From the NCBI RefSeq assembly GCF_000971235.1, contig NZ_BBMB01000005.1, positions 62,001-126,000 on the forward strand: a DNA stretch of 64,000 nt, in the 5' to 3' direction. Numbering within the stretch: position 1 is the first letter of the stretch; each line of letters begins with the position of its first letter. Under the pieces are notes generated by a model that saw nothing but the letters and a program-made list of their open reading frames with translations, ran no database searches and was not told the DNA's origin. Below, piece by piece: positions 1-64,000 of this stretch. Source of the stretch: Demequina subtropica (GTDB lineage Bacteria > Actinomycetota > Actinomycetes > Actinomycetales > Demequinaceae). A program made the position numbers and the translations under genes.

Positions 1-1416
1 ATCGTCGAGTACGACGGCCCGCTCGCGACCATGCAGGGCGTGGAGATGTCCGAGGCCTTCGCCTCGACGCTGCACATGTCCTTCGAGGTCCCCGGCGGCC
101 TCCTCATGCGCCAGATCCACCACTGGTCGGCGCTGCTGTTCACCGCGGCGATCGTCACGCACATGGCGCGCGTGTTCTTCACCGGCGCGTTCCGCAAGCC
201 GCGCGAGCTCAACTGGCTCGTCGGCTTCACGCTGATGATCCTGTCGCTCGCGGCGGGCTTCTCGGGCTACTCGCTCCCGGACGACGTCCTCTCCGGCAAC
301 GGCCTGCGCATCATCGAGGGCGTCACCCGGTCGATCCCGATCGTCGGCGAGTACATCTCGTACTGGATCTTCGGCGGCGAGTTCCCGGGTGAGATCCTCA
401 TCCCCCGCCTCTTCACCATGCACGTCCTGCTGGTGCCGGGCCTCATCCTCGTGCTCGTCGCGCTGCACCTGTTCCTGGTGTTCCTGCACAAGCACACGCA
501 GTACCCTGGCGGCGGCCGCAAGGACACCAACGTCGTGGGCCTCCCCCTCTTCCCGGTGTACACCGCGAAGGCCGGCGGCTTCTTCTTCGTGGTGTTCGGC
601 ATCATCGCGCTCGTCGCGGCCATCTTCACCATCAACCCGGTGTGGAACTACGGCCCCTACGACCCGTCGCCGGTCTCCGCGGGCACCCAGCCCGACTGGT
701 ACATCCTGTTCGTCGACGGCGCCCTGCGCCTCATGCCGGGCTGGCTGTTCGACATCATCCCGATGGAGTGGGAGTTCTGGGGCTACACGCTCTCGCTGAA
801 CATCCTCATCCCGGCGCTGATCCTGCCCGGCCTGTTCTTCGGCTTCCTGGCGCTGTACCCCTGGATCGAGGCGTGGGCCACCGGCGACCGCGGCGAGAAG
901 CACGTGCTCGACCGTCCGCGCAACGCCCCGGTCCGCACCGGCATCGGCGTCGCCCTGATCTCGTTCTACGTGATCCTGGTGATGGAGGGCTCGAACGACA
1001 TCATCGCGAACCTGTTCCACCTGTCGCTCAACGACCTCACGTACTTCTTCCGGATCGGCATCTTCGTGATCCCGGCCCTCGCATTCTGGATCACCCGTCG
1101 CCTCGCGATCGGCCTCCAGCGCAAGGACCGCGAGCTGGTGCTGCACGGCAAGGAGACGGGCCGCATCGTCCGTCACGAGCACGGCGAGTACCAGGAGGTC
1201 CACGAGCCGCTCACCGATCAGGAGCGCTGGATCCTCGTCTCCTACGACGACATCGCACCGCTCGAGATCGAGCCCGAGTACAACGACCGCGGCGTGCGCC
1301 GCAAGGGGTACCGCTGGGACCACTTCAAGCAGCGGCTCTCGCGGATCTACTTCGAGAAGCGCATCTCCCCCGTCACCCCGGAGGAGCTCGCGGAGGCGCA
1401 GCACGCGCACCACTGA
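1..1416 (+). CDS. qcrB: Cytochrome bc1 complex cytochrome b subunit QcrB (5' end outside window)
   Basis: The frame is open to the window edge, so the N-terminus is missing; 471 residues are visible. This is the membrane subunit of the actinobacterial menaquinol:cytochrome c reductase, which binds two b hemes and oxidises menaquinol. The fragment begins in the motif LATMQGVEMSEAF before the second transmembrane helix. Paired heme-ligand histidines are visible in HHWSALLFTAAIVTH and in the helix around HVLLVPGLILVLVALHLFLV. A long charged C-terminal tail of about 100 residues follows the last helices, as is usual for actinobacterial QcrB. The first internal ATG (31) is not the true start. qcrC and qcrA would be expected just upstream. 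A strong hairpin terminator follows. Family assignment is very secure. Confidence 0.96.
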   Translation: MVEYDGPLATMQGVEMSEAFASTLHMSFEVPGGLLMRQIHHWSALLFTAAIVTHMARVFFTGAFRKPRELNWLVGFTLMILSLAAGFSGYSLPDDVLSGNGLRIIEGVTRSIPIVGEYISYWIFGGEFPGEILIPRLFTMHVLLVPGLILVLVALHLFLVFLHKHTQYPGGGRKDTNVVGLPLFPVYTAKAGGFFFVVFGIIALVAAIFTINPVWNYGPYDPSPVSAGTQPDWYILFVDGALRLMPGWLFDIIPMEWEFWGYTLSLNILIPALILPGLFFGFLALYPWIEAWATGDRGEKHVLDRPRNAPVRTGIGVALISFYVILVMEGSNDIIANLFHLSLNDLTYFFRIGIFVIPALAFWITRRLAIGLQRKDRELVLHGKETGRIVRHEHGEYQEVHEPLTDQERWILVSYDDIAPLEIEPEYNDRGVRRKGYRWDHFKQRLSRIYFEKRISPVTPEELAEAQHAHH

Positions 1417-1427
1417 GGCATCCGATC

Positions 1428-1461
1428 GAAGGGGCGTCCGGCATCTGCCGGGCGCCCCTTC
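1428..1461 (+). terminator. Intrinsic-type hairpin after qcrB
   Basis: Arms GAAGGGGCGTCCGGC and GCCGGGCGCCCCTTC pair over 15 positions with one wobble and a four-base loop, 11 bases after the qcrB stop. There is no clear T-run, which is common for terminators in very GC-rich actinobacteria. Confidence 0.75.
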
Positions 1462-1851
1462 GGCGTTCTCCGGGGACGATGCGCGGCTCGCAGTCCACCC
1501 CACCGTCGCACGCCGGGCTCCTGGAATGGGGCGCTCAGCGTCGCTCTGGAGTGATCGCTGCGCGCCTTGGGGCATCCACGTTCGTCGCCGTCGGGCGAGC
1601 GACCACCGATGCCCCATGGCGGACCGCGCACGTCAGGAAGCGACGGTGGACGCCCCATCTCCCCGAGGGCGCGGGGTGGGCGCGCGGGCGGCAGGTGCGG
1701 ACGCGGGCTGCACCTGGAATGCCCTGGCACCCGCTCCGGTTGGAGTGGATGTCCCATCACGCTCCGGCCCCGGTCACCGCTAGGCTCGGAACGTTCCCGG
1801 AAACCCGGCCGCGTCGCCCACCTGGCAGCGCGGCCCGACCATGGAGGAAGA
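1462..1851. repeat. Intergenic region with a three-armed repeat (family G)
   Basis: This gene-free stretch between qcrB and sodA carries related words: TGGGGCATCCAC at 1568-1579, and in the opposite orientation GTGGACGCCCCA at 1646-1657 and GTGGATGTCCCA at 1745-1756. A further GATGCCCCA at 1608-1616 mirrors the first arm, and CCTGGAATG occurs at 1520-1528 and 1713-1721. It also holds a GGACGATGC word at 1474-1482. Reading frames through the region use codons unlike neighbouring genes, so I see no gene. The sodA promoter must lie in its last part. Confidence 0.55.
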
Positions 1852-2472
1852 ATGGCCGACTACACGCTGCCGGACCTCAGCTACGACTACGGCGCCCTCG
1901 ACCCGTACATCGCGGGCGAGATCATGGAGCTCCACCACAGCAAGCACCACGCGGCGTACGTCGCCGGCGCGAACACGGCGCTCGAGAAGATGGCGGGCGC
2001 GCGCGAGTCCGGCGACTTCGGCGCCATCGCGGGCCTCGAGAAGGCGCTCGCCTTCAACCTGGGCGGCCACACCAACCACTCGGTGTTCTGGACCAACATG
2101 TCCCCCGACGGCGGCGACAAGCCCGAGGGCGAGCTCGCGGCCGCGATCGACGAGCACTTCGGATCGTTCGACGGCTTCCGCGCCCACTTCACCCACAACG
2201 CCATGACGATCATGGGGTCCGGCTGGTCGATCCTCGCGTGGGACACGATCGGCAAGAAGCTCATCATCGTCCAGCTCTACGACCAGCAGGGCAACGTCCC
2301 CGTGGGCCTGATCCCGCTGCTCATGCTCGACATGTGGGAGCACGCGTTCTACCTGCAGTACAAGAACGTCAAGGCCGACTACGTCAACGCGTGGTGGAAC
2401 GTCGTGGACTGGGCCAACGTCCAGCAGCGCTTCATCACGGCGACGGCGACGCAGGGCCTCATCGTCGCATAG
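1852..2472 (+). CDS. sodA: Superoxide dismutase, Fe/Mn family
   Basis: A 206-residue cytosolic enzyme that dismutates superoxide to oxygen and hydrogen peroxide. The four metal ligands of the Fe/Mn family are visible: His28 in LHHSKHH, His76 in GGHTNH, and Asp160 and His164 in LDMWEHAFY. Length matches the family. The start chosen is the ATG at 1852, preceded by GGAGGAAG; upstream in-frame codons run into the repeat-rich intergenic region and are not coding-like. Whether it uses iron or manganese cannot be decided from these residues alone. It is probably monocistronic, with a hairpin following. Confidence 0.95.
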
Positions 2473-2493
2473 CGCTCGCACGCATCGTCCGGA

Positions 2494-2521
2494 GGGCGGT
2501 CTCCCGCATGGGAGGCCGCCC
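2494..2521 (+). terminator. Hairpin terminator after sodA
   Basis: GGGCGGTCTCCC and GGGAGGCCGCCC pair over 12 bases (one wobble) around a GCAT loop, 21 bases after the sodA stop. A GCATCGTCC word (2482-2490) lies just before it. Confidence 0.7.
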
Positions 2522-2579
2522 CCTGTGCGTTGGAGCCCTGTTCCGGCCCCGGCACCAGGCCGGACGCTACGGTGGGTGC

Positions 2580-3290
2580 ATGGCTACCACCGGCTCGCAC
2601 CTCGAGGAGACCGCCGAGGACGAGGTCGAGCACCGCCCCATGATGTGGCTGCTGCTCGTCACGCTCGTGGTGCTGCAGTTCGGCTACCCGGTCACGTACG
2701 AGGGCACCGGGTGGACGGTCGCCTATCTGCTGACCTACATCGGCATCGTCGTGTTCAGTATCCGCAGGGCGAATGCCGACCGCCGCCGGTACTGGCCGCT
2801 CCTCCTCGCCTCGCTGGGACTGATCGTGGGCACCACCTGGTACGCGTTCGAGCAGCAGGACGCGACCGCCGTCGCCGCGATGCTCGCCAGCATGGGCGTG
2901 CTCCAGCTCGCGCTCGTCGTGACCCTCGCCCGGTCGCTCGCGAGCCCGCCTCCGGGTGCCCGCACCATCGACCTGCTGCTCGTGGCGGTGTGCACGTACC
3001 TTCTGCTCGGCGGAGTCTTCGGCGTGGTCTCCAGCCTCATGGAGATCGGGCACCCGGGCAGCTTCGCCGACCCCAACGCGGCGGGGGGCGCCCTCACCTG
3101 GCAGGGCCTCACCTACGGCAGCTACGTGACGCTCGCGACGCTCGGCTTCGGCGACATCGTCCCGGTGACGCCGTGGGCGCGCTCGCTCTGGTCGTTCGAG
3201 GCGGTGCTCGGCACGCTGTTCGTGGCGGTCGTCATCGCGCGCCTGGTGGGCGTGGCTGGCTTCGCCCCCCGAGACACGCGCGAGGCCTGA
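2580..3290 (+). CDS. Two-TM potassium-channel-like membrane protein (Ion_trans_2)
   Basis: A 236-residue membrane protein with about five to six hydrophobic helices. The C-terminal third holds a pore-loop signature, TLATLGFGDIVPV, between two helices, which matches the selectivity filter (T-x-G-[YF]-G-D) of the two-TM ion-channel domain. The N-terminal part contains several additional helices (for example WLLLVTLVVLQFGYPV and LTYIGIVVFSI). No cytoplasmic RCK/TrkA domain follows, so gating is unknown. The ATG at 2580 gives an acidic cytoplasmic N-terminus. It may conduct K+ or act as a simple leak channel; ion selectivity is inferred only from the GFGD filter. Confidence 0.8.
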   Translation: MATTGSHLEETAEDEVEHRPMMWLLLVTLVVLQFGYPVTYEGTGWTVAYLLTYIGIVVFSIRRANADRRRYWPLLLASLGLIVGTTWYAFEQQDATAVAAMLASMGVLQLALVVTLARSLASPPPGARTIDLLLVAVCTYLLLGGVFGVVSSLMEIGHPGSFADPNAAGGALTWQGLTYGSYVTLATLGFGDIVPVTPWARSLWSFEAVLGTLFVAVVIARLVGVAGFAPRDTREA

Positions 3291-3294
3291 GGCC

Positions 3295-5673
<2,379 letters not shown>

Positions 5674-5791
5674 GGGGGCTCCCGTCGGTGGGGACGATGC
5701 GACGGTCACCATTGTGGCGCGGGGCACCGACATCGGCGGGATCAGGGCCGCAGCGGGCGCTCCGCGCGGCGCGAGCGCGCCCCGGCGCGCG

Positions 5792-6085
5792 TCAGTACCC
5801 CGCGGGCTTCGAGTCCTTGCCGTCGAGCCACAGGCGGGCGGACGGGTCGGCGTGGGCGCCTCCCGAGCCGACGTGCTTGGGGTCGACCGTGTCGCCCTTG
5901 GTGATGACGTGCACCATCGCCATCGCATGGCCCCGCCCGAGACCGTAGTCGTCGCGCAGCCACTCCACGATCGGCGTGGCCTTGGTGCCAGGACCCCACC
6001 CCTTGGCATGCGCCAGCTCGACCAGCTGACGCGGGGTCAGGCCCGTCTTGGTCTCGACCGCGTCGAGGTACGCCTGGAACGACAC
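5792..6085 (-). CDS. DUF4287 domain protein
   Basis: A 97-residue soluble protein that starts with GTG at 6085 (MSFQAYLDAVETKTG). The pattern (F-x-A-Y-L-[DE], T-G-L-T-P, a central WLRDDYGLGRGHAMAM and a late GDTVDPKH) is that of the small DUF4287 family, whose function is unknown. The last 20 residues are a poorly conserved polar tail. It stands alone between the uvrA-like gene and ctaF, both also on the minus strand, with about 120-140 bases on either side, so it is likely its own unit. Confidence 0.75.
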   Translation of the reverse strand: MSFQAYLDAVETKTGLTPRQLVELAHAKGWGPGTKATPIVEWLRDDYGLGRGHAMAMVHVITKGDTVDPKHVGSGGAHADPSARLWLDGKDSKPAGY

Positions 6086-6179
6086 GAGCGGCTCCCGTCC
6101 GGGCGCCTCCCCCGACGCCCTTGGTGCACCTTAGGTCGGCCGCCGACGATGATCAACAGAGACCGGGCTCACGCGCAGA

Positions 6180-6210
6180 AGCGGCCCGCCCCCATCGGGG
6201 ACGGGCCGCT
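6180..6210 (-). terminator. Hairpin terminator of the ctaCDF operon
   Basis: Arms AGCGGCCCGCCCCC and GGGGACGGGCCGCT pair over 14 positions with one mismatch, with a three-base loop. It lies 16 bases past the ctaF stop on the minus strand. Confidence 0.75.
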
Positions 6211-6226
6211 CCGTGAGATCCGGGGA

Positions 6227-6628
6227 TCAGTGCGCGTGCTGGCCGCGCGAGAACTCCATGACCCAGCCGACCAGGCCGAAGACTCCGACCACCGCCGCGG
6301 GGGCCATGATCCACCAGCCCACCGCCATGGCGACGAAGGCGAGCGCCGCTCCGGCGCCGCACAGCAGCGGCCACCAGCTCCACGGAGCGAACGTGCCCTG
6401 CACGCCGGCGTCCTCGGAGATCTCGGCGTCCTCGCGGTCCTCGGCGCGCTGCCCATGACGCTTCTCGAGCATCTTGAAGTACACCGCGACCATCGCGAAC
6501 ATGCCGCCGGTCAGGTAGATCGCGAGGAACCCGACCCACTCGGACCAGTGGGTGAAGATGCCGTACGCGGTGCCGGCGAGGAAGAAGAAGACGCCGGGGA
6601 CGATGAAGACGTTGGCCTCTGTACGCAT
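6227..6628 (-). CDS. ctaF: Cytochrome c oxidase subunit IV, actinobacterial type (CtaF)
   Basis: A 133-residue membrane protein with four predicted helices: two at the N-terminus (FIVPGVFFFLAGTAYGIF and VGFLAIYLTGGMFAMVAVYF) and two at the C-terminus. It matches the small lineage-specific subunit IV of the actinobacterial aa3 oxidase that assembles with QcrCAB in a supercomplex. The ATG at 6628 has a GGAGG at an ideal distance and lies 12 bases after the ctaD stop, so it is the last gene of ctaC-ctaD-ctaF. Family and synteny agree. Confidence 0.92.
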   Translation of the reverse strand: MRTEANVFIVPGVFFFLAGTAYGIFTHWSEWVGFLAIYLTGGMFAMVAVYFKMLEKRHGQRAEDREDAEISEDAGVQGTFAPWSWWPLLCGAGAALAFVAMAVGWWIMAPAAVVGVFGLVGWVMEFSRGQHAH

Positions 6629-6640
6629 GCTGCAGCCTCC

Positions 6641-8353
6641 TTACGCGACCGGCGCGTGGTCGGTGGCGTCGCGCTCGGCCTGGTGGTGGTCCCGGGCCGC
6701 CGCACCGGGGTGGTGCAGGTCGAACGCGGGGCGCTCCGAGCGGATGCGCGGGATGGACGTGAAGTTGTGGCGCGGCGGCGGGCAGGACGTGACCCACTCG
6801 AGCGAGTTGCCGAAGCCCCACGGGTCGTCGACCTCCACCTTGGGCGCCTTGCGCGAGGTGACGTAGACGTTCCAGAAGAACGGCAGCGTCGAGGCGGCGA
6901 GCACGAACGCGCCGATGGTCGACAGCTGGTTCATCCACGTGAAGCCGTCCTCGGGCATGTAGTCGACGTAGCGACGTGCCATGCCCCACGCACCCAGCCA
7001 GTGCTGGACCAGGAAGGTGGTGTGGAAGCCGACGAACAGCAGCCAGAAGTGGATCTTGCCCAGGCGCTCGTCGAGCATGCGGCCCGTGAACTTGGGCCAC
7101 CAGAAGTAGAAGCCCGCGAACATCGCGAACACCACGGTGCCGAACACGACGTAGTGGAAGTGCGCGACCACGAAGTAGGAGTCGGACAGCGGGAAGTCGA
7201 GCACCGACGAGCTCAGGATGATGCCGGTGAGGCCGCCGAAGAGGAAGGTGACCAGGAAGCCGATCGACCACAGCATCGGCGTCTCGAAGGTGATCTTGCC
7301 TCTCCACATGGTGCCGATCCAGTTGAAGAACTTCACACCGGTCGGGACCGCGATGAGCATCGTCATGAACGAGAAGTACGGCAGCAGCACCGCGCCGGTC
7401 ACGTACATGTGGTGCGCCCACACCGTCACCGACAGCGCGGCGATCGCGATGGTCGCGTACACGAGGCCGTGATAGCCGAACAGCGGCTTGCGCGAGAACA
7501 CCGGGAAGATCTCGGAGACGATGCCGAAGAACGGCAGCGCGATGATGTACACCTCGGGATGGCCGAAGAACCAGAACAGGTGCTGCCACAGGATGGCGCC
7601 GCCGTTGTCCGGGTTGAAGACCTGCGAGTGGAGCACGCGGTCCGAGCCGAGCGCGAACAGCGCCGACGCGAGCGGCGGGAACGCGAGCAGCACGAGCATC
7701 GACGTCACGAGGATGTTCCAGGTGAAGATCGGCATGCGGAACATGGTCATGCCCGGCGCGCGCATCGTGACGATGGTGGTGATGAAGTTCACCGAGCCGA
7801 GGATGGTGCCGAAGCCGCCGAGCGCGAGGCCGAAGACCCAGAGGTCACCGCCGACACCGGGCGAGTAGATCGAGTTCGACAGCGGCGCGTAGGCGAACCA
7901 GCCGAACGATGCCGCGCCCTGCGGGGTGAAGAAGCCCGCCATCGCGATGACGCCGCCGAAGAGGTAGAGCCAGTACGCGAGCATGTTGAGGCGCGGGAAC
8001 GCCACGTCGGGCGCGCCGATCTGCAGCGGCATGATGAAGTTCGCGAAGCCCGCGAACAGCGGGGTGGCGAACAGCAGCAGCATGATCGTGCCGTGCATCG
8101 TGAACAGCTGGTTGTACTGCTCCGCCGACTGCACCACCTGCATGCCGGGCTCGAAGAGCTCGGCGCGGATCAGCAGCGCGAGCAGGCCGCCCACGATGAA
8201 GAAGAAGAACGACGTGATCAGGTACATGTACCCGATCGTCTTGTGGTCGGTGGAGGTGATCCACTTGATGACCAGCGAGCCGCGACGTGTCGGGGCCGCG
8301 GGGATGGAGACGGTGCGCTGGGTGTCAGCGGCCTCATAGGGGACGGTGGCCAT
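6641..8353 (-). CDS. ctaD: Cytochrome c oxidase subunit I
   Basis: The 570-residue catalytic core of the aa3 oxidase, with 12 transmembrane helices; it reduces oxygen to water and pumps protons. Visible ligands and signatures are His87 (TMHG, heme a), His265 and Tyr269 in FGHPEVYI (CuB His cross-linked to Tyr), the CuB pair His314-His315 (VWAHHMY), and His398/His400 in AHFHYVVFG (heme a3 and a). A His-rich cytoplasmic tail ([13 protein letters not shown]) ends the protein. Its start overlaps the ctaC stop by one base (TGATG), indicating translational coupling. Confidence 0.98.
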
Positions 8354-9228
8354 CAGGACTGAGCCTCCTCGTGCTCCTCGGTCAGCTGGACCACCTGGTC
8401 GCGGCTGTACTCGTCGACGCCGATCTGGCCTTCGTAGCCGGCGGCGCGGAGCTCATCCATGTGCGCGTCGTACTCCTCGCGGGAGACGACCTTGACGTTG
8501 AACAGCATCGAGGCGTGGTACTCGCCGCAGAGCTCGGCGCACTTGCCCTGATACGTGCCCTCCTCGGTGGGGGTCACCTGGAAGGTGTTGGTGCGGCCGG
8601 GGACGGCGTCGACCTTGTAGAGGAAGGCCGGGATCCAGAACGAGTGGATGACGTCGCGCGACTCGATGGTGAACTCGACGTTCTCATCGACCGGCAGGTA
8701 GAGCGTCGGAAGCGTCTCCTCCACGCCTTCCTCGCCGGTAAGGGTCGCCTGGACGCCCGGGTCGTAGACATCGTCGTCGATGTAGTTGAAGTCCCAGCTC
8801 CACTGCTTGCCGACCACGTTGATCTGGACGTCGGGCTCGGCCGACGTGTCCTGGATCGCAGCGATGTCCTCGGCGGTGTACTTGAACAGCACGCCGATCA
8901 TGAGCAGCGGGACGATGGTGTACATCAGCTCGAGCGGGATGTTCGCACGCGTCTGCATGGGGAGCTTGTTGTCCCCCTTGCGCTTGCGGTAGACCGCGAC
9001 GCACCACAGGATCAGGCCCCACGTGATGGCGCCGACGGCGAGCGCGGCGATCCAGGAGCCGTTCCACAGGGTGATGATCCGACCCGTGTGGTTGGTGATG
9101 TCAGGGGAACTCGGGAGGGCGCCGTTCTCGATGCCGTTGGCGCATCCTGCCAGGAGGGACGTCAGTCCCAGGACAGCGATGCCTGCCAGGGCTTTTCCGG
9201 GCACGCGGGGACGTGAAAGCAGGGACAC
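8353..9228 (-). CDS. ctaC: Cytochrome c oxidase subunit II (lipoprotein)
   Basis: The 291-residue CuA subunit that accepts electrons from cytochrome c. With the GTG at 9228 the N-terminus is a classical lipoprotein signal ending LTSLLAGC, with lipidation Cys29. Two membrane helices follow (near 55-80 and 100-115), then the cupredoxin domain with CuA ligands His195, Cys230, Cys234, His238 and Met241 ([12 protein letters not shown]). An ATG 45 bases further upstream (9273) would also be open, but it overlaps the divergent NifS-like gene and adds a non-signal-like extension, so GTG 9228 is preferred. First gene of the cta operon. Confidence 0.95.
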
Positions 9229-9260
9229 ACGGGCAGTGTAGCGCGCTGTACGGTGAAGCC

Positions 9261-10391
9261 ATGCAGGCCGCACGCATGTTCCTGGACGCCTCGGGGTCCT
9301 CCCCTATGACGAACAGGACGCTCGAGGCGTTCCACTCCGGGCTCGCGGACGGGTGGGCCGATCCGAGCCGGCTCCACACGGAGTCGCGACGTGCCAGGCA
9401 GCTCGTCGACGCGTCCCGCGAGGCGCTCGCCGAGGCGCTCGGATCCAGGCCCGAGCACACGTTCCTGACGCAGTCGCCGCACCTCGGTATCGAGCGGGCC
9501 CTGGCGGGCATCTTCACGGCGCGTCGCGGGCGCGACCGCATCGTCGCCTCGGCCGTCGAGCGCGACGCGACCCTGCACGCCGCGCACCACCTCACGGGCG
9601 GGAACGTCACCACCGTGCCGGTCGATCGGCTCGGCCACGTCGACCTCGACGTGCTGGCCGGCGAGCTCGCCGTGCCCGACGTCGCGCTCGCCGCGGTCCA
9701 GCACGCGAACCACGAGATCGGCACCGTGCAGCGGCTCGACGCCGTCGCGGAGGCTGCGGCCGCGGCCAAGGTGCCGCTCCTGGTGGACGCGACCGCGAGC
9801 ATCGGCCACGGGCCCGCGCCCGAGCACTGGGACGCCATGGTCGCCAACCCTGCCGACTGGGGCGGCCCGGCCGGGCTCGGCGTGGTCGCGATGCGGCCGC
9901 GCACCCGCTGGCTGCCCGCGTGGCCCGAGGGCGACGACTGGGCCCCCGGCGGGCTGCTCGTGCCCGCGGTGCTCGCGGCGGCGGTCGCGCTCCAGGAGCG
10001 CCTCGAGCAGCGCGACGCCACTCAGGGGCGGCTGCGGGGCCTCGTCGACCGGGTGCGGTCCACCGCCGCGACGTGGCCCGGCGTCGACGTGGTCGGTGAT
10101 CCCGACGAGCGGCTCCCTCATGTGGTGACGTTCTCGTGCCTCTATGTCGACGGCGAGGCGCTGCTGTCGCGCCTGGACCGCGAGGGCATCGCCGTCGGGT
10201 CCGGCTCCGCCTGCACCACCAGCACGCTCGAGCCCAGCCGCGTGCTCGCGGCGGTGGGCGCGCTCAGCCACGGCAACGTGCGGCTCGGCCTGCATCCCGG
10301 CGTCTCCGACGCGGACGTCTCGCGCCTGCTCGCCCTCATGCCGCGCGTGCTCGCGGACCTCCGCGCCGAGGCCGGCGCGCCGGAGCTGTGA
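9261..10391 (+). CDS. NifS/IscS-like protein lacking the PLP lysine
   Basis: A 376-residue protein with the fold pattern of class V cysteine desulfurases. The mobile persulfide loop is intact (GSGSACTTSTLEPS, Cys318), as is HANHEIGT. However, the residues that hold PLP are altered. The loop that should read S-x-H-K (Schiff-base lysine) reads VANPADWGGPAGLG with Asp199 at the lysine position. The Q of DAxQS is Ala179, and the ring-stacking His region reads VERDATLH (Arg101). So it probably cannot be a normal PLP desulfurase. It is followed directly by tusA, so it may be a sulfur-transfer partner or structural relative. Start ATG 9261; the divergent ctaC start lies only 32 bases away. Confidence 0.75.
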   Translation: MQAARMFLDASGSSPMTNRTLEAFHSGLADGWADPSRLHTESRRARQLVDASREALAEALGSRPEHTFLTQSPHLGIERALAGIFTARRGRDRIVASAVERDATLHAAHHLTGGNVTTVPVDRLGHVDLDVLAGELAVPDVALAAVQHANHEIGTVQRLDAVAEAAAAAKVPLLVDATASIGHGPAPEHWDAMVANPADWGGPAGLGVVAMRPRTRWLPAWPEGDDWAPGGLLVPAVLAAAVALQERLEQRDATQGRLRGLVDRVRSTAATWPGVDVVGDPDERLPHVVTFSCLYVDGEALLSRLDREGIAVGSGSACTTSTLEPSRVLAAVGALSHGNVRLGLHPGVSDADVSRLLALMPRVLADLRAEAGAPEL

Positions 10392-10392
10392 C

Positions 10393-10650
10393 GTGACCGC
10401 GGACGATGCGGCCGTCGAGGGCGACGCCCCCGTCACGGTCGACGCGACGGGGCTGCTGTGCCCCCTGCCGATCATCGAGCTCGCGAAGGCCGCGCGCGGC
10501 CTGGGGCCCGGCACCGAGGTCACGGTGCTGTGCACCGACCTAGCGGCGCGGGTCGACGTGCCCGCGTGGGCGCGCATGACCGGGAACGACTTCGTGGGGG
10601 AAAGCGAAACGGACGGTGAAGGCGTAGCCCTCACCGTCCGTCTGCGCTGA
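10393..10650 (+). CDS. tusA: TusA-family sulfurtransferase
   Basis: An 85-residue protein with the signature LLCPLPIIELAKA: the CPxP motif whose Cys carries a persulfide and passes sulfur to acceptors (tRNA thiolation, molybdopterin or other relays). The GTG at 10393 begins two bases after the stop of the NifS-like gene, so the two are surely co-transcribed. The GTG-ACC-GCG-GAC-GAT-GCG start includes a GGACGATGC word. A short acidic N-terminal leader precedes the domain. Physical pairing with a desulfurase-like protein supports a sulfur relay. Confidence 0.88.
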   Translation: MTADDAAVEGDAPVTVDATGLLCPLPIIELAKAARGLGPGTEVTVLCTDLAARVDVPAWARMTGNDFVGESETDGEGVALTVRLR

Positions 10651-10656
10651 ATCAGA

Positions 10657-11010
10657 TCAGCTGAAGGAGTCTCCGCACGCGCAGGAGCTCGAGGCGTTCG
10701 GGTTGTCGATGGTGAAACCCTGCTTCTCGATGGTGTCCGCGAAGTCGATCGTCGCACCGTCGAGGTACGGGACCGACATCTTGTCGACAACGACCTCCAC
10801 GCCGTCGAAGTCGCGGATCGCGTCCCCGTCCAGCGTGCGCTCGTCGAAGTAGAGCTGGTAGATGAGGCCCGAGCAACCGCCGGGCTGCACCGCGAGGCGC
10901 AGTCGAAGGTCGTCGCGGCCCTCCTGCTCGAGCAGGCTCCTGACCTTCGCCGCCGCAGCATCGGTGATGACGACGCCGTGGGACTTGGTCTCGGTCGCAA
11001 GATCAGTCAT
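10657..11010 (-). CDS. erpA: A-type iron-sulfur carrier / insertion protein (ErpA-like)
   Basis: A 117-residue HesB/IscA-family protein. The three cluster-binding cysteines are visible in GGCSGLIY and the C-terminal SCACGDSFS. It delivers Fe-S clusters to apoproteins; nearby clients in this window include NadA and LipA. The ATG at 11010 is followed by the family start (VVITDAAAAKVRSLL). It converges on tusA with a six-base gap and is transcribed alone. Confidence 0.92.
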   Translation of the reverse strand: MTDLATETKSHGVVITDAAAAKVRSLLEQEGRDDLRLRLAVQPGGCSGLIYQLYFDERTLDGDAIRDFDGVEVVVDKMSVPYLDGATIDFADTIEKQGFTIDNPNASSSCACGDSFS

Positions 11011-11095
11011 TGACGCCTCCTCTCTCTCGGTGTGATGTCAAGCGTACGCCGGTCCGCAGGTATTCCGTACCCCGGCTCGCGAATTGGTGGACATG

Positions 11096-12076
11096 TCACC
11101 GATTCGGGGTCCAGGTCTGCGCCACGCGTCGGATCTGATCGGCGAGGCCGAGCTCGCCCACCGCGCCCTCGTGCGCCGCGACGATGCCGGCCGCCATGAG
11201 GTCCCGCTTGCCGACGCCGAGCTCCGCGGCGACCACCACGCACGGGACGCCGCGGCGCGCGGCCAGCGCCGCAGCGGCCGAGGCCGCGCCATGGTCCAGG
11301 TCCGATGCGTGGAGGCGTCCGACGACGGCGACCACCACGTCCGCATCCGCCGCGGCCGCCTCGAGGCCGGTCAGCCCGGCAAGCGCCGACGCCGCGGGCA
11401 CCAGCCGCGCGCCCAGCGCACCGAGCACATACGCGAGCCCTCCCGCCGCGCCGGAGCCCGGCTGGTCGGACAGGCGGGAGGGCCCGAGCAGCGCGCGACG
11501 CGACGCGACCGCATCGGCCTCCCGCGCCACCGCCGTCCAGCGCTCCTCCTGCTCCTGCGCCGCGAGGGCGAGCGCCGCATCGTGCTCCCGTCCGTCCCGT
11601 ACCGCGGCGCTCATGCCGGTGAAGCCGAGCAGCGGGCGGTCGGAGCCCACGAGCGCGACCAGGTCGAGCCCGGCGACCGCGCCACGCGCGGCCTCGAGGC
11701 CGCCGCCCCAGAGATCGACGGCGTCGCCCGCGGGCGGCTCGTCGCCGAGCGGCACCACCACGGTCGCCTTCTCCCCCGCCGCGGCCAGCCCGAGCAGCGC
11801 GGCACGCAGCGCGGACGGCTCCCACCGGGACCCTGCGGCGGGCGCGAGCACCAGCGCGGGACCCACGCGGCGGGCAAGCGCGCCGCCGACGGGGTGCTCC
11901 GGACCGGTCAGCGCATCGGCGCTGCGCGGACCGCCCGAGGGCGTCGCCACCACCGCGAGCGAGACGTGCGAAGCGGTGGCCGACCAGGCATCTCGGACGA
12001 TCCGGGAGGTGTCGGACGGAGGGAGGGTCCCAGCGCCCTCACGGGGCCAGCTCTGGGCGGCGATGACGGCACGCAT
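11096..12076 (-). CDS. Glycerate-kinase-like protein with altered active site
   Basis: A 326-residue protein whose C-terminal half resembles glycerate kinase family GckA/GlxK (PF02595): SDRPLLGFTGMSAAV, then GSGAAGGLAYVLGALGARLVP, then a hydrophobic ADADVVVAVVGRLHA segment where active kinases have a T-GEGR-x-D motif. The usual N-terminal substrate/nucleotide loop (PDSFKG) is replaced by AAQSWPREG, and the Gly-rich GGSATNDGG region is not recognisable. It may therefore be catalytically changed or inactive. The ATG at 12076 is 40 bases from the divergent nadA start; 85 bases separate its end from erpA. Family call moderate, function unknown. Confidence 0.6.
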   Translation of the reverse strand: MRAVIAAQSWPREGAGTLPPSDTSRIVRDAWSATASHVSLAVVATPSGGPRSADALTGPEHPVGGALARRVGPALVLAPAAGSRWEPSALRAALLGLAAAGEKATVVVPLGDEPPAGDAVDLWGGGLEAARGAVAGLDLVALVGSDRPLLGFTGMSAAVRDGREHDAALALAAQEQEERWTAVAREADAVASRRALLGPSRLSDQPGSGAAGGLAYVLGALGARLVPAASALAGLTGLEAAAADADVVVAVVGRLHASDLDHGAASAAAALAARRGVPCVVVAAELGVGKRDLMAAGIVAAHEGAVGELGLADQIRRVAQTWTPNR

Positions 12077-12116
12077 GGCCTCAAGTCTGCCCTGCCACGC
12101 ATGCGACAATGTGCGA

Positions 12117-13319
12117 ATGACCCAGACCTTCCACGAGCCCTCGCCGTCTGCGCTGATGCTCCTGGGCGAGCGTCGCGACCCGCTGTCGGAGCGTGGCGTC
12201 GACTGCCCGGGCACCCTGCCGTCGCCCTCGGACCCCGATCTGGTGGACCGCGCCCGCGCCGCGAAGGAGGCGCTCGGAGACCGCGTGTTCATCCTCGGTC
12301 ACCACTACCAGCGCGACGAGGTCATCCAGTTCGCGGACGTCACCGGTGACTCGTTCAAGCTCGCGCGGGACGCGGCGGCGCGCCCCGCGGCGGAGTTCAT
12401 CGTCTTCTGCGGCGTGCACTTCATGGCCGAGTCCGCGGACATCCTCACCTCGGACGCGCAGCAGGTGATCCTGCCGGACATGGCCGCCGGCTGCTCGATG
12501 GCGGACATGGCCAACATCAACCAGGTCGACGATGCCTGGGCCCAGCTCGAGGAGGCCGGCATCGCCTCCCGCACCGTCCCGGTGACGTACATGAACTCGA
12601 CCGCCGCCATCAAGGCGTTCTGCGGCGAGCACGGCGGCGTGGTCTGCACGTCCTCGAACGCCGAGGTCGCGCTCCACTGGGCCTTCGACCAGGTGGGCGG
12701 CGTCGACGGCGACGGCAAGGTGCTGTTCCTGCCCGACCAGCACCTGGGACGCAACACCGCAGTCCTGCAGCTGGGTCTCTCCCTCGACGACTGCATCGTG
12801 TGGGACCCGCGCAAGCCGCTGGGCGGCAACACGCCCGAGGCGGTCGAGGCGGCCCGCATGATCCTGTGGAAGGGCCACTGCTCGGTGCACGGCCGCTTCC
12901 GCAAGGCGCACGTCGACCGCTTCCGCGAGCAGGTGCCCGGCATCAACGTGCTGGTGCACCCCGAGTGCACGCACGAGGTCGTCACGGCGGCCGACATGGT
13001 CGGCTCGACCGAGTACATCATCAAGGCCCTCGACGCGGCCGAGCCCGGCTCCGCGTGGGTGATCGGCACCGAGCTCAACCTGGTGCGCCGCCTCGCGAAC
13101 GCGCACCCGGACAAGGAGATCCACTTCCTCGAGGACACCGTGTGCTTCTGCTCGACGATGAACCGCATCGACCTCCCGCACCTCGTGTGGGCGCTCGAGT
13201 CGCTCGTCGCGGGCGACGTGCCGAACGTGATCGTCGTGGACGACGAGACCCAGCGGCTCGCGAAGATCGCGCTCGACCGCATGCTCGCGCTTCCCGCCAA
13301 GAACCCTGCCAAGGACTGA
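12117..13319 (+). CDS. nadA: Quinolinate synthase A
   Basis: A 400-residue enzyme that condenses iminoaspartate with dihydroxyacetone phosphate to quinolinate in de novo NAD synthesis, using a [4Fe-4S] cluster. The three cluster cysteines are visible in IVFCGVHFMAE, HPECTHEV and EDTVCFCSTMN; other family motifs are LGHHYQRDEV and YMNSTAAIKAF. It is the longer actinobacterial type with an N-terminal extension of about 50 residues. nadB and nadC are not adjacent. DUF3043 follows ten bases later on the same strand. The cluster probably depends on the ErpA-type carrier nearby (inference). Confidence 0.97.
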   Translation: MTQTFHEPSPSALMLLGERRDPLSERGVDCPGTLPSPSDPDLVDRARAAKEALGDRVFILGHHYQRDEVIQFADVTGDSFKLARDAAARPAAEFIVFCGVHFMAESADILTSDAQQVILPDMAAGCSMADMANINQVDDAWAQLEEAGIASRTVPVTYMNSTAAIKAFCGEHGGVVCTSSNAEVALHWAFDQVGGVDGDGKVLFLPDQHLGRNTAVLQLGLSLDDCIVWDPRKPLGGNTPEAVEAARMILWKGHCSVHGRFRKAHVDRFREQVPGINVLVHPECTHEVVTAADMVGSTEYIIKALDAAEPGSAWVIGTELNLVRRLANAHPDKEIHFLEDTVCFCSTMNRIDLPHLVWALESLVAGDVPNVIVVDDETQRLAKIALDRMLALPAKNPAKD

Positions 13320-13329
13320 TCTGAACACC

Positions 13330-13893
13330 ATGAGCGACAAGAACACCCCCGAGACCGACATCCCCGGCGTCGAGGTCCCCGGCAAGAAGGGCAAGCCGAC
13401 CCCGAAGCGCAAGGACCAGGAGGCGCTGCGCAAGCGCCCCGTCATCGCCGACACCAAGGCCGCGAAGAAGCAGCAGCGCGAGCAGCAGCGTGTGGCCCGC
13501 GACAAGGAGTGGCAGGCGATGCGGGAGGGCGACGAGCGCCACATGCCCGCCGAGCACCGCGGTCCCGAACGCCGGTTCCTGCGCGACTATGTCGACGCGC
13601 GCACCGCGCCGGGCGAGTTCCTGCTCCCCCTGTCGATCGTGTTCGTGATCCTGTCGCTGATGGTGCAGGGCGTCGCGGCGGTCGCGCTCATCGCGCTGTT
13701 CTACTTCATGGTGCTCGTGGTCGGCATCGAGACGTTCATCATGACGCGCCGCCTCAAGAGGCGCTTCAGCGACAAGTTCGGCGCGCACAAGCTGCCGCGC
13801 GGGTGGACCTTCTACGTCATCGCGCGCCACCTCAACCTGCGGCGCTTCCGCGCGCCCAAGCCGAAGGTCCGGCGCGGCGAGTACCCCGTCTGA
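13330..13893 (+). CDS. DUF3043 membrane protein
   Basis: A 187-residue protein with a long, highly charged N-terminus (Lys/Arg-rich to about residue 65, with the segment GPERRFLRDYVDARTAPGEF typical of DUF3043), two transmembrane helices (LLPLSIVFVILSLMV and VALIALFYFMVLVVGIE) and a basic tail. DUF3043 proteins occur throughout Actinomycetota; their function is unknown. It lies ten bases after nadA and is probably co-transcribed with it. A dispersed repeat element follows directly. Confidence 0.85.
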   Translation: MSDKNTPETDIPGVEVPGKKGKPTPKRKDQEALRKRPVIADTKAAKKQQREQQRVARDKEWQAMREGDERHMPAEHRGPERRFLRDYVDARTAPGEFLLPLSIVFVILSLMVQGVAAVALIALFYFMVLVVGIETFIMTRRLKRRFSDKFGAHKLPRGWTFYVIARHLNLRRFRAPKPKVRRGEYPV

Positions 13894-13908
13894 CCCGACC
13901 CCTCCGTG

Positions 13909-14025
13909 CGGCTCCGCCACACGACCCCGGCTGGATCCAGGCGATTCGCGCCCGCTGATGCGCGACTCGCCGACGACACGCCGGGGCGTGTGTGGCGGAG
14001 CCGCAGTCGTGTGTGGCGGAGCCGC
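13909..14025. repeat. Dispersed inverted-repeat element, family A, copy 1
   Basis: Left arm CGGCTCCGCCACACG (13909-13923) is answered by two direct copies of the opposite arm, GTGTGTGGCGGAGCCGC (right copies ending at 14004 and 14025). The core GCGACTCGCCGACGACACGCCG-like segment (13962-13983) is repeated exactly, in reverse complement, at 36949-36970. No transposase gene is present, so it looks like a non-autonomous or REP-type element. Confidence 0.85.
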
Positions 14026-14060
14026 GGCCCGGTGTCGGCGATGTGTCCTAGGGTCGAGGG

Positions 14061-15068
14061 ATGGTCAACTATCGCTACCTCGGCAACTCCGGGCTCAAGA
14101 TCACCGAGCTCACCTACGGCAACTGGATCACCCACGCATCGCAGGTCGAGAACGACCAGGCGAAGGCCTGCGTGCAGGCGGCGCTCGGCGTGGGCATCAG
14201 CTCGTTCGACACCGCGGACGTGTACGCCAACACCCAGGCCGAGGTGGTCCTGGGCGAGGCGCTCAAGGGCGAGCGCCGCGAGAGCCTCGAGATCTTCACC
14301 AAGGTCTTCTGGTCCACAGGTCCGGGCGGCGCCAACGACATGGGCCTGTCGCGCAAGCACATCATGGAGTCGATCAACGGCTCGCTCCGCCGCCTTCAGA
14401 CGGACTACGTCGACCTCTACCAGGCGCACCGCTACGACTACGACACCCCGCTCGAGGAGACGATGAGCGCGTTCGCGGACATCGTCCACGCGGGCAAGGC
14501 GCACTACATCGGCGTGAGCGAGTGGACCGCGGACCAGATCCGGGCGGGCGCCGCGCTCGCGAAGGAGCTGAGGATCCCCTTCGTGTCCTCGCAGCCCCAG
14601 TACTCGATGCTGTGGCGCGTGATCGAGGACGAGGTGGTGCCAGCCTCGCAGGAGGTGGGCGTGAGCCAGATCGTGTGGTCGCCCGTCGCGCAGGGCGTGC
14701 TGACCGGCAAGTACAAGCCCGGTCAGCCGGCGCCCGCGGGCTCGCGCGCGACCGATGAGAAGTCCGGCGCGCGCTTCATCGAGCGCTGGATGGGCGAGGA
14801 CATCCTCACCCGCGTCCAGGGCCTGCAGCCCATCGCCGACGAGCTGGGCCTCACCATGGCGCAGCTCGCGATCGCATGGGTGCTCCAGAACAGCAACGTG
14901 GCCGCGGCGATCATCGGCGCCTCGCGCCCCGAGCAGGTCCGCGACAACGCGAAGGCCTCGGGCGTCGAGATCCCCGCCGCGCTCATGGCGCGCATCGACG
15001 ATGTCCTGGGCGACGTGGTCGAGCGCGATCCTTCCCGCACCAAGGAGGCGGGCCCGGCGCACCGCTGA
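14061..15068 (+). CDS. Aldo/keto reductase, Kv-beta/YghZ-like
   Basis: A 335-residue NADPH-dependent oxidoreductase. The AKR catalytic tetrad is visible as Asp and Tyr in FDTADVYAN, Lys in IFTKVFW, and His in YQAHRYD. NADPH-binding residues follow in the C-terminal third (VAAAIIGASRPEQV). Motifs such as GVSEWTADQI and SQPQYSMLWR match the voltage-gated K+ channel beta-subunit/YghZ branch that reduces aldehydes. The substrate is unknown. The ATG at 14061 is preceded by GAGGG. Transcribed alone, with a perfect terminator following. Confidence 0.9.
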   Translation: MVNYRYLGNSGLKITELTYGNWITHASQVENDQAKACVQAALGVGISSFDTADVYANTQAEVVLGEALKGERRESLEIFTKVFWSTGPGGANDMGLSRKHIMESINGSLRRLQTDYVDLYQAHRYDYDTPLEETMSAFADIVHAGKAHYIGVSEWTADQIRAGAALAKELRIPFVSSQPQYSMLWRVIEDEVVPASQEVGVSQIVWSPVAQGVLTGKYKPGQPAPAGSRATDEKSGARFIERWMGEDILTRVQGLQPIADELGLTMAQLAIAWVLQNSNVAAAIIGASRPEQVRDNAKASGVEIPAALMARIDDVLGDVVERDPSRTKEAGPAHR

Positions 15069-15081
15069 GACGCACGCACGA

Positions 15082-15112
15082 CGAAGGCCCCGGGGCGACC
15101 CCGGGGCCTTCG
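15082..15112 (+). terminator. Perfect hairpin terminator after the aldo/keto reductase
   Basis: A perfect 14-bp stem (CGAAGGCCCCGGGG / CCCCGGGGCCTTCG) with a CGA loop, 13 bases after the stop. Confidence 0.85.
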
Positions 15113-15222
15113 CTGCATCAAAGGAGAAAACAATGCGTGCACGCCTGGCAGGTGCGTGCATCTGGGGAACGCACGGACCCTCGCGTCTGTTCCCGTCTCA
15201 GGCGCACACTGGGGACGTGGAC

Positions 15223-15903
15223 ATGTTGCGCGACCGCGACGATGCGGGCGGGAGGCTCACGTGGCTCCTGTCGCCGCTCGTGACGCAGGGCTCCGGCACC
15301 GAGGCCGTGGTGCTCGCGCTGCCCCGCGGCGGCGTGCCCGTCGGCGCGGCGATCGCGCGTGGCCTGGGCCTCCCGCTCGACGTCTGCGTGGTGCGCAAGC
15401 TGGGCGCGCCGGGCAACCCCGAGTACGGCTTCGGCGCGATCGGCGAAGGGGGCGTGCGCGTGGTCGACGAGGACTCGATGCGAGCGCTCCAGCTCGACGA
15501 GGCCGACGTGGCGGCGGTCGAGGAGCGGGAGCGGGCGCGCCTGGACGATGCGGTCGCGAGGTACCGCGCGGTCCGCGCCCGTGTGCCCCTCGCGGGACGC
15601 ACCGCGATCGTGGTCGACGACGGGATCGCGACGGGAGGCACGGCGCGGGCCGCGGCACGCGTGGCGCGCGCCGCCGGTGCGACGCGGGTCATCGTGGCCG
15701 CCGGCGTCGCGGCGCCCGACTCCCTCCACGCGCTCATGCGCGACGGCAGCGCGGACCTCGCGCTCGCGGCGCTCATCCCGAACCGGCTCATGGCCGTGGG
15801 CCAGTGGTACCTCGACTTCTCCCAGACCCCCGACTCCGAGGTGCTGCGCCTGCTCGCCGAGGCGGGGTCAGCGCCCGCCGTCGGCGATGGCGAGGATGCG
15901 TGA
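15223..15903 (+). CDS. Phosphoribosyltransferase-family protein
   Basis: A 226-residue protein with the type I phosphoribosyltransferase fold. The PRPP loop is AIVVDDGIATGGTARAAAR (D-D-G-x-A-T-G-G-T), preceded by the family motif LALPRGGVPVG and VVRKLGAPGNPEYGFGAIGEGG. It resembles the stand-alone PRT proteins of unknown substrate found in many bacteria. Start choice: codons become strongly GC3-biased only from about 15217 (GTG) or 15223 (ATG). An in-frame ATG at 15133 has an excellent AAGGAG but is followed by codons with much weaker GC3, so I prefer 15223. The gene end overlaps the convergent lysR gene by 36 bases. Confidence 0.8.
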   Translation: MLRDRDDAGGRLTWLLSPLVTQGSGTEAVVLALPRGGVPVGAAIARGLGLPLDVCVVRKLGAPGNPEYGFGAIGEGGVRVVDEDSMRALQLDEADVAAVEERERARLDDAVARYRAVRARVPLAGRTAIVVDDGIATGGTARAAARVARAAGATRVIVAAGVAAPDSLHALMRDGSADLALAALIPNRLMAVGQWYLDFSQTPDSEVLRLLAEAGSAPAVGDGEDA

Positions 15904-16767
15904 CGCCGCGGGCGACAGGCGCCTGCGGGGATCCCACACCGCCGCGAGGGGCCGGGTGAGCAGGGGCCCGTCGACGCGGACGCGATGCAGGCGACCGGTT
16001 TCGAGGTCCTCGCGGACCGCGCGCTCGCTCAGCGCGGCCACTCCCCCGCCCGCGAGCACCGTCGCCCGGATCGCGGCGGTGGTCGACAGCTCCGCGGCGG
16101 GCGCGGCCACGGAGCCGGGCCCGAGCACGCTCTCGAGCGCACGCTCGAGCGTGAGCCGCGTGCCGGAGCCCGGCTCGCGGCTGAGCAGCGGCGTGCGCGC
16201 GAGCTCCGCGGCCGAGACCGAGGTGCGGCGCGCCCAGGGATGTCCCGCGCCGACCACGATCGCGACCTCGTCGTGCGCGACGACGAGCGCCGCGAGCCGC
16301 GCGGGCGGCTCCGGGGTCTCGACGAAGCCGAGGTCGTAGGCGCCGGCACGGACGCGCTCGGCGACCGTCGCGCTGTTGACCGCGGTGAGCTCCACCTGCG
16401 CCGCGTCCGGCTCCCCTGCGTATGCGACAAGCCACCCCGGGAGCAGATGCTCGGCGACGGTGAGGCTCGCCCCGATGCGCACATGCGCCGCACGGTCCGA
16501 CCTCAGCGCGGCGACGGCCGAATCGAAGCCGTCGACGTGCTGCAGCACCGTGCCCGCCCAGCCCGCGACCATGACGCCGTGGTCGGTCAGCGCGGTGCCT
16601 CGCGCGGTCCGCGAGAACAGCGCGAGGCCCCAGCGACGCTCGAGCGCACGCATGCGCTGCGACACCGCCTGCTGGCTCACGCCGAGCTGCTGGGCCGCGC
16701 CGGTGAGGCTCCCCCGCCGCTCGACCTCGACCAGCATCCGCAGCTCCTCGATGGACGTCCCCGCCAT
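15868..16767 (-). CDS. LysR-family transcriptional regulator
   Basis: A 299-residue regulator with the N-terminal winged HTH (ELRMLVEVERRGSLTGAAQQ, then LGVSQQAVSQRMRALERRWG) and a periplasmic-binding-protein-like effector domain. It is divergent from the TDT transporter gene with an 83-base shared control region, the usual arrangement in which a LysR protein controls the divergent gene in response to the transported ligand. The ATG at 16767 gives the family N-terminus. The 3' end overlaps the convergent phosphoribosyltransferase gene. Confidence 0.92.
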   Translation of the reverse strand: MAGTSIEELRMLVEVERRGSLTGAAQQLGVSQQAVSQRMRALERRWGLALFSRTARGTALTDHGVMVAGWAGTVLQHVDGFDSAVAALRSDRAAHVRIGASLTVAEHLLPGWLVAYAGEPDAAQVELTAVNSATVAERVRAGAYDLGFVETPEPPARLAALVVAHDEVAIVVGAGHPWARRTSVSAAELARTPLLSREPGSGTRLTLERALESVLGPGSVAAPAAELSTTAAIRATVLAGGGVAALSERAVREDLETGRLHRVRVDGPLLTRPLAAVWDPRRRLSPAASRILAIADGGR

Positions 16768-16850
16768 GCACCCTCCGTCACAACCTGTGCTTGTGCTTCG
16801 CCACGATTCTTGCACTACCGGGCTCATGCTGCGCTTGGGAGCCTGGCTCC

Positions 16851-17933
16851 ATGACCTTCGCGCGCATCGTTCCCCTCCCCCCGAACTGGTTCGCGGCGGT
16901 GATGGGGACGTCGATCGTCGCCACCGCCGCGCATTCGCTCCCGGTCGGGCCCCCGGGCCTCGACGCGCTCGCGTGGGCCGCGTGGGCGCTCGCCGGTGCC
17001 CTGCTGGTGGCGGCGCTCGCGGGCACGGCGGCACACCTGCGGGCCGATCGGGCGGCGCTGCGCGGATACCTCCTCGACCCCGCGGTCGCACCTTTCTACG
17101 GTGCGCCCGCCATGGGCCTGCTCGCCTTCGGGACCGCGACGCTGCTGGTGGCACCGCCCCGGCTCGGCGACGCGGCGCTCGCGATCGACGTGGCGCTGTG
17201 GACCGCGGGCACGTTGCTCGGCCTCGCGACGGCGATCGGGGTCCCGGTCCTCGCGTTCACGCGCCACCGCGTCCCCGCCGACGCCGCCACCGGCGCGTGG
17301 CTCATGCCCGTGGTGCCGCCCATGGTGTCGGCCGCGGCCGGCGCTCTGCTGCTGCCGCACCTCGAGGGCTCGGCGGCCCAGAGCATGGCGCTCGCCTGCT
17401 ACGCGATGTTCGGCGCCTCGACGCTCGCCACGCTCGCCCTCCTCCCCCAGGTCTGGTCGCGCCTCGCCCACCACGGACGCGGAGAGCTCCGGACGGTGCC
17501 GACCATGTGGATCGTGCTCGGGCCCCTGGGGCAGTCGGTGACCGCGGCGGGGCTGCTCGCGGACCACGCGGGCCCCGCGTTGGGCGTGAGCGAGCGTGCT
17601 CTCACGCTGTTCGCGCTCCTCTACGGGATCCCGGTGATGGGCTTCGCGCTGATGTGGCTCGCGATCGCCGGCGGCGTGACCGCGGTCACCGTGCGCGAGG
17701 GCCTGCCCTTCTCGCTCGCCTTCTGGGCGTTCACGTTCCCCGTGGGGACCCTGGTGACCGGGGCATCGTCCCTCGCCTCGCACACCGGCGCGGCCGCGCT
17801 CGACGCGCTCGCCGTCGGGCTGTTCGCGCTGCTGCTCGCGGGGTGGACCGTCGCGGCGACGGGGACGGTGCGGCACCTGCGCGGCGTGCGGCGCCCCGTA
17901 CCGGGCGTCCCGCGGGACGCGGTGCCCGCCTGA
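16851..17933 (+). CDS. TDT-family (SLAC1/TehA-like) transporter
   Basis: A 360-residue membrane protein with about ten hydrophobic helices. The N-terminus (IVPLPPNWFAAVMGTSIVATA) and segments such as WLMPVVPPMVSAAAGALLL match the tellurite-resistance/dicarboxylate transporter (TDT) family, which includes the malate exporter Mae1, TehA and plant SLAC1 anion channels. The substrate, a dicarboxylate or other anion, is not determined by sequence. The ATG at 16851 was chosen over an upstream ATG at 16791 because the family start follows immediately and the control region would otherwise be eaten into. Probably regulated by the divergent LysR protein. Confidence 0.85.
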   Translation: MTFARIVPLPPNWFAAVMGTSIVATAAHSLPVGPPGLDALAWAAWALAGALLVAALAGTAAHLRADRAALRGYLLDPAVAPFYGAPAMGLLAFGTATLLVAPPRLGDAALAIDVALWTAGTLLGLATAIGVPVLAFTRHRVPADAATGAWLMPVVPPMVSAAAGALLLPHLEGSAAQSMALACYAMFGASTLATLALLPQVWSRLAHHGRGELRTVPTMWIVLGPLGQSVTAAGLLADHAGPALGVSERALTLFALLYGIPVMGFALMWLAIAGGVTAVTVREGLPFSLAFWAFTFPVGTLVTGASSLASHTGAAALDALAVGLFALLLAGWTVAATGTVRHLRGVRRPVPGVPRDAVPA

Positions 17934-17972
17934 GCACCGGCGCTGAGCGTCCCGAGCCGTGGGGGCGGCGGG

Positions 17973-18989
17973 TCAGGACGTGGTGAGAGCCCTGTTGAGA
18001 CGCGCCACCCACCAGGGGCCCTGGTACACGAACGCCGTGTAGACCTGCAGGAGCGTCGCGCCCGCCGCGAGGACCTCACGCGCGTCCTGCTCGGAGGAGA
18101 TGCCGCCGACGCCGATAAGGCACATGTCCGGGCCCACGCGCCCCCGCAGGCGCGCCACCACCTCGAGCAGGCGCGGCAGCAGGACGGGGCCCGAGAGGCC
18201 ACCCGGTCCGCGGTCGTGCGCGATGGTCGTGTTGGACGCCACGATGCCGTCGAGGCCGAGCTCGAGGGCGAGGTCCGCGACGGCGTCGACGTCGTCGTCC
18301 GCGAGGTCGGGAGCGATCTTGACCAGGAGCGGGACCGTGCGCTCCGGCACGGCCTCGTCCGCGGCCGCACGGGTCGCGGCCAGGATCGGGCGCAGCGTCT
18401 CGACGGACTGGAGATCGCGCAGGCCCGGGGTGTTCGGGGAGGACACGTTCACCACCAGGTACGAGGCGTACGGTGCGAGCAGCCGCGCCGAGTACGCGTA
18501 GTCGCCCGCGGCGTCCTCGGGGGCGGTCGCCTTGTTCTTGCCGAGGTTCACCCCAAGCACGATGCGTCGGCCGGCCGCGGTGGCGCGCAGCGCCGCGAGG
18601 CGGGCGGCCATCGCATCCGCGCCCTCGTTGTTGAAGCCCATGCGGTTGCGCAGGCCGCTGACGTCCTTCTCGCGCCACGAGCGCGGCTTCTCGTTGCCCG
18701 GCTGGCCCTTCGGCGTGACGGTGCCCACCTCGACGAACCCGAAGCCCGCGGCCGCGAGCCCCGCGACCGCCTCGGCGTCCTTGTCCATGCCCGCCGCGAG
18801 GCCCACGGGCGCCGGGAAGGTCAGCCCGAGCGCCTCGACGGCACCCGCGCGGTGCGGCCGGGCGACGAGGCCGATGGCGCGCATCGTCTTGAAGGCCCAG
18901 GTGTTGCGGCCGATGGCCGCGACCCCGAACCGGTGGGCGCGCTCGGCGTCGACGTGCGAGAGGACATGGCGGTAGAGGGGGACGTACAC
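17973..18989 (-). CDS. pyrD: Dihydroorotate dehydrogenase (quinone), class 2
   Basis: A 338-residue FMN enzyme of pyrimidine synthesis that oxidises dihydroorotate and passes electrons to menaquinone at the membrane. Class 2 features: the amphipathic N-terminal helix (YVPLYRHVLSHVDAERAH), the active-site serine region NVSSPNTPGLR, and FMN-binding GVGGISSEQDAREVLAAGA near the C-terminus. Starts at GTG 18989; no in-frame ATG fits the family N-terminus. Divergent from pepA with a 33-base gap, so their promoters overlap. Confidence 0.96.
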   Translation of the reverse strand: MYVPLYRHVLSHVDAERAHRFGVAAIGRNTWAFKTMRAIGLVARPHRAGAVEALGLTFPAPVGLAAGMDKDAEAVAGLAAAGFGFVEVGTVTPKGQPGNEKPRSWREKDVSGLRNRMGFNNEGADAMAARLAALRATAAGRRIVLGVNLGKNKATAPEDAAGDYAYSARLLAPYASYLVVNVSSPNTPGLRDLQSVETLRPILAATRAAADEAVPERTVPLLVKIAPDLADDDVDAVADLALELGLDGIVASNTTIAHDRGPGGLSGPVLLPRLLEVVARLRGRVGPDMCLIGVGGISSEQDAREVLAAGATLLQVYTAFVYQGPWWVARLNRALTTS

Positions 18990-19022
18990 GAGTCCCAAAC
19001 TACCGGGGCTAGGCTCGTCGGC

Positions 19023-20465
19023 ATGACCTCCATCACCACCACCCAGGACCAGGTCGCGTCCCTCGAGGCCGACGCCATCATCGTCGGCTGGACCGCCGAC
19101 AGCACCGTCGCAGCCCACCCGCTGCTCTCCGACGAGGCGTGCGAGACCATCGCCGCCGGCGCCGAGCTCCTCGACGCCTCCTCGAAGCCCGGCAAGGTCA
19201 CCGTCGTGCCGGGTGCCGGCACCGAGGCCCGCCGCGTCGTCGTCGTCGGCATCGGCTCCGGCTCGGACGCGGACCTCCGCGTCGCCGCCGGCGAGGCCTC
19301 GCGCCAGGTGGGCAAGAAGCCCTCCAAGGTCGTCGTCGCGCTCCCGATCGCGTCCGATGCTGACGCCATCGCGATCGCGCAGGGCGCCGTGCTCGGCGCC
19401 TACACGTTCACCGACTACAAGTCGGACGAGGACGCCGGCACCGACACCGAGTGGGTCGTCGCGGGCGCGTCCGACGCCGCGATCGAGCGCGCCACCATCC
19501 TGGTGCAGGCGGCCGCGGGCATCCGCGACCTCGTCAACACCCCGCCGCTCGACCTCTACCCCGGCTCGTTCGCCGAGGTCGCCGAGCAGCTCGGCGCCCA
19601 GGTCGGCGCCGAGGTCGAGGTCTGGGACGCCAACCGGCTCGCGACCGAGGGCTTCGGCGGCATCCTCGCCGTCGGCATGGGCTCGTCGCGTCTGCCCCGC
19701 CTGGTGAAGGTGGCCTACAAGCCCGAGGGCGCGACGCAGACCGTCGCGCTGGTGGGCAAGGGCATCACGTTCGACACCGGCGGCATCTCGCTCAAGCCGT
19801 CGAAGTCGATGGAGACCATGAAGTCCGACATGACCGGCGCCGCCACCGTGCTGCACGCCGTCATCGCGGCCGCGCGCGCCGAGCTCCCCATCGCCGTCAC
19901 CGCGTGGCTGTGCATCGCGGAGAACATGCCCTCGGGCACCGCGCAGCGCCCCTCGGACGTCATCCGCATCTACGGCGGCCAGACCGTCGAGGTGCTCAAC
20001 ACCGACGCCGAGGGCCGCCTGGTCATGGCCGACGGCCTGGTCAAGGCCCGCGAGGAGAACCCGGACGTGCTGCTCGACGTCGCGACCCTCACCGGCGCGC
20101 AGGGCGTCGCGCTCGGCACCCGCACCTCGGGCGTCATGGGCACCGCGGAGATCCGGGACGAGGTCGTCGCCCGCGCGAACGAGGTCGACGAGGCGATGTG
20201 GGCGATGCCCCTTCCCGAGCACCTGCGCGAGTCCATCGACTCGAAGATCGCGGACCTGCAGAACATCGGCGACCCGCAGGGCGGCGGCATGCTCTCCGCG
20301 GGCATCTTCCTCCGCGAGTTCGTGGGCGACACCCCGTGGGCGCACCTCGACATCGCGCGCCCGTCGTACAACGAGGGCAAGGCGTGGGCCGAGAACGTCG
20401 CGGGCTCGACCGGCCACTCGTTGCGCACCCTGTTCCGCTTCCTCGAGGAGCGCGCCCAGGCGTGA
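19023..20465 (+). CDS. pepA: Leucyl aminopeptidase (M17 family)
   Basis: A 480-residue cytosolic peptidase that removes N-terminal residues using two metal ions. The metal and catalytic residues of family M17 are visible in VGKGITFDTGGISLKP, MKSDMTGAATV and the diagnostic NTDAEGRL. The N-terminal macro-like domain spans about residues 1-155. The ATG at 19023 lies just after the divergent pyrD control region. Length and motifs are complete. A hairpin terminator follows. Confidence 0.97.
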   Translation: MTSITTTQDQVASLEADAIIVGWTADSTVAAHPLLSDEACETIAAGAELLDASSKPGKVTVVPGAGTEARRVVVVGIGSGSDADLRVAAGEASRQVGKKPSKVVVALPIASDADAIAIAQGAVLGAYTFTDYKSDEDAGTDTEWVVAGASDAAIERATILVQAAAGIRDLVNTPPLDLYPGSFAEVAEQLGAQVGAEVEVWDANRLATEGFGGILAVGMGSSRLPRLVKVAYKPEGATQTVALVGKGITFDTGGISLKPSKSMETMKSDMTGAATVLHAVIAAARAELPIAVTAWLCIAENMPSGTAQRPSDVIRIYGGQTVEVLNTDAEGRLVMADGLVKAREENPDVLLDVATLTGAQGVALGTRTSGVMGTAEIRDEVVARANEVDEAMWAMPLPEHLRESIDSKIADLQNIGDPQGGGMLSAGIFLREFVGDTPWAHLDIARPSYNEGKAWAENVAGSTGHSLRTLFRFLEERAQA

Positions 20466-20485
20466 TCACGCGCTGAGCTGAAGAA

Positions 20486-20513
20486 GGCCCGGTCCCCGCA
20501 AGGGGGCCGGGCC
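20486..20513 (+). terminator. Hairpin terminator after pepA
   Basis: GGCCCGGTCCCC and GGGGGCCGGGCC form a 12-bp stem (one wobble) around a GCAA tetraloop, 20 bases after the stop. Confidence 0.8.
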
Positions 20514-20553
20514 TCCGTGCTGTTCGAGCCGGGTCATCGTCCCCGTCCCCGGT

Positions 20554-20686
20554 CGGGACGCTCAGCACTCCTCGATGTGCTCGGAGGCCACATCCCGGGA
20601 CGCCCACCTCCGCCACCCCTCACCCGCCGGAGCTCAGCGTCCCGCGACCAGGGGTCCTGGAGGATCGCGGAGTGCTAGGTGTCCCG
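20554..20686. repeat. Three-armed intergenic inverted repeat (family F)
   Basis: Left arm CGGGACGCTCAGCACTCC (20554-20571) is mirrored by CTCAGCGTCCCG (20633-20644) and again by GGAGTGCTAGGTGTCCCG (20669-20686). A fragment, CTGAGCGTCCCG, lies after the TDT transporter at 17942-17953. The element sits between the 3' ends of pepA and the convergent small gene. A GGACGATGC word follows at 20705-20713. Confidence 0.65.
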
Positions 20687-20736
20687 CCCCGTGGGGACGC
20701 TCGGGGACGATGCCCCGGCGGCGGCGGCGCGGCGGG

Positions 20737-21072
20737 TCAGCCGTGGTTCTTGCGCTGCTTCTCGTTCCACTCGCGCATGCGCGACGGGTAGCCCGACAGG
20801 TTGACGTCGAAGGCCGGCAGCGAGAGCTGCTGCGCGAGCTTGCGCGCGGCGGCCTCGTCGGGGACGCGGCGACGCGTCCACTCGCCCGTGTCGGCGACGA
20901 TCACCATGGTCGTCTGCGTTACCCGCGTGGGCGGCTCGATGAACACCTCGCAGCCGGTGTGGGACGCGACGAAGGCCTTGAGGTGAGCGATGGTCTCGGC
21001 CTTCGCATCCCGCCCCCCTTCCTGGGGAGACGACGTGTGCTTCGACCGCGACATCCACGAGAACAGACCCAT
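20737..21072 (-). CDS. Conserved small protein of unknown function
   Basis: A 111-residue soluble protein (MGLFSWMSRSKHTSS...). I do not recognise a named domain. Visible features are a basic/Ser-rich N-terminus, an alpha-beta pattern (TIAHLKAFVASHTGCEVFIE; TTMVIVADTGEWTRRRVP) and a conserved-looking C-terminus (SGYPSRMREWNEKQRKNHG). It is divergent from lpdA with a 114-base gap, and the reading frame has the same strong GC3 as neighbours, so it is a real gene. The ATG at 21072 is preferred to one at 21165 because codons upstream look non-coding and would cover the lpdA control region. Confidence 0.7.
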   Translation of the reverse strand: MGLFSWMSRSKHTSSPQEGGRDAKAETIAHLKAFVASHTGCEVFIEPPTRVTQTTMVIVADTGEWTRRRVPDEAAARKLAQQLSLPAFDVNLSGYPSRMREWNEKQRKNHG

Positions 21073-21186
21073 GACCCCAGCGTAGCCACCGGGTATCGTC
21101 GCAGCGCGCAACGCGCACGGTTCGCGGGCTACTCTCACCGTGGCAAGATGAGGCGGTACAGACATCCCTTACAAGGAGATCCCATA

Positions 21187-22572
21187 GTGTCCGAGTCCAC
21201 CCCACGCTCGTTTGATGTCCTCATCCTCGGCGGCGGGTCGGGCGGCTATGCCGCTGCCCTGCGCGCCTCCCAGCTCGGCCTCACGGTCGGACTGGTCGAG
21301 GAGTCGAAGGTGGGGGGAACGTGCCTCCACAACGGCTGCATCCCGACGAAGGCCCTGCTTCACGCCGCCGAGCTCGCGGACAACGCGCGCGAGGGCGAGA
21401 AGTACGGCGTGAACTCGCAGCTCAACGGCATCGACATGACCAAGGTGAACTCCTACAAGCAGGGCGTCATCGACCGTCTCTACCGCGGCCTCCAGGGCCT
21501 GGTGAAGTCGCGCAAGGTCCACGTCATCGAGGGCCACGGCCGCCTGGTCGGCCCCGACACCATCGAGGTCGCCGGCGAGCGCTACACGGGCTCCAACATC
21601 ATCCTCGGCACGGGCTCGTACGCCCGCTCCCTCCCCGGCCTCGAGATCGGCGGCCGTGTCATCACGTCCGACCAGGCGCTCGGCATGGAGTGGGTCCCGC
21701 AGCGCGCGATCGTGCTCGGCGGCGGCGTCATCGGCGTCGAGTTCGCCTCGGTCTGGAAGTCCTTCGGCGCGGACGTCACCATCGTCGAGGCGCTGCCCCA
21801 CCTCGCCCCCAACGAGGACGAGGCGCTGTCCAAGGGCCTCGAGCGCGCCTTCCGCAAGCGCGGCATCAACTTCAAGGTGGGCGTCCGCTTCCAGGGCGTC
21901 GAGCAGAACGATGCCGGCGTGAAGGTCACCCTCGAGGACGGCACGGTTCTTGAGGCCGACGTCATGCTGGTCGCCGTGGGCCGTGGCCCGCGCACCGCGG
22001 ACCTCGGCTACGAGGAGCAGGGCATCCGCGTCGACCGCGGCTTCGTGCTCACCGACGAGCGCCTCCACACGGGCGTCGGCAACATCTACGCGGTCGGCGA
22101 CATCGTCCCCGGCCTGCAGCTCGCGCACCGCGGCTTCCAGCAGGGCATCTTCGTCGCCGAGCAGATCGCGGGCCTCGCGCCGCAGCCGATCGTCGAGGCG
22201 AACATCCCGCGCGTCACCTACTGCGACCCGGAGGTCGCGTCCGTCGGCCTCACCGAGGCGAAGGCCAAGGAGCAGTACGGCGAGGACAAGGTCCAGACGC
22301 TCGAGTACAACCTCGGCGGCAACGGCAAGAGCCAGATCCTGGGCACCACGGGCTTCATCAAGCTCGTCCGCGTCGCAGACGGCCCGGTGGTGGGCGTCCA
22401 CATGCTGGGCGCCCGCGTCGGCGAGCAGATCGGCGAGGCTCAGCTCATCGTGAGCTGGGAGGCGCACCCCGAGGATGTCGCCCCGCTCATCCACGCCCAC
22501 CCCACGCAGAACGAGGCTCTCGGCGAGGCGCACCTCGCGCTCGCCGGCAAGCCCCTGCACGCCCACGACTGA
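21187..22572 (+). CDS. lpdA: Dihydrolipoyl dehydrogenase (E3)
   Basis: A 461-residue flavoprotein, the E3 subunit that reoxidises lipoyl groups of 2-oxoacid dehydrogenase complexes with NAD+. Visible: the N-terminal FAD-binding GGGSGGYAAALRA, the redox disulfide GGTCLHNGCIPTK, the NAD-binding GGGVIGVEFASVW and the C-terminal His-Glu dyad in HAHPTQNE. Starts at GTG 21187 behind AAGGAGAT. It is 27 bases upstream of sucB, so E3 and E2 are co-transcribed; E1 is not in the window. Confidence 0.97.
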   Translation: MSESTPRSFDVLILGGGSGGYAAALRASQLGLTVGLVEESKVGGTCLHNGCIPTKALLHAAELADNAREGEKYGVNSQLNGIDMTKVNSYKQGVIDRLYRGLQGLVKSRKVHVIEGHGRLVGPDTIEVAGERYTGSNIILGTGSYARSLPGLEIGGRVITSDQALGMEWVPQRAIVLGGGVIGVEFASVWKSFGADVTIVEALPHLAPNEDEALSKGLERAFRKRGINFKVGVRFQGVEQNDAGVKVTLEDGTVLEADVMLVAVGRGPRTADLGYEEQGIRVDRGFVLTDERLHTGVGNIYAVGDIVPGLQLAHRGFQQGIFVAEQIAGLAPQPIVEANIPRVTYCDPEVASVGLTEAKAKEQYGEDKVQTLEYNLGGNGKSQILGTTGFIKLVRVADGPVVGVHMLGARVGEQIGEAQLIVSWEAHPEDVAPLIHAHPTQNEALGEAHLALAGKPLHAHD

Positions 22573-22599
22573 TCCGATCCGACTGAGGGAGAACCCCAC

Positions 22600-24309
22600 A
22601 TGAGCAACGACGTCACCCTTCCCGCTCTCGGCGAGTCCGTCACCGAGGGCACCGTCACCCGCTGGCTCAAGAACGTCGGCGACACCGTCGCCGCCGACGA
22701 GCCGCTCCTCGAGGTCTCGACCGACAAGGTCGACACCGAGATCCCGTCGCCCTTCGCGGGCACCCTGCTAGAGATCCTCGTCCAGGAGGACGAGGAGGCC
22801 GCCGTCGGCGCGATCCTCGCGCGCATCGGCGAGGCGGGCGAGGCCCCTGCCGCCGCGCCGGCCCCTGAGGCAGCGGCTCCGGCGCCCGAGGCCGCCCCCG
22901 CCCCCGCGGCGGAGCCCGCACCCGCGGCACCTGCGCCCGCCCCTGCACCGGCCGCCGGCGGTCGCGACGTCACCCTGCCCGCGCTGGGCGAGTCCGTGAC
23001 CGAGGGCACCGTCACCCGCTGGCTCAAGGCCGTTGGCGACTCCGTCGACGCGGACGAGCCGCTCCTCGAGGTCTCGACCGACAAGGTCGACACCGAGATC
23101 CCGTCGCCCTTCGCGGGCGTGCTCACCGAGATCCTCGTGGCCGAGGACGAGATCGCCGAGGTCGGCTCCGTGCTGGCCCGCATCGGCGAGCCCGGCAGCG
23201 CGCCTGCCCCTGCGGCAGCCCCGGCCGCCGCTGCGCCTGCGCCCGCACCGGCACCCGCCGCACCGGCACCCGCCGCACCGGCGCCTGCTCCTGCCGCCCC
23301 CGCGCCGGTCGCGCCGCCCGCTCCCCCGGCCCCCGTGGCAGCGGCTCCGGCCGCTCCGGCTCCCGCCGCGGCCGCGTCGTCCGGCTCGGGCTACGTCACG
23401 CCGATCGTCCGCAAGCTCGCCGCCGACAAGGGTGTGGACCTGTCCTCCCTGACCGGCACCGGCGTGGGCGGCCGCATCCGCAAGGAGGACGTCCTCGCGG
23501 CGGCCACCGCCGCGCCTGCCGCCGCTGCCGCTCCTGCGGCTGCCGCCCCGGCCGCCCCCGCATCGTCCGCGATGGACGTCGAGGTCTCGGAGCTGCGCGG
23601 CCAGACGGTCAAGATGACCCGCATCCGCAAGATCACGGCCGACAAGATGATGGAGTCGCTGCACGGCATGGCGCAGCTCACCTCCGTGGTCGAGGTCGAC
23701 TGCACCAAGATCTGGGCCCTGCGCGCGAAGTCCAAGAACGCGTTCGCGGAGAAGCACGGCGTGAACCTCACGTTCCTGCCCTTCTTCACGCGCGCCGTCG
23801 CGGTGGCGCTCAAGGAGCACGCGTTCCTCAACGCCTCGGTGGTCGAGGACAGCATCGTGTACCACCCGACCGTCAACCTGTCGCTCGCGGTGGACACCCC
23901 CAAGGGCCTCATGCTGCCGACGCTCAAGGATGCGGACTCGAAGAGCATCGTCGAGCACGCCCAGGGCATCGTCGACCTCGCAGGGAAGGCCCGCACCGGG
24001 GGCCTCAGCTCGGACGAGATCTCGGGCGGCACGTTCTCGGTGACCAACACCGGCTCGGGCGGCACGCTGTTCGACACGCCGATCGTCCCGGCGCCGCAGG
24101 TCGGCATCCTCGCCACGTGCGCGATCGTCAAGAAGCCCGTGGTGGTCAAGGGCCCCGACGGCGAGGACGTCATCTCGGTCCGCCCGATGGCCTACCTCCC
24201 GCTGAGCTACGACCACCGGATCGTGGACGGCGCCGACGCGGCCCGCTTCCTCCAGACGGTCAAGCGGATCATCGAGGCGGGCGAGTTCGAGTCCGAGCTC
24301 GGCCTGTAA
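22600..24309 (+). CDS. sucB: 2-oxoacid dehydrogenase E2 (dihydrolipoamide succinyltransferase), two lipoyl domains
   Basis: A 569-residue E2 subunit. The order of domains is lipoyl domain 1 (about 1-78, lipoyl Lys in [12 protein letters not shown]), Ala/Pro linker, lipoyl domain 2 (about 122-198, same motif), a long Ala/Pro linker, the E3-binding domain (about 268-302, [19 protein letters not shown]), another linker, and the catalytic acyltransferase domain ending with [12 protein letters not shown]. Lipoyl attachment would depend on LipB/LipA encoded 4.5 kb downstream. Actinobacterial proteins annotated SucB often serve pyruvate dehydrogenase as well, so the acyl specificity is uncertain. 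The two lipoyl domains share an unusually identical DNA segment. Confidence 0.93.
22696..22761. repeat. 66-bp perfect direct repeat, copy 1 (lipoyl domain 1)
   Basis: Identical base for base to 23053-23118, including all silent positions. It covers the lipoyl-lysine region of the first lipoyl domain of sucB. Confidence 0.95.
23053..23118. repeat. 66-bp perfect direct repeat, copy 2 (lipoyl domain 2)
   Basis: Second copy of the 66-bp segment, offset by 357 bases (119 codons, in frame), so recombination between the copies would cleanly delete or add one lipoyl domain and linker. Confidence 0.95.
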
Positions 24310-24328
24310 CCGACAGGGACAACTGAAG

Positions 24329-25216
24329 ATGCGCGTCGTCATCGCCGGCTCCTCGGGGCTCATCGGGACGGCGCTCAGCACCTCACTGCGCGAGGGCGGC
24401 CACGATGTGGTCGCCCTCGTGCGGCGTTCGCCCGCGGGATCCCACGAGTCGCGGTGGGACCCGGGTGCCGGCCGCGTCGACGCCGGCCTGATCCAGGGCG
24501 CCGATGCGGTGGTCAACCTCGCCGGCGCGTCCATCGGCGACAAGCGCCTCACGGACTCGTACGCGCAGGTGGTGCGGCAGTCCCGCGTCGACTCGACGGC
24601 CACGCTGGCCGAGGCCATGGTCGGAGGCTTCCGTGGCGTGCTGCTCCAGGGCTCCGCGATGGGCTTCTACGGCTCGCGCGGCGAGGAGCCGCTCACCGAG
24701 CGCTCCGACGCGGGTGACACGCTGCTCGCGAGCATCGTCTCCGATTGGGAGGCCGCGGCACAGCCCGCGCGCGACGCCGGCGTCCGCACGGTCACGGTCC
24801 GCACCGGCCTGGTGCTCGCCCCGCACGGGGGGTTCGCCGACCGCCTGCTGCCGCTGGTGACCCGTGGCCTGCTGGGCTCGCTCGGGACCGGGGACGCGTG
24901 GCACTCGTGGATCACGCTCGAGGACCACATCCGCGCGCTGCGGTTCCTCCTCGACTCCGACTTCTCCGGCGCGGTCAACGCGATCGCCCCGTACCCGGCG
25001 CGCGATGCGGCCCTCATCCGGGCGCTCAGCGAGGCCGCCGGGCGGCGTCCCGGCTTCCGCGTGCCCGCCTTCGTGCTCGAGGCCGCGATCGGCCGCGCGG
25101 TGGAGGACCTGCTGTCCTCGCAGAAGGCCACGCCCGGCGTGCTCATGCGCCTGGGCTTCGAGTGGCGCCATCCCCGCATCGAGGACGCGGCGCGCTGGCT
25201 CATGGCGGGGCGCTGA
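24329..25216 (+). CDS. TIGR01777-family NAD-dependent epimerase (SDR39U1/YfcH-like)
   Basis: A 295-residue extended short-chain dehydrogenase. The Rossmann motif GSSGLIGTAL is at residues 7-16, followed by VNLAGASIGD and the family-specific QGSAMGFYGSRGEEPLTE and WHSWITLEDHIRAL. The C-terminal DUF1731-like domain (ARDAALIRALSEAAGRRPGFRVPAFVLEA) completes the family. The physiological substrate of this widespread family is unknown. It starts 19 bases after sucB and may be in the same transcript; its end overlaps the convergent kinase-like gene by 17 bases. Confidence 0.9.
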   Translation: MRVVIAGSSGLIGTALSTSLREGGHDVVALVRRSPAGSHESRWDPGAGRVDAGLIQGADAVVNLAGASIGDKRLTDSYAQVVRQSRVDSTATLAEAMVGGFRGVLLQGSAMGFYGSRGEEPLTERSDAGDTLLASIVSDWEAAAQPARDAGVRTVTVRTGLVLAPHGGFADRLLPLVTRGLLGSLGTGDAWHSWITLEDHIRALRFLLDSDFSGAVNAIAPYPARDAALIRALSEAAGRRPGFRVPAFVLEAAIGRAVEDLLSSQKATPGVLMRLGFEWRHPRIEDAARWLMAGR

Positions 25217-26423
25217 CCTCCCGCACGCGCCACCTCTCCCCCGACCACGCGAGCACCATCCTCACCCGCTCGGTCCGCGCCGGCACGGTCGCGATCGCGC
25301 CGTCGCCGTCCGTCCACGTGTGGGCGCTCACCCCGTAGCGCACGTCGACCACCGCCGCGGTGTCCCCCGCCTCCACGAGCGTCGCCGCGCGGACTCCTAG
25401 CGCGAGGCCCGAGACCGCGCTTCCCTCGTCGAGAGCGCGGGCCTCCTGCGCGGCGGTCGCCCACGCCGAGCCGCCAGGCACCGTCAGCGCGATGAGCGCC
25501 TCCCCATCCCCCGCCACCAGCGCCTGGACACGTGACCGTGTCAGCTGGATGGCGGCCGCGGCCGGGTCCGGCTCGGGCAGCGACGATGCCCCGGGGGCCG
25601 CCGCAGCGCCCGTCGCCGACGGCGCATCCCCCGCCACGCGCCCCGCGACCGCGGGGACCTCGGGACCCCACAGCCACCACGCGCCCACGGCCGCCGCAGT
25701 GGCGAGGGCGGCCGCCGCGCGCAGCGGATGCCGCCGCAGGCGCCAATGCCACGCCCGCGGATCGCGCACCGTGGCGAGGGAGGCGGCCGGGACGGCGTCC
25801 TCGGCCGGATCGGGCCGCCATCGCGCGGGCTCCGCGCAGCGCGGGAGGCCCCGCGCCACCGCGCGCGCGGTGGGACGCGCCGACGGGTCCGTGACGAGCA
25901 GGGGCGCCATCCATGCCTCCGCCTCGACGCGGATCGCCTCACCTGCGCACGCCAGCGCGAGCGCGCCCAGGGCATGGACGTCGTCGGCCGGACTCGGCGC
26001 CGCGCCCGCCGCGCGCTCGGGCGACGCGAAGCCTGGGGTGCCCCGTTCCCGCCCGAGCGCGGACCCGACCAGGTCGACGAGCACGGGCCGCACACCGATC
26101 ACCACGTTCGCGGGCGAGACGTCCCCGTGGGCGAGGCCCGCCTCGTGGAGCGCGGCCAGGGCATCCGCGACGCCCGCAGCCAGCCACACCCATGCGCCCA
26201 GCTCCTCGCACCGCCCCGCGGCAGCGACCGCGACGCCCGGCACGCGCGGCGCGCAGACCACCACCGCATCGGCCTCGCGCACCACCTCTACCGGCGCGCA
26301 GAGCCCGGGATGGGCGAGCGCGCTCAGCGCCTCGAGGCGGGCCCTCGCGAGCCTCTCGTCACGGTCGCCCGAACCGACCGCGCGCGCGACCCGGTCGAGC
26401 CGGAGCGGGGTGATCTGTCGCAC
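25200..26423 (-). CDS. Membrane-anchored protein-kinase-like protein, probable pseudokinase
   Basis: A 407-residue protein starting at GTG 26423. The first 190 residues resemble the C-lobe of Ser/Thr kinases: LAALHEAGLAHGDVSPANVVIG is the catalytic loop (HRD changed to HGD, with D and N kept), LVDLVGSALG sits at the DFG position (DLV), and GTPGFASPERAAG is the activation/APE segment. The N-lobe is very short; I see no Gly-rich loop and no VAIK lysine. A single transmembrane helix (RAAAALATAAAVGAWWLW, about residue 240) is followed by an extracellular domain of about 140 residues. It therefore has a PknB-like layout but is likely catalytically dead. Partners are unknown. Confidence 0.7.
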   Translation of the reverse strand: MRQITPLRLDRVARAVGSGDRDERLARARLEALSALAHPGLCAPVEVVREADAVVVCAPRVPGVAVAAAGRCEELGAWVWLAAGVADALAALHEAGLAHGDVSPANVVIGVRPVLVDLVGSALGRERGTPGFASPERAAGAAPSPADDVHALGALALACAGEAIRVEAEAWMAPLLVTDPSARPTARAVARGLPRCAEPARWRPDPAEDAVPAASLATVRDPRAWHWRLRRHPLRAAAALATAAAVGAWWLWGPEVPAVAGRVAGDAPSATGAAAAPGASSLPEPDPAAAAIQLTRSRVQALVAGDGEALIALTVPGGSAWATAAQEARALDEGSAVSGLALGVRAATLVEAGDTAAVVDVRYGVSAHTWTDGDGAIATVPARTERVRMVLAWSGERWRVREVSAPP

Positions 26424-26471
26424 CCCACCACGGTGACAGCCGGGCCGCGTCGCGCGGCGTTGTCCACAGGA

Positions 26472-28661
26472 CTAGTCGGAGATCTTCCGCGAGGCCCACC
26501 ACGCGCGGGCGCGGAGATCGCCGATCAGCCCGGGCACCAGGAGCGACCGCACCACGAACGTGTCGATGAGCACGCCCGCGGCGACGATGAACGCGATCTG
26601 CGCCAGGAAGATGAGCGGGATCACGCCGAGCGCCGCGAACGTCGCCGCCAGCACGATCCCCGCGGAGGTGATCACGCCGCCGGTGACGGCCAGAGCGCGC
26701 CGGATGCCCTCCTTCGCCCCATGCTGGAGCGACTCCTCGCGCGCACGGGACATGAGGAAGATCGAGTAGTCGACCCCGAGCGCCACCAGGAACACGAACC
26801 CGAGCAACGGCACCGAGGGGTCGGTGCCCGGGAAGTCGAGCAGGTGGGTGAACACGATGGCGGACAGCCCGATGGTCGCGGCGAAGCTCAGGACGTTCGC
26901 CACGATGATCAGCACCGGGGCGACGAACGCGCGCAGCAGCAGCACCAGCACCACCAGGATGACCGCGAGGATGGTCGGCAGGATCACCGTGAGGTCGCGC
27001 TCGGTGGTGAGGCGGGTGTCGAGCGACTCGGCGGCCTGGCCGCCGACCAGCGCCTCGGCATCGACGGCGTGGACCGCCTCGCGGACGTCGGCGACGATGT
27101 CGAGCGCCTCCGCCGACGAGGCCGAGACCTGCGTGATCGCGTCGACCTCGACGCGACCGTCGACCACCACGGGCTCCTCGCCGGGCACGGATCCGGCGGG
27201 CGCGCCGGCCGCGACGGCCGGGGTGAGCACGTAGGCGTCGACGATCCCGTCCACGCCCTGGACCGCCGCGAGGACGTCCTCCGCGGACCCCTCTGCGGCG
27301 ATCACGCGGATGGGCGACGTCGCGCCCGCGTCGAAGTGCTGCTCGAGGAACTCGAAGCCGGTCACCGACTCCGTCTCCGCGGTGAAGATGTCGCGCTCGC
27401 CCAGGCCGCCCGACTTGAAGGTGGGCACGAAGGCTGCGAGCACCGCGAGGCCGAGCGCCGCGGACACCCACACCACGCGCGGACGCGCGTCGACGCCGCG
27501 CGAGATGCGGCCCCACACCCCGGCGCGCGCCTCGACGGCCTCGATGGTCTCCTCGGCCTCGTGCGCATCGTCGCCGCGGTAGCGCGGCATCGCCGGCCAG
27601 AAGACCCCGCGCGCGTGCTTGCCGCCGATGAGCAGCAGCGCGGGCAGCAGCGTGAGCGCCGCCAGGAACGATGCGGCGATGCCGATCGCGCCGGCCGGGC
27701 CGAGCGCGGCGTTCGACTTGAGGTCGCTCAGCAGGAGGACAAGGAGGCCGATGACCACCGTGCCGGCGGAGGCCGCGATGGGCTCGAGCGACCGCTTCCA
27801 GGCGTGGGACAGCGCCGAGTACGGGGACTGGATGCGCAGCAGCTCCTCGCGGTAGCGGGCCACGAGCAGCAGCGAGTAGTCCGTGGTCGCACCGACGACG
27901 AGGATGAACATGATGCCCTGGCTCTGGCCGTTGAGCGTGATGACGTCGGCGTTCGCGAGGGCGAAGACCGCGATGATCGCCCCGGTGAGCGCGAGCATGG
28001 AGGTGGCGAGCACCAGGAACGGCAGCACAGGGCTGCGGTAGACGATCAGCAGGATCACGAGCACCACGCCGAGCGCCACGAGCAGCAGGATGCCGTCGAT
28101 GCCTCCGAAGGCCTCGACCAGGTCCGCGACCAGGCCGCCGGGGCCTGTCACGTAGCCGGTGAGGCCCGTGTCGGCCTCGCTCCAGGCGGTCCGCAGCTCG
28201 TCGACGTAGAGCTGTCCGATGGACTCCTCGCCCGCCATCTCGTCGAAGACGTCCGCGTCGACCGCGAAGGACACGAGGATCGCGTCGCCGTCCTCGGACG
28301 GGATCGCGGTCGGGCCCTGGCCCTGCGGGCCGGTGAGGGTGACGTCGCCGAGCGTGCGGCCCTCGGGGTCTCCCTCGAGGGGAACGGAGAGGACGCCGTC
28401 GACGAAGGACTGCACCGTCGCGACGTCGGATGCGCCGCCCTCGACCGCGAGGAGCGTGGGGACGGAGTCGGTCGGGGCGAACTCGGCGTGCGCCGCCGCG
28501 GCCTCGGTCGACTCGGCGCTCGAGGGCAGGAACGCGGCGGAGTCGTTCTCCTGAACCTCGGAGAGCTTGCCGAACGTCTGTCCGCCGGCGCCGCCGATGG
28601 ATAGCCACGCGAAGATCACCAGGATGATGAGCAGGGGACGAGCCCAGGATCGAATGTTCAC
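26472..28661 (-). CDS. MmpL/RND-family membrane transporter
   Basis: A 729-residue RND-superfamily protein of the MMPL type. An N-terminal helix ([18 protein letters not shown]) is followed by an extracellular domain, a bundle of five helices (from [22 protein letters not shown]), a second extracellular domain and a second five-helix bundle ending in [21 protein letters not shown] and a C-terminal [10 protein letters not shown]. MmpL proteins export lipids, siderophores or drugs using proton motive force; the substrate here is unknown. The GTG at 28661 is preferred over ATG 28700 because the intervening codons have poor GC3 and would occupy the control region shared with divergent lipB. Confidence 0.9.
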
Positions 28662-28726
28662 GTCGGTAATGATCGCGCAAAGGCGGGACCTTATTCCCAC
28701 TTTCGGCGAAGAGTTACCATCCTGGG

Positions 28727-29419
28727 ATGCAGATCGTCCCCCTCGAGCTCGGCACGCGCCTCGTCCCGTACCAGGAGGCGTGGGATCTCCAGCGCGAGAT
28801 CCACGCGCAGGTCGCGACCGGCGAGCGCGAGGACACGCTGCTCCTGGTCGAGCACGAGCCCGTGTACACGGCGGGCCGCCGCACCGCGACGTGGGACCGG
28901 CCCGTCGACGGCACCCCCGTGGTCGACGTCGACCGCGGCGGCCGCATCACATGGCACGGGCCTGGCCAGCTGGTCGGGTACCCCATCGTGCGGCTCGCGG
29001 AGCCCGTGGACGTGGTCCGCTACGTCCGTCGCCTCGAGCAGGCCGTCATGGACGTGTGCGCCTCATTCGGCCTGGAGACGATGCGCGTCGAGGACCGCTC
29101 GGGCGTGTGGCTGCCCGCCGCCGACGGCAGGCGCGAACGCAAGATCTGCGCGATCGGCGTCCGGGTGGCGAAGGGCGTGACCATGCACGGCTTCGCGCTC
29201 AACTGCACGCCGGATCTCGACTGGTTCGACCGCATCGTCCCGTGCGGCATCTCCGACGCCGACGTCACCTCCCTCAGCGCCGAGCTCGGCCGCGAGGTCC
29301 CGCTGTCCGAGGCGGTCGAGCCGACCGTCCGATTCCTGAACGATGCGCTGGCCGACGTAAGGTGGGCGCTGGCGCCCACCCCTGCCGCCTCCGACCTCCC
29401 CACGAAGGAGCCCGTGTGA
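28727..29419 (+). CDS. lipB: Octanoyltransferase (lipoyl synthesis)
   Basis: A 230-residue enzyme that moves octanoyl groups from acyl carrier protein to lipoyl-domain lysines. Family motifs are [18 protein letters not shown] (substrate pocket), the catalytic Lys in RKICAIGVR and the catalytic Cys in IVPCGISD. The ATG at 28727 lies at the family start. Its stop overlaps the lipA GTG start by four bases (GTGA), so lipB-lipA are translationally coupled and jointly supply the cofactor for SucB. Confidence 0.97.
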
Positions 29420-30432
29420 CCATCGCCCCCGAAGGCCGCAAGATGCTGCGCGTCGAGGCGCGCAACTCCGCCGTCCCGATCGAGCGCAAGCCCGAGTGGA
29501 TTCGCACCAAGGCGACCATGGGCCCCGAGTACAACGACCTCAAGGGCCTGGTGAAGACCGGCGGCCTGCACACGGTGTGCGAGGAGGCCGGCTGCCCCAA
29601 CATCTTCGAGTGCTGGGAGGACCGCGAGGCGACGTTCCTCATCGGCGGCGACCAGTGCACGCGCCGATGCGACTTCTGCCAGATCGACACGGGCAAGCCC
29701 GCGGCCTTCGACGCGGACGAGCCGCGCCGCGTCGCGGAGTCGGTGCGCCAGATGGGTCTCAAGTACTCGACCATCACCGGCGTGGCGCGCGACGACCTCG
29801 AGGACGGCGGCGCGTGGCTCTACGCGGAGACCGTCCGCCAGATCCACGCCACCACCCCCGGTGTGGGCGTCGAGCTGCTCATCCCCGACTTCAACGCGGT
29901 CCCGGAGCAGCTGGCCGAGGTCTTCTCCTCGCGCCCCGAGGTGCTCGCGCACAACCTCGAGACGGTCCCCCGCGTCTTCAAGCGGATCCGCCCCGGCTTC
30001 CGCTACGACCGTTCGCTGTCGGTGCTCACCGCGGCCCAGGAGGACGGCCTGGTCACCAAGTCGAACCTGATCCTCGGCATGGGCGAGACGTTCGACGAGG
30101 CCGTCGAGGCGCTCCGCGACCTCCATGCGGCCGGCTGCGACCTCATCACCATCACGCAGTACCTGCGCCCCTCGCCCCGCCACCACCCCGTGGACCGCTG
30201 GGTCAAGCCGCAGGAGTTCGTCGAGCTGTCGGACATCGCCGAGGAGATCGGCTTCCTCGGCGTGATGTCCGGGCCGCTCGTGCGGTCCTCGTACCGCGCG
30301 GGCCGCCTCTGGGGTCAGGCGATGAAGCGCAAGGGGCGGGAGATCCCTGCGTCGCTCGCGCACCTGGGCGAGGCGACCGAGTCGCGCCAGGAGGCCTCGG
30401 CGCTTCTCAAGGCACGTCCCGAGCTCGCCTGA
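29416..30432 (+). CDS. lipA: Lipoyl synthase (radical SAM)
   Basis: A 338-residue radical SAM enzyme that inserts two sulfur atoms into protein-bound octanoyl groups. The auxiliary cluster cysteines are in [12 protein letters not shown], the radical-SAM cluster motif is CTRRCDFCQ, and the C-terminal serine ligand region is RSSYRAG. Its GTG start overlaps the lipB stop. The auxiliary cluster is consumed in each turnover, so it needs a cluster carrier such as the ErpA-like protein at 10.7 kb (known biology for the family, inference for this strain). Confidence 0.97.
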
Positions 30433-30503
30433 GCCGCGCATCGTCCCGTCATCCTCACGGGGGTCCCGAGCCGGTCCCCACCTGCGACTAGACTGACCGC
30501 ATC

Positions 30504-31211
30504 ATGGCGAAGAACGACGCACCCAAGCCCAAGAAGCAGCGCTGGTACCACCTCATCGCGCAGGCGTACCGGACCACCGCCCCGTACGACAAGAAGCTGC
30601 TGCCGGGCATCCTCGGCATCCTCATCGGGACCATCGCGGCCTTCGTGCTGTTCGGCATCTTCGTCATCGGCGGCACCATCGCGATCGTCTACATGTCGAT
30701 CTTCGGTGTGCTCACCGCGGCGCTGCTCGCGATGTGGTTCCTCACGCGCCGCTTCGAGCGCGTCGCGTACTCCCGCATGGAGGGGCAGACCGGTGCGTCG
30801 CTCGCCGTCGCCCAGTCGATCCGCAGCGGATGGCACTTCGAGGACGCTCCCGCGAACATGGACGCGCGCGGCAGCGCGATCGTGTTCCAGGGCGTCGGCA
30901 AGGGCGGCATCCTCCTGGTCGCGGAGGGCGGAAGCGCCGCGCGCAAGCCCGCGGGTCAGGCGAAGAAGCGCATCGAGAAGCTGGTCCCCGGTGTCCCCGT
31001 GACCATCATCTACGTCGGCCGCGGCGAGGGTGAGGTCCCGCTTCCGGACCTCACCAAGGCGATCCGCAAGACCAAGAAGGCGCTCGGCCGCAACGACCGC
31101 CCCAAGGTCGAGGCACGCCTCAAGGCCATCGGCGGCGCGAAGCCCCCGATGCCCAAGGGCATCGACCCGGTGCGCGCGCGTCCCGACCGCAAGGGCATGC
31201 GCGGCCGCTGA
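30504..31211 (+). CDS. DUF4191 membrane protein
   Basis: A 235-residue protein with a basic N-terminus (KPKKQRWYHLIAQAYRTTAPYDKK), two closely spaced transmembrane helices (LPGILGILIGTIAAFVLFGI and GTIAIVYMSIFGVLTAALLA) and a basic cytoplasmic domain with the motif VFQGVGKGGILLVAEGG. This matches DUF4191, a family confined to Actinomycetota and commonly found beside lipA, as here (72 bases downstream). Function unknown; the conserved neighbourhood suggests a link to lipoylation or the cell envelope, but that is only inference. Confidence 0.85.
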   Translation: MAKNDAPKPKKQRWYHLIAQAYRTTAPYDKKLLPGILGILIGTIAAFVLFGIFVIGGTIAIVYMSIFGVLTAALLAMWFLTRRFERVAYSRMEGQTGASLAVAQSIRSGWHFEDAPANMDARGSAIVFQGVGKGGILLVAEGGSAARKPAGQAKKRIEKLVPGVPVTIIYVGRGEGEVPLPDLTKAIRKTKKALGRNDRPKVEARLKAIGGAKPPMPKGIDPVRARPDRKGMRGR

Positions 31212-31223
31212 GCCTCACGCTTC

Positions 31224-31330
31224 CGACAATCCCCTCCACCCGGAACCCGGTCCCGCCCGGCACCACCGGAAGTGGTAGGGGGTTGTCGCTTCTCCGGGAT
31301 CCGCGCATCCCGGTGGTGGATGGTTGTCGC
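31224..31330. repeat. Three-armed intergenic inverted repeat (family E)
   Basis: Left arm CGACAATCCCCTCCACC (31224-31240) is mirrored by GTGGTAGGGGGTTGTCG (31272-31288) and by a second copy, GGTGGATGGTTGTCG (about 31314-31328). A perfect small hairpin CCGGGAT-CCGCGC-ATCCCGG lies between the two right arms. It separates two convergent genes and may also serve as a bidirectional terminator. Confidence 0.65.
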
Positions 31331-31337
31331 GCCGTCG

Positions 31338-31985
31338 CTACGGCAGCGTGACCAGCACGCCCCCGTCGGTGCCCGCGAACTCCACGCCACGCAGGTCCGT
31401 CACGCGCGGCAGCCCCGCCGTCGCGGCGGTGTCGAGGCCTCCGACCACCACCACCTGCGCGCCCGCCGCGAGACCCGAGCGGACGCCCGCGTCCGAGTCC
31501 TCGAACACCACGCAGTCCTCCGGATCGAGCCCAAGCGCATCCGCGCCACGGCGGTACGGCTCGGGATCGGGCTTGCCGTGCTCGACGTCCTCCGCGGCGA
31601 TCAGGACCTGGACCACGGGGAACCCGAGGCGCGTCAACCGGCGAAGCGCCGCGTCGCGCACCGCCGATGTCACGACGGCCCAGCGACCGGACGGCAGCGT
31701 GCGCACCGCGGCGACGGCGCCGGGGATCTCGACATCCGCGTCGAAGCGCTCGTTCTCCCACGCGGAGACCTGCGCGAACCACGGCTCGATGTCCGCGCCC
31801 TCCCCGAGGAAACGGCGCAGCGTCGCGCGCGCGGGCACGCCGTGGACGTGGGCGAGGACCTCGGCGGGATCGAGCCCCGCCTGGCGCGCGAAGTCTCCCC
31901 AGACGACGTCGACCGTCGCGGTGGAGTCGATGAGCGTGCCGTCCATGTCGAGCAGCACACCGCGCGCGTGGAGCTCCGTCATCAT
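31338..31985 (-). CDS. HAD-superfamily phosphatase (beta-phosphoglucomutase/GPP-like)
   Basis: A 215-residue haloacid-dehalogenase hydrolase. Motif I is LLDMDGTLIDST (nucleophile and acid/base Asp), motif II AVVTSA, motif III Lys in EHGKPDPEPY, and motif IV FEDSDAGVRSG. A helical cap lies between motifs I and II, as in the GPP/2-deoxyglucose-6-phosphatase group, so sugar or polyol phosphates are likely substrates. The start ATG (31985) overlaps the RDD gene stop by four bases, so the two genes are coupled. Confidence 0.88.
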   Translation of the reverse strand: MMTELHARGVLLDMDGTLIDSTATVDVVWGDFARQAGLDPAEVLAHVHGVPARATLRRFLGEGADIEPWFAQVSAWENERFDADVEIPGAVAAVRTLPSGRWAVVTSAVRDAALRRLTRLGFPVVQVLIAAEDVEHGKPDPEPYRRGADALGLDPEDCVVFEDSDAGVRSGLAAGAQVVVVGGLDTAATAGLPRVTDLRGVEFAGTDGGVLVTLP

Positions 31986-32419
31986 GCCTGCCCGCCCGTG
32001 CGGACGATGCGCGTGCCGGCGAGGCGGTCGTGCAGGCCTCGGCCGTCGGGGCCCCAGACGACCGCGGGGATCACCAGCACCAGCAAGCCCGTGCGGATCG
32101 CCGCCTTGGTGATGCCCACGACGGACGCGCCGTCCTCGCGCACCACCCGCAGGCCCGCGATGCGGTGGCCGATGGTCGAGCCGAGCGTCGCGACCAGGAG
32201 AAGGTGCTGGAGCGCCCAGACGGCGAGCGTCGCGAACGGGGCGCCCGCAAGGAAGGCCCGCTCGACGGACGTCGCGCCCGACGTCGCGTAGGTGGGGTCC
32301 GGGAAGAACGCGGACGAGATCAGGAGGCACATCGCCCAGTCGATCGCGATGCCACCGAGCCTGCGCGGGACATGCGCGGACGGGGTCGACGTGTCGGTCG
32401 GGGGGCTCTGCTCGCTCAC
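31982..32419 (-). CDS. RDD-family membrane protein
   Basis: A 145-residue protein with three membrane helices. The RDD family is recognised by the Arg-Arg and Asp in the first helix (RRLGGIAIDWAMCLLIS) and the LGSTIGHRIAGLRVVR segment near helix 2, then GLHDRLAGTRIVR at the end. The function of small RDD proteins is unclear; some act in Na+/H+ exchange. GTG start at 32419. Divergent from glnA and coupled to the downstream HAD phosphatase gene. Confidence 0.88.
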   Translation of the reverse strand: MSEQSPPTDTSTPSAHVPRRLGGIAIDWAMCLLISSAFFPDPTYATSGATSVERAFLAGAPFATLAVWALQHLLLVATLGSTIGHRIAGLRVVREDGASVVGITKAAIRTGLLVLVIPAVVWGPDGRGLHDRLAGTRIVRTGGQA

Positions 32420-32434
32420 CGCGACAGCCTATCC

Positions 32435-32468
32435 GGACGATGCCGAGGCAAGCCTGCGCGCATCGTCC
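32435..32468. repeat. Inverted pair of the GGACGATGC word
   Basis: CGGACGATGC and GCATCGTCCG face each other 16 bases apart between the divergent RDD gene and glnA. This is one of two inverted pairs of the over-represented word (the other is 53358-53397). Confidence 0.6.
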
Positions 32469-32507
32469 GATTCGTCCTCGGCTACCACAGCCGCCGGAGT
32501 GCCACAT

Positions 32508-32545
32508 GTAACACCGATGAAACATTGCGTGTATGTGCAGGCAAC
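32508..32545 (+). promoter_or_regulatory. GlnR-type operator upstream of glnA
   Basis: Four five-base boxes occur at exact six-base spacing: GTAAC (32508), GAAAC (32519), TGTAT (32530) and GCAAC (32541). The known actinobacterial GlnR site is GTNAC-n6-GAAAC repeated twice. The first two boxes match perfectly and the second two partly. It ends 58 bases before the glnA ATG, next to a possible -10 (TAGGGT at 32556-32561), a position that fits nitrogen control of glnA. Confidence 0.8.
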
Positions 32546-32603
32546 CCTCCGCCCCTAGGGTGTGGAGTGCCACTGTAGGCCTGTCTCTCTTGAGGAGTAC
32601 CGG

Positions 32604-34037
32604 ATGTTCAAAGACGCCAACGAGGCGATCGAGTATGTGAAGAACGAGGGCGTCGAGTTCGTCGACATCCGCTTCTGCGACCTTCCCGGTCAGATGCAGC
32701 ACTTCAACATCCCCGCGTCGCAGTTCACCGAGGACGTGTTCACCGAGGGCGCGATGTTCGACGGTTCGTCGATCCGCGGTTTCCAGGCGATCAACGAGTC
32801 CGACATGAAGCTGCTGCCGGACGTGGCGACGGCGTTCGTCGACCCGTTCCGCAAGGCGAAGACGCTCGTCATCAACTTCTCGATCGTGGACCCCTTCACG
32901 AACGAGCCCTACTCGCGCGACCCCCGCAACATCGCGGCGAAGGCCGTCGAGTACCTGAAGTCCACCGGCATCGGTGACACCGCCTTCTTCGCCCCCGAGG
33001 CGGAGTTCTTCATCTTCGACTCGGTTCGCTTCGACACGAACCAGCACGAGGGCTACTACCACATCGACTCGTCCGAGGCCTGGTGGAACACCGGCGTCGA
33101 GTACGAGGAGGACGGCACCCCCAACCGCGGCTACAAGACGCGCTACAAGGGCGGCTACTTCCCCGTCTCCCCCGGCGACCAGTTCGCGGACCTCCGCGAC
33201 GAGATGTGCAAGGTCCTCGGCGAGGTCGGCCTCGAGCTCGAGCGCGCGCACCACGAGGTGGGCACCGCCGGCCAGCAGGAGATCAACTACCGCTTCAACA
33301 CGCTGCTGCACGCGGGCGACGACATCCAGAAGTTCAAGTACGTCGTCAAGAACGTCGCGTGGCGTGCGGGCAAGACCGTGACCTTCATGCCGAAGCCGCT
33401 CTTCGGCGACAACGGCTCGGGCATGCACGTCCACCAGTCGATCTGGAAGAACGGCGAGCCGCTGTTCTACGACGAGGCGGGCTACGGCGGCCTCTCGGAC
33501 ATCGCCCGCTGGTACATCGGCGGAATCCTCAAGCACGCGCCGTCGCTGCTCGCGTTCACCAACCCGACCGTCAACTCGTACCACCGCCTCGTGCCGGGCT
33601 ACGAGGCCCCGGTCAACCTGGTGTACTCGGCCCGCAACCGCTCCGCCGCGGTGCGTATCCCGATCACCGGCTCGAACCCGAAGGCCAAGCGCATCGAGTT
33701 CCGCGCGCCCGACCCGTCGTCGAACCCGTACCTCGCGTTCGCGGCGCTCCTGATGGCCGGCATCGACGGCATCAAGAACCGCATCGAGCCCCCGGCCCCG
33801 GTCGACAAGGACCTCTACGAGCTTCCCCCGGAGGAGCACGCCCAGATCGCTCAGGTCCCGGCCTCGCTCCCCGCGGTGCTCGACGCGCTCGAGGCGGACC
33901 ACGGCTTCCTCACCGAGGGTGGCGTGTTCACCGAGGACCTCATCGAGATGTGGATCGACCTCAAGCGCACGCAGGAGATCGACCCGCTGCGCTTCCGTCC
34001 GCACCCGCACGAGTTCGAGCTCTACTACGACTGCTAA
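32604..34037 (+). CDS. glnA: Glutamine synthetase type I
   Basis: A 477-residue enzyme that makes glutamine from glutamate, ammonia and ATP, normally a dodecamer. Visible family motifs: [18 protein letters not shown], the metal-binding [24 protein letters not shown], the Glu-flap NRSAAVRIP, and the adenylylation site Tyr in [10 protein letters not shown], which marks it as the regulated GSI-beta class. glnE, the adenylyltransferase that would modify this Tyr, is at the end of the window. The ATG at 32604 follows TGAGGAGT. Preceded by a GlnR-like operator and followed by a hairpin. Confidence 0.98.
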
Positions 34038-34053
34038 GCCGTAGCGCTCACCC

Positions 34054-34087
34054 GAAGGCCCGTCCCGCATCCGCGGGGCGGGCCTTC
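34054..34087 (+). terminator. Hairpin terminator after glnA
   Basis: GAAGGCCCGTCCCGC and GCGGGGCGGGCCTTC pair over 15 bases with one wobble and a four-base loop, 16 bases after the stop. Confidence 0.82.
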
Positions 34088-34123
34088 CGCGTTTGTGGCC
34101 GGTCCTGCGCTCCCACGCGACCG

Positions 34124-34178
34124 CTGGCGGGACATGGGTGCGGGATTCGGCGCCGATCCTGCGCCCATGTCCCGCCAG
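34124..34178. repeat. 55-bp inverted-repeat element, family B, copy 1
   Basis: Arms CTGGCGGGACATGGG (34124-34138) and CCCATGTCCCGCCAG (34164-34178) are perfectly complementary. The spacer holds an inner dyad (GGATTCGGCGCCGATCC). An element of the same 55-base length and arm sequence occurs at 56962-57016. Confidence 0.85.
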
Positions 34179-34240
34179 GAGGCGTCGCCGGCACGATGCG
34201 GTGGTCCGGCGGTGTCCCCGGGCTGCGGCAGGATAGTCGG

Positions 34241-36898
34241 ATGCCTCAGACGTGGACCGGCCGCTCCGGGTGGACGCTCACACGTGAAGGGGCGGGCCTG
34301 GCGCTCACGTTCGACGGCCAGACCACGCGCCTCGAGGGCGCCGAGGCCGCACGGGTGCGCACGGCCTGGTGGTGGACCGGACGCTGCCTCGTGGTCGAGG
34401 CGACGGACGATGCGCCCCGCACCCGCCTGCCCGGCCTTCGCCGGGGCCACGCAAAGGACGTGACGGCCGCGGTGTCCCGCATCGTCACCGGGGCGAAGCT
34501 GCGCGAGCCGCTCCTTCTCGCCGCCGCACGCGAGCCCGTATTCACCCGCCTGCTCGAGACGCGCGTGCGCACGCAGCGGTGGATCGCCCACGACGACGCA
34601 GCCGCGATCCTCGCCGGGCTCCCCCGCCACGACGACGTCCTGGCCGCGCTCACCGAGGCCGAGCGCGAGGGCGTCGAGGACCGGCTCTCCCCCACCGAGC
34701 ATCGCGCTCTGGCGTTCCTCGCGCGCGACCACCTCGCGGACGTCAGCGCGGCGAACGACGAGATCCTGCGTCGCGAGCTCAGGTCCGGCCGCGCCTTCTT
34801 CGCTCGCGTCGAGAAGTCGCCGCTCACCGAGGAGCAGGCGCGCGCCGTGGTCTCCCACGACAACCGCGTGCGCGTGATCGCCGCCGCGGGCTCCGGCAAG
34901 ACCTCCGTGATGGTGGCACGCGCGGCGTACGCGATCCGCCGCGGGTTCGTGCGCCCGGAGCGCGTGCTCATGCTCGCCTTCAACGCGGACGCGGCGAAGG
35001 AGCTCGAGGAGCGCGTCGGCACGCGCCTGCGCGCGCTTGGCCTTGCGAGCGACGGGGTCAAGGCGACGACGTTCCACTCGTTCGGGCTCGCGCTCATCGG
35101 CGAGGCCACAGGTCGCAAGCCGCGCATCGCACCCTGGGTCGAGGGCGGTCGCGACGTGGAGAAGGTGCAGGAGATCGTGGATCGCCTGCGCGACCAGGAC
35201 CTGGGCTTCCGCTTCAAGTGGGACCTGTTCCGCCTGCTCTACGGCAAGCTGTCCGTCGCGGGCGACGGCGGGGCGCCCGACAGCTACGACCCGGCGACCA
35301 AGCTCAGCGGCTTCGAGACCTACCGCGGGGAGACCGTCCGGAGCGAGGGCGAGCGCCTCATCGCGGACTGGCTGTTCCTCCACGGCGTCGAGTACCGCTA
35401 CGAAGCGCCGTACACGCACGATGTCGCCGACCGCGCCCACGGCCAGTACCGGCCCGACTTCTACTACCCGGCCGCGGACGTGTGGCACGAGCACTGGGCG
35501 GTGCGTGCCGACGGCTCGGTGGTCGAGGACTTCCGCGGCTATCGCGAGGCCATGGAGTGGAAGCGCAAGGTCCACGCGCGCCACGGCACCGCGCTGGTCG
35601 AGACCGAGTGGCACTCGATCATCGACCACAGCGGCTTCGAGGCGCTCGCCGAGGACCTCGAGCGTCACGGCCTCGCGCTCGACTGGAACCCCGACAGGGA
35701 GCTGCCCGGCGCCGAGCCCCTCGAGCATGAGCGCCTCGCGCGGCTCATGCGGACGTTCATGTCGCATGTGAAGCCGGGCGCGCTCACGCGCGAGACCCTG
35801 CGGGCCCGAGTCGCCGCGCACCCCGAATGGGACACCGCCCGCACCCGCCTGTTCGTGGACCTGTACTGGCACATCCACGACGCCTGGCAGGCCGAGCTCG
35901 CCGCGACCCGTACCGTCGACTTCGACGACATGCTGCTGGCCGCCGCCGAGGCCGTCGAGCGCGACCCGTCGCTCGCGCGCTGGGACCTCGTCATGGTCGA
36001 CGAGTTCCAGGACACGTCGCGCGCGCGAGCCCGCCTCACCAAGGCGCTGCTGCACGGTCGCGGCAAGCACCTGCTCGCTGTCGGCGACGACTGGCAGGCC
36101 ATCAACCGCTTCGCCGGCGCGGACCTCTCGGTCATGACCGGCTTCGCCGAGTACTTCGGCCCGGCGTTGACCCGCCGCCTCCAGACGACGTTCCGCACCA
36201 CGCAGACCACCGCCGATATCGCCGGCCGCTTCGTGTCGCGCAACCCCGCGCAGATCACCAAGACGGTCCGCTCCGCCCGGGGCGAGGGTGGCGCGCCGGT
36301 CACCATCGTCCGGGTACCGCGGCACGATGCGGTGCCGGGCGCCATCGAGGCTCACCTGGAGCGCCTCGCAGCATCGGCTCGCGGCGCCCGCAGCGGCCGC
36401 GCGACCGTCGATGTCCTCGGCCGCTACGGCTTCGACCAGCAGCTCATGCCCGCGCGGCGCGTGGACGGCCTGGACGTGCGCTTCCGCACCGTGCACCGGT
36501 CGAAGGGCCTCGAGGCGGACCACATCGTCCTGCCGAACGTCACGAGCGGCCGGTACGGCTTCCCCAGCACCATCCCGGACGACCCGGTGCTCGCCCTCGC
36601 GATGTCCGAGGACGACGGCTACCCCGACTCCGAGGAGCGCCGGCTGCTCTACGTTGCGCTCACGCGCGCGCGCCAGACCGTGACGCTGTTCACCGTCGCG
36701 AGACGCGAGTCGCCGTTCGTCCTCGAGCTGCTCGAGGACCCGGGCGTCCAGGTGGTCGACGCGACCGGCGCGCCCGCGGCCGAGGTGCAGGTGTGCCCCG
36801 GCTGCGGCGAGGGCACGCTGGTGAAGCGCACCGGCAGGTACGGCGACTTCCTCGGCTGCAGCGCGTTCCCCCGGTGCACGCAGACCGTCAAGGTGTAG
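34241..36898 (+). CDS. HelD-like UvrD/Rep helicase with nuclease-like insertion and C4 zinc finger
   Basis: An 885-residue superfamily 1 helicase close to E. coli DNA helicase IV (HelD): FFARVEKSPLTEEQARAVV precedes Walker A AAAGSGKTS (Lys220); Walker B is VMVDEFQDTS; later motifs are VGDDWQAINRFAGAD, TVHRSKGLEADHIVLPN and LLYVALTRAR. Between the first RecA motifs and Walker B lies an insertion around residues 365-470 with the pattern E..., YRPDFYYP (Asp406), WHEHW (Glu417), which resembles a PD-(D/E)XK nuclease core. The C-terminus is a topoisomerase-type zinc finger (CPGCGEG ... GCSAFPRC). A role in DNA repair or exclusion of foreign DNA is inferred. ATG 34241. Confidence 0.88.
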   Translation: MPQTWTGRSGWTLTREGAGLALTFDGQTTRLEGAEAARVRTAWWWTGRCLVVEATDDAPRTRLPGLRRGHAKDVTAAVSRIVTGAKLREPLLLAAAREPVFTRLLETRVRTQRWIAHDDAAAILAGLPRHDDVLAALTEAEREGVEDRLSPTEHRALAFLARDHLADVSAANDEILRRELRSGRAFFARVEKSPLTEEQARAVVSHDNRVRVIAAAGSGKTSVMVARAAYAIRRGFVRPERVLMLAFNADAAKELEERVGTRLRALGLASDGVKATTFHSFGLALIGEATGRKPRIAPWVEGGRDVEKVQEIVDRLRDQDLGFRFKWDLFRLLYGKLSVAGDGGAPDSYDPATKLSGFETYRGETVRSEGERLIADWLFLHGVEYRYEAPYTHDVADRAHGQYRPDFYYPAADVWHEHWAVRADGSVVEDFRGYREAMEWKRKVHARHGTALVETEWHSIIDHSGFEALAEDLERHGLALDWNPDRELPGAEPLEHERLARLMRTFMSHVKPGALTRETLRARVAAHPEWDTARTRLFVDLYWHIHDAWQAELAATRTVDFDDMLLAAAEAVERDPSLARWDLVMVDEFQDTSRARARLTKALLHGRGKHLLAVGDDWQAINRFAGADLSVMTGFAEYFGPALTRRLQTTFRTTQTTADIAGRFVSRNPAQITKTVRSARGEGGAPVTIVRVPRHDAVPGAIEAHLERLAASARGARSGRATVDVLGRYGFDQQLMPARRVDGLDVRFRTVHRSKGLEADHIVLPNVTSGRYGFPSTIPDDPVLALAMSEDDGYPDSEERRLLYVALTRARQTVTLFTVARRESPFVLELLEDPGVQVVDATGAPAAEVQVCPGCGEGTLVKRTGRYGDFLGCSAFPRCTQTVKV

Positions 36899-36907
36899 GC
36901 GCGCTCA

Positions 36908-37023
36908 CGGCTCCGCCACACGGTTTCGCGGCTCCGCCACACGAGGATCGGCGTGTCGTCGGCGAGTCGCAGCGTGGACGACCTCCAGAGCACGGTGGCA
37001 ACCGCACCGGTGTGGCGGAGCCG
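36908..37023. repeat. Dispersed inverted-repeat element, family A, copy 2 (inverted)
   Basis: Here the doubled arm CGGCTCCGCCACACG is on the left (36908-36922 and 36929-36943) and the single arm GTGTGGCGGAGCCG is on the right (37010-37023), so the element is in the opposite orientation to 13909-14025. The 22-base core at 36949-36970 is the exact reverse complement of 13962-13983. Confidence 0.85.
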
Positions 37024-37031
37024 TAGACCGA

Positions 37032-37328
37032 CTACTGCTTGCCGAAGAACTCGGCGTTGCTCACCTGCGTGGGCGCCGCCGAGGGCTGCGTGACGTTCAG
37101 CGCCGCCGCGATCGCCTCGATCGCGGCCGCCTGGCGTGTCACCGCAACCAGGGTCAGGACGAGGCCGATGAGCGCGGCGATCGCACCGATCACCGCAAGC
37201 GCGGCCACCGACGACAGCGCGCCGAACATGGACACGAAGTTGCCGACGATGAGCAGGGCCAGTCCACGGCCGAGGTTCGACGCGAACGTGAAGGGAGCGC
37301 CCGCGGGAGCGTTGTCACTGGTAGGCAT
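37032..37328 (-). CDS. Small two-helix membrane protein
   Basis: A 98-residue protein with a polar N-terminus (MPTSDNAPAGAPF), two predicted transmembrane helices (GLALLIVGNFVSMFGALSSV and AVIGAIAALIGLVLTLVAV), an amphipathic segment (RQAAAIEAIAAALNV) and a short tail. No named family recognised. The ATG at 37328 is chosen over an upstream ATG because codons before it are not GC3-biased. It converges on the helicase gene across the family A repeat. Confidence 0.6.
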   Translation of the reverse strand: MPTSDNAPAGAPFTFASNLGRGLALLIVGNFVSMFGALSSVAALAVIGAIAALIGLVLTLVAVTRQAAAIEAIAAALNVTQPSAAPTQVSNAEFFGKQ

Positions 37329-37397
37329 GGCGATACTGTGGCACAGCGCTACCCACGCCACCACACCCCAGTTGTGGGGGCGGCTTCGCGCGCGGCC

Positions 37398-38033
37398 TCA
37401 GTATCCGCGCGACGTGTCCGCGGACACGAGCTCCCCGGACAGCGCTGCGACGAACTCGTCCACCGTCGTGGGCTTGGAGAACATCGGGTAGTCGAACTTG
37501 ATGGCGTTCGCGTGCTCCTCCATGGACGTCGCGCCCACCGCGTCGGTGAGGGTGAGCACCTCGAAGCCCTTCTCGTACGCGGAGCGCATGGTCGACTCGA
37601 CGCAGCAGTTGGTGAGGAAGCCGGCGAGCACGATGGTCGTGATGCCCTTCGAGCGCAGGATGAAGTCGAGGTTGGTCGAGGCGAACGCGTCGAGGCCGCG
37701 CTTGCCCTCGATCACGATGTCCTCGCCCGCGGGCTCCATCTCGCCGACGATCTCGCAGCCCCACGTGCCCTTGACGAAGGACGTCGTGTCCACGACGCCC
37801 TTGAGGATGCCGTAGGGGTGCGCGGTGATCTCGTAGTAGCCGGGCTGGAACGCGATGGGGCTGTGGATCACGGTGGCGCCGGCCGCACGTGCCGCCTCGA
37901 GCGCGCGCTTGGCGTTCGGAAGCGTGCCGGTCTGCTCCATGACGTCGGCGACGGCGCCGTGCAGCGAGCCGCCCTCGCTGGTGAAGTCGTTCTGGAACTC
38001 GATGAGGACCAAGGCGGTGGTGGACGGGTTCAT
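37398..38033 (-). CDS. Isochorismatase-like cysteine hydrolase
   Basis: A 211-residue protein of the isochorismatase/nicotinamidase-like fold. The catalytic triad is visible: Asp in LVLIEFQNDF, Lys in IEGKRGLDAF, and Cys in LAGFLTNCCVESTMRSAY. The cis-peptide region is present. The substrate (an amide such as nicotinamide, biuret or another small amide) is not evident. Its ATG overlaps the stop of the upstream dehydrogenase gene by four bases (ATGA), so it is translated in coupling with that enzyme. Confidence 0.88.
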   Translation of the reverse strand: MNPSTTALVLIEFQNDFTSEGGSLHGAVADVMEQTGTLPNAKRALEAARAAGATVIHSPIAFQPGYYEITAHPYGILKGVVDTTSFVKGTWGCEIVGEMEPAGEDIVIEGKRGLDAFASTNLDFILRSKGITTIVLAGFLTNCCVESTMRSAYEKGFEVLTLTDAVGATSMEEHANAIKFDYPMFSKPTTVDEFVAALSGELVSADTSRGY

Positions 38034-40885
38034 GAGAGTGCTCCTTCGTTGGATGCCGGGTATACCAGGGATGGAGGGGTGAGGTCGAGCCGCTCCGCGA
38101 GAAGCTCGAGGACGTGCCGGTAGGGCACGCCCGTGGCTCGGGACATCCCGAGCTCACAGGTCCGGTTGCACGAGGCGTGCGCGTCCGAGCCGAGCGCCGC
38201 CGCCCCAGCGGCCTCGGGTGCGGTGGCCGATGCGGTCAGCTCGGGGTGCAGGAGGCCGCGGTCGCCCGCGAAGGCGCAGCAGCCCCAGTCGTCGGGGACG
38301 GCGACCTCGCGCGCGACCGCTCCGGCCACGCGACGCAGGTCCGCCTCGAGCCCCAGGTGGACCGACGAGCACGTGGGGTGCAGGGTCAGCGAGTCGAGAC
38401 GCGACACCTCGCCGAGCACGGGGAGCACGCGCTCGGCGACGAACGTCACGGCGTCGACCACGCGCACCTCGAAGCCCTGCGCCGCGGCGACCAGGCGCGC
38501 GAAGCCCTCCGTGCAGGACGATGCGTCGCTCACCACGGGCAGCCTGCCGCCGTCCGTCGCGGCGCGAAGGACGGGCAGCACCCTCGCGCGCATCGCAGCG
38601 AGCCCGGCCGTCGCACCCTTGGAGGACCACACGGTCCCGCAGCACAGCGAGTCGATGCCGTCCGGCACGAGCAGCGGGATCCCCGCCGCCGCGCAGAGCG
38701 CCTCGAAGGCCCGCTGCACGCCAGGTCCAGCCCCCGGACCGAACATCGCGCTCTGGCACGAGGGCAGATAGACCACCTCGGGAGGGCCGTCAGGCGCGGG
38801 CCGGGCACGGCTCGCACCACCCTTCGGGAGGTCCGCGGACCACAGCGGCACGGTGTCCTCGCCGAGCACCGCGCGCGCCGCCCGGTTCGCGCCGCGCACC
38901 AGGGGGTCCGGGGCGGCCGCTGCGGCGGTCAGCGCCGCCGATGCCACGCGGTTCGCGCCTTCCCAATGGCGCGCCGCACCGGTCCAGACCGCGCCCAGCG
39001 GTCCGGGCAGATGCTCGGCTCGCAGCCCCTTCACGAGCGCGCCGGTGTCGATCCCCAGCGGGCACGAGGTCGCGCACAGCGAGTCGACCGCGCATGTCTG
39101 CTCCCCCGCGTACCGGTACCCGGCCGCGATCTCCGCCGCCGCATCGTGCTCCCCCGCCGCCTCGGCGGCGCGCATCTCGCGGCGCAGCACGATGCGCTGG
39201 CGCGGCGTGAGGGTGAGGTTCCGCGACGGGCAGATGGGTTCGCAGTAGCCGCACTCGACACACGAGTCCGCGAGCGGCTCGATCGCCGGGGCGAGCTTGA
39301 TGTGCGCGAGGTGCGCGTGGGGATCCTCGGACAGGAGGATGCCGGGCCCAAGAACCCCCTGCGGGTCGCACAGACGCTTGATCTCGCGCATGACGGCGTA
39401 GAGCTCGTCGCCGTACTGACGGCGCACGAACGGCGCCATCACCCGGCCCGTGCCGTGCTCGGCCTTGAGCGATCCGCCCAGGCCGAGGATGAGCGCGACC
39501 AGCTCCTCGGTGAAGGCCTCGTAGCGTCCCAGCGCCTCGGCGCCCTCGAAGCGATCCGTGAGCATGAAGTGGAGGTTGCCGTCCTTGGCGTGTCCGAAGA
39601 TCACCGCGTCCTCGTAGCCGTACCGCTCGAGGAGCGCCGCCAACGCGATGCAGGCGTCCGCCAACCGCTCGACCGGCACGACCACGTCCTCGAGCAGGGC
39701 CGTGGTCCCGCTACGGCGGGCGCCGGCCACCGTCGCGTACAGCCCCTTGCGCAGCTTCCACAGCTCCTCCCGATGCGCGGCGTCGGTGCCGAGCACGGCC
39801 GGCCTCTCGAGCGGGAGCGCGGCGAGGACCGCCCGGGCGCCGTCCACGAGTGCGGCGAGCGCCTGCGCGGTCTCCGCCTGGTACTCGACCAGCAGCGCGG
39901 CCTGCGTGCCGACGGCGAGCGAGCGCACGGCCTCGGGGGCGCCCTTCTGCCCCTGCCCGACACGGAGCGAGGTGGCGTCCATGAGCTCGAGGGCCGCGGC
40001 CCCGGTCGCGACGAGCGGCGGCAGCGCCCGGCTCGCGGCCTCGAGGTCCCGGAATACCAGCAGCGCGGTCGCGGCGTGAGGACGCAGGGGGACGGTGCGC
40101 ATCGTCGCCTCCGCGACGAAGGCGAGCGTGCCCTCGCTGCCCACCAGCAGATGAGCGAGGATCTCGGCCGGGCGCTCGAAGTCGACGAGGGCGTTGACGC
40201 CGTACCCCATGGTGTTCTTCATCGCGAACTGCCGCTCGATGGTCGCGACCGACTCCGGGTTCGCGAGGATCCGGGCGCGCAGCTCGAGCAGCCCGGCGTG
40301 GAGCGCCGGCTCGTCGCGGGCGAGCGTCGCGTCCGCGCCGGGGTCCGCCGTGTCCACCACCGTGCCCGACGGCAGCACCGCGACGAGCGACTCGAGCGTC
40401 CGGTAGCTGTTCTCCACCGTGCCGCAGGACATCCCGGACGAGTTGTTGGCGATCACCCCGCCGAGCGTGCACGCGATCTCGCTCGCGGGATCGGGACCGA
40501 GCCTCCGGCCGTGGCGCAGCAGGCGCGCGTTGACGCGGCGCACGGTCGCGCCGGGCTGGACGCGCACGCGCGCTCCCCCGTCGAGGACCTCGATGTCGGT
40601 GAAGTGACGGCGCACGTCGACGAGCACGCCGTCCGTGCCGGCCTGTCCGGACAGCGACGTCCCGCCGGACCGGAACGTCAGCGGTGCCTGCGCCTCGGCG
40701 GCGGCGCGCATGACCGCCCCGACCTCGGCGGCGCTCGCGGGCGCCACCACGGCCGCGGGGACCAGCAGGACGTGCGAGGCGTCGTGCGCCATCGCGCGAC
40801 GCGTGAGGGTGTCCGTCCGCACCTGCGCGGGATCGTCCACGCACGCATCGAGCAGCTCGCCGAGCCGGGAGTGCTGCGGGGACAT
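38030..40885 (-). CDS. FAD/Fe-S D-lactate (or 2-hydroxyacid) dehydrogenase, fused GlcD-GlcF type
   Basis: A 951-residue fusion. Residues about 45-230 form an FAD-binding PCMH domain (SGGTSLSGQAGTDGVLVD; IANNSSGMSCG); about 270-510 form the C-terminal FAD-oxidase domain (KAEHGTGRVMAPFV). Next come two ferredoxin-like cluster motifs (CVECGYCEPICPSR and CAVDSLCATSCPLG) and a C-terminal CCG/heterodisulfide-reductase-like domain (YLPSCQSAMFG, CCGTVW, CCAFAGDRG). This is the Dld-II/glycolate-oxidase layout that passes electrons from a D-2-hydroxyacid to quinone. The GntR gene is divergent with a palindromic operator between; the hydrolase gene is coupled downstream. Confidence 0.9.
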   Translation of the reverse strand: MSPQHSRLGELLDACVDDPAQVRTDTLTRRAMAHDASHVLLVPAAVVAPASAAEVGAVMRAAAEAQAPLTFRSGGTSLSGQAGTDGVLVDVRRHFTDIEVLDGGARVRVQPGATVRRVNARLLRHGRRLGPDPASEIACTLGGVIANNSSGMSCGTVENSYRTLESLVAVLPSGTVVDTADPGADATLARDEPALHAGLLELRARILANPESVATIERQFAMKNTMGYGVNALVDFERPAEILAHLLVGSEGTLAFVAEATMRTVPLRPHAATALLVFRDLEAASRALPPLVATGAAALELMDATSLRVGQGQKGAPEAVRSLAVGTQAALLVEYQAETAQALAALVDGARAVLAALPLERPAVLGTDAAHREELWKLRKGLYATVAGARRSGTTALLEDVVVPVERLADACIALAALLERYGYEDAVIFGHAKDGNLHFMLTDRFEGAEALGRYEAFTEELVALILGLGGSLKAEHGTGRVMAPFVRRQYGDELYAVMREIKRLCDPQGVLGPGILLSEDPHAHLAHIKLAPAIEPLADSCVECGYCEPICPSRNLTLTPRQRIVLRREMRAAEAAGEHDAAAEIAAGYRYAGEQTCAVDSLCATSCPLGIDTGALVKGLRAEHLPGPLGAVWTGAARHWEGANRVASAALTAAAAAPDPLVRGANRAARAVLGEDTVPLWSADLPKGGASRARPAPDGPPEVVYLPSCQSAMFGPGAGPGVQRAFEALCAAAGIPLLVPDGIDSLCCGTVWSSKGATAGLAAMRARVLPVLRAATDGGRLPVVSDASSCTEGFARLVAAAQGFEVRVVDAVTFVAERVLPVLGEVSRLDSLTLHPTCSSVHLGLEADLRRVAGAVAREVAVPDDWGCCAFAGDRGLLHPELTASATAPEAAGAAALGSDAHASCNRTCELGMSRATGVPYRHVLELLAERLDLTPPSLVYPASNEGALS

Positions 40886-40926
40886 GGGTCTCCTCGTCGA
40901 GAGCGCCATACACACGGACACGCCGA

Positions 40927-40937
40927 TTGTCCGACAA
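40927..40937. promoter_or_regulatory. Palindromic operator TTGTCCGACAA for a GntR/FCD regulator
   Basis: A perfect 11-base dyad in the 151-base region between the divergent dehydrogenase and gntR genes. FCD-type GntR proteins (LldR, GlcC, PdhR relatives) bind sites of the form TNGTNNNACNA, which this matches. It lies 42 bases upstream of the dehydrogenase start. Confidence 0.6.
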
Positions 40938-41036
40938 GTAGACGCAAGTGACAAGGGTCCCGGATCGGATAGATTGCTCGCAGGCGTTGCGGCTCGGACC
41001 GCCGCATCGTCCCGACCCGACCGACGGAGGACGGCG

Positions 41037-41735
41037 ATGGCGCGAGGGATCGTGGTGACCAGCCTGGTCGACGCGCTGGTCGAGGACCTGCGCGAGAAGG
41101 TCGTCTCAGGCGAGCTCGCTCCCGGCACGCCGCTCACCGAGCTCGAGGTCTCGACGCGCTACGACGTCGCCCGCGCGAGCGCCCGCGCCGCGATCGAGCG
41201 GCTCACCGGCGAGAAGGTGCTGGTCCGCGCCAACCACAAGACGGCGCGCGTCATCACGCTCGGGCCGGAGGACGTGCGCGACATCTACCGCACGCGCACC
41301 TACCTCGAGTCGGAGGTGCTGCGCCGGCTCGCGCTCACGCGGCAGGTGCCTGCAGCCGCGTGCGAGGCCAACGCCGAGATCGCGGCGCTGTGGGCCGAGG
41401 GCTCCTACGCGATCGTCGACCCGGACATGCGCTTCCATACGAGCCTCATCGACTCGCTCGCCAGCACGCGCACCTCCGCGATGTACCACTCCCTCGCGTT
41501 CGAGGTGAAGCTGTGCATGGCGCAGCTGCAGGGCCGCCAGCGGCTGAGCCCCGAGATCATCGTCGCCGAGCACGCGCGCATCCTCGCGCTCATCGAGGCC
41601 GGCGACGGCGAGGGCGCGGCGGCGATGCTCGACGAGCACCTCGCCCGCGCGCGCGAGCTGCTCGCCGCGAGCCTCGGGGGCGAGGCCGGCCCGGAGGCGT
41701 CGGTGCCGTCGTCGGCGCTGCCACCGACCCCCTGA
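41037..41735 (+). CDS. GntR-family regulator, FCD subfamily
   Basis: A 232-residue regulator: an N-terminal winged helix (LVEDLREKVVSGELAPGTPLTE, then DVARASARAAIERLTGEK) and an all-helical FCD ligand-binding domain (DVRDIYRTRTYLESEVLRRL; metal-binding Asp/His pattern in DMRFHTSLIDS and EHARILALIEAGD). FCD regulators usually sense organic acids such as lactate or glycolate, which fits the divergent 2-hydroxyacid dehydrogenase gene. ATG 41037. Confidence 0.92.
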   Translation: MARGIVVTSLVDALVEDLREKVVSGELAPGTPLTELEVSTRYDVARASARAAIERLTGEKVLVRANHKTARVITLGPEDVRDIYRTRTYLESEVLRRLALTRQVPAAACEANAEIAALWAEGSYAIVDPDMRFHTSLIDSLASTRTSAMYHSLAFEVKLCMAQLQGRQRLSPEIIVAEHARILALIEAGDGEGAAAMLDEHLARARELLAASLGGEAGPEASVPSSALPPTP

Positions 41736-41765
41736 GCGCTTCCCCGCAGCGCGCCAGCGTTGACA

Positions 41766-41813
41766 CCGACGCGAAGTGCCCGCCCTCGTGGGAGAACGGG
41801 CACTTCGCGTCGG
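41766..41813. terminator. Perfect 17-bp inverted repeat between convergent genes (family C)
   Basis: CCGACGCGAAGTGCCCG and CGGGCACTTCGCGTCGG are perfectly complementary with a 14-base spacer. It lies between the convergent gntR and MFS genes and could terminate both, but the stem is longer and less GC-pure than the other terminators here, so it may belong with the intergenic repeat elements. Confidence 0.7.
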
Positions 41814-41829
41814 CAGAGGCGACGAGGCG

Positions 41830-43371
41830 TCAGGCTCGCTCGGCGTCGCCCTCGGACCCGCCGGCGACCGCCGGGACGGCCGCGGCGTCGGCGCCCGAGA
41901 TCTGCTCACCCGCGGCCGCGACCGCGGCCTCGCCGGCATGCGCCCCGCCCACCATCGGACGCGACTGCACCAGCAGGGCGGCGACGAGCGCCGCGAGCAG
42001 CACCGCGCCCACCGAGATCCACATCGCGGTCGAGAAGCCCTGGACCGTGGCCTCCGCCATCTCCGCGGGGGTGGTGGCGCCGTGATCGGCGATCCAGTTC
42101 GTCGTGGCGGTCGCGGCGACCGTGTTGAGCAGCGCGATGCCGATCGACCCGCCCACCTGCTGGGTGGTGTTGAGCGTCGCGGAGACCACGCCCGCATCGG
42201 TCCCACGCACACCGCCGGTCGCGGTGGCCATCGACGGCATGAACGTCATGCCCATGCCGAGGCCCAGGAGCAGCAGGCCGGGGAACACGTGCAGCCAGTA
42301 GGTCGAGCCCACGTCGATCTGCGTGAGGAACGCCAGCGCCGACGCCGCGATGAGCATGCCGGGGAGCATGAGGCGACGGGGGCCGACGCGGGGCAGGAAG
42401 CGGGCCGAGATGCCGACCGCGCCGGTCATCATGCCGAGCACCATGGGCAGGAAGGCCACGCCGGTCTTGAGCGGCGAGTACCCCTGGATCCCCTGGAGGT
42501 AGTAGGTGAGGAACAGGAAGACGCCGAACATGCCGATCTGGGTCAGGCCCACCGCGCTCAGGGCGCCGACGCGGTTGCGGTCGCGCAGCAGGTGCAGGGG
42601 CAGGAGCGCGTGCGGGGTGCGGCGCTCGACGAGCACGAACACCACGAGCAGCGCCGCGCCCAGGGCGAGCATGGACAGCACCAAGGTGGACGTCCACCCG
42701 TGCTGCTCGGCCTCGCTCAGCGCGTAGACGATCGCGAGCACGCCGCCGGTCGCGAGCAGCGCGCCGGGGATGTCGAGCCGGGTGCGGATGCCCTCGGTGC
42801 CGTGGTTGTGCAGGAAGAGCACCGCGCCGATCACGGCGACCACCGCGATGGGCACGTTGACCATGAGCGTCCAGCGCCAGTCGAGGTACTGCGTGAGCGT
42901 GCCGCCGAGGATGAGGCCCAGCGCCGCGCCGCCGCCTGCGATCGCGCCGTAGACGCCGAGCGCGCGGGCGCGCTCCTTGGGATCGGTGAACGTCACGTTG
43001 AGCATGGACAGGGCCGCCGGCGCGAGCAGCGCGGCGAACACGCCCTGCAGGGCGCGAGCGATGATGAGCATCGCGAAGGTCTGCGAGACGCCCCCGAACG
43101 CGGAGGCCGCGGCGAAGCCGATCAGGCCGGTGATGAGGACCTGCTTGCGTCCGAAGACGTCGCCGAGGCGGCCTCCGAGCAGGAGGAGCCCGCCGAACGC
43201 GAGCGTGTAGGCGGTGATGACCCACTGACGGTCGGCGTCGGAGATGCCGAGGTCCGCCTGCGCGGTGGGCAGTGCGATGTTGACGATGGTCATGTCGAGC
43301 ACGACCATCAGCTGAGCAAGGCCGATCGCGGCCAGGCCCCACCAGCGGCGGGGATCGGGGGTGGTGTCCAT
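41830..43371 (-). CDS. MFS exporter, DHA2 (EmrB/QacA) family
   Basis: A 513-residue, 14-helix drug:proton antiporter-type protein. Motif A is GGRLGDVFGRKQVL after helix 2; the N-terminal helix carries the DHA2 motif LDMTIVNIALPTAQ; motif C-like Gly-rich ALGLILGGTLTQYLDWRW precedes helix 6. The C-terminal 45 residues are a polar Ala/Gly-rich tail. The divergent tetR gene, with an inverted repeat in the shared region, suggests ligand-induced export. Substrate unknown. Confidence 0.93.
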   Translation of the reverse strand: MDTTPDPRRWWGLAAIGLAQLMVVLDMTIVNIALPTAQADLGISDADRQWVITAYTLAFGGLLLLGGRLGDVFGRKQVLITGLIGFAAASAFGGVSQTFAMLIIARALQGVFAALLAPAALSMLNVTFTDPKERARALGVYGAIAGGGAALGLILGGTLTQYLDWRWTLMVNVPIAVVAVIGAVLFLHNHGTEGIRTRLDIPGALLATGGVLAIVYALSEAEQHGWTSTLVLSMLALGAALLVVFVLVERRTPHALLPLHLLRDRNRVGALSAVGLTQIGMFGVFLFLTYYLQGIQGYSPLKTGVAFLPMVLGMMTGAVGISARFLPRVGPRRLMLPGMLIAASALAFLTQIDVGSTYWLHVFPGLLLLGLGMGMTFMPSMATATGGVRGTDAGVVSATLNTTQQVGGSIGIALLNTVAATATTNWIADHGATTPAEMAEATVQGFSTAMWISVGAVLLAALVAALLVQSRPMVGGAHAGEAAVAAAGEQISGADAAAVPAVAGGSEGDAERA

Positions 43372-43515
43372 GGGTGCCTTTCAGGTGCACGCGCGGTGGC
43401 GCGCGTCAGGTCCGGGGAGGGCGGCATCGCCGGGGAGCCCGTGCGGGCGGGGCCGGGGCTCCTGAGGGAGCCGGGGCCTTGGGCGGTGCGGAAGCGGGAC
43501 GATGAGCCCTTGAGG

Positions 43516-43539
43516 AACTTCCTAGCCGCCCGGTAAGTT
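43516..43539. promoter_or_regulatory. Candidate TetR operator
   Basis: Imperfect dyad AACTTCC-n9-GGTAAGTT within the 262-base region between the divergent MFS and tetR genes, an AT-richer island in the region. Spacing of the half-sites fits TetR dimers, but one half has an extra base, so this is tentative. Confidence 0.35.
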
Positions 43540-43633
43540 ACAGACAGGACGCTATGCTGGAACTAGCCGGCCGTCAAGTCGATTCCCGAATTCCCGCAGA
43601 ATCCCGCTTGCACCGGCGTCATGAGAGGAAGCG

Positions 43634-44191
43634 ATGACCGAGACCCCCACCCGACGCCGCGGCGACACCCGCGCGCGCATCCAGGAGGTCGCGCTCGAGC
43701 GCTTCACCGAGAACGGCTACGACCAGACCTCGTTGCGCGAGATCGCCGAGGACCTGGGCGTCACCAAGGCCGCGCTCTACTACCACTTCAAGACCAAGGA
43801 CGACATCCTCGAGTCGCTCCTCTCGCAGGCCTCGACCGCGCTCGACGAGCTGGTCGCCTGGATGCGCGCCGAGCCCTCGACCCGCGAGCGTCGGCTCGAG
43901 ATGATCCACCGCCTCGCGGGCATCACGCAGGGCGTTCCCGGCGACGTGATGCGCTGCGTCCAGCAGAACGAGGTCGCGCTCCAGAACCTCGGCACAAGCC
44001 TGGTCCACGACCTCAAGGTGCGCCTGTGGGAGGCCGCGATCCCCGACGAGGCCTCGATCGAGGATCGCCTGCGCATCCGCATGGCGGTCATGACGGTGCT
44101 CATCGCCAACAAGCCGGGCAACGACCTGGGCGGCACGGCCGCCGAGCGCACCGCCGCCGCGCTGGAGATCGCCGAGGACCTGGTCCGCTAG
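43634..44191 (+). CDS. TetR-family transcriptional regulator
   Basis: A 185-residue regulator. The N-terminal HTH is typical (RARIQEVALERFTENGYDQT, then SLREIAEDLGVTKAALYYHF). The C-terminal ligand domain is short and helical. It is divergent from the DHA2 exporter gene and probably represses it and itself. The ATG at 43634 follows GAGAGGAAGCG. Its stop overlaps the convergent unknown gene by four bases. Confidence 0.93.
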   Translation: MTETPTRRRGDTRARIQEVALERFTENGYDQTSLREIAEDLGVTKAALYYHFKTKDDILESLLSQASTALDELVAWMRAEPSTRERRLEMIHRLAGITQGVPGDVMRCVQQNEVALQNLGTSLVHDLKVRLWEAAIPDEASIEDRLRIRMAVMTVLIANKPGNDLGGTAAERTAAALEIAEDLVR

Positions 44192-44592
44192 GACGGCTCG
44201 ATCGCGTTCACGCCGGCCAGCCGGTCGCGGAACCACCGCTCGTCTGACGGTTCGAGCGCGATCTCGATCACCGCATCGGCCGTCCGCAGCGTCACGACGC
44301 TCATGTTCGTACCGACACTCCCCTCCTCGACACTGGTGGGGATGCGGGCCCCTCCGTCTGCCACAACGCCCGCAAGGACCCGCCGGCCCACTCGCAACTC
44401 TTCCCGTGCGACGGTCCATGTGGGGTACGCCTGCCACCAGGGCTGAAGCCCGGGGACTCGCCCCGATGTCGTGCGCGACGGCGCCGTGATGCGTCCGCGC
44501 GCGCGATCCTTGGCGAGCGCCTTCTCGCTCGGCGAACCGCCCCAGCTGTCGCCGAAGAACCCAGCGATGACCTCAAAGACCGCTTCCCACAT
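44188..44592 (-). CDS. Unknown protein, tandem paralogue 2
   Basis: A 134-residue protein that is clearly related to the product of the gene directly upstream. Shared blocks are SGRVPGLQPWWQAYPTWTV versus SGTVPGLKPFWESKTRWRV, RIPTSVEEGSVGT versus RVPTAVEEQVLGT, and AVIEIALEPSDERWFRDRL versus AAIEIALDPADERWFRERL. The N-terminus is a short hydrophobic helix (MWEAVFEVIAGFFG). The layout recalls DUF2550-like small proteins, but I cannot assign a family. The ATG overlaps the upstream stop by one base (TGATG), so the pair is translationally coupled. Confidence 0.65.
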   Translation of the reverse strand: MWEAVFEVIAGFFGDSWGGSPSEKALAKDRARGRITAPSRTTSGRVPGLQPWWQAYPTWTVAREELRVGRRVLAGVVADGGARIPTSVEEGSVGTNMSVVTLRTADAVIEIALEPSDERWFRDRLAGVNAIEPS

Positions 44593-45074
44593 CACGCGCC
44601 CCCGAGCGCTGCGGCGTCGCGCGCCCCCATGAGCCGCTCCCGGAACCACCGCTCGTCGGCCGGGTCGAGCGCGATCTCGATCGCGGCATCGTCCGTGCGG
44701 ACCGTGACGATCCTGAGCGGCGGCCCCTCACCGAAGGGCTCATCGCCGAACGGGACGCGCACCCGGTGCGCGCTCGCCGAGGTGCCCAAGACCTGCTCCT
44801 CGACGGCCGTCGGGACGCGTCCCGCGACATCCACGGCGCGGACCGCGATCGCCTCGTCCCGGCGCGCGAGCCTGCCCTCCTCGACGCGCCAGCGCGTCTT
44901 GGACTCCCAGAACGGCTTGAGCCCGGGCACGGTGCCGGACGCGACGCAGGTGTGCGCGGAGATGAGGCCGCGGGACCTCAGCTTCGCGAGGCGCCTGCGG
45001 GTCGGCTGGAATCCCCAGAGCTCGAGCAGCTCGATGATCAGCCAGAACGCCCTGACGAACAGGTAGCCCTCCAC
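44592..45074 (-). CDS. Unknown protein, tandem paralogue 1
   Basis: A 160-residue protein starting at GTG 45074. It has a hydrophobic N-terminal segment (YLFVRAFWLIIELLELWGF), a basic stretch (PTRRRLAKLRSRG), then a beta-rich domain shared with the downstream paralogue. It is longer than its partner by an insertion near HRVRVPFGDEPFGEGPP. The two genes form a coupled operon of their own, convergent with tetR and about 95 bases upstream-facing from prpC. No function can be assigned from sequence. Confidence 0.65.
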   Translation of the reverse strand: MEGYLFVRAFWLIIELLELWGFQPTRRRLAKLRSRGLISAHTCVASGTVPGLKPFWESKTRWRVEEGRLARRDEAIAVRAVDVAGRVPTAVEEQVLGTSASAHRVRVPFGDEPFGEGPPLRIVTVRTDDAAIEIALDPADERWFRERLMGARDAAALGGA

Positions 45075-45169
45075 CGCACCCCCTCAGTTGTCGCCGAGCA
45101 TAGCGGCGGCGCACACCCGCGCGTGCTCGCCGGCGTGGAGCGCCTCCAGCCCCGACCAGGGGCAAGCGG

Positions 45170-46345
45170 TCAGCCGGCCACCTCCTCCTGGCGGGTCGCG
45201 GCCGCCGCCGAGCCTGCCGACGCCACGTAGCCGGGGATGTGCCTCTCCCCCGGACCGTCGTACAGCGATAGCGGCCGGATGAGCGCATTGCTCGCGAGCT
45301 GCTCCTGGATATGCGCGGTCCAACCCGCGATCCGCGACATCACGAAGATCGGCGTGAACAGCTCGGTGTCGAAGCCCATGAGGCGGTACGCCGGGCCCGA
45401 CGGGTAGTCGAGGTTCGGGTAGATGCCCTTGCGCGCGACGAACTCGGCCTCGAGGGTGTCGTAGAGCTCGGCGAGGTCGGGACGGTCGTAGTGCGCGACG
45501 AGCGTGTCGAGCGAGGCCTTCATGGTCGGCACGCGGGAGTCGCCGCGCTTGTAGACGCGATGCCCGAAGCCCATGATCTTGCGCTTCTCCGCCAGCGCCT
45601 GGTCCAGCCAGTCGCGCACCTTCGCCGCCGAGCCGATCTCGTCGAAGGTCCTCATCACCGCCTCGTTCGCTCCCCCGTGGAGCGGACCCTTGAGGGCGCC
45701 GATCGCGGCGACGATCGCGCTGTAGTAGTCGGAGAGCGTCGACGTCACCACGCGCGCGGTGAAGGTCGAGGCGTTGAAGCTGTGCTCGGCGTACAGCGTC
45801 ATGGAGACGTCGAACGCCTTCCTGACGGTCTCGGGAGGCTCCTCGCCGAAGGTCATCCAGAGGAAGTTCGCGGCGTAGCCGAGGTCCTCGCGCGGCGGCA
45901 CGATGTCGAGACCGCGCCGATGACGCTGGATGTACGCCACCACCGCCGGCACCTTCGCGATCAGCACGAGCGCCTTGTCGCGGATCTCCTCCGGATCATG
46001 GCTCCACGCCGTCGGGTCCTCGCCTCCGAGCACGCTCACCGCGGTGCGGACCACGTCCATGGGGTGGGTCGAGTCGGGAAGCCTCTGGATCACCCCCATG
46101 AGCCGGTCGCCCAGGTCACGATGCGTGCGCTCGAGGGCGAGCGAGCGCTCACGTTCCTCGGGGGTGGGGAGGACGCCGTTCCACAGCAGGTAGACCACGT
46201 CCTCGAAGGAGCACAGGGCCGCGAGCTCCTGGACCGGGTAGCCGCGATAGAGCAGCGAGTTGGTCTCGACGTTGACCTTCGACACCGCGGTCGTGTCGGC
46301 CACGACGCCGACCAGGCCCTTCCGGACCTCGGGGTTGTCGCTCAT
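45170..46345 (-). CDS. prpC: 2-methylcitrate synthase / citrate synthase
   Basis: A 391-residue citrate-synthase-fold enzyme that condenses propionyl-CoA (or acetyl-CoA) with oxaloacetate. Catalytic residues of the family: His in GALKGPLHGGANE, His in KIMGFGHRVYKRGD, and Asp in the C-terminal domain before FTPIFVMSRIAGW. Length is typical of the shorter methylcitrate synthases. The operon context (prpD and prpB upstream) supports PrpC. Start ATG 46345. Confidence 0.93.
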   Translation of the reverse strand: MSDNPEVRKGLVGVVADTTAVSKVNVETNSLLYRGYPVQELAALCSFEDVVYLLWNGVLPTPEERERSLALERTHRDLGDRLMGVIQRLPDSTHPMDVVRTAVSVLGGEDPTAWSHDPEEIRDKALVLIAKVPAVVAYIQRHRRGLDIVPPREDLGYAANFLWMTFGEEPPETVRKAFDVSMTLYAEHSFNASTFTARVVTSTLSDYYSAIVAAIGALKGPLHGGANEAVMRTFDEIGSAAKVRDWLDQALAEKRKIMGFGHRVYKRGDSRVPTMKASLDTLVAHYDRPDLAELYDTLEAEFVARKGIYPNLDYPSGPAYRLMGFDTELFTPIFVMSRIAGWTAHIQEQLASNALIRPLSLYDGPGERHIPGYVASAGSAAAATRQEEVAG

Positions 46346-46386
46346 GATCACTCCTTTGTGATGCCCGAGTAGATGACTTGCAGAGG

Positions 46387-47289
46387 TCAGTCCCTGACCA
46401 CGGAGAAGTTGAAGATGTCGGAGTCGAACCGGCTGTAGCCCTGGTAGTCGAGGAGGTCGTAGAGCTCGGCGCGGTGCTGCATCTCCCCCACGCGAGGACC
46501 GAGCGTGCCCTCGGAGTCCAGCGTGTCGAGGGCGCGCATCGCGGCGCCCATCGCGAGTCGCAGCAGCGACACCGGCCAGATCACCATGTTCACACCCACG
46601 TCCCGCAGCGCCTCGACCGTGAACAGCTCGGACTTGCCGAACTCGGTCATGTTCGCGAGCAGCGGGACGTCGACCGCCGCGCGCATCGCCTCGAACTCCG
46701 CGAGGGTCGCCATCGCCTCGGGGAAGATCGCGTCGGCGCCGGCGTCCACGAGCGCCCGCGCGCGGTCGAGGGCATCCGCCAGGCCCGAGACCCCACGGAT
46801 GTCGGTGCGCGCCATGATGACCAGGTTCGGGTCGCGGCGGGCGTCCACGGCGGCGCGGATCCGCGCGAGCGCCGTGGCCTCGTCGACCACCTCCTTGCCG
46901 TCGAGGTGACCGCAGCGCTTGGGATTGACCTGGTCCTCGATGTGGAGGCCGGAGACCCCGGCATCCTCGAGCTCCTGCACCGTGCGCGCGACGTTCATGG
47001 GCTCGCCGAAGCCCGTGTCCGCATCGACGAGCACAGGCAGGTCCGTCATGCGGGCGATCTGACGCGTCCGCGCCGCCACCTCGGTCAGGGTGGTGAGCCC
47101 GATGTCCGGCAGCCCCAGGTCCGCCGACAGCACGGCGCCCGAGACGTAGACGCCCTCGAAGCCGCGCTGCTCGATGAGCCGCGCCGACAGCGGGTTGAAG
47201 GCGCCCGGCATGCGGAGCAGCTCGCCGGACGCCAGCCGCTCGCGGAACGCCGCGCGCTTGGCCGCGGGCGTGGCGGTCGAGTACAGCAT
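46387..47289 (-). CDS. prpB: 2-methylisocitrate lyase
   Basis: A 300-residue member of the isocitrate lyase superfamily that splits 2-methylisocitrate to pyruvate and succinate. The active-site loop motif is PKRCGH, with Mg-binding VDADTGFG and LHIEDQ. It sits ten bases after prpD and 41 before prpC in the same operon. Start ATG 47289. Residues match PrpB rather than AceA. Confidence 0.94.
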   Translation of the reverse strand: MLYSTATPAAKRAAFRERLASGELLRMPGAFNPLSARLIEQRGFEGVYVSGAVLSADLGLPDIGLTTLTEVAARTRQIARMTDLPVLVDADTGFGEPMNVARTVQELEDAGVSGLHIEDQVNPKRCGHLDGKEVVDEATALARIRAAVDARRDPNLVIMARTDIRGVSGLADALDRARALVDAGADAIFPEAMATLAEFEAMRAAVDVPLLANMTEFGKSELFTVEALRDVGVNMVIWPVSLLRLAMGAAMRALDTLDSEGTLGPRVGEMQHRAELYDLLDYQGYSRFDSDIFNFSVVRD

Positions 47290-47298
47290 CGTGCCTCC

Positions 47299-48831
47299 CT
47301 AGAGCAACCCGCGCGGCGCGGGGGCGGCGGCGCGCACGGCATCGGGGACGGTGAAGGTGAGCTCGCCCAGCTCCTCGGGGGCGAGCGCGGGCAGGCGCTG
47401 CGCGACATCGAGGAAGCGCTCGACCTCCGCCTCCTCGAGGACGTCCGCCGCCAGGGTGCGAAACTTCCGCACATAGTCGACGCGGGCGAAGGGCCGCGCG
47501 CCCAGGGGGTGCGCATCGGCGACAGCGATCGAGTCGCGGAACATGCTGCCATCGGCGAAGGTCACCTCGATCGACCCGCCGAACGCCTTCTCCGCGGGGT
47601 CGGTCGAGTGGTAGCGGCGAGTCCAGTCGGGATCCTCCGTGGTGACGATGCGCCGCCACAGCGCCACCGTGTCCGGCCGCGCGGCGCGCTCGGGCAGGTA
47701 GGACGACTCGTGATCGAAGCACCCGTCCTGGAGCGCGACGGTGAAGATGTACGGCAGCGAGTGGTCGAGCGTCTCGCGTGAGGCCGTGGGCGAGTACTTC
47801 TCCGGGTCGCCCGAGCCCGAGCCGATCACGTAGTGCGTATGGTGCGAGGTCGCGAGCACGATGCGCTCGACGCGGTCGGGGTCCGCGATCTCGGGGTGCT
47901 CGTGGTGCAGCCGACGCGCGAGATCGATCCACGCCTGGGACTGGTACTCGGCTGAGTGCTCCTTGGTGTACGAGTCGAGGATGGCGCGGCGCGGCTCCCC
48001 CTGCTCGGGTAGCGACACCTCGTAGGCGGCGTCGAAGCCGCCCAGGAGCCGCGCGATCACCCCGTCCTCGCCCTCGTAGATGGGGGTGGGCGAGGTCTGG
48101 CCGCGCATCGCCCGGTCCACGGCCTCGACGGCGAGCTTGCCGGCGAGCGCGGGCGCGTGCGCCTTCCACGACGAGATCTCGCCCTTGCGGGACTGCCGCG
48201 TCGCGGTCGTCGTGTGAAGCGCCTGCCCCACGGCCTGGAAGATCGTCTCCGTGTCCAGCCCGAGCATCGTCCCGATGCCCGCCGCGGCCGAGGGGCCCAG
48301 GTGCGCGACGTGGTCGATCTTGTGCCGGTGGAGGCTGATGGCCTTGACCAGGTCGATCTGGATCTCGTAGGCGGTCACGATGCCGCGCAGGAGGTCCTCG
48401 CCCGTGACGCCGCATCCGGACGAGTGCTGCGCGACCGCGACGAGCGGCGGGATGTTGTCACCCGGGTGCGAGTACTCCTCCGCGAGGAACGTGTCGTGGT
48501 AGTCGAGCTCGCGCACCGCGACGCCGTTGGCCCACGCAGCCCACTCCGCGCTCACGCGGGTCGCGCCCGGCTCGCCGAGGACCGTCGCGCCGCGCCCGCC
48601 GGACGATGCGCCATGGGCGAGCGCCTGCGCGCGGGCGGCGGACGGGGCCGAGCGGCCGTACGACGCGACCGCGACCGCGGCGTTGTCGATCACGCGGTTG
48701 ATGACCATGTCCTCGACGTCGGGTGTCACGGGCGCGGGATCGGCGGCGACCTCCGCGATCCTCCAGGCGAGCTGCTCCCAGCGAGGCAGCGCCTCGGCGG
48801 AGGTGTGGGCGCGGACGGCGTAGGTCTTCAC
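47299..48831 (-). CDS. prpD: 2-methylcitrate dehydratase
   Basis: A 510-residue MmgE/PrpD-family dehydratase that converts 2-methylcitrate to methylaconitate. Typical blocks: [54 protein letters not shown], and [22 protein letters not shown] start at 48831 overlaps the stop of the gntR gene by four bases (GTGA), so the regulator and enzyme are translated in coupling. Confidence 0.94.
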
Positions 48832-49487
48832 GCGGGGATCTCCTCGGGGTCGGAGCGGTCGACGGATCGCAGGACGCTGGCAAGGCTGCGATGGAGGTGG
48901 AGCTCGGTCGCATGGGCGGCCATGGTGGGCGAGCCCTCGATGATCGCGTCGACGATGAGCAGATGCTCCTGGGTCGCCTCGCGCAGGCGCGACTCGTCGT
49001 CGCTCGAGAGGCGGCGCAGGCGCGCAACGTGCGCGCGCACGCCCCTGAGGGCGGCCTGGAGGTACGCGTTCGCGGCCGCGCGATCGATCTCCGCGTCCAT
49101 GCGCGCGGTGAGGGCGTAGAAGCCGTCGCGGGAGGGCTCGGAGGCGAGCCGCTCCCCCGCGTCGCGCAGCTCGTCACGGAGAGCCTCGAAGACCACGGGG
49201 TCGCGGCGCTGGGCCGCGAGGCTCGCGGCCTTCACCTCGAGCGCCGCGCGGAGCTCGAACAGCTCGCGGACATCGTCCAGCGAGAGCCCGGCGACCACGA
49301 GCCCACGTCCGCCACGCGCCGCGACCAGGCCGTCGGACTGCAGCCGCGAGAGCGCCTCGCGGAGCGGGGTCCGCGAGACCCCCAGGCGCTCGGACTGCTC
49401 GATCTCAGCCAGCGGGGCACCGGGCGCGAGAGCACCCTCGAGGATCTCCGTGCGAAGCGCCGCGTAGACCCGCTCGCTCGTGCGCAT
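48828..49487 (-). CDS. GntR-family (FCD) regulator of the prp operon
   Basis: A 219-residue regulator: HTH ([39 protein letters not shown]) plus FCD domain ([20 protein letters not shown]). It is the first gene of gntR-prpD-prpB-prpC and therefore probably autoregulates the operon in response to a propionate metabolite. The start ATG 49487 has a near-perfect AGGAGG; an ATG at 49529 without such a site is rejected. Candidate operators lie just upstream. Confidence 0.92.
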
Positions 49488-49504
49488 CTCGCCTCCTCGG
49501 GGCC

Positions 49505-49567
49505 TTGCATACAGAATGCGGCCCAACACGGCGAAAGTAGCACTGGTGTCGCAGTGATGTATACAAC
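49505..49567 (-). promoter_or_regulatory. Candidate GntR operators for the prp operon
   Basis: Two related AT-rich sites, TTGCATACAGAA (49505-49516) and GATGTATACAAC (49556-49567, containing the palindrome TGTATACA), flank the presumed promoter upstream of gntR-prpDBC. FCD regulators bind TGTATACA-like dyads. The spacing of about 51 bases (five helical turns) would place both on one face. Confidence 0.5.
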
Positions 49568-49574
49568 GGGTCCG

Positions 49575-50747
49575 TCAGCGCCCGCTGACGGACCCGAAGC
49601 GACCCGCGACCGGCGCGATCAGGAGCGGCCTGAGAGCCGCCACCGCGCCCGCGATGACCCCGAGCGACACCAGGAAGATCCCCACGCCCAGCCATCCGCC
49701 CGCGTCGCTCGCGGCGTACATGTGCTCCAGGTTCTCGCGGGCGCCGGTGAGGAGCACCAGCCCGACGTGGCCGACCACGAAGGCGACGAAGTAGACCATC
49801 ACCGGGAAGTGGAGCGCCCGCGCGACGCTCTTCGGGTAGACGCGGTCCCCTCGCGGGCCGCCACGCCAGTAGATGCTCATGCGGACGCCCGTGACGATCG
49901 CGAGCGGCGCGGCGATGAACACCGTGACGAAGTAGGCGAGCTGCTGGAGCGCGTTGTAGTACGCCCAGCTGTCGTGCGCCGGCCAGTCGAGCGAGGCGTA
50001 CTGCAGCGCCGTCGAGAGCGCGTTGGGGAAGACGCTCCAGCTCGTGGGCACGATGCGCATCCATTGCCCCGTCGCGAGCAGCAGGACGATGTAGAGCGCG
50101 CCGTTCGCCACCCACAGCACATCGAGCGCCTGGTGGGTCCACGAGCTCAGGCTGATCCGGCTCGCAGGGTCGGCGCGACGCGCCCAATGCGCCTCGGGCC
50201 GCTGCTGCAGGCGCACCTCGAGCCCCGTGCGCACGATGAGCACCAGCAGGAAGACATTGAAGAAGTGCTGCCAGGAGAGCCACGCCGGGATGCCGACCGG
50301 CGCCCCTTCCGGGAGCGGGTAGGTGCCCGGATAGGTCTCGAGGAACCGCTCGACCGCGTCGAGGCTCACGAGCCATCGCGCCACCAGCACCACGAGTCCC
50401 CCGACGGCGAGCAGCACCGCGAGACCGATGACCGCGCGCCCGCCGCGCCCCATGCGGCGGGGCGCGGGGATCGGGACCGGGGCGGGCTCATGCGCGGCGG
50501 GGGCCGCCTCGGGAGCCGGCGCCACCGGCGCCGGCTCGTCGACCGGCACGTCGACCGGCGCACCGGCGGGGACCGCGACGGACGCCGGAGCGAAGCCCGC
50601 CGCGGGCCACGGCTCACCGCCCGGCGTCCTCGGCAGGCCGCGGCGCAGCGCCACGCCGACGGCGTCGGCGGATCCCCCCGCGCGCGCCGGCGGCCACGGC
50701 TCGCCTCCCGGCACCCGGGGAAGACCTCGACGCACGCCGGGGGTCAC
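49575..50747 (-). CDS. Cytochrome b561/b6-like membrane protein coupled to etfA
   Basis: A 390-residue protein. Residues 1-100 are a Pro/Ala-rich cytoplasmic region with a repeated motif, [16 protein letters not shown] then [16 protein letters not shown]. About five to six membrane helices follow, with histidines in [40 protein letters not shown] and [10 protein letters not shown] that could bind heme b. The family resembles cytochrome b561/hydrogenase-type b subunits that link soluble redox partners to quinone. The GTG start at 50747 overlaps the etfA stop by four bases, so it may be the membrane outlet for ETF electrons (inference). Confidence 0.8.
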
Positions 50748-51706
50748 GAGCCCCGCCTCGCCTCGAGCGCCGCGATAAGCTGCGGCACCACGTCGAACAG
50801 GTCGCCGACCACGCCGAAGTCGGCGATCTCGAACAACGGCGCGTCGGCGTCGGTGTTGATCACCACGATCGTCTTGGAGGTCTGCATGCCGGAGCGGTGC
50901 TGGATCGCCCCGGAGATGCCGAGCGCGATGTACAGGTCCGGCGACACGGAGACGCCCGTCTGACCCACCTGATGCGAGGACGGCGCGAAGCCCTCGTCCA
51001 CGGCCACGCGCGAGGCGCCCACCGCGGCGCCGAGCGCATCGGCGAGCCGCTCGACCAGCGCGAACTGCTCCGCCGAGCCGATGCCGCGGCCGCCGGAGAC
51101 CACCTTCGCGGCGCCGCGCAGGTCAGGCCGCGACGAGGACTCGACGATGGGCTCGACCGCGGCCACCGCGACCGCGGGCAGGCCGGACGCCTCGACCTTC
51201 AGCTCCTCGACCACGGGATCCGCGACGGCCTCCGCACGGGCCTCGACGGCGCCCTGGCGCATCGTCACCACCGGAGCGCCGAAGGTGGGCGCCGAGTCGA
51301 CCAGGAAGCCCCCGCCGTACACGCTGTGATGAGAGACGACGCCCTCGCTGTCGCGCGAGACCCCGACGGCGTCGACCGCGAGCGTCGCGCGCGCCCGCGC
51401 CGCGTACCGTGCGGCGGCCTCCCGACCCTCGACGGAGTGCGAGACGAGCACGGCGGCGGGGACCACGGCGGCCACGGCCGCCTCGAGCGCGTCGACCGCG
51501 CCGACGCCGAACGCGCCCGCGGGCGCGATCAGCACCCGCGCCGCACCCAGGCGGCCGGCGGCGGCCGCCTCGACCGCCGCATCGTCCCCGACGAGGAGCG
51601 CGACGGGTGTGCCGAGCGAGCCGGCGGCGCCCAGCAGGCCGGCCGACGACGCCGCGAGGCCACCCGTGGGGTCGCGGTCGAGCAGCACCAGGATGGGTTC
51701 CGTCAT
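50744..51706 (-). CDS. etfA: Electron transfer flavoprotein, alpha subunit
   Basis: A 320-residue FAD-binding subunit. The C-terminal FAD domain is diagnostic: [20 protein letters not shown], then [37 protein letters not shown] and [20 protein letters not shown]. It accepts electrons from acyl-CoA and other dehydrogenases. It lies 11 bases after etfB and is coupled to the cytochrome b gene. Start ATG 51706. Confidence 0.96.
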
Positions 51707-51717
51707 GGTCCGCCCCT

Positions 51718-52494
51718 TCACGCGAGCCGGTTCTCGACGAGGAAGTCGGCGAGCCGCTCCCCCGCGTCGCCGGAGTCGACGATCTTCACGCCCGCCTCTC
51801 GCGGGGGCCGCTCGCGCGCCGCGATCATGATCGAGCGCGGCACGGCGGGGTCCTCGGCGTCCACGCCCAGTTCCGCGAGCGAGAGCACCGCGATCTCCTT
51901 CTTCTTCGCGGCCATGAGCCCCTTGAAGTTGGGCAGGCGCGCATCGGGCAGCGCCTCCGTGACCGAGATGAGGGCCGGCAGCGGCGCGGAGACGCTCACC
52001 GCCGCCGCGTCCGAGGCTCGGACGCCCGTCACGGCGTCCTCGGTGATCTCGACAGAGGACAGGAACGTCGCGCACGGCACCGCGAGCAGCTCGGCCATCG
52101 CTGCCGGCACGGCGCCGCCCATCCCATCGGTCGAGGCGTTGCCGGCGACGATCAGGTCGAAGCCTGCGTGCCGGGCGGCTGCGGCGAGCACCTCCGCCGT
52201 GAGCATGAGATCAGCCCCTACGAGCGCGTCGTCGACCACCTGGACCGCGTCGGTCGCCCCCATCGCGAGCGCCTTGCGCAGGGTCGGCTGCGCGAGCTCG
52301 GGGGCCATCGCGAGCAGCACCACCTCGGTCGCCTCGTGGGCGTCCGCGTAGGAGAGCGCGACTTCGAGTGCGCGCTCGTCGACCTCGTCGAGCACCGCCG
52401 TGTCCGCGGAGCGCTCCGCGAGCCCGGTCTCGAGCGACAGCGTGCGCTCGACGTAGGTGTCCTGCACCACCTTCATCAGCACGATGATCCTCAT
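51718..52494 (-). CDS. etfB: Electron transfer flavoprotein, beta subunit
   Basis: A 258-residue adenine-nucleotide-binding subunit; family motifs include a [12 protein letters not shown] segment near residue 36, [20 protein letters not shown], and the C-terminal recognition loop [15 protein letters not shown]. First gene of etfB-etfA-cytochrome b, with a 152-base gap to the divergent ZIP gene where the operon promoter must lie. Start ATG 52494. Confidence 0.96.
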
Positions 52495-52646
52495 GCGTCT
52501 CCCTCCCCTCGGTCCGCACGTCCTCAGTGGACCAGGATCCGCAGCGATGCGCCAGGTGCAGCGCGGACTCGCTGCGCGCGGAGGGGGATTCCTTCCGCCC
52601 CGCGAGATCCCAGGCAGACCGCCGCGCAGCGGCCTAGGGTGAGCCT

Positions 52647-53333
52647 ATGGTCGAGGCGCTGCTCGTGGGCATCGCGACGCAGTCCTCCCTGCTGCTCGCG
52701 TGCCTCGTGGTGTACCGCCTCACGTTCTCGGACGGGACGGTGGGGTGGCTCGCCGGGCTGGGCTCGGGCGCGCTCCTGGGTGCGGCCTCGTTCCAGCTGG
52801 TCCCCCAGGCCCTCGACTCGCTGGGCAACCTCGAGATCGGCGCCTGGCTCCTTATCGGCGGCGCCGTGTACGCGCTCGCCGACCGCATCGTCGAGCGGCG
52901 CTTCGGCGAGTCGGGCGCCATGGGGATCGTCGTCGGCAACATCATCGACGCGCTCCCCGAGTCCCTCATCTTCGGCATCCAGCTGGCGGCGGGCCTCACC
53001 GTGAGCCCCGCGCTCGCGACCTCGGTGTGGGTGTCCAACATCCCCCAGGCGCTCGCCCCCGCCGCGGAGATGCGCGCGACCGGCTGGAAGGCGTCGCGGC
53101 AGGTGGCGCTGTGGGGCTCGGTGGTGGTGGTCGCGGGCGGCTGCTCGGCGTTGGGCTTCGGCGTGGCCACCGCGCTCAGCGACGTGACGGGCGCGCGGCT
53201 CGCCGCCTTCACCACGGGAGCGCTCATCACCATGCTCACCACGTCGATGATCCCCTTCGCGTACCGCAAGGGGCGCGTGGCGGCCGGCCTGTGGGCGGTG
53301 GTCGGCTTCGGGCTGACGCTCGCCGGGTCCTGA
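52647..53333 (+). CDS. ZIP-like membrane protein with altered metal ligands
   Basis: A 228-residue, seven- to eight-helix protein with the shape of the ZIP metal-transporter family. The helix 4 and helix 5 signatures that normally read HNxPEG and HExPHE-like are here GNIIDALPESLIFG and VSNIPQALAP: the Pro and Glu/Asn are kept, but the metal-binding histidines are replaced. It may transport without those ligands or have a different substrate. ATG 52647; divergent from etfB. Confidence 0.7.
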   Translation: MVEALLVGIATQSSLLLACLVVYRLTFSDGTVGWLAGLGSGALLGAASFQLVPQALDSLGNLEIGAWLLIGGAVYALADRIVERRFGESGAMGIVVGNIIDALPESLIFGIQLAAGLTVSPALATSVWVSNIPQALAPAAEMRATGWKASRQVALWGSVVVVAGGCSALGFGVATALSDVTGARLAAFTTGALITMLTTSMIPFAYRKGRVAAGLWAVVGFGLTLAGS

Positions 53334-53357
53334 CCCGGGCCGAGCGGTCCGCCGGGC

Positions 53358-53397
53358 GCATCGTCCCTGCGCTTGTTAGGTTTCGAGAGGACGATGC
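53358..53397. repeat. Second inverted pair of the GGACGATGC word
   Basis: GCATCGTCC (53358-53366) and GGACGATGC (53389-53397) face each other in the short region between the ZIP-like and permease genes, with the intervening bases relatively AT-rich (CTTGTTAGGTTTCGAG), the likely permease promoter. Confidence 0.55.
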
Positions 53398-53415
53398 GGC
53401 GTGGGAGGAGGGCCG

Positions 53416-54843
53416 ATGGCGGGATCCCCCGGGCACGCACCCGTGAAGCTGTCGCTGCTCACCATGACCACGATGGTCATCGGGACGATGGTGGGCGCGG
53501 GCGTCTTCACGCTCCCCCAGAGGTTCGCCGCGGCGACGGGCGTGAGCGGCGCGCTCATCGCCTGGGCCGTCGCGGGCTTCGGGACGCTCATGCTCGCGCT
53601 CATGTTCCAGGCGCTCGGCAACCGCAAGCCGCACCTGGACGCGGGCATCTACGCCTATGCGAAGGCGGGCTTCGGCGAGTACCTGGGCTTCTTCTCCGCA
53701 TTCGGCTACTGGGCGACCACATGCGTGGGCAACGTGTCCTTCTGGGTGCTCATCATGTCGACCATGGGCGGGATGTTCCCCGCGCTCGGCGAGGGCGACA
53801 CGGTGCTCGCGGTGGTGCTCTCGAGCGCGGGGCTCTGGGGCTTCTACCTGCTGGTCCGCCAGGGCGTGAAGGAGGCGGCGGCCATCAACCGCATCGTCAC
53901 GCTCGCCAAGCTGGTACCGATCATCGTGTTCATCGTGATCGTGCTGTTCTACGTGGACCCGCAGGTGTTCATGGACAACATGGCGGGCGCGTCCGGGCTG
54001 CCGCTGTTCGACCAGGTCAAGGAGACGATGCTCGTCATGGTCTTCGTCTTCCTGGGAGTCGAGGGGGCGAGCATGTACTCGCGGCACGCGAGGCGCCGCG
54101 AGGACGTGGGCCGCGCGACGGTGCTGGGCTACCTCAGCGTCTTCGCGATCTTCGCCTCGGTCACGATGGTCTCCTACGGCGTCATGCCCGCTGCCGAGAT
54201 GGCCGAGCTGCGCCAGCCGTCGATGGCCGGCGTGCTCGAGTCCGTGGTGGGCGGCTGGGGATCGGTGTTCATCAGCGTCGGGCTCATCGTGTCGATCCTG
54301 GGGGCCTACCTCGCGTGGACGCTCATCGCGGCGGAGCTGCTCTTCGTGGCCGCGCAGGACCACGACATGCCGCGCTTCCTCGGCCGCCAGTCCGATCGCG
54401 ACGTCCCCACGACGGCGCTCATCACCACGTCGGTGCTCACTCAGGCGATGCTGCTCGTGGTGCTAGTGTCGGCGGACGCGGTGAACTTCATGGTGGACCT
54501 CACGAGCGCGCTGTCGCTCATCCCGTTCCTCTTCGCGGCGGGCTACCTGCTCAAGATCGCGGCGCTGCGCGACGGCTACCCCGAGGCGCGCGCGAGGCGC
54601 CGCGAGCTCGCGCTCGGGGTGCTGGCGACCGCGTACGTGGTGTTCCTGCTGTTCGCGGCGGGCCTGACGTTCGTGCTCGTGTCCTCGATCATCTACGCGC
54701 CCGCGTCGATCCTGTTCATCATGGTGAGGCGCGAGCAGGGCCGGCGGTGGTTCAGCCCGCGCGAGACCGTGATCCTCGCGGTGTCGCTGGTCGCGGCCGC
54801 GGTGGGCGTGGTCGGGCTCGCGACGGGGTGGCTCACCATCTAG
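53416..54843 (+). CDS. APC-family amino-acid permease/antiporter (ArcD/YdgI-like)
   Basis: A 475-residue, 12- to 13-helix transporter. The N-terminal APC motif is MVIGTMVGAGVFTLP; the PHLDAGIYAYAKAGFGEYLGF block and FLGVEGASMYSRHARRREDVG are typical of the basic amino acid/polyamine antiporter (arginine/ornithine, lysine/cadaverine) branch. It starts at ATG 53416 with GGGAGGAGG; no arc genes are nearby, so the substrate is open. Confidence 0.88.
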   Translation: MAGSPGHAPVKLSLLTMTTMVIGTMVGAGVFTLPQRFAAATGVSGALIAWAVAGFGTLMLALMFQALGNRKPHLDAGIYAYAKAGFGEYLGFFSAFGYWATTCVGNVSFWVLIMSTMGGMFPALGEGDTVLAVVLSSAGLWGFYLLVRQGVKEAAAINRIVTLAKLVPIIVFIVIVLFYVDPQVFMDNMAGASGLPLFDQVKETMLVMVFVFLGVEGASMYSRHARRREDVGRATVLGYLSVFAIFASVTMVSYGVMPAAEMAELRQPSMAGVLESVVGGWGSVFISVGLIVSILGAYLAWTLIAAELLFVAAQDHDMPRFLGRQSDRDVPTTALITTSVLTQAMLLVVLVSADAVNFMVDLTSALSLIPFLFAAGYLLKIAALRDGYPEARARRRELALGVLATAYVVFLLFAAGLTFVLVSSIIYAPASILFIMVRREQGRRWFSPRETVILAVSLVAAAVGVVGLATGWLTI

Positions 54844-54888
54844 CCGTCGGCGCGCCACGGCACGGGGCCGACAGGTGCGCGCGGCGGC

Positions 54889-54976
54889 CCTCGCACTTTT
54901 CCTGCACGAGGGGACGGCGGCAGGCACGGCGTGATCGCGCCCCCGTCATCGCCGTTCGCGCAGGAAAGGTGCGAGG
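54889..54976. repeat. Long nested inverted repeat between convergent genes (family D)
   Basis: Outer arms CCTCGCACTTTTCCTGC (54889-54905) and GCAGGAAAGGTGCGAGG (54960-54976) match at 16 of 17 positions. The interior contains a second dyad (ACGGCG ... CGCCGT). It lies between the 3' ends of the permease gene and the convergent DUF2235 gene and fills much of that gap. Confidence 0.75.
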
Positions 54977-55019
54977 ACGTCCGAGCGATCACGTCACCGC
55001 GCTGCCGCCTCGAGCAGGC

Positions 55020-56087
55020 TCAGACCTCCGTGACACGATGCGGCCCGGCGAGCGCATCGATGAGGTTCTGCGGGTGGTCGGTCGGCTGGGCGGCGTGGCG
55101 CGCCACCGCGGTAGAGGACAGCGACTCGAAGCCGTCCTTCGCCTGACCGATCGGGCGGATGAGCGGCCGCCACAGCTTGAAGATTCCGGAGCGCGAGTTG
55201 CCGATCGGTCCCATCTGGTCCGGCGTGAACGGGACCGACTCGGCCTCGCCCGCGCGCACGGTGCCGCCCTCGACGAACGCATCGTCCACGAAGGCCAGCC
55301 CCTGCGCCGCGGCACGATGCGCGACCCACCGCATCGTGATGTCGGACAGGCCCGTGCCGCCACCGCCTCCGCCCCCCACGTTCGAATGGCAGCCCGCGAA
55401 CCACACCTGCTCGAGGATCTGGCCCGGGGCCGGCTCGGGGAGGTTCCAGAGCGTGGGTGCGAAGGTGGTCCGCTGCTCGTCGATCGCGATGGCATGGTGC
55501 GCGGCCTTGACCGAGCGCGACAGCTGCGTGTCGTGGAACGACCACCGCCGGTTGAACCACTCGATCACGGGCACGGTGGTGCCGGGGATGCCCAGCGAGC
55601 CGACCGTGTCGAACACGCCCACGAACTGGATCTCGAGGCCCTCGTGCGAGTAGTTGCGGCGGAACAGCTCGGCCTTGCGGGCCCCGGGCGCGCTCGCCTT
55701 GGACCGCGACCGGTACAGCGCGTAGGCCTCACCGAGCCTGCCGAGATGGTCGGGCTTGAGGATCCCGGCGTTGCGCAGGAAGCCCGCGATCGAGCGCGCC
55801 GTGTAGGCGCCGCGGCTGTAGCCGATGAGGTAGATCTGGTCGCCGGGCTCGTACTCCTCGGCGATGCGCAGGTAGCCCTGGCGCACGTTCTCCGACAGGC
55901 CCCAGCCGAAGGCCCCGCCCAGCAGCTTCGGCCCCGACGTGCCGACCCCGGTGACGTAGTGGACGTGCTGCTCGACGCCGTCCCCATCCTGCGGCGCCAC
56001 CGCGAGCGCGAGCTTCACCACGTTCGTCGGGTTGCCCTGGTCCGCCTTGCTCCATGTGCCGTCGCAGCACACCACGATGCGCTTCAT
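55020..56087 (-). CDS. DUF2235 alpha/beta-hydrolase domain protein
   Basis: A 355-residue protein of the DUF2235 family, the catalytic domain also found in T6SS phospholipase effectors of the Tle1 type. The opening CCDGTWSKADQGNPTNV is diagnostic, the nucleophile elbow is IGYSRGAYTAR (GxSxG), the acid is in FVGVFDTVGSLG, and the catalytic His in WFAGCHSNVGGG. There is no signal peptide and no adjacent immunity-like or secretion gene, so it is probably a cytosolic hydrolase of unknown substrate. ATG 56087. Confidence 0.88.
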   Translation of the reverse strand: MKRIVVCCDGTWSKADQGNPTNVVKLALAVAPQDGDGVEQHVHYVTGVGTSGPKLLGGAFGWGLSENVRQGYLRIAEEYEPGDQIYLIGYSRGAYTARSIAGFLRNAGILKPDHLGRLGEAYALYRSRSKASAPGARKAELFRRNYSHEGLEIQFVGVFDTVGSLGIPGTTVPVIEWFNRRWSFHDTQLSRSVKAAHHAIAIDEQRTTFAPTLWNLPEPAPGQILEQVWFAGCHSNVGGGGGGGTGLSDITMRWVAHRAAAQGLAFVDDAFVEGGTVRAGEAESVPFTPDQMGPIGNSRSGIFKLWRPLIRPIGQAKDGFESLSSTAVARHAAQPTDHPQNLIDALAGPHRVTEV

Positions 56088-56162
56088 CGCGCCCCTCCCC
56101 CGGTCGCGCTCAACCTCTCAATGAAACGCCTGGTCCGGGGCCACGTCAACCGGTGGGGCGGG

Positions 56163-56870
56163 TCAGAGCAGCCCGGGGAGCGCGAGGGTGTGCGCGGTGT
56201 GCTCGACCTTGGTCGCGAGGTAGCGCGCGTTCGCATCGCTCAGGTGCACGCCGGTCGCGACGCGCTCCTCGACCGACACCCCGAGCAGCGCAAGCTGGGC
56301 GGCCTTGTCGGGGTTGTTGCTCAGCAGGCGGATCCGGTCCGCGCCGAGCGCGCGCAGCATCTGCGCGGCAGGCGCGTAGTCGCGCTCGTCCTCGCCGTGG
56401 CCCAGCGCGACGTTGGCCTCGTAGGTGTCGAGACCGGCGTCCTGGAGGGCGTACGCGTCGAGCTTCGCGTAGAGGCCGATGCCGCGACCCTCCTGACGCA
56501 GGTAGAGCAGGAATCCACCGGTCGCGCCGATGCGCTCGGCCGCCTCCCGCAGCTGGGGTCCGCAGTCGCAGCGCTCGGAGCCCAGGACGTCGCCCGTGAG
56601 GCACTCGGAGTGCGGGCGCACGAGCGGCGCCTCTCCCCCGGAAGCCGCGCGGGCGAGCGCGCGCTCCCAGTCGCCCAACGCGATCGCGAGGTGCTCCTTG
56701 CCGTCGACAAGCCCCGCGAAGGTCATGACCCGGCCGGTGGTCGCGAAGCCGTCGGCGAAGCGCAGCGGCACGGTCACCGCCGTGCGGACCGTCGCGGCGG
56801 GCGGGTCGAGCGGCGTGGCAGTCGGGGCATCGTCGCGGGACGCGCGGCGGCTGGGGCAGATCGCAGTCAT
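56163..56870 (-). CDS. ribA: GTP cyclohydrolase II (single-domain RibA)
   Basis: A 235-residue enzyme for the first step of riboflavin synthesis. The zinc site is CLTGDVLGSERCDCGPQL (three Cys), followed by YLRQEGRGIGLYAKLDAYALQ and LLSNNPDKAAQL. Unlike the usual actinobacterial RibBA fusion it lacks the DHBP synthase domain. The first 25 residues are a poorly conserved lead; ATG 56870 is the best start. No other rib gene is nearby and I see no FMN riboswitch upstream, so it is likely an extra, separately controlled copy (inference). Confidence 0.9.
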   Translation of the reverse strand: MTAICPSRRASRDDAPTATPLDPPAATVRTAVTVPLRFADGFATTGRVMTFAGLVDGKEHLAIALGDWERALARAASGGEAPLVRPHSECLTGDVLGSERCDCGPQLREAAERIGATGGFLLYLRQEGRGIGLYAKLDAYALQDAGLDTYEANVALGHGEDERDYAPAAQMLRALGADRIRLLSNNPDKAAQLALLGVSVEERVATGVHLSDANARYLATKVEHTAHTLALPGLL

Positions 56871-56961
56871 GGCGGCTCCTTCGGGCGGGCGCCCGTGCGC
56901 GGGCGCGATGCGTGCCGCAACAACCATGAGGTCGCGGGGATTCCCGTGCGCGCACCAGAGC

Positions 56962-57016
56962 CTGGCGGGACATGGAGGCACGATCCGGTCAGGATCTGGC
57001 ACCCATGTCCCGCCAG
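56962..57016. repeat. 55-bp inverted-repeat element, family B, copy 2
   Basis: Arms CTGGCGGGACATGG (56962-56975) and CCATGTCCCGCCAG (57003-57016) are identical to those of the element at 34124-34178, with an inner dyad GATCC ... GGATC. Here the element lies between divergent ribA and the alpha-glucosidase gene rather than after a gene. Confidence 0.85.
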
Positions 57017-57066
57017 CGCGCGCACGGCGCCCGGCGTGGGTCTCGGGCTCGGTTTGCACCCACCCG

Positions 57067-57082
57067 ATGTAACCGCTTACAT
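57067..57082. promoter_or_regulatory. LacI-type operator upstream of the alpha-glucosidase gene
   Basis: ATGTAACCGCTTACAT: perfect half-sites ATGTAA/TTACAT around a CCGC centre. This matches the LacI/MalR family operator pattern. It lies 60 bases upstream of the GTG start of the glucosidase gene, whose operon encodes a LacI protein. Confidence 0.85.
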
Positions 57083-57141
57083 TGGGCGGCATCGTCGCCG
57101 CGGGTCCCTCGCGCGACCACCCGACCCTCCGAGAGGACACC

Positions 57142-58827
57142 GTGGCCCACACCGTCGCAGCCCAGGACATCGCCGCCCCGCACCGCGAGGCGCAGGACTG
57201 GTGGCGCTCGTCCGTGATCTACCAGATCTACCCCCGCTCGTTCGCGGACTCGAGCGGCACCGGGGTGGGCGATCTGCGCGGCATCACCGCGCGCCTCGAC
57301 TCGCTCGCCGACCTGGGCGTGGACGCGATCTGGCTGTCGCCGTTCTACCGCTCGCCCCAGAAGGACGCGGGCTACGACGTCTCGGACTTCCGCGACGTGG
57401 ACCCGCTGTTCGGCACGCTCGAGGACTTCGACGCGATGGTGGCCCGCGCGCACGAGCTCGGCCTCCGCGTGATCGCGGACATCGTCCCTAACCACTCGAG
57501 CGACCAGCACGAGTGGTTCCAGGCCGCCCTCGCGGCGGGCCCGGGCTCGAAGGAGCGCGAGCGCTACATCTTCCGCGACGGCAAGGGCGCGCACGGCGAG
57601 CTGCCCCCGAACAACTGGGAGTCCGTGTTCGGCGGGCCCATGTGGACCCGCGTGACCGAGCCCGACGGCACCGCCGGCCAGTGGTACCTGCACATCTTCG
57701 ACACGTCGCAGCCCGACTTCAACTGGGAGCTCGAGGAGGTCCGCGAGGAGTTCGACGGCGTGCTGCGCTTCTGGCTCGACCGCGGCGTCGACGGCTTCCG
57801 CGTGGACGTAGCGCACGGGCTCATCAAGGCCGACGGCTTGCCCGACTTCGTGCAGGACGACGAGGAGGCGTCGATGGGCGGCGGCGCCGCCACGCAGTCG
57901 CCGTACTGGGCGCAGGACGGCGTCCACGAGGTCTGGCGCCGCTGGCGCAAGGTCACCGACGAGTACGACGGCGACCGCATCCTCGCGGCCGAGGCGTGGG
58001 TGTACCCGCTCGACTTCATGGCGAACTGGGTGCGTCCGGACGAGATGCACCAGACGTTCAACTTCGGCTACATGGAGACCCACTGGGACGCCGCGGACCT
58101 CCGCGCGGTGATCGACGACTCGATCGCCACCTTCGGCGCCGTCGGCGCCCCGTCGACCTGGGTGCTCTCCAACCACGACATGATCCGCCACGCCACGCGC
58201 CTCGCGCTGGGCAAGGACACCCCGCAGGGCCACGGCGTGGGCCCCGCGAGCCCCGGCCTTCCCGACGTCGAGGAGGGCATCCGCCGCGCCCGTGCGGCCT
58301 CGCTCTTCATGCTCTCGCTGCCCGGCGGCGCCTACCTCTACCAGGGCGAGGAGCTCGGCCTGCCCGAGGCGATCGACATCCCCGACGATGCGCGTCAGGA
58401 CCCGACCTGGCACCGCACCGAGGGCGAGCGCTACGGCCGCGACGGCTGCCGCGTCCCGCTCCCGTGGGAGGCCGACGCCCCCGCGTACGGCTTCTCCCCC
58501 ACCGGCGACGCGTGGCTGCCGCAGCCCACCGTCTACGGCACGCTCGCGCGCGACGCGCAGGCGGGCGTCGAGGGCTCGACGCTCGAGATGTACCGCGCCG
58601 CGCTGCACCTGCGTCGCGAGCACGGGCTGGGCGTGGGCGCCGGCGCGGTCGAGTGGGAGGACTCCCCCGAGGGCGTGTTGATCCACCGCGTGGGCGACAT
58701 CCGCGTGATCGCGAACGTGAGCGGCGAGCCGGTGCCCGTGGACGGCGACGTGCTGGTCGCCTCCCACGCGCTCGAGGACGGCGCGCTGCCCGCGGACGCG
58801 ACAGTCTGGGTGCGCGCGCGCGGGTAG
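57142..58827 (+). CDS. GH13 alpha-glucosidase / oligo-1,6-glucosidase
   Basis: A 561-residue GH13 enzyme that releases glucose from maltose-, isomaltose- or sucrose-type substrates. Conserved regions in order: YQIYPRSFADSSGTGVGDL, ADIVPNHSS, GFRVDVAHG (nucleophile Asp), LAAEAWV (acid/base Glu) and LSNHDMIRH (stabilising Asp). The start is GTG 57142 behind GAGAGGA, because the ATG at 57082 overlaps the LacI operator. Cytosolic, with no signal peptide. First gene of glucosidase-lacI-pfkB; no transporter is next to it. Confidence 0.92.
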   Translation: MAHTVAAQDIAAPHREAQDWWRSSVIYQIYPRSFADSSGTGVGDLRGITARLDSLADLGVDAIWLSPFYRSPQKDAGYDVSDFRDVDPLFGTLEDFDAMVARAHELGLRVIADIVPNHSSDQHEWFQAALAAGPGSKERERYIFRDGKGAHGELPPNNWESVFGGPMWTRVTEPDGTAGQWYLHIFDTSQPDFNWELEEVREEFDGVLRFWLDRGVDGFRVDVAHGLIKADGLPDFVQDDEEASMGGGAATQSPYWAQDGVHEVWRRWRKVTDEYDGDRILAAEAWVYPLDFMANWVRPDEMHQTFNFGYMETHWDAADLRAVIDDSIATFGAVGAPSTWVLSNHDMIRHATRLALGKDTPQGHGVGPASPGLPDVEEGIRRARAASLFMLSLPGGAYLYQGEELGLPEAIDIPDDARQDPTWHRTEGERYGRDGCRVPLPWEADAPAYGFSPTGDAWLPQPTVYGTLARDAQAGVEGSTLEMYRAALHLRREHGLGVGAGAVEWEDSPEGVLIHRVGDIRVIANVSGEPVPVDGDVLVASHALEDGALPADATVWVRARG

Positions 58828-58891
58828 GATTCCCGCAGGTACGGCCCGCGCGCCACGGCGGCGGGCGGGTCCGCGACGGAAGGAGCCGAGG

Positions 58892-59929
58892 GTGGCGACG
58901 ATCCAGGGTGTCGCCGAGCGCGCAGGCGTGTCCACCGCGACCGTCTCACGCGCCCTCGCGGGCAAGGCGACCGTCTCGGCTGCGACGCGCAAGAAGGTCG
59001 AGGACGCCGCGCGCGAGCTCGGGTACGTCGCCTCCGCCACCGCATCGTCCCTCGCGTCGGGCCGGACGCGGAACGTGGGCTTCGTGCTGCCCGTCCTGGG
59101 CAGCTGGTACTACGGCAGCGTGCTCAAGGGAGCGAACCGCGCTCTCGCGGATGCGGGCTACGACATCACGCTCTACCACCTCGAGGACACGGACCGTCAT
59201 CCGGAGCGGCGCAAGCGCCTGTTCGCGGAGTTCCTCCAGCGCAAGCGTGTCGACGCGTTCATCGCGGTCTCGGTCGAGCTCACGGACTCGGAGCTCGCGC
59301 GCATCCACGACCTCCGCAAGCCGATGGTGGGCGTCGGCGGCCCGCTCTCCGGCGTCACCACGCTCAGCCTCGACGACCGCGCGGTCGCGCATCTCGCGAC
59401 GTCGCACCTCACCTCCCTGGGCCACCGCCGCATCGGCTTCATCGGCGGCGAGGAGCGCACCAACCTCGACTTCGCGCTCCCCCTGCACCGCCGCGAGGGC
59501 TACGAGGCGGCGCTCGCCGATGCCGGGATCGAGCCCGATGCGCGCCTGCGCTCGATCGGCGACTTCACCATCCAGGGCGGCTACGAGGCCGCCAAGCAGC
59601 TGCTGGGCGACCCCCGCGTGCGACCGTCCGCGATCTTCGCGGCATCGGACGAGATGGCGATCGGCACCATCCTCGCCGCGCGCGACCTCGGGCTGCGGGT
59701 GCCCGAGGAGCTCTCCGTGATCGGGATCGACGGTCACGAGCTGGGCGAGTTCTTCGAGCTCACCACCGTCGACCAGCATCCCGTCGAGCAGGGCCGGCTG
59801 GCCGCCGAGGCGCTGCTCGGCGAGCTGCGGCCCGACGCCGCGGAGGCCACGCACGTCGCCGTCTCCCTCCCCTACGAGCTCAAGGTGCGCCGCTCGACCG
59901 CGGTGCCGCAGGCGGCCAACCGTGACTGA
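58892..59929 (+). CDS. LacI-family transcriptional regulator
   Basis: A 345-residue repressor: N-terminal HTH and hinge (ATIQGVAERAGVSTATVSRAL, then VAGKATVSAATRKKVEDAA-like) and a periplasmic-binding-type sugar domain (LGHRRIGFIGGEERTNLDF; AIFAASDEMAIGTI). GTG start at 58892 with GGAAGGAG. It very probably binds the ATGTAACCGCTTACAT operator 1.8 kb upstream. It overlaps the pfkB gene by eight bases. Confidence 0.94.
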   Translation: MATIQGVAERAGVSTATVSRALAGKATVSAATRKKVEDAARELGYVASATASSLASGRTRNVGFVLPVLGSWYYGSVLKGANRALADAGYDITLYHLEDTDRHPERRKRLFAEFLQRKRVDAFIAVSVELTDSELARIHDLRKPMVGVGGPLSGVTTLSLDDRAVAHLATSHLTSLGHRRIGFIGGEERTNLDFALPLHRREGYEAALADAGIEPDARLRSIGDFTIQGGYEAAKQLLGDPRVRPSAIFAASDEMAIGTILAARDLGLRVPEELSVIGIDGHELGEFFELTTVDQHPVEQGRLAAEALLGELRPDAAEATHVAVSLPYELKVRRSTAVPQAANRD

Positions 59930-60809
59930 GCCCGAGGTGCTCGTGGTGGGGCCCACGAGCGAGAACCTCATCGTCACGCTCGACCGGCTGCCGCGCCCCG
60001 AGCCCCACACGGTCTTCGCGCAGGCGTCGAGCACCGTGCTCGGCGGGACCTCCGCGGGCAAGGCTCTCCACCTGGTCGACAGGGGCGTCTCGGCCACGCT
60101 GCTCACCACGCAGGGGGACGATGCGACGGGCGAGTCGCTCATCGCGGCTCTCCGGGCTTCCGGCGTCGACGTGACCGCCGTGCGCACCGCAGGCCCCAGC
60201 GAGCGCCACCTCAACCTCATGTCGGCGCGCGGTGAGCGGGTCTCGATCTACCTCCAGGCCGCAGCCGACATCGGCGAGGAGGAGCTGCGACGCGCCCGGG
60301 CGAGCGCGCGAGAGGCGCTGGTCCACGCGCGCGCGGTGTTCCTGGACCTCGCCGACCTGTCCCGCGCGCTCATCCCCGAGGTGACGGCGCTCGCCCACGA
60401 GGTGTGGGTGGACGTGCACGACTACGACGGCGTCGAGGCCTTCCACCGGCCCTTCGTCGAGGCCGCGGACGTGATCCTCATGAACGGCGACCGCATGGAC
60501 AGCCCGTCGGTCTACCTGCGCTCGCTGGTCGAGGACGGCAAGCGCCTCGCGGTGTGCACGCTCGGCGCGCGCGGGGCGATCGCCGTCGGCTCGGACGGCT
60601 CCTTCGCACGCGTCGAGGCACCCGTGGTCGACGTGGTGGACCCCAACGGCGCGGGCGATGCGTTCGCGGCGGGCGTGATGTCCCACGCGCTGCGCGTCGG
60701 CGGCGCCGCGTCGCTCACGGGCGACGCCCTGTGGGAGGCGCTCGAGGCGGGATCCGCCCAGGCAGTGCGGGCGCTGTCGACGCGCCAGATGTCGCCGCTG
60801 CTGGACTGA
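59922..60809 (+). CDS. PfkB-family carbohydrate kinase
   Basis: A 295-residue ribokinase-fold sugar kinase. The C-terminal PfkB signature with catalytic Asp is DVVDPNGAGDAFAAGVM; the N-terminal GGTSAGKALHLVDRG holds the sugar-binding Gly pair. GTG start 59922 overlaps the lacI end by eight bases, so it is translated in coupling. The substrate is a hexose or pentose not identifiable here; association with the glucosidase suggests glucose or a rare sugar released by it. Confidence 0.9.
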   Translation: MTEPEVLVVGPTSENLIVTLDRLPRPEPHTVFAQASSTVLGGTSAGKALHLVDRGVSATLLTTQGDDATGESLIAALRASGVDVTAVRTAGPSERHLNLMSARGERVSIYLQAAADIGEEELRRARASAREALVHARAVFLDLADLSRALIPEVTALAHEVWVDVHDYDGVEAFHRPFVEAADVILMNGDRMDSPSVYLRSLVEDGKRLAVCTLGARGAIAVGSDGSFARVEAPVVDVVDPNGAGDAFAAGVMSHALRVGGAASLTGDALWEALEAGSAQAVRALSTRQMSPLLD

Positions 60810-60829
60810 GGACGCCGACCTGGCGCGGG

Positions 60830-61705
60830 TCAGGCCCGCCGTCGCCCCATGAGAAGCGCCCCCGCGAGCGCCACGGCGCCCACTGCGAGGCCCACGAGCG
60901 CGACCACGCCGAGCCTCCCCGCAAGCGCGTCGACGCCCTCCGCCGTGACGATGCGCAGCAGCGCCTCCCCAGCCGCGCCGTCCTGGCCCCCCGGCAGGGC
61001 GCGCGCGATCCCCTCGACGCCCCACCACGTGAGGACCAGCCACAGCCCGCCCGCCACGGCCCCGACCGCGAGCCCCGCCTTCGCGAGGAACCATCGGGTC
61101 CGGTGCGTCACCACGAGCCCGAGCACGATGCACGCGATGCCCGCCCACAGGCCCCACCGCTGCGCGAGCTCGGCGTAGCGGTAGCCGGTGCGCACGCGCT
61201 CGAAGGCCGTCGCGCTGAGCACGCGGACCGGCACGGGCTCGAGCGCCAGGTCGGGCACGCGCGAGCCGATCCCGGGGACGTCGTCGATGCGCGCGTTGAC
61301 GTACCCGGAGGCATCGATGTCGATGAGGAGCGGCGCCGGCGCGCGGTCCTCGGCGGTCGCCTCGGCCGCGAACTGGGCGTGCGCCGCATCGATCTGGTCG
61401 AGGACCGCGTCACGGAAGTCGTCGGAGCGCGCGGCGCCCTCGATCGCGGCGCGCACCGCCGCGTCGAGGCCGAGGCGCTCGAGGTCCACGCCCGCTTCCG
61501 CGATCGCGTCGAGCGCGCCGTCGGCCATGGCGTCCGCGGCGGCGTCGACGATCGCGTCGGTCGCGAGCGCCCGCTCCGCGATCCCGTGCACCGCGGTGCC
61601 GTCCTCGACCGTGCGCACCAGCACACCGCCCACGGCCCACGACGCGATGAGCGAGGCGCCGAGCAGGATGAGGACCGCCGACGCGACGGTCCTGAGCGCC
61701 TTCAC
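60830..61705 (-). CDS. Membrane protein of unknown function
   Basis: A 291-residue protein with a hydrophobic N-terminal helix (TVASAVLILLGASLIASWAVGG), an Ala/Asp-rich extracellular region of about 150 residues (helical DAIVDAAADAMADGALDAI and IDAAHAQFAAEATAED), and three C-terminal helices (LWAGIACIVLGLVV, AGLAVGAVAGGLWLVLTWWG, LGVVALVGLAVGAVALAGALL). GTG start 61705 overlaps the glnE stop by four bases, so it is translated with glnE. I do not recognise the family. Confidence 0.7.
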   Translation of the reverse strand: MKALRTVASAVLILLGASLIASWAVGGVLVRTVEDGTAVHGIAERALATDAIVDAAADAMADGALDAIAEAGVDLERLGLDAAVRAAIEGAARSDDFRDAVLDQIDAAHAQFAAEATAEDRAPAPLLIDIDASGYVNARIDDVPGIGSRVPDLALEPVPVRVLSATAFERVRTGYRYAELAQRWGLWAGIACIVLGLVVTHRTRWFLAKAGLAVGAVAGGLWLVLTWWGVEGIARALPGGQDGAAGEALLRIVTAEGVDALAGRLGVVALVGLAVGAVALAGALLMGRRRA

Positions 61706-64000
61706 CGCGAGTCCTCGTCCCAGCCGAAGAACAGGCGCTCCGTCACCGCGCGGGCGCGGCGGGAGTTGCGCGAGTAGCGCTCGTCGAGCTCGGAGCCCGT
61801 CAGGGACGTCCCGAGGATCTCGGCCAGCACGCCGAGCTCCTTGAGGTCCGGCGGGAGCACGTCGGTGTCGCGCGCGTTGCCCCGCAGCGCGAGGGCGCCG
61901 CGCAGGTCGGTCGCGAGCACCCATGCGGACCGCAGCTGCGTCGCATCGGGCCGCGCGATGAGATCGAGCCGTGCGGCGGCCTCGAGCGCGTCGAGCGTCA
62001 CGGTGGTGCGCAGCTCGGGGTGCGCATGCCCATGGCGCAGCTGCGTGAGCTGCACCACCCACTCGACGTCGGACAGCCCGCCGGGCCCCAGCTTGAGATG
62101 ACGGCGCGGGTCGATGCCGCGCGGCAGCCGCTCGGCCTCCATGCGCGCCTTGAGAAGGCGCATCTGCTTGAGCGCGCTCGCGGGCAGCTCCCGGGGGTAG
62201 CGCACGCCGTCGATCATCCTCAGGAAGTCCTCGCGGAGCCCCGCGTCGCCCGCGCACGGACGAGCCCGCAGGAGGGCCTGGGCCTCCCACGGGTCCGACC
62301 ATCGGCCGTAGTACTCGGTGCACGAGCCCAGCGAGCGTGCCAGCGGCCCGTTGCGCCCCTCGGGGCGAAGGTCCGCGTCGATCGCGAGCGGCGGCTGCGG
62401 ACCCACCTTCTGGAGCAGGCTGCGGATCTCCTGCGCGAGCTGCACCGCGATCGCCTGACCGTCGGGGCCGTCGCCGTCCCACACGAACTGCACGTCCGCA
62501 TCGGACGCGTAGCCCATCTCGAGCCCTCCGTAGCGGCCCATCGCGATCACCGCGAAGCGGATCGGGAGCTCCTCGAGGCCGCGCGCCTGCGCGACCGTGG
62601 CGCGCGCGATGCGCAGCGCCCCCTCGATGAGCATGTCCGCGCTGTGGGACACCGCGAGCGCCGCGGCCGAGGAGTTGATCATGCCCAGCACGTCCGCGGC
62701 GGCCACGCGGGACAGCTCGCGGCGGCGCAGGCCCCGCAGCGCGGTGATCGCCTGCTCGCGGTCGTTCGACCGCCTCAGCACCGCATCGGCCTCGCCCCAC
62801 AGGCGCGCGTAGTCGCGCGGGACCAGGTCCTCGTCGCGATCGAGCCACGTCACCGCCTCGCCGCCGGACGCGAGCAGCGCGCGGGCCACGTACTGCGAGG
62901 TCGACAGGAGCCGTGCCAGCCGCTCGGCGGCCGTCCCCGAGTCGCGCAGCAGCTTGAGGTACCACTGGGTGCCGGAGAGCTGCTCCGACAGCTGCCGGAA
63001 CGCCAGCAGCCCCGCGTCCGGATCGGCGCCCTGCGCGAACCAGCCGATGAGGGCGGGCATGAGCTGCCGCTGGATCGCCTTGGTGCGCGAGACGCCCTCG
63101 GTCAGCGCCTGGATGTGACGGTACGCGCCGGCGGGATCGACGAAGCCGATCGCGGCGAGCCTCGCCTTGGCCGCCGCATCGTCGAGCCGTGCCTCGTCCG
63201 CGCTGAGCCGCGCGACCACCGGGAGGATGGGCCGGTAGAACATCTCGAGGTGCATGGCGCGCACATCGCGACGGATGTCGGTCCAGACCTCGTCCATGTA
63301 CTCGACGGTCGCGAAGCCGCTCGCGCGCGCGAGGATGCGACGGTCCTGCGCGTTGTCAGGCATGAGGTGGGTGCGGGTGAGCTTGCGCAGCTGAAGGCGG
63401 TGCTCCCAGACCCGCAGCTGGCGGTAGGAGCGGTCCATCGCGGCGGCCTGCGGCCTGCCCACGTACCCGCCGGCGCGGAGCCGGGCGAGGGCGTCGAGCG
63501 TGCCCCTCACCCGCAGCGACTCGTCCGAGCGACCGTGGACCAGCTGAAGCAGCTGGATGGTGAACTCGACGTCGCGCAGGCCCCCGGGCCCGAGCTTGAT
63601 CTGGCGGTCCGCCTCCGCGGCCGGCACGTGCTGCTCGACGCGGCGGCGCATCGCCTGGGCGGACTCGACGAAGCCCTCGCGCTCGACAGCGCTCCACACC
63701 ATCGGCTGGAGCCGCCCGACGTACTGCGCGCCCACCTCGGGATCGCCCGCCACGGGACGGGCCTTGAGCAGCGCCTGGAACTCCCATCCCTGGGCCCAGC
63801 GCTCGTAGTAGGCGACGTGCGAGGCGAGGTTGCGCACGAGCGGCCCGTCGCGACCCTCGGGCCGCAGGTTGGGGTCCACCTCCCACAGCGCGGGCTCGAC
63901 CCCCATGCCGCCGCAGGCCTTGGCCGTGGCGACGGCGAGGCGCGTCGCGACCTGCAGCGAGCGCGCGTCCTCGACCCCCGCGGCCGGCTCGGCGGCGTAG
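61702..64000 (-). CDS. glnE: Glutamine-synthetase adenylyltransferase/deadenylylase (N-terminus outside window)
   Basis: The frame is open to the window end; about 765 residues are visible. GlnE transfers AMP to and from the adenylylation Tyr of glutamine synthetase (encoded here at 32.6 kb) in response to nitrogen. Two nucleotidyltransferase halves are visible: the tail of the first (NLRPEGRDGPLVRNLASHVAYYERWAQGWE) and a full second one (GMGYASDADVQFVWDG-type metal site, then LRPEGRNGPLARSLGSCTEYYGRWSDPWE). The duplicated LRPEGR...W-x-x-Q-A-L pattern is diagnostic. The ATG at 63906 is internal. Confidence 0.95.
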   Translation of the reverse strand, partial: YAAEPAAGVEDARSLQVATRLAVATAKACGGMGVEPALWEVDPNLRPEGRDGPLVRNLASHVAYYERWAQGWEFQALLKARPVAGDPEVGAQYVGRLQPMVWSAVEREGFVESAQAMRRRVEQHVPAAEADRQIKLGPGGLRDVEFTIQLLQLVHGRSDESLRVRGTLDALARLRAGGYVGRPQAAAMDRSYRQLRVWEHRLQLRKLTRTHLMPDNAQDRRILARASGFATVEYMDEVWTDIRRDVRAMHLEMFYRPILPVVARLSADEARLDDAAAKARLAAIGFVDPAGAYRHIQALTEGVSRTKAIQRQLMPALIGWFAQGADPDAGLLAFRQLSEQLSGTQWYLKLLRDSGTAAERLARLLSTSQYVARALLASGGEAVTWLDRDEDLVPRDYARLWGEADAVLRRSNDREQAITALRGLRRRELSRVAAADVLGMINSSAAALAVSHSADMLIEGALRIARATVAQARGLEELPIRFAVIAMGRYGGLEMGYASDADVQFVWDGDGPDGQAIAVQLAQEIRSLLQKVGPQPPLAIDADLRPEGRNGPLARSLGSCTEYYGRWSDPWEAQALLRARPCAGDAGLREDFLRMIDGVRYPRELPASALKQMRLLKARMEAERLPRGIDPRRHLKLGPGGLSDVEWVVQLTQLRHGHAHPELRTTVTLDALEAAARLDLIARPDATQLRSAWVLATDLRGALALRGNARDTDVLPPDLKELGVLAEILGTSLTGSELDERYSRNSRRARAVTERLFFGWDEDSR

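Follow-up and report, generated by a model that had tools for sequence, protein, structure and literature searches.

The 64-kb stretch of the Demequina subtropica genome analyzed here (hereafter the window) contains 26 copies of the nine-letter word GGACGATGC, 12 on the plus strand and 14 on the minus strand, compared with 1.85 expected (sd 1.40) from 100 dinucleotide-preserving shuffles, with a maximum of 7 copies in any shuffle. According to our own gene calls, ten of the 26 are intergenic, where intergenic DNA makes up 7.7% of the window. Six of these lie at 1474..1482 (+), 2482..2490 (−), 5692..5700 (+), 20705..20713 (+), 30438..30446 (−) and 41004..41012 (−), and the remainder form two inverted pairs, one upstream of a glnA-like gene (labeled by eye) with its left arm at 32435..32443 (+) and its right arm at 32460..32468 (−), the other with its left arm at 53358..53366 (−) and its right arm at 53389..53397 (+). 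Genic copies were found in genes that by eye are cytochrome b-like (1163..1171, −), sucB-like (23560..23568, −) and lipB-like (29232..29240, −), as well as at 15543..15551 (+), 17763..17771 (−), 32002..32010 (+), 34405..34413 (+), 38516..38524 (+), 44686..44694 (−), 48264..48272 (−), 48601..48609 (+), 51579..51587 (−), 55279..55287 (−), 59042..59050 (−) and 60116..60124 (+), and one copy (10401..10409, +) sits at the called start of a small gene. The initial annotation of this DNA had counted at least 24 copies, ten of them intergenic and two intergenic sites being inverted pairs. All 22 coordinates that it gave are exact matches, the ten intergenic copies and both pairs were recovered, and the additional copies are those at 1163, 23560, 29232 and 48264. 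The over-representation of the word is real and striking, and larger than had been reported.

In the whole 3.08 Mb genome, GGACGATGC occurs 1,392 times and the reversed word, used as a control, 18 times, with the copies divided about equally between the strands (708 / 684). The word is asymmetric rather than palindromic, and its best spelling is CGCATCGTCC, read on the opposite strand; GCATCG forms a nearly invariant core, and the final three bases are softer. Analysis of a 464-kb sample of the genome revealed 192 copies where codon shuffling predicts 33.5, a z-score that is the highest among all 9-mers (runs of N aside). Permuting the letters of the word gives 3,780 sequences with a mean count of 7.2 (sd 11.4) in this sample, and the sole permutation exceeding the word is its one-base shift GACGATGCG (232 copies). 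Although 150 of the 192 copies are genic, the density of the word between genes is 3.3 times that within genes, and intergenic DNA holds 41 copies versus 1.04 expected. No dependence of word density on local GC was seen. As the initial annotation had remarked of its GAT codons, the genic copies favor one phase, 73 of the 80 same-strand genic sites using the frame G-GAC-GAT-GCN. An origin from mutation bias, or as a side effect of preferred codon pairs or amino acids (Asp-Asp-Ala and others), would fit this phase and the roughly 33 of 192 copies that codon use alone accounts for, but it is rejected as very improbable on the basis of codon shuffling (a 5.7-fold excess) and the intergenic counts (about 40-fold), and clades of similar composition also differ in the word that they favor. 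The enrichment is independent of codon usage: the excess withstood the codon-shuffle comparison that had been proposed, and a codon-pair preference does not account for the copies between genes. The earlier suggestion that selection acts on the DNA and not on the protein is supported by codon shuffling, the intergenic excess and the dialect counts described below.

Three dialects of the word were distinguished in the genus, A (GCATCGTCC), B (GCATCGGCC) and C (AGCGTCGG[G/C]), which have the common frame GC[A/G]TCG. The dialect matrix comprises 39 of 44 Demequina genomes (G007, G028, G029, G032 and G059 left out), of which 14 are led by A, 15 by B and 2 by C, the other eight being weak, unclear or too small; these assignments come from samples of uneven size (464 kb for D. 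subtropica, 400 kb for G026 and 15-100 kb for the others), and gene calling worked poorly in some genomes, with a called coding fraction of 0.53-0.58 in G008, G010 and G060. Whole-genome counts of A, with G059 left out, are 929-1,700 in 13 of 37 genomes of the genus and 49-275 in the remaining 24. Each of the 18 Demequina examined has 1,020-2,220 copies of the degenerate word GCATCGKCC, which occurs at no more than 222 per Mb in 230 non-Demequina genomes of the same order. Dialect A is carried by two separate clades, the second consisting of G004 and G063, in a tree of five genes in which many genomes are represented by part of the set and G012 by one gene. Alignments showed that words of different dialects occupy different places and that conversion in place was not seen (4 of 568 and 6 of 876 aligned cells), and in-place dialect switching was rejected on these grounds. 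Whole-genome counts of the 8-mers AGCGTCGG and GCATCGGC overlap between groups more than the dialect matrix does; in the D. subtropica genome, GCATCGGC occurs 1,333 times versus 495 for its reverse.

The two orientations of the word are interspersed over distances of a few kb in the stretches sampled from nine genomes, a sample that includes 20 stretches spaced around the single-contig genome G026 and a few stretches with one or two copies. Neighboring copies differ in orientation 101 times and agree 70 times in the D. subtropica genome, and differ 75 times and agree 34 times in G026. KOPS and Chi words are likewise short, asymmetric and present in hundreds of copies, and they are polarized with replication, whereas the orientation of the Demequina word does not follow replication direction. 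A chromosome-polarity word (KOPS/FtsK or Chi-like) or a segregation site would agree with hundreds of copies over many contigs, but it is scarcely credible because the orientations are intermixed within a few kb in the sampled stretches of all nine genomes and neighbors alternate rather than run together in D. subtropica and G026.

An excess of inverted pairs, many of them terminators, is expected of words of the DUS or USS kind. Close pairs (≤60 bp) of the D. subtropica genome comprise 14 in opposite and 1 in the same orientation (2.1 expected of each), and those of all dialect A samples 28 and 14 (5.5 expected of each); dialect B samples have no inverted excess among close pairs (8 opposite, 10 same). 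Same-orientation pairs are also in excess across the dialect A samples. The two inverted pairs of the window fold into hairpins with z-scores of -5.0 (32435/32460) and -2.3 (53358/53389), and clear T-tracts were not seen in the word hairpins. Some inverted pairs form hairpins close behind genes, as would be expected if the copies derived from a tiny interspersed element or from word-carrying terminators. However, 9 of the 14 close opposite pairs of D. subtropica lie within called genes, which is evidence against terminators for those nine, and the copies are mostly single. Comparison of the flanks revealed no common sequence beyond one further base, a G after GGACGATGC in 79% of copies, and the absence of shared flanks led us to reject an interspersed element, leaving an origin of this kind highly unlikely.

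Word sites were then compared between species in a test of about eight sites, with expectations taken from baselines and with cells that share ancestry. Genic sites are conserved at background (14 of 33 cells versus about 12 expected), intergenic sites are held above background (18 of 31 cells versus about 7 expected), and word sites are not conserved between distant clades. An uptake word should be scarce in foreign DNA, and the evidence on this point is mixed: no copy lies in one 9.1 kb low-GC stretch carrying defense genes (GmrSD, HSDR_N and Schlafen helicase), and of the three longest gaps between copies, two resemble housekeeping operons by eye.

Genes for ComEC and for ComEA are each present in 43 of 44 genomes, PilB- and PilT-like ATPase genes in 10 of the 10 genomes tested, and a pilus gene cluster, whole or in part, was found in three genomes. 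Species with a weak word or none also have ComEA and ComEC. No report of transformation in Demequina was found among the literature matches listed. As candidate receptors, the PilW-like minor pilin and ComEA were compared genus-wide, leaving out PilA, the PilV-like, PilX-like and Tad pilins. The minor pilins at first appeared to follow dialect (59% versus 27% among D. subtropica and G004, both A, and G031, B), but genus-wide searches revealed a mosaic cassette that does not track dialect, and the minor pilin was rejected as the dialect receptor. Of the 44 genomes, 17 encode the D. subtropica-type protein at full length, 7 of these being of dialect A and 10 not, and among the 15 dialect A genomes measured, 8 lack it. 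PilD, the intended control, has 57-60% identity to that of D. subtropica in G062, G007 and G014 and 47% in the close relative G002, and is a poor control because it seems to follow the pilin cassette too. ComEA did not clearly track dialect either: its identity to that of G026 is 50% in G004 and 54% in G063, the second A clade, versus 53% in each of their neighbors, and the bit scores are slightly higher (143 and 149 versus 113-136 for the neighbors), similar to those of some B genomes.

Comparison of these sequences suggests, with a probability of about 0.7, that the word is a DNA-uptake word like DUS and USS that was invented independently in Demequina. Among the functions that the initial annotation had offered, uptake is the best supported because of the scatter over both strands, the intergenic excess, the dialects built on a common frame and the conserved competence and pilus genes, while segregation and recombination are disfavored. 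We infer an effect of the word on DNA uptake, its reading by a receptor and a build-up of copies biased by uptake. A surface DNA receptor, perhaps on a type IV pilus, would prefer fragments with the local dialect of GC[A/G]TCG[T/G][C/G]C during natural transformation; word-bearing fragments would enter more often via ComEA/ComEC and recombine into the chromosome, and mutations creating the word would therefore spread. The word would build up on either strand where coding permits and be densest between genes, a shifted receptor preference would give new dialects, and a lost preference would let the word decay.

Alternatively, the word might be recognized by a chromosomal protein that binds or modifies DNA (for example a nucleoid protein or an orphan methyltransferase), with a specificity that drifted from clade to clade, the copies being kept since binding or modification matters. 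The shortness and asymmetry of the word, its strict core and soft edge, its intergenic excess and its lineage-specific variants would all be consistent with such a target, which also predicts the retention of intergenic sites above background, and sequence alone does not separate it from uptake. Nevertheless, the copies are mostly genic and the turnover of genic sites is close to background, indicating that selection on individual sites is not strong; the dialect words are not converted in place, and to our knowledge an excess of such order is unusual for methylation motifs. We consider a protein target possible but unlikely.

The uptake reading can be set beside other known words. The DUS of Neisseriaceae has several dialects with a common core that follow phylogeny (PMC3630211), and the Demequina word resembles DUS in being an asymmetric word of about 10 bp that is present on both strands, in roughly a thousand copies or more, and in having dialects that share a core. 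In contrast, the sequences are unrelated, Demequina is an actinobacterial monoderm, the word has 1,392 copies in 3.08 Mb where N. meningitidis or N. gonorrhoeae has about 1,900, dialect A occurs in two clades, and the DUS receptor is ComP, whereas in Demequina neither the PilW-like minor pilin nor ComEA tracks dialect. The USS of Pasteurellaceae is a 9-mer with many copies and a small essential core (PMC5031613), and the Demequina word is likewise a 9-mer with many copies and a small strict core. Its sequence is, however, unrelated, USS belongs to a Gram-negative family, and the longer motif that flanks USS was not seen around the Demequina word. HIP1 of cyanobacteria is a very abundant short word within and between genes, as is the Demequina word, but HIP1 is a palindromic octamer and the Demequina word is asymmetric.

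The Demequina word looks like the 'self' tags by which some Gram-negative bacteria recognize DNA for uptake, and no report of such tags in Gram-positive bacteria was found. From the sequence evidence, Demequina would probably be the first monoderm genus with sequence-specific uptake, with an independent invention, at least three dialects, the same word reached twice and losses. Should the word serve another role, a genomic word that forms dialects and is present in about 1,400 copies would still need explaining. The genus offers cultured type strains, several dialects and genes for type IV pili, ComEA and ComEC, and would allow the origin, switching and loss of uptake words to be studied.

The 64 kb window contains 26 copies of the 9-mer GGACGATGC, where 1.85 would be expected; these include all 22 positions listed in the initial annotation and four further ones. 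Across the D. subtropica assembly (3,075,577 bases, 23 contigs), 708 forward and 684 reverse copies were counted, compared with 18 of the reversed word, which served as control. In a 464 kb sample of this genome, consisting of the window and 20 stretches of 20 kb, 192 copies were observed against 33.5 modelled by shuffling synonymous codons inside genes and modelling intergenic DNA, and in the z-score ranking of the sample it was topped by no other 9-mer except runs of N. The initial annotation had also claimed enrichment between genes, which was borne out by 41 copies in 35,868 intergenic bases against 1.04 expected. As the excess persists under codon shuffling and between genes, composition and codon use do not account for it. 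Its intergenic density was 3.3 times the genic density in D. subtropica and 1.4–6.2 times in nine other genome rows. Variants inside GCATCG were at or below expectation in D. subtropica, with the exception of A replacing the first G (24 vs 12.4 expected), and the final three bases permit substitution. One single-base variant, GCGTCGTCC, was fourfold depleted in the 464 kb sample (16 vs 63.5 by codon shuffling).

In an order-wide survey of 248 genomes, each of the 18 Demequina drawn had 1,020–2,220 copies of GCATCGKCC. Among the remaining 230 genomes the density never exceeded 222 per Mb, a maximum reached in f20, another family of the order. G179, a 1.9 Mb genome from another genus of the same family as Demequina, carried 227. 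Some f20 genomes (e.g. G095, G236 and G266) had 190–222 per Mb, 8–10 times the reversed control, and it is possible that f20 carries a weaker or differently spelled word. When a neighbouring protein (labelled DUF4191 by eye) was used as query, 11 named Demequina loci had 3–15 word copies each and 39 loci of other genera had 0–2; the nearest Demequina match was D. gelatinilytica (98%). A 9.1 kb stretch of D. subtropica without the word (L093:7303-16422, contig C23) has a low GC content of 0.674 and encodes GmrSD, HSDR_N and a Schlafen-type helicase; it is perhaps an acquired defence island.

Counts of GGACGATGC divided 37 genomes of the genus, including D. subtropica, into two groups with 929–1,700 (n = 13) and 49–275 (n = 24) copies, and in 22 genomes belonging to the order's other families the count was 36–203. 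Word ranking of the low-count Demequina genomes turned up different words. In a codon-shuffle-controlled matrix of 39 of the 44 genomes, built on samples of uneven size, our own gene calls and many draft assemblies or metagenome bins, dialect A (GCATCGTCC, which is GGACGATGC read on the other strand) led in 14 genomes, dialect B (GCATCGGCC, frequently accompanied by AGCATCGGC) in 15, and dialect C (AGCGTCGG with G or C as the next base) in two (G009, 43 vs 2.3; G003, 34 vs 4.4). The signal was weak or ambiguous in six (G001, G005, G011, G012, G017 and G027), including nine C words against 1.8 expected in G005, seven B words against 1.9 in G012 and six C words against 1.7 in G017; the 20 kb samples of G008 and G018 were too small to assign. 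The dialect A sample of G061 was also weak (4 vs 2.3 in 15 kb), and its whole genome holds 1,749 copies of GCATCGKCC. An ungapped alignment of the dialects gives GC[A/G]TCG[T/G][C/G]C, and the B word was elevated in dialect A genomes too (72 vs 24.9 in D. subtropica, 50 vs 16.3 in G026).

In a FastTree phylogeny of sucB, lipB, lipA, DUF4191 and glnA, a gene set partial for many genomes, dialect A occupied two positions: the D. subtropica clade and, with support 1.00, the pairing of G004 with G063, which groups with the word-poor G001, G011 and G027 within an otherwise dialect B region. Aligned B sites held the A word in 4 of 568 cells from A genomes, and aligned A sites of the D. subtropica clade held the B word in 6 of 876 cells from B genomes; across such distances, word sites were retained at or below the level of random 9-mers. 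Since A and B words occupy different places, the alignments indicate that the dialects shifted through turnover rather than in-place conversion of each site.

The two orientations were intermixed in sampled stretches of nine genomes. Neighbouring sites were more often opposite than same in D. subtropica (101 vs 70, p = 0.02) and G026 (75 vs 34, p = 0.0001); the 12 other A genomes pooled showed no such excess (81 vs 77), and the values were 424 vs 373 (p = 0.08) for dialect B and 63 vs 44 (p = 0.08) for dialect C, in G009 only. Of ten frequent control words, nine trended the reverse way. Two features contribute to the excess, namely inverted pairs lying close together and a deficit of same-orientation pairs at 300–1,200 bp. 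The deficit is mild (A, 72 vs 93.6 expected; B, 69 vs 88.0; C in G009, 14 vs 21.5), opposite pairs at this distance being near expectation (103, 91 and 22, respectively); noticed post hoc, it is only a lead that orientation perhaps matters. Within 60 bp, D. subtropica had 14 opposite pairs and one same-orientation pair (2.1 expected each), all A genomes had 28 and 14 (5.5 each), and B genomes 8 and 10 (5.2). Five of the 14 opposite pairs of D. subtropica are intergenic and nine lie within called genes. All four pairs that were folded formed a hairpin (z −2.3 to −8.1), three located at most 50 bp behind a gene.

ComEC and ComEA were present in the same 43 of 44 genomes, the sole miss being 85% complete. 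The ComEC match spans two frames in three genomes (G026:C1:423579-424363, G009:C1:2039413-2040200 and G060:C1:296957-297743), reflecting either true breaks or assembly errors. PilB- and PilT-like ATPases were found in all ten genomes tested, and a whole or partial pilus cluster in three (loci L254, L139 at 9.7–18 kb and L161 at 8–13.5 kb), comprising pilB, pilT, pilC, pilA, minor pilins, a PilX-like gene, pilD, pilM, pilN and pilO, with the labels PilV, PilW, PilX, PilN and PilO assigned from position and weak similarity. Pfam cut-offs were reached for T2SSE, prepilin N_methyl, T2SSF, peptidase A24 and PilM_2, and for SLBB/HHH_3 (ComEA) and Competence (ComEC). With NCBIfam, PilT scored above its cut-off and PilB, PilM, ComEA and ComEC under theirs, the ComEA and ComEC queries coming from different genomes and some being partial. 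Between pilA and pilD, the cassette of minor pilins appears mosaic, at least two dissimilar sets being found at this one place in Demequina and following neither the housekeeping tree nor the dialect.

Tests of two candidate receptors were negative, and neither could be shown to set the dialect. A full-length PilW-like minor pilin of the D. subtropica type occurs in 17 of 44 genomes (seven A and ten dialect B, weak or outside the matrix) and is missing in 8 of the 15 A genomes measured, a distribution that does not track dialect. The ComEA proteins of G004 and G063 share 50% and 54% identity with that of G026, resembling their neighbours G001, G011 and G027 (53%); their bit scores (143 and 149) are slightly above the neighbours' 113–136 and like that of the B genome G034 (149).

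Scatter on both strands and an excess between genes, combined with a strict core, dialects and a conserved competence gene set, form an uptake-word signature, and that the word is instead the target of another DNA-binding or modifying protein seems unlikely to us. DNA uptake by monoderms is stated to lack sequence specificity in a recent paper (PMC12153270), and among the open-licence papers listed in literature searches none described uptake words in Actinobacteria or Gram-positives, including Micrococcus luteus and Demequina. The signature is alike to that of the uptake words of Neisseriaceae (parts of PMC3630211) and Pasteurellaceae (parts of PMC12616744 and PMC5031613), an analogy suggesting, with a probability of about 0.7, that the Demequina word is a DNA-uptake word.
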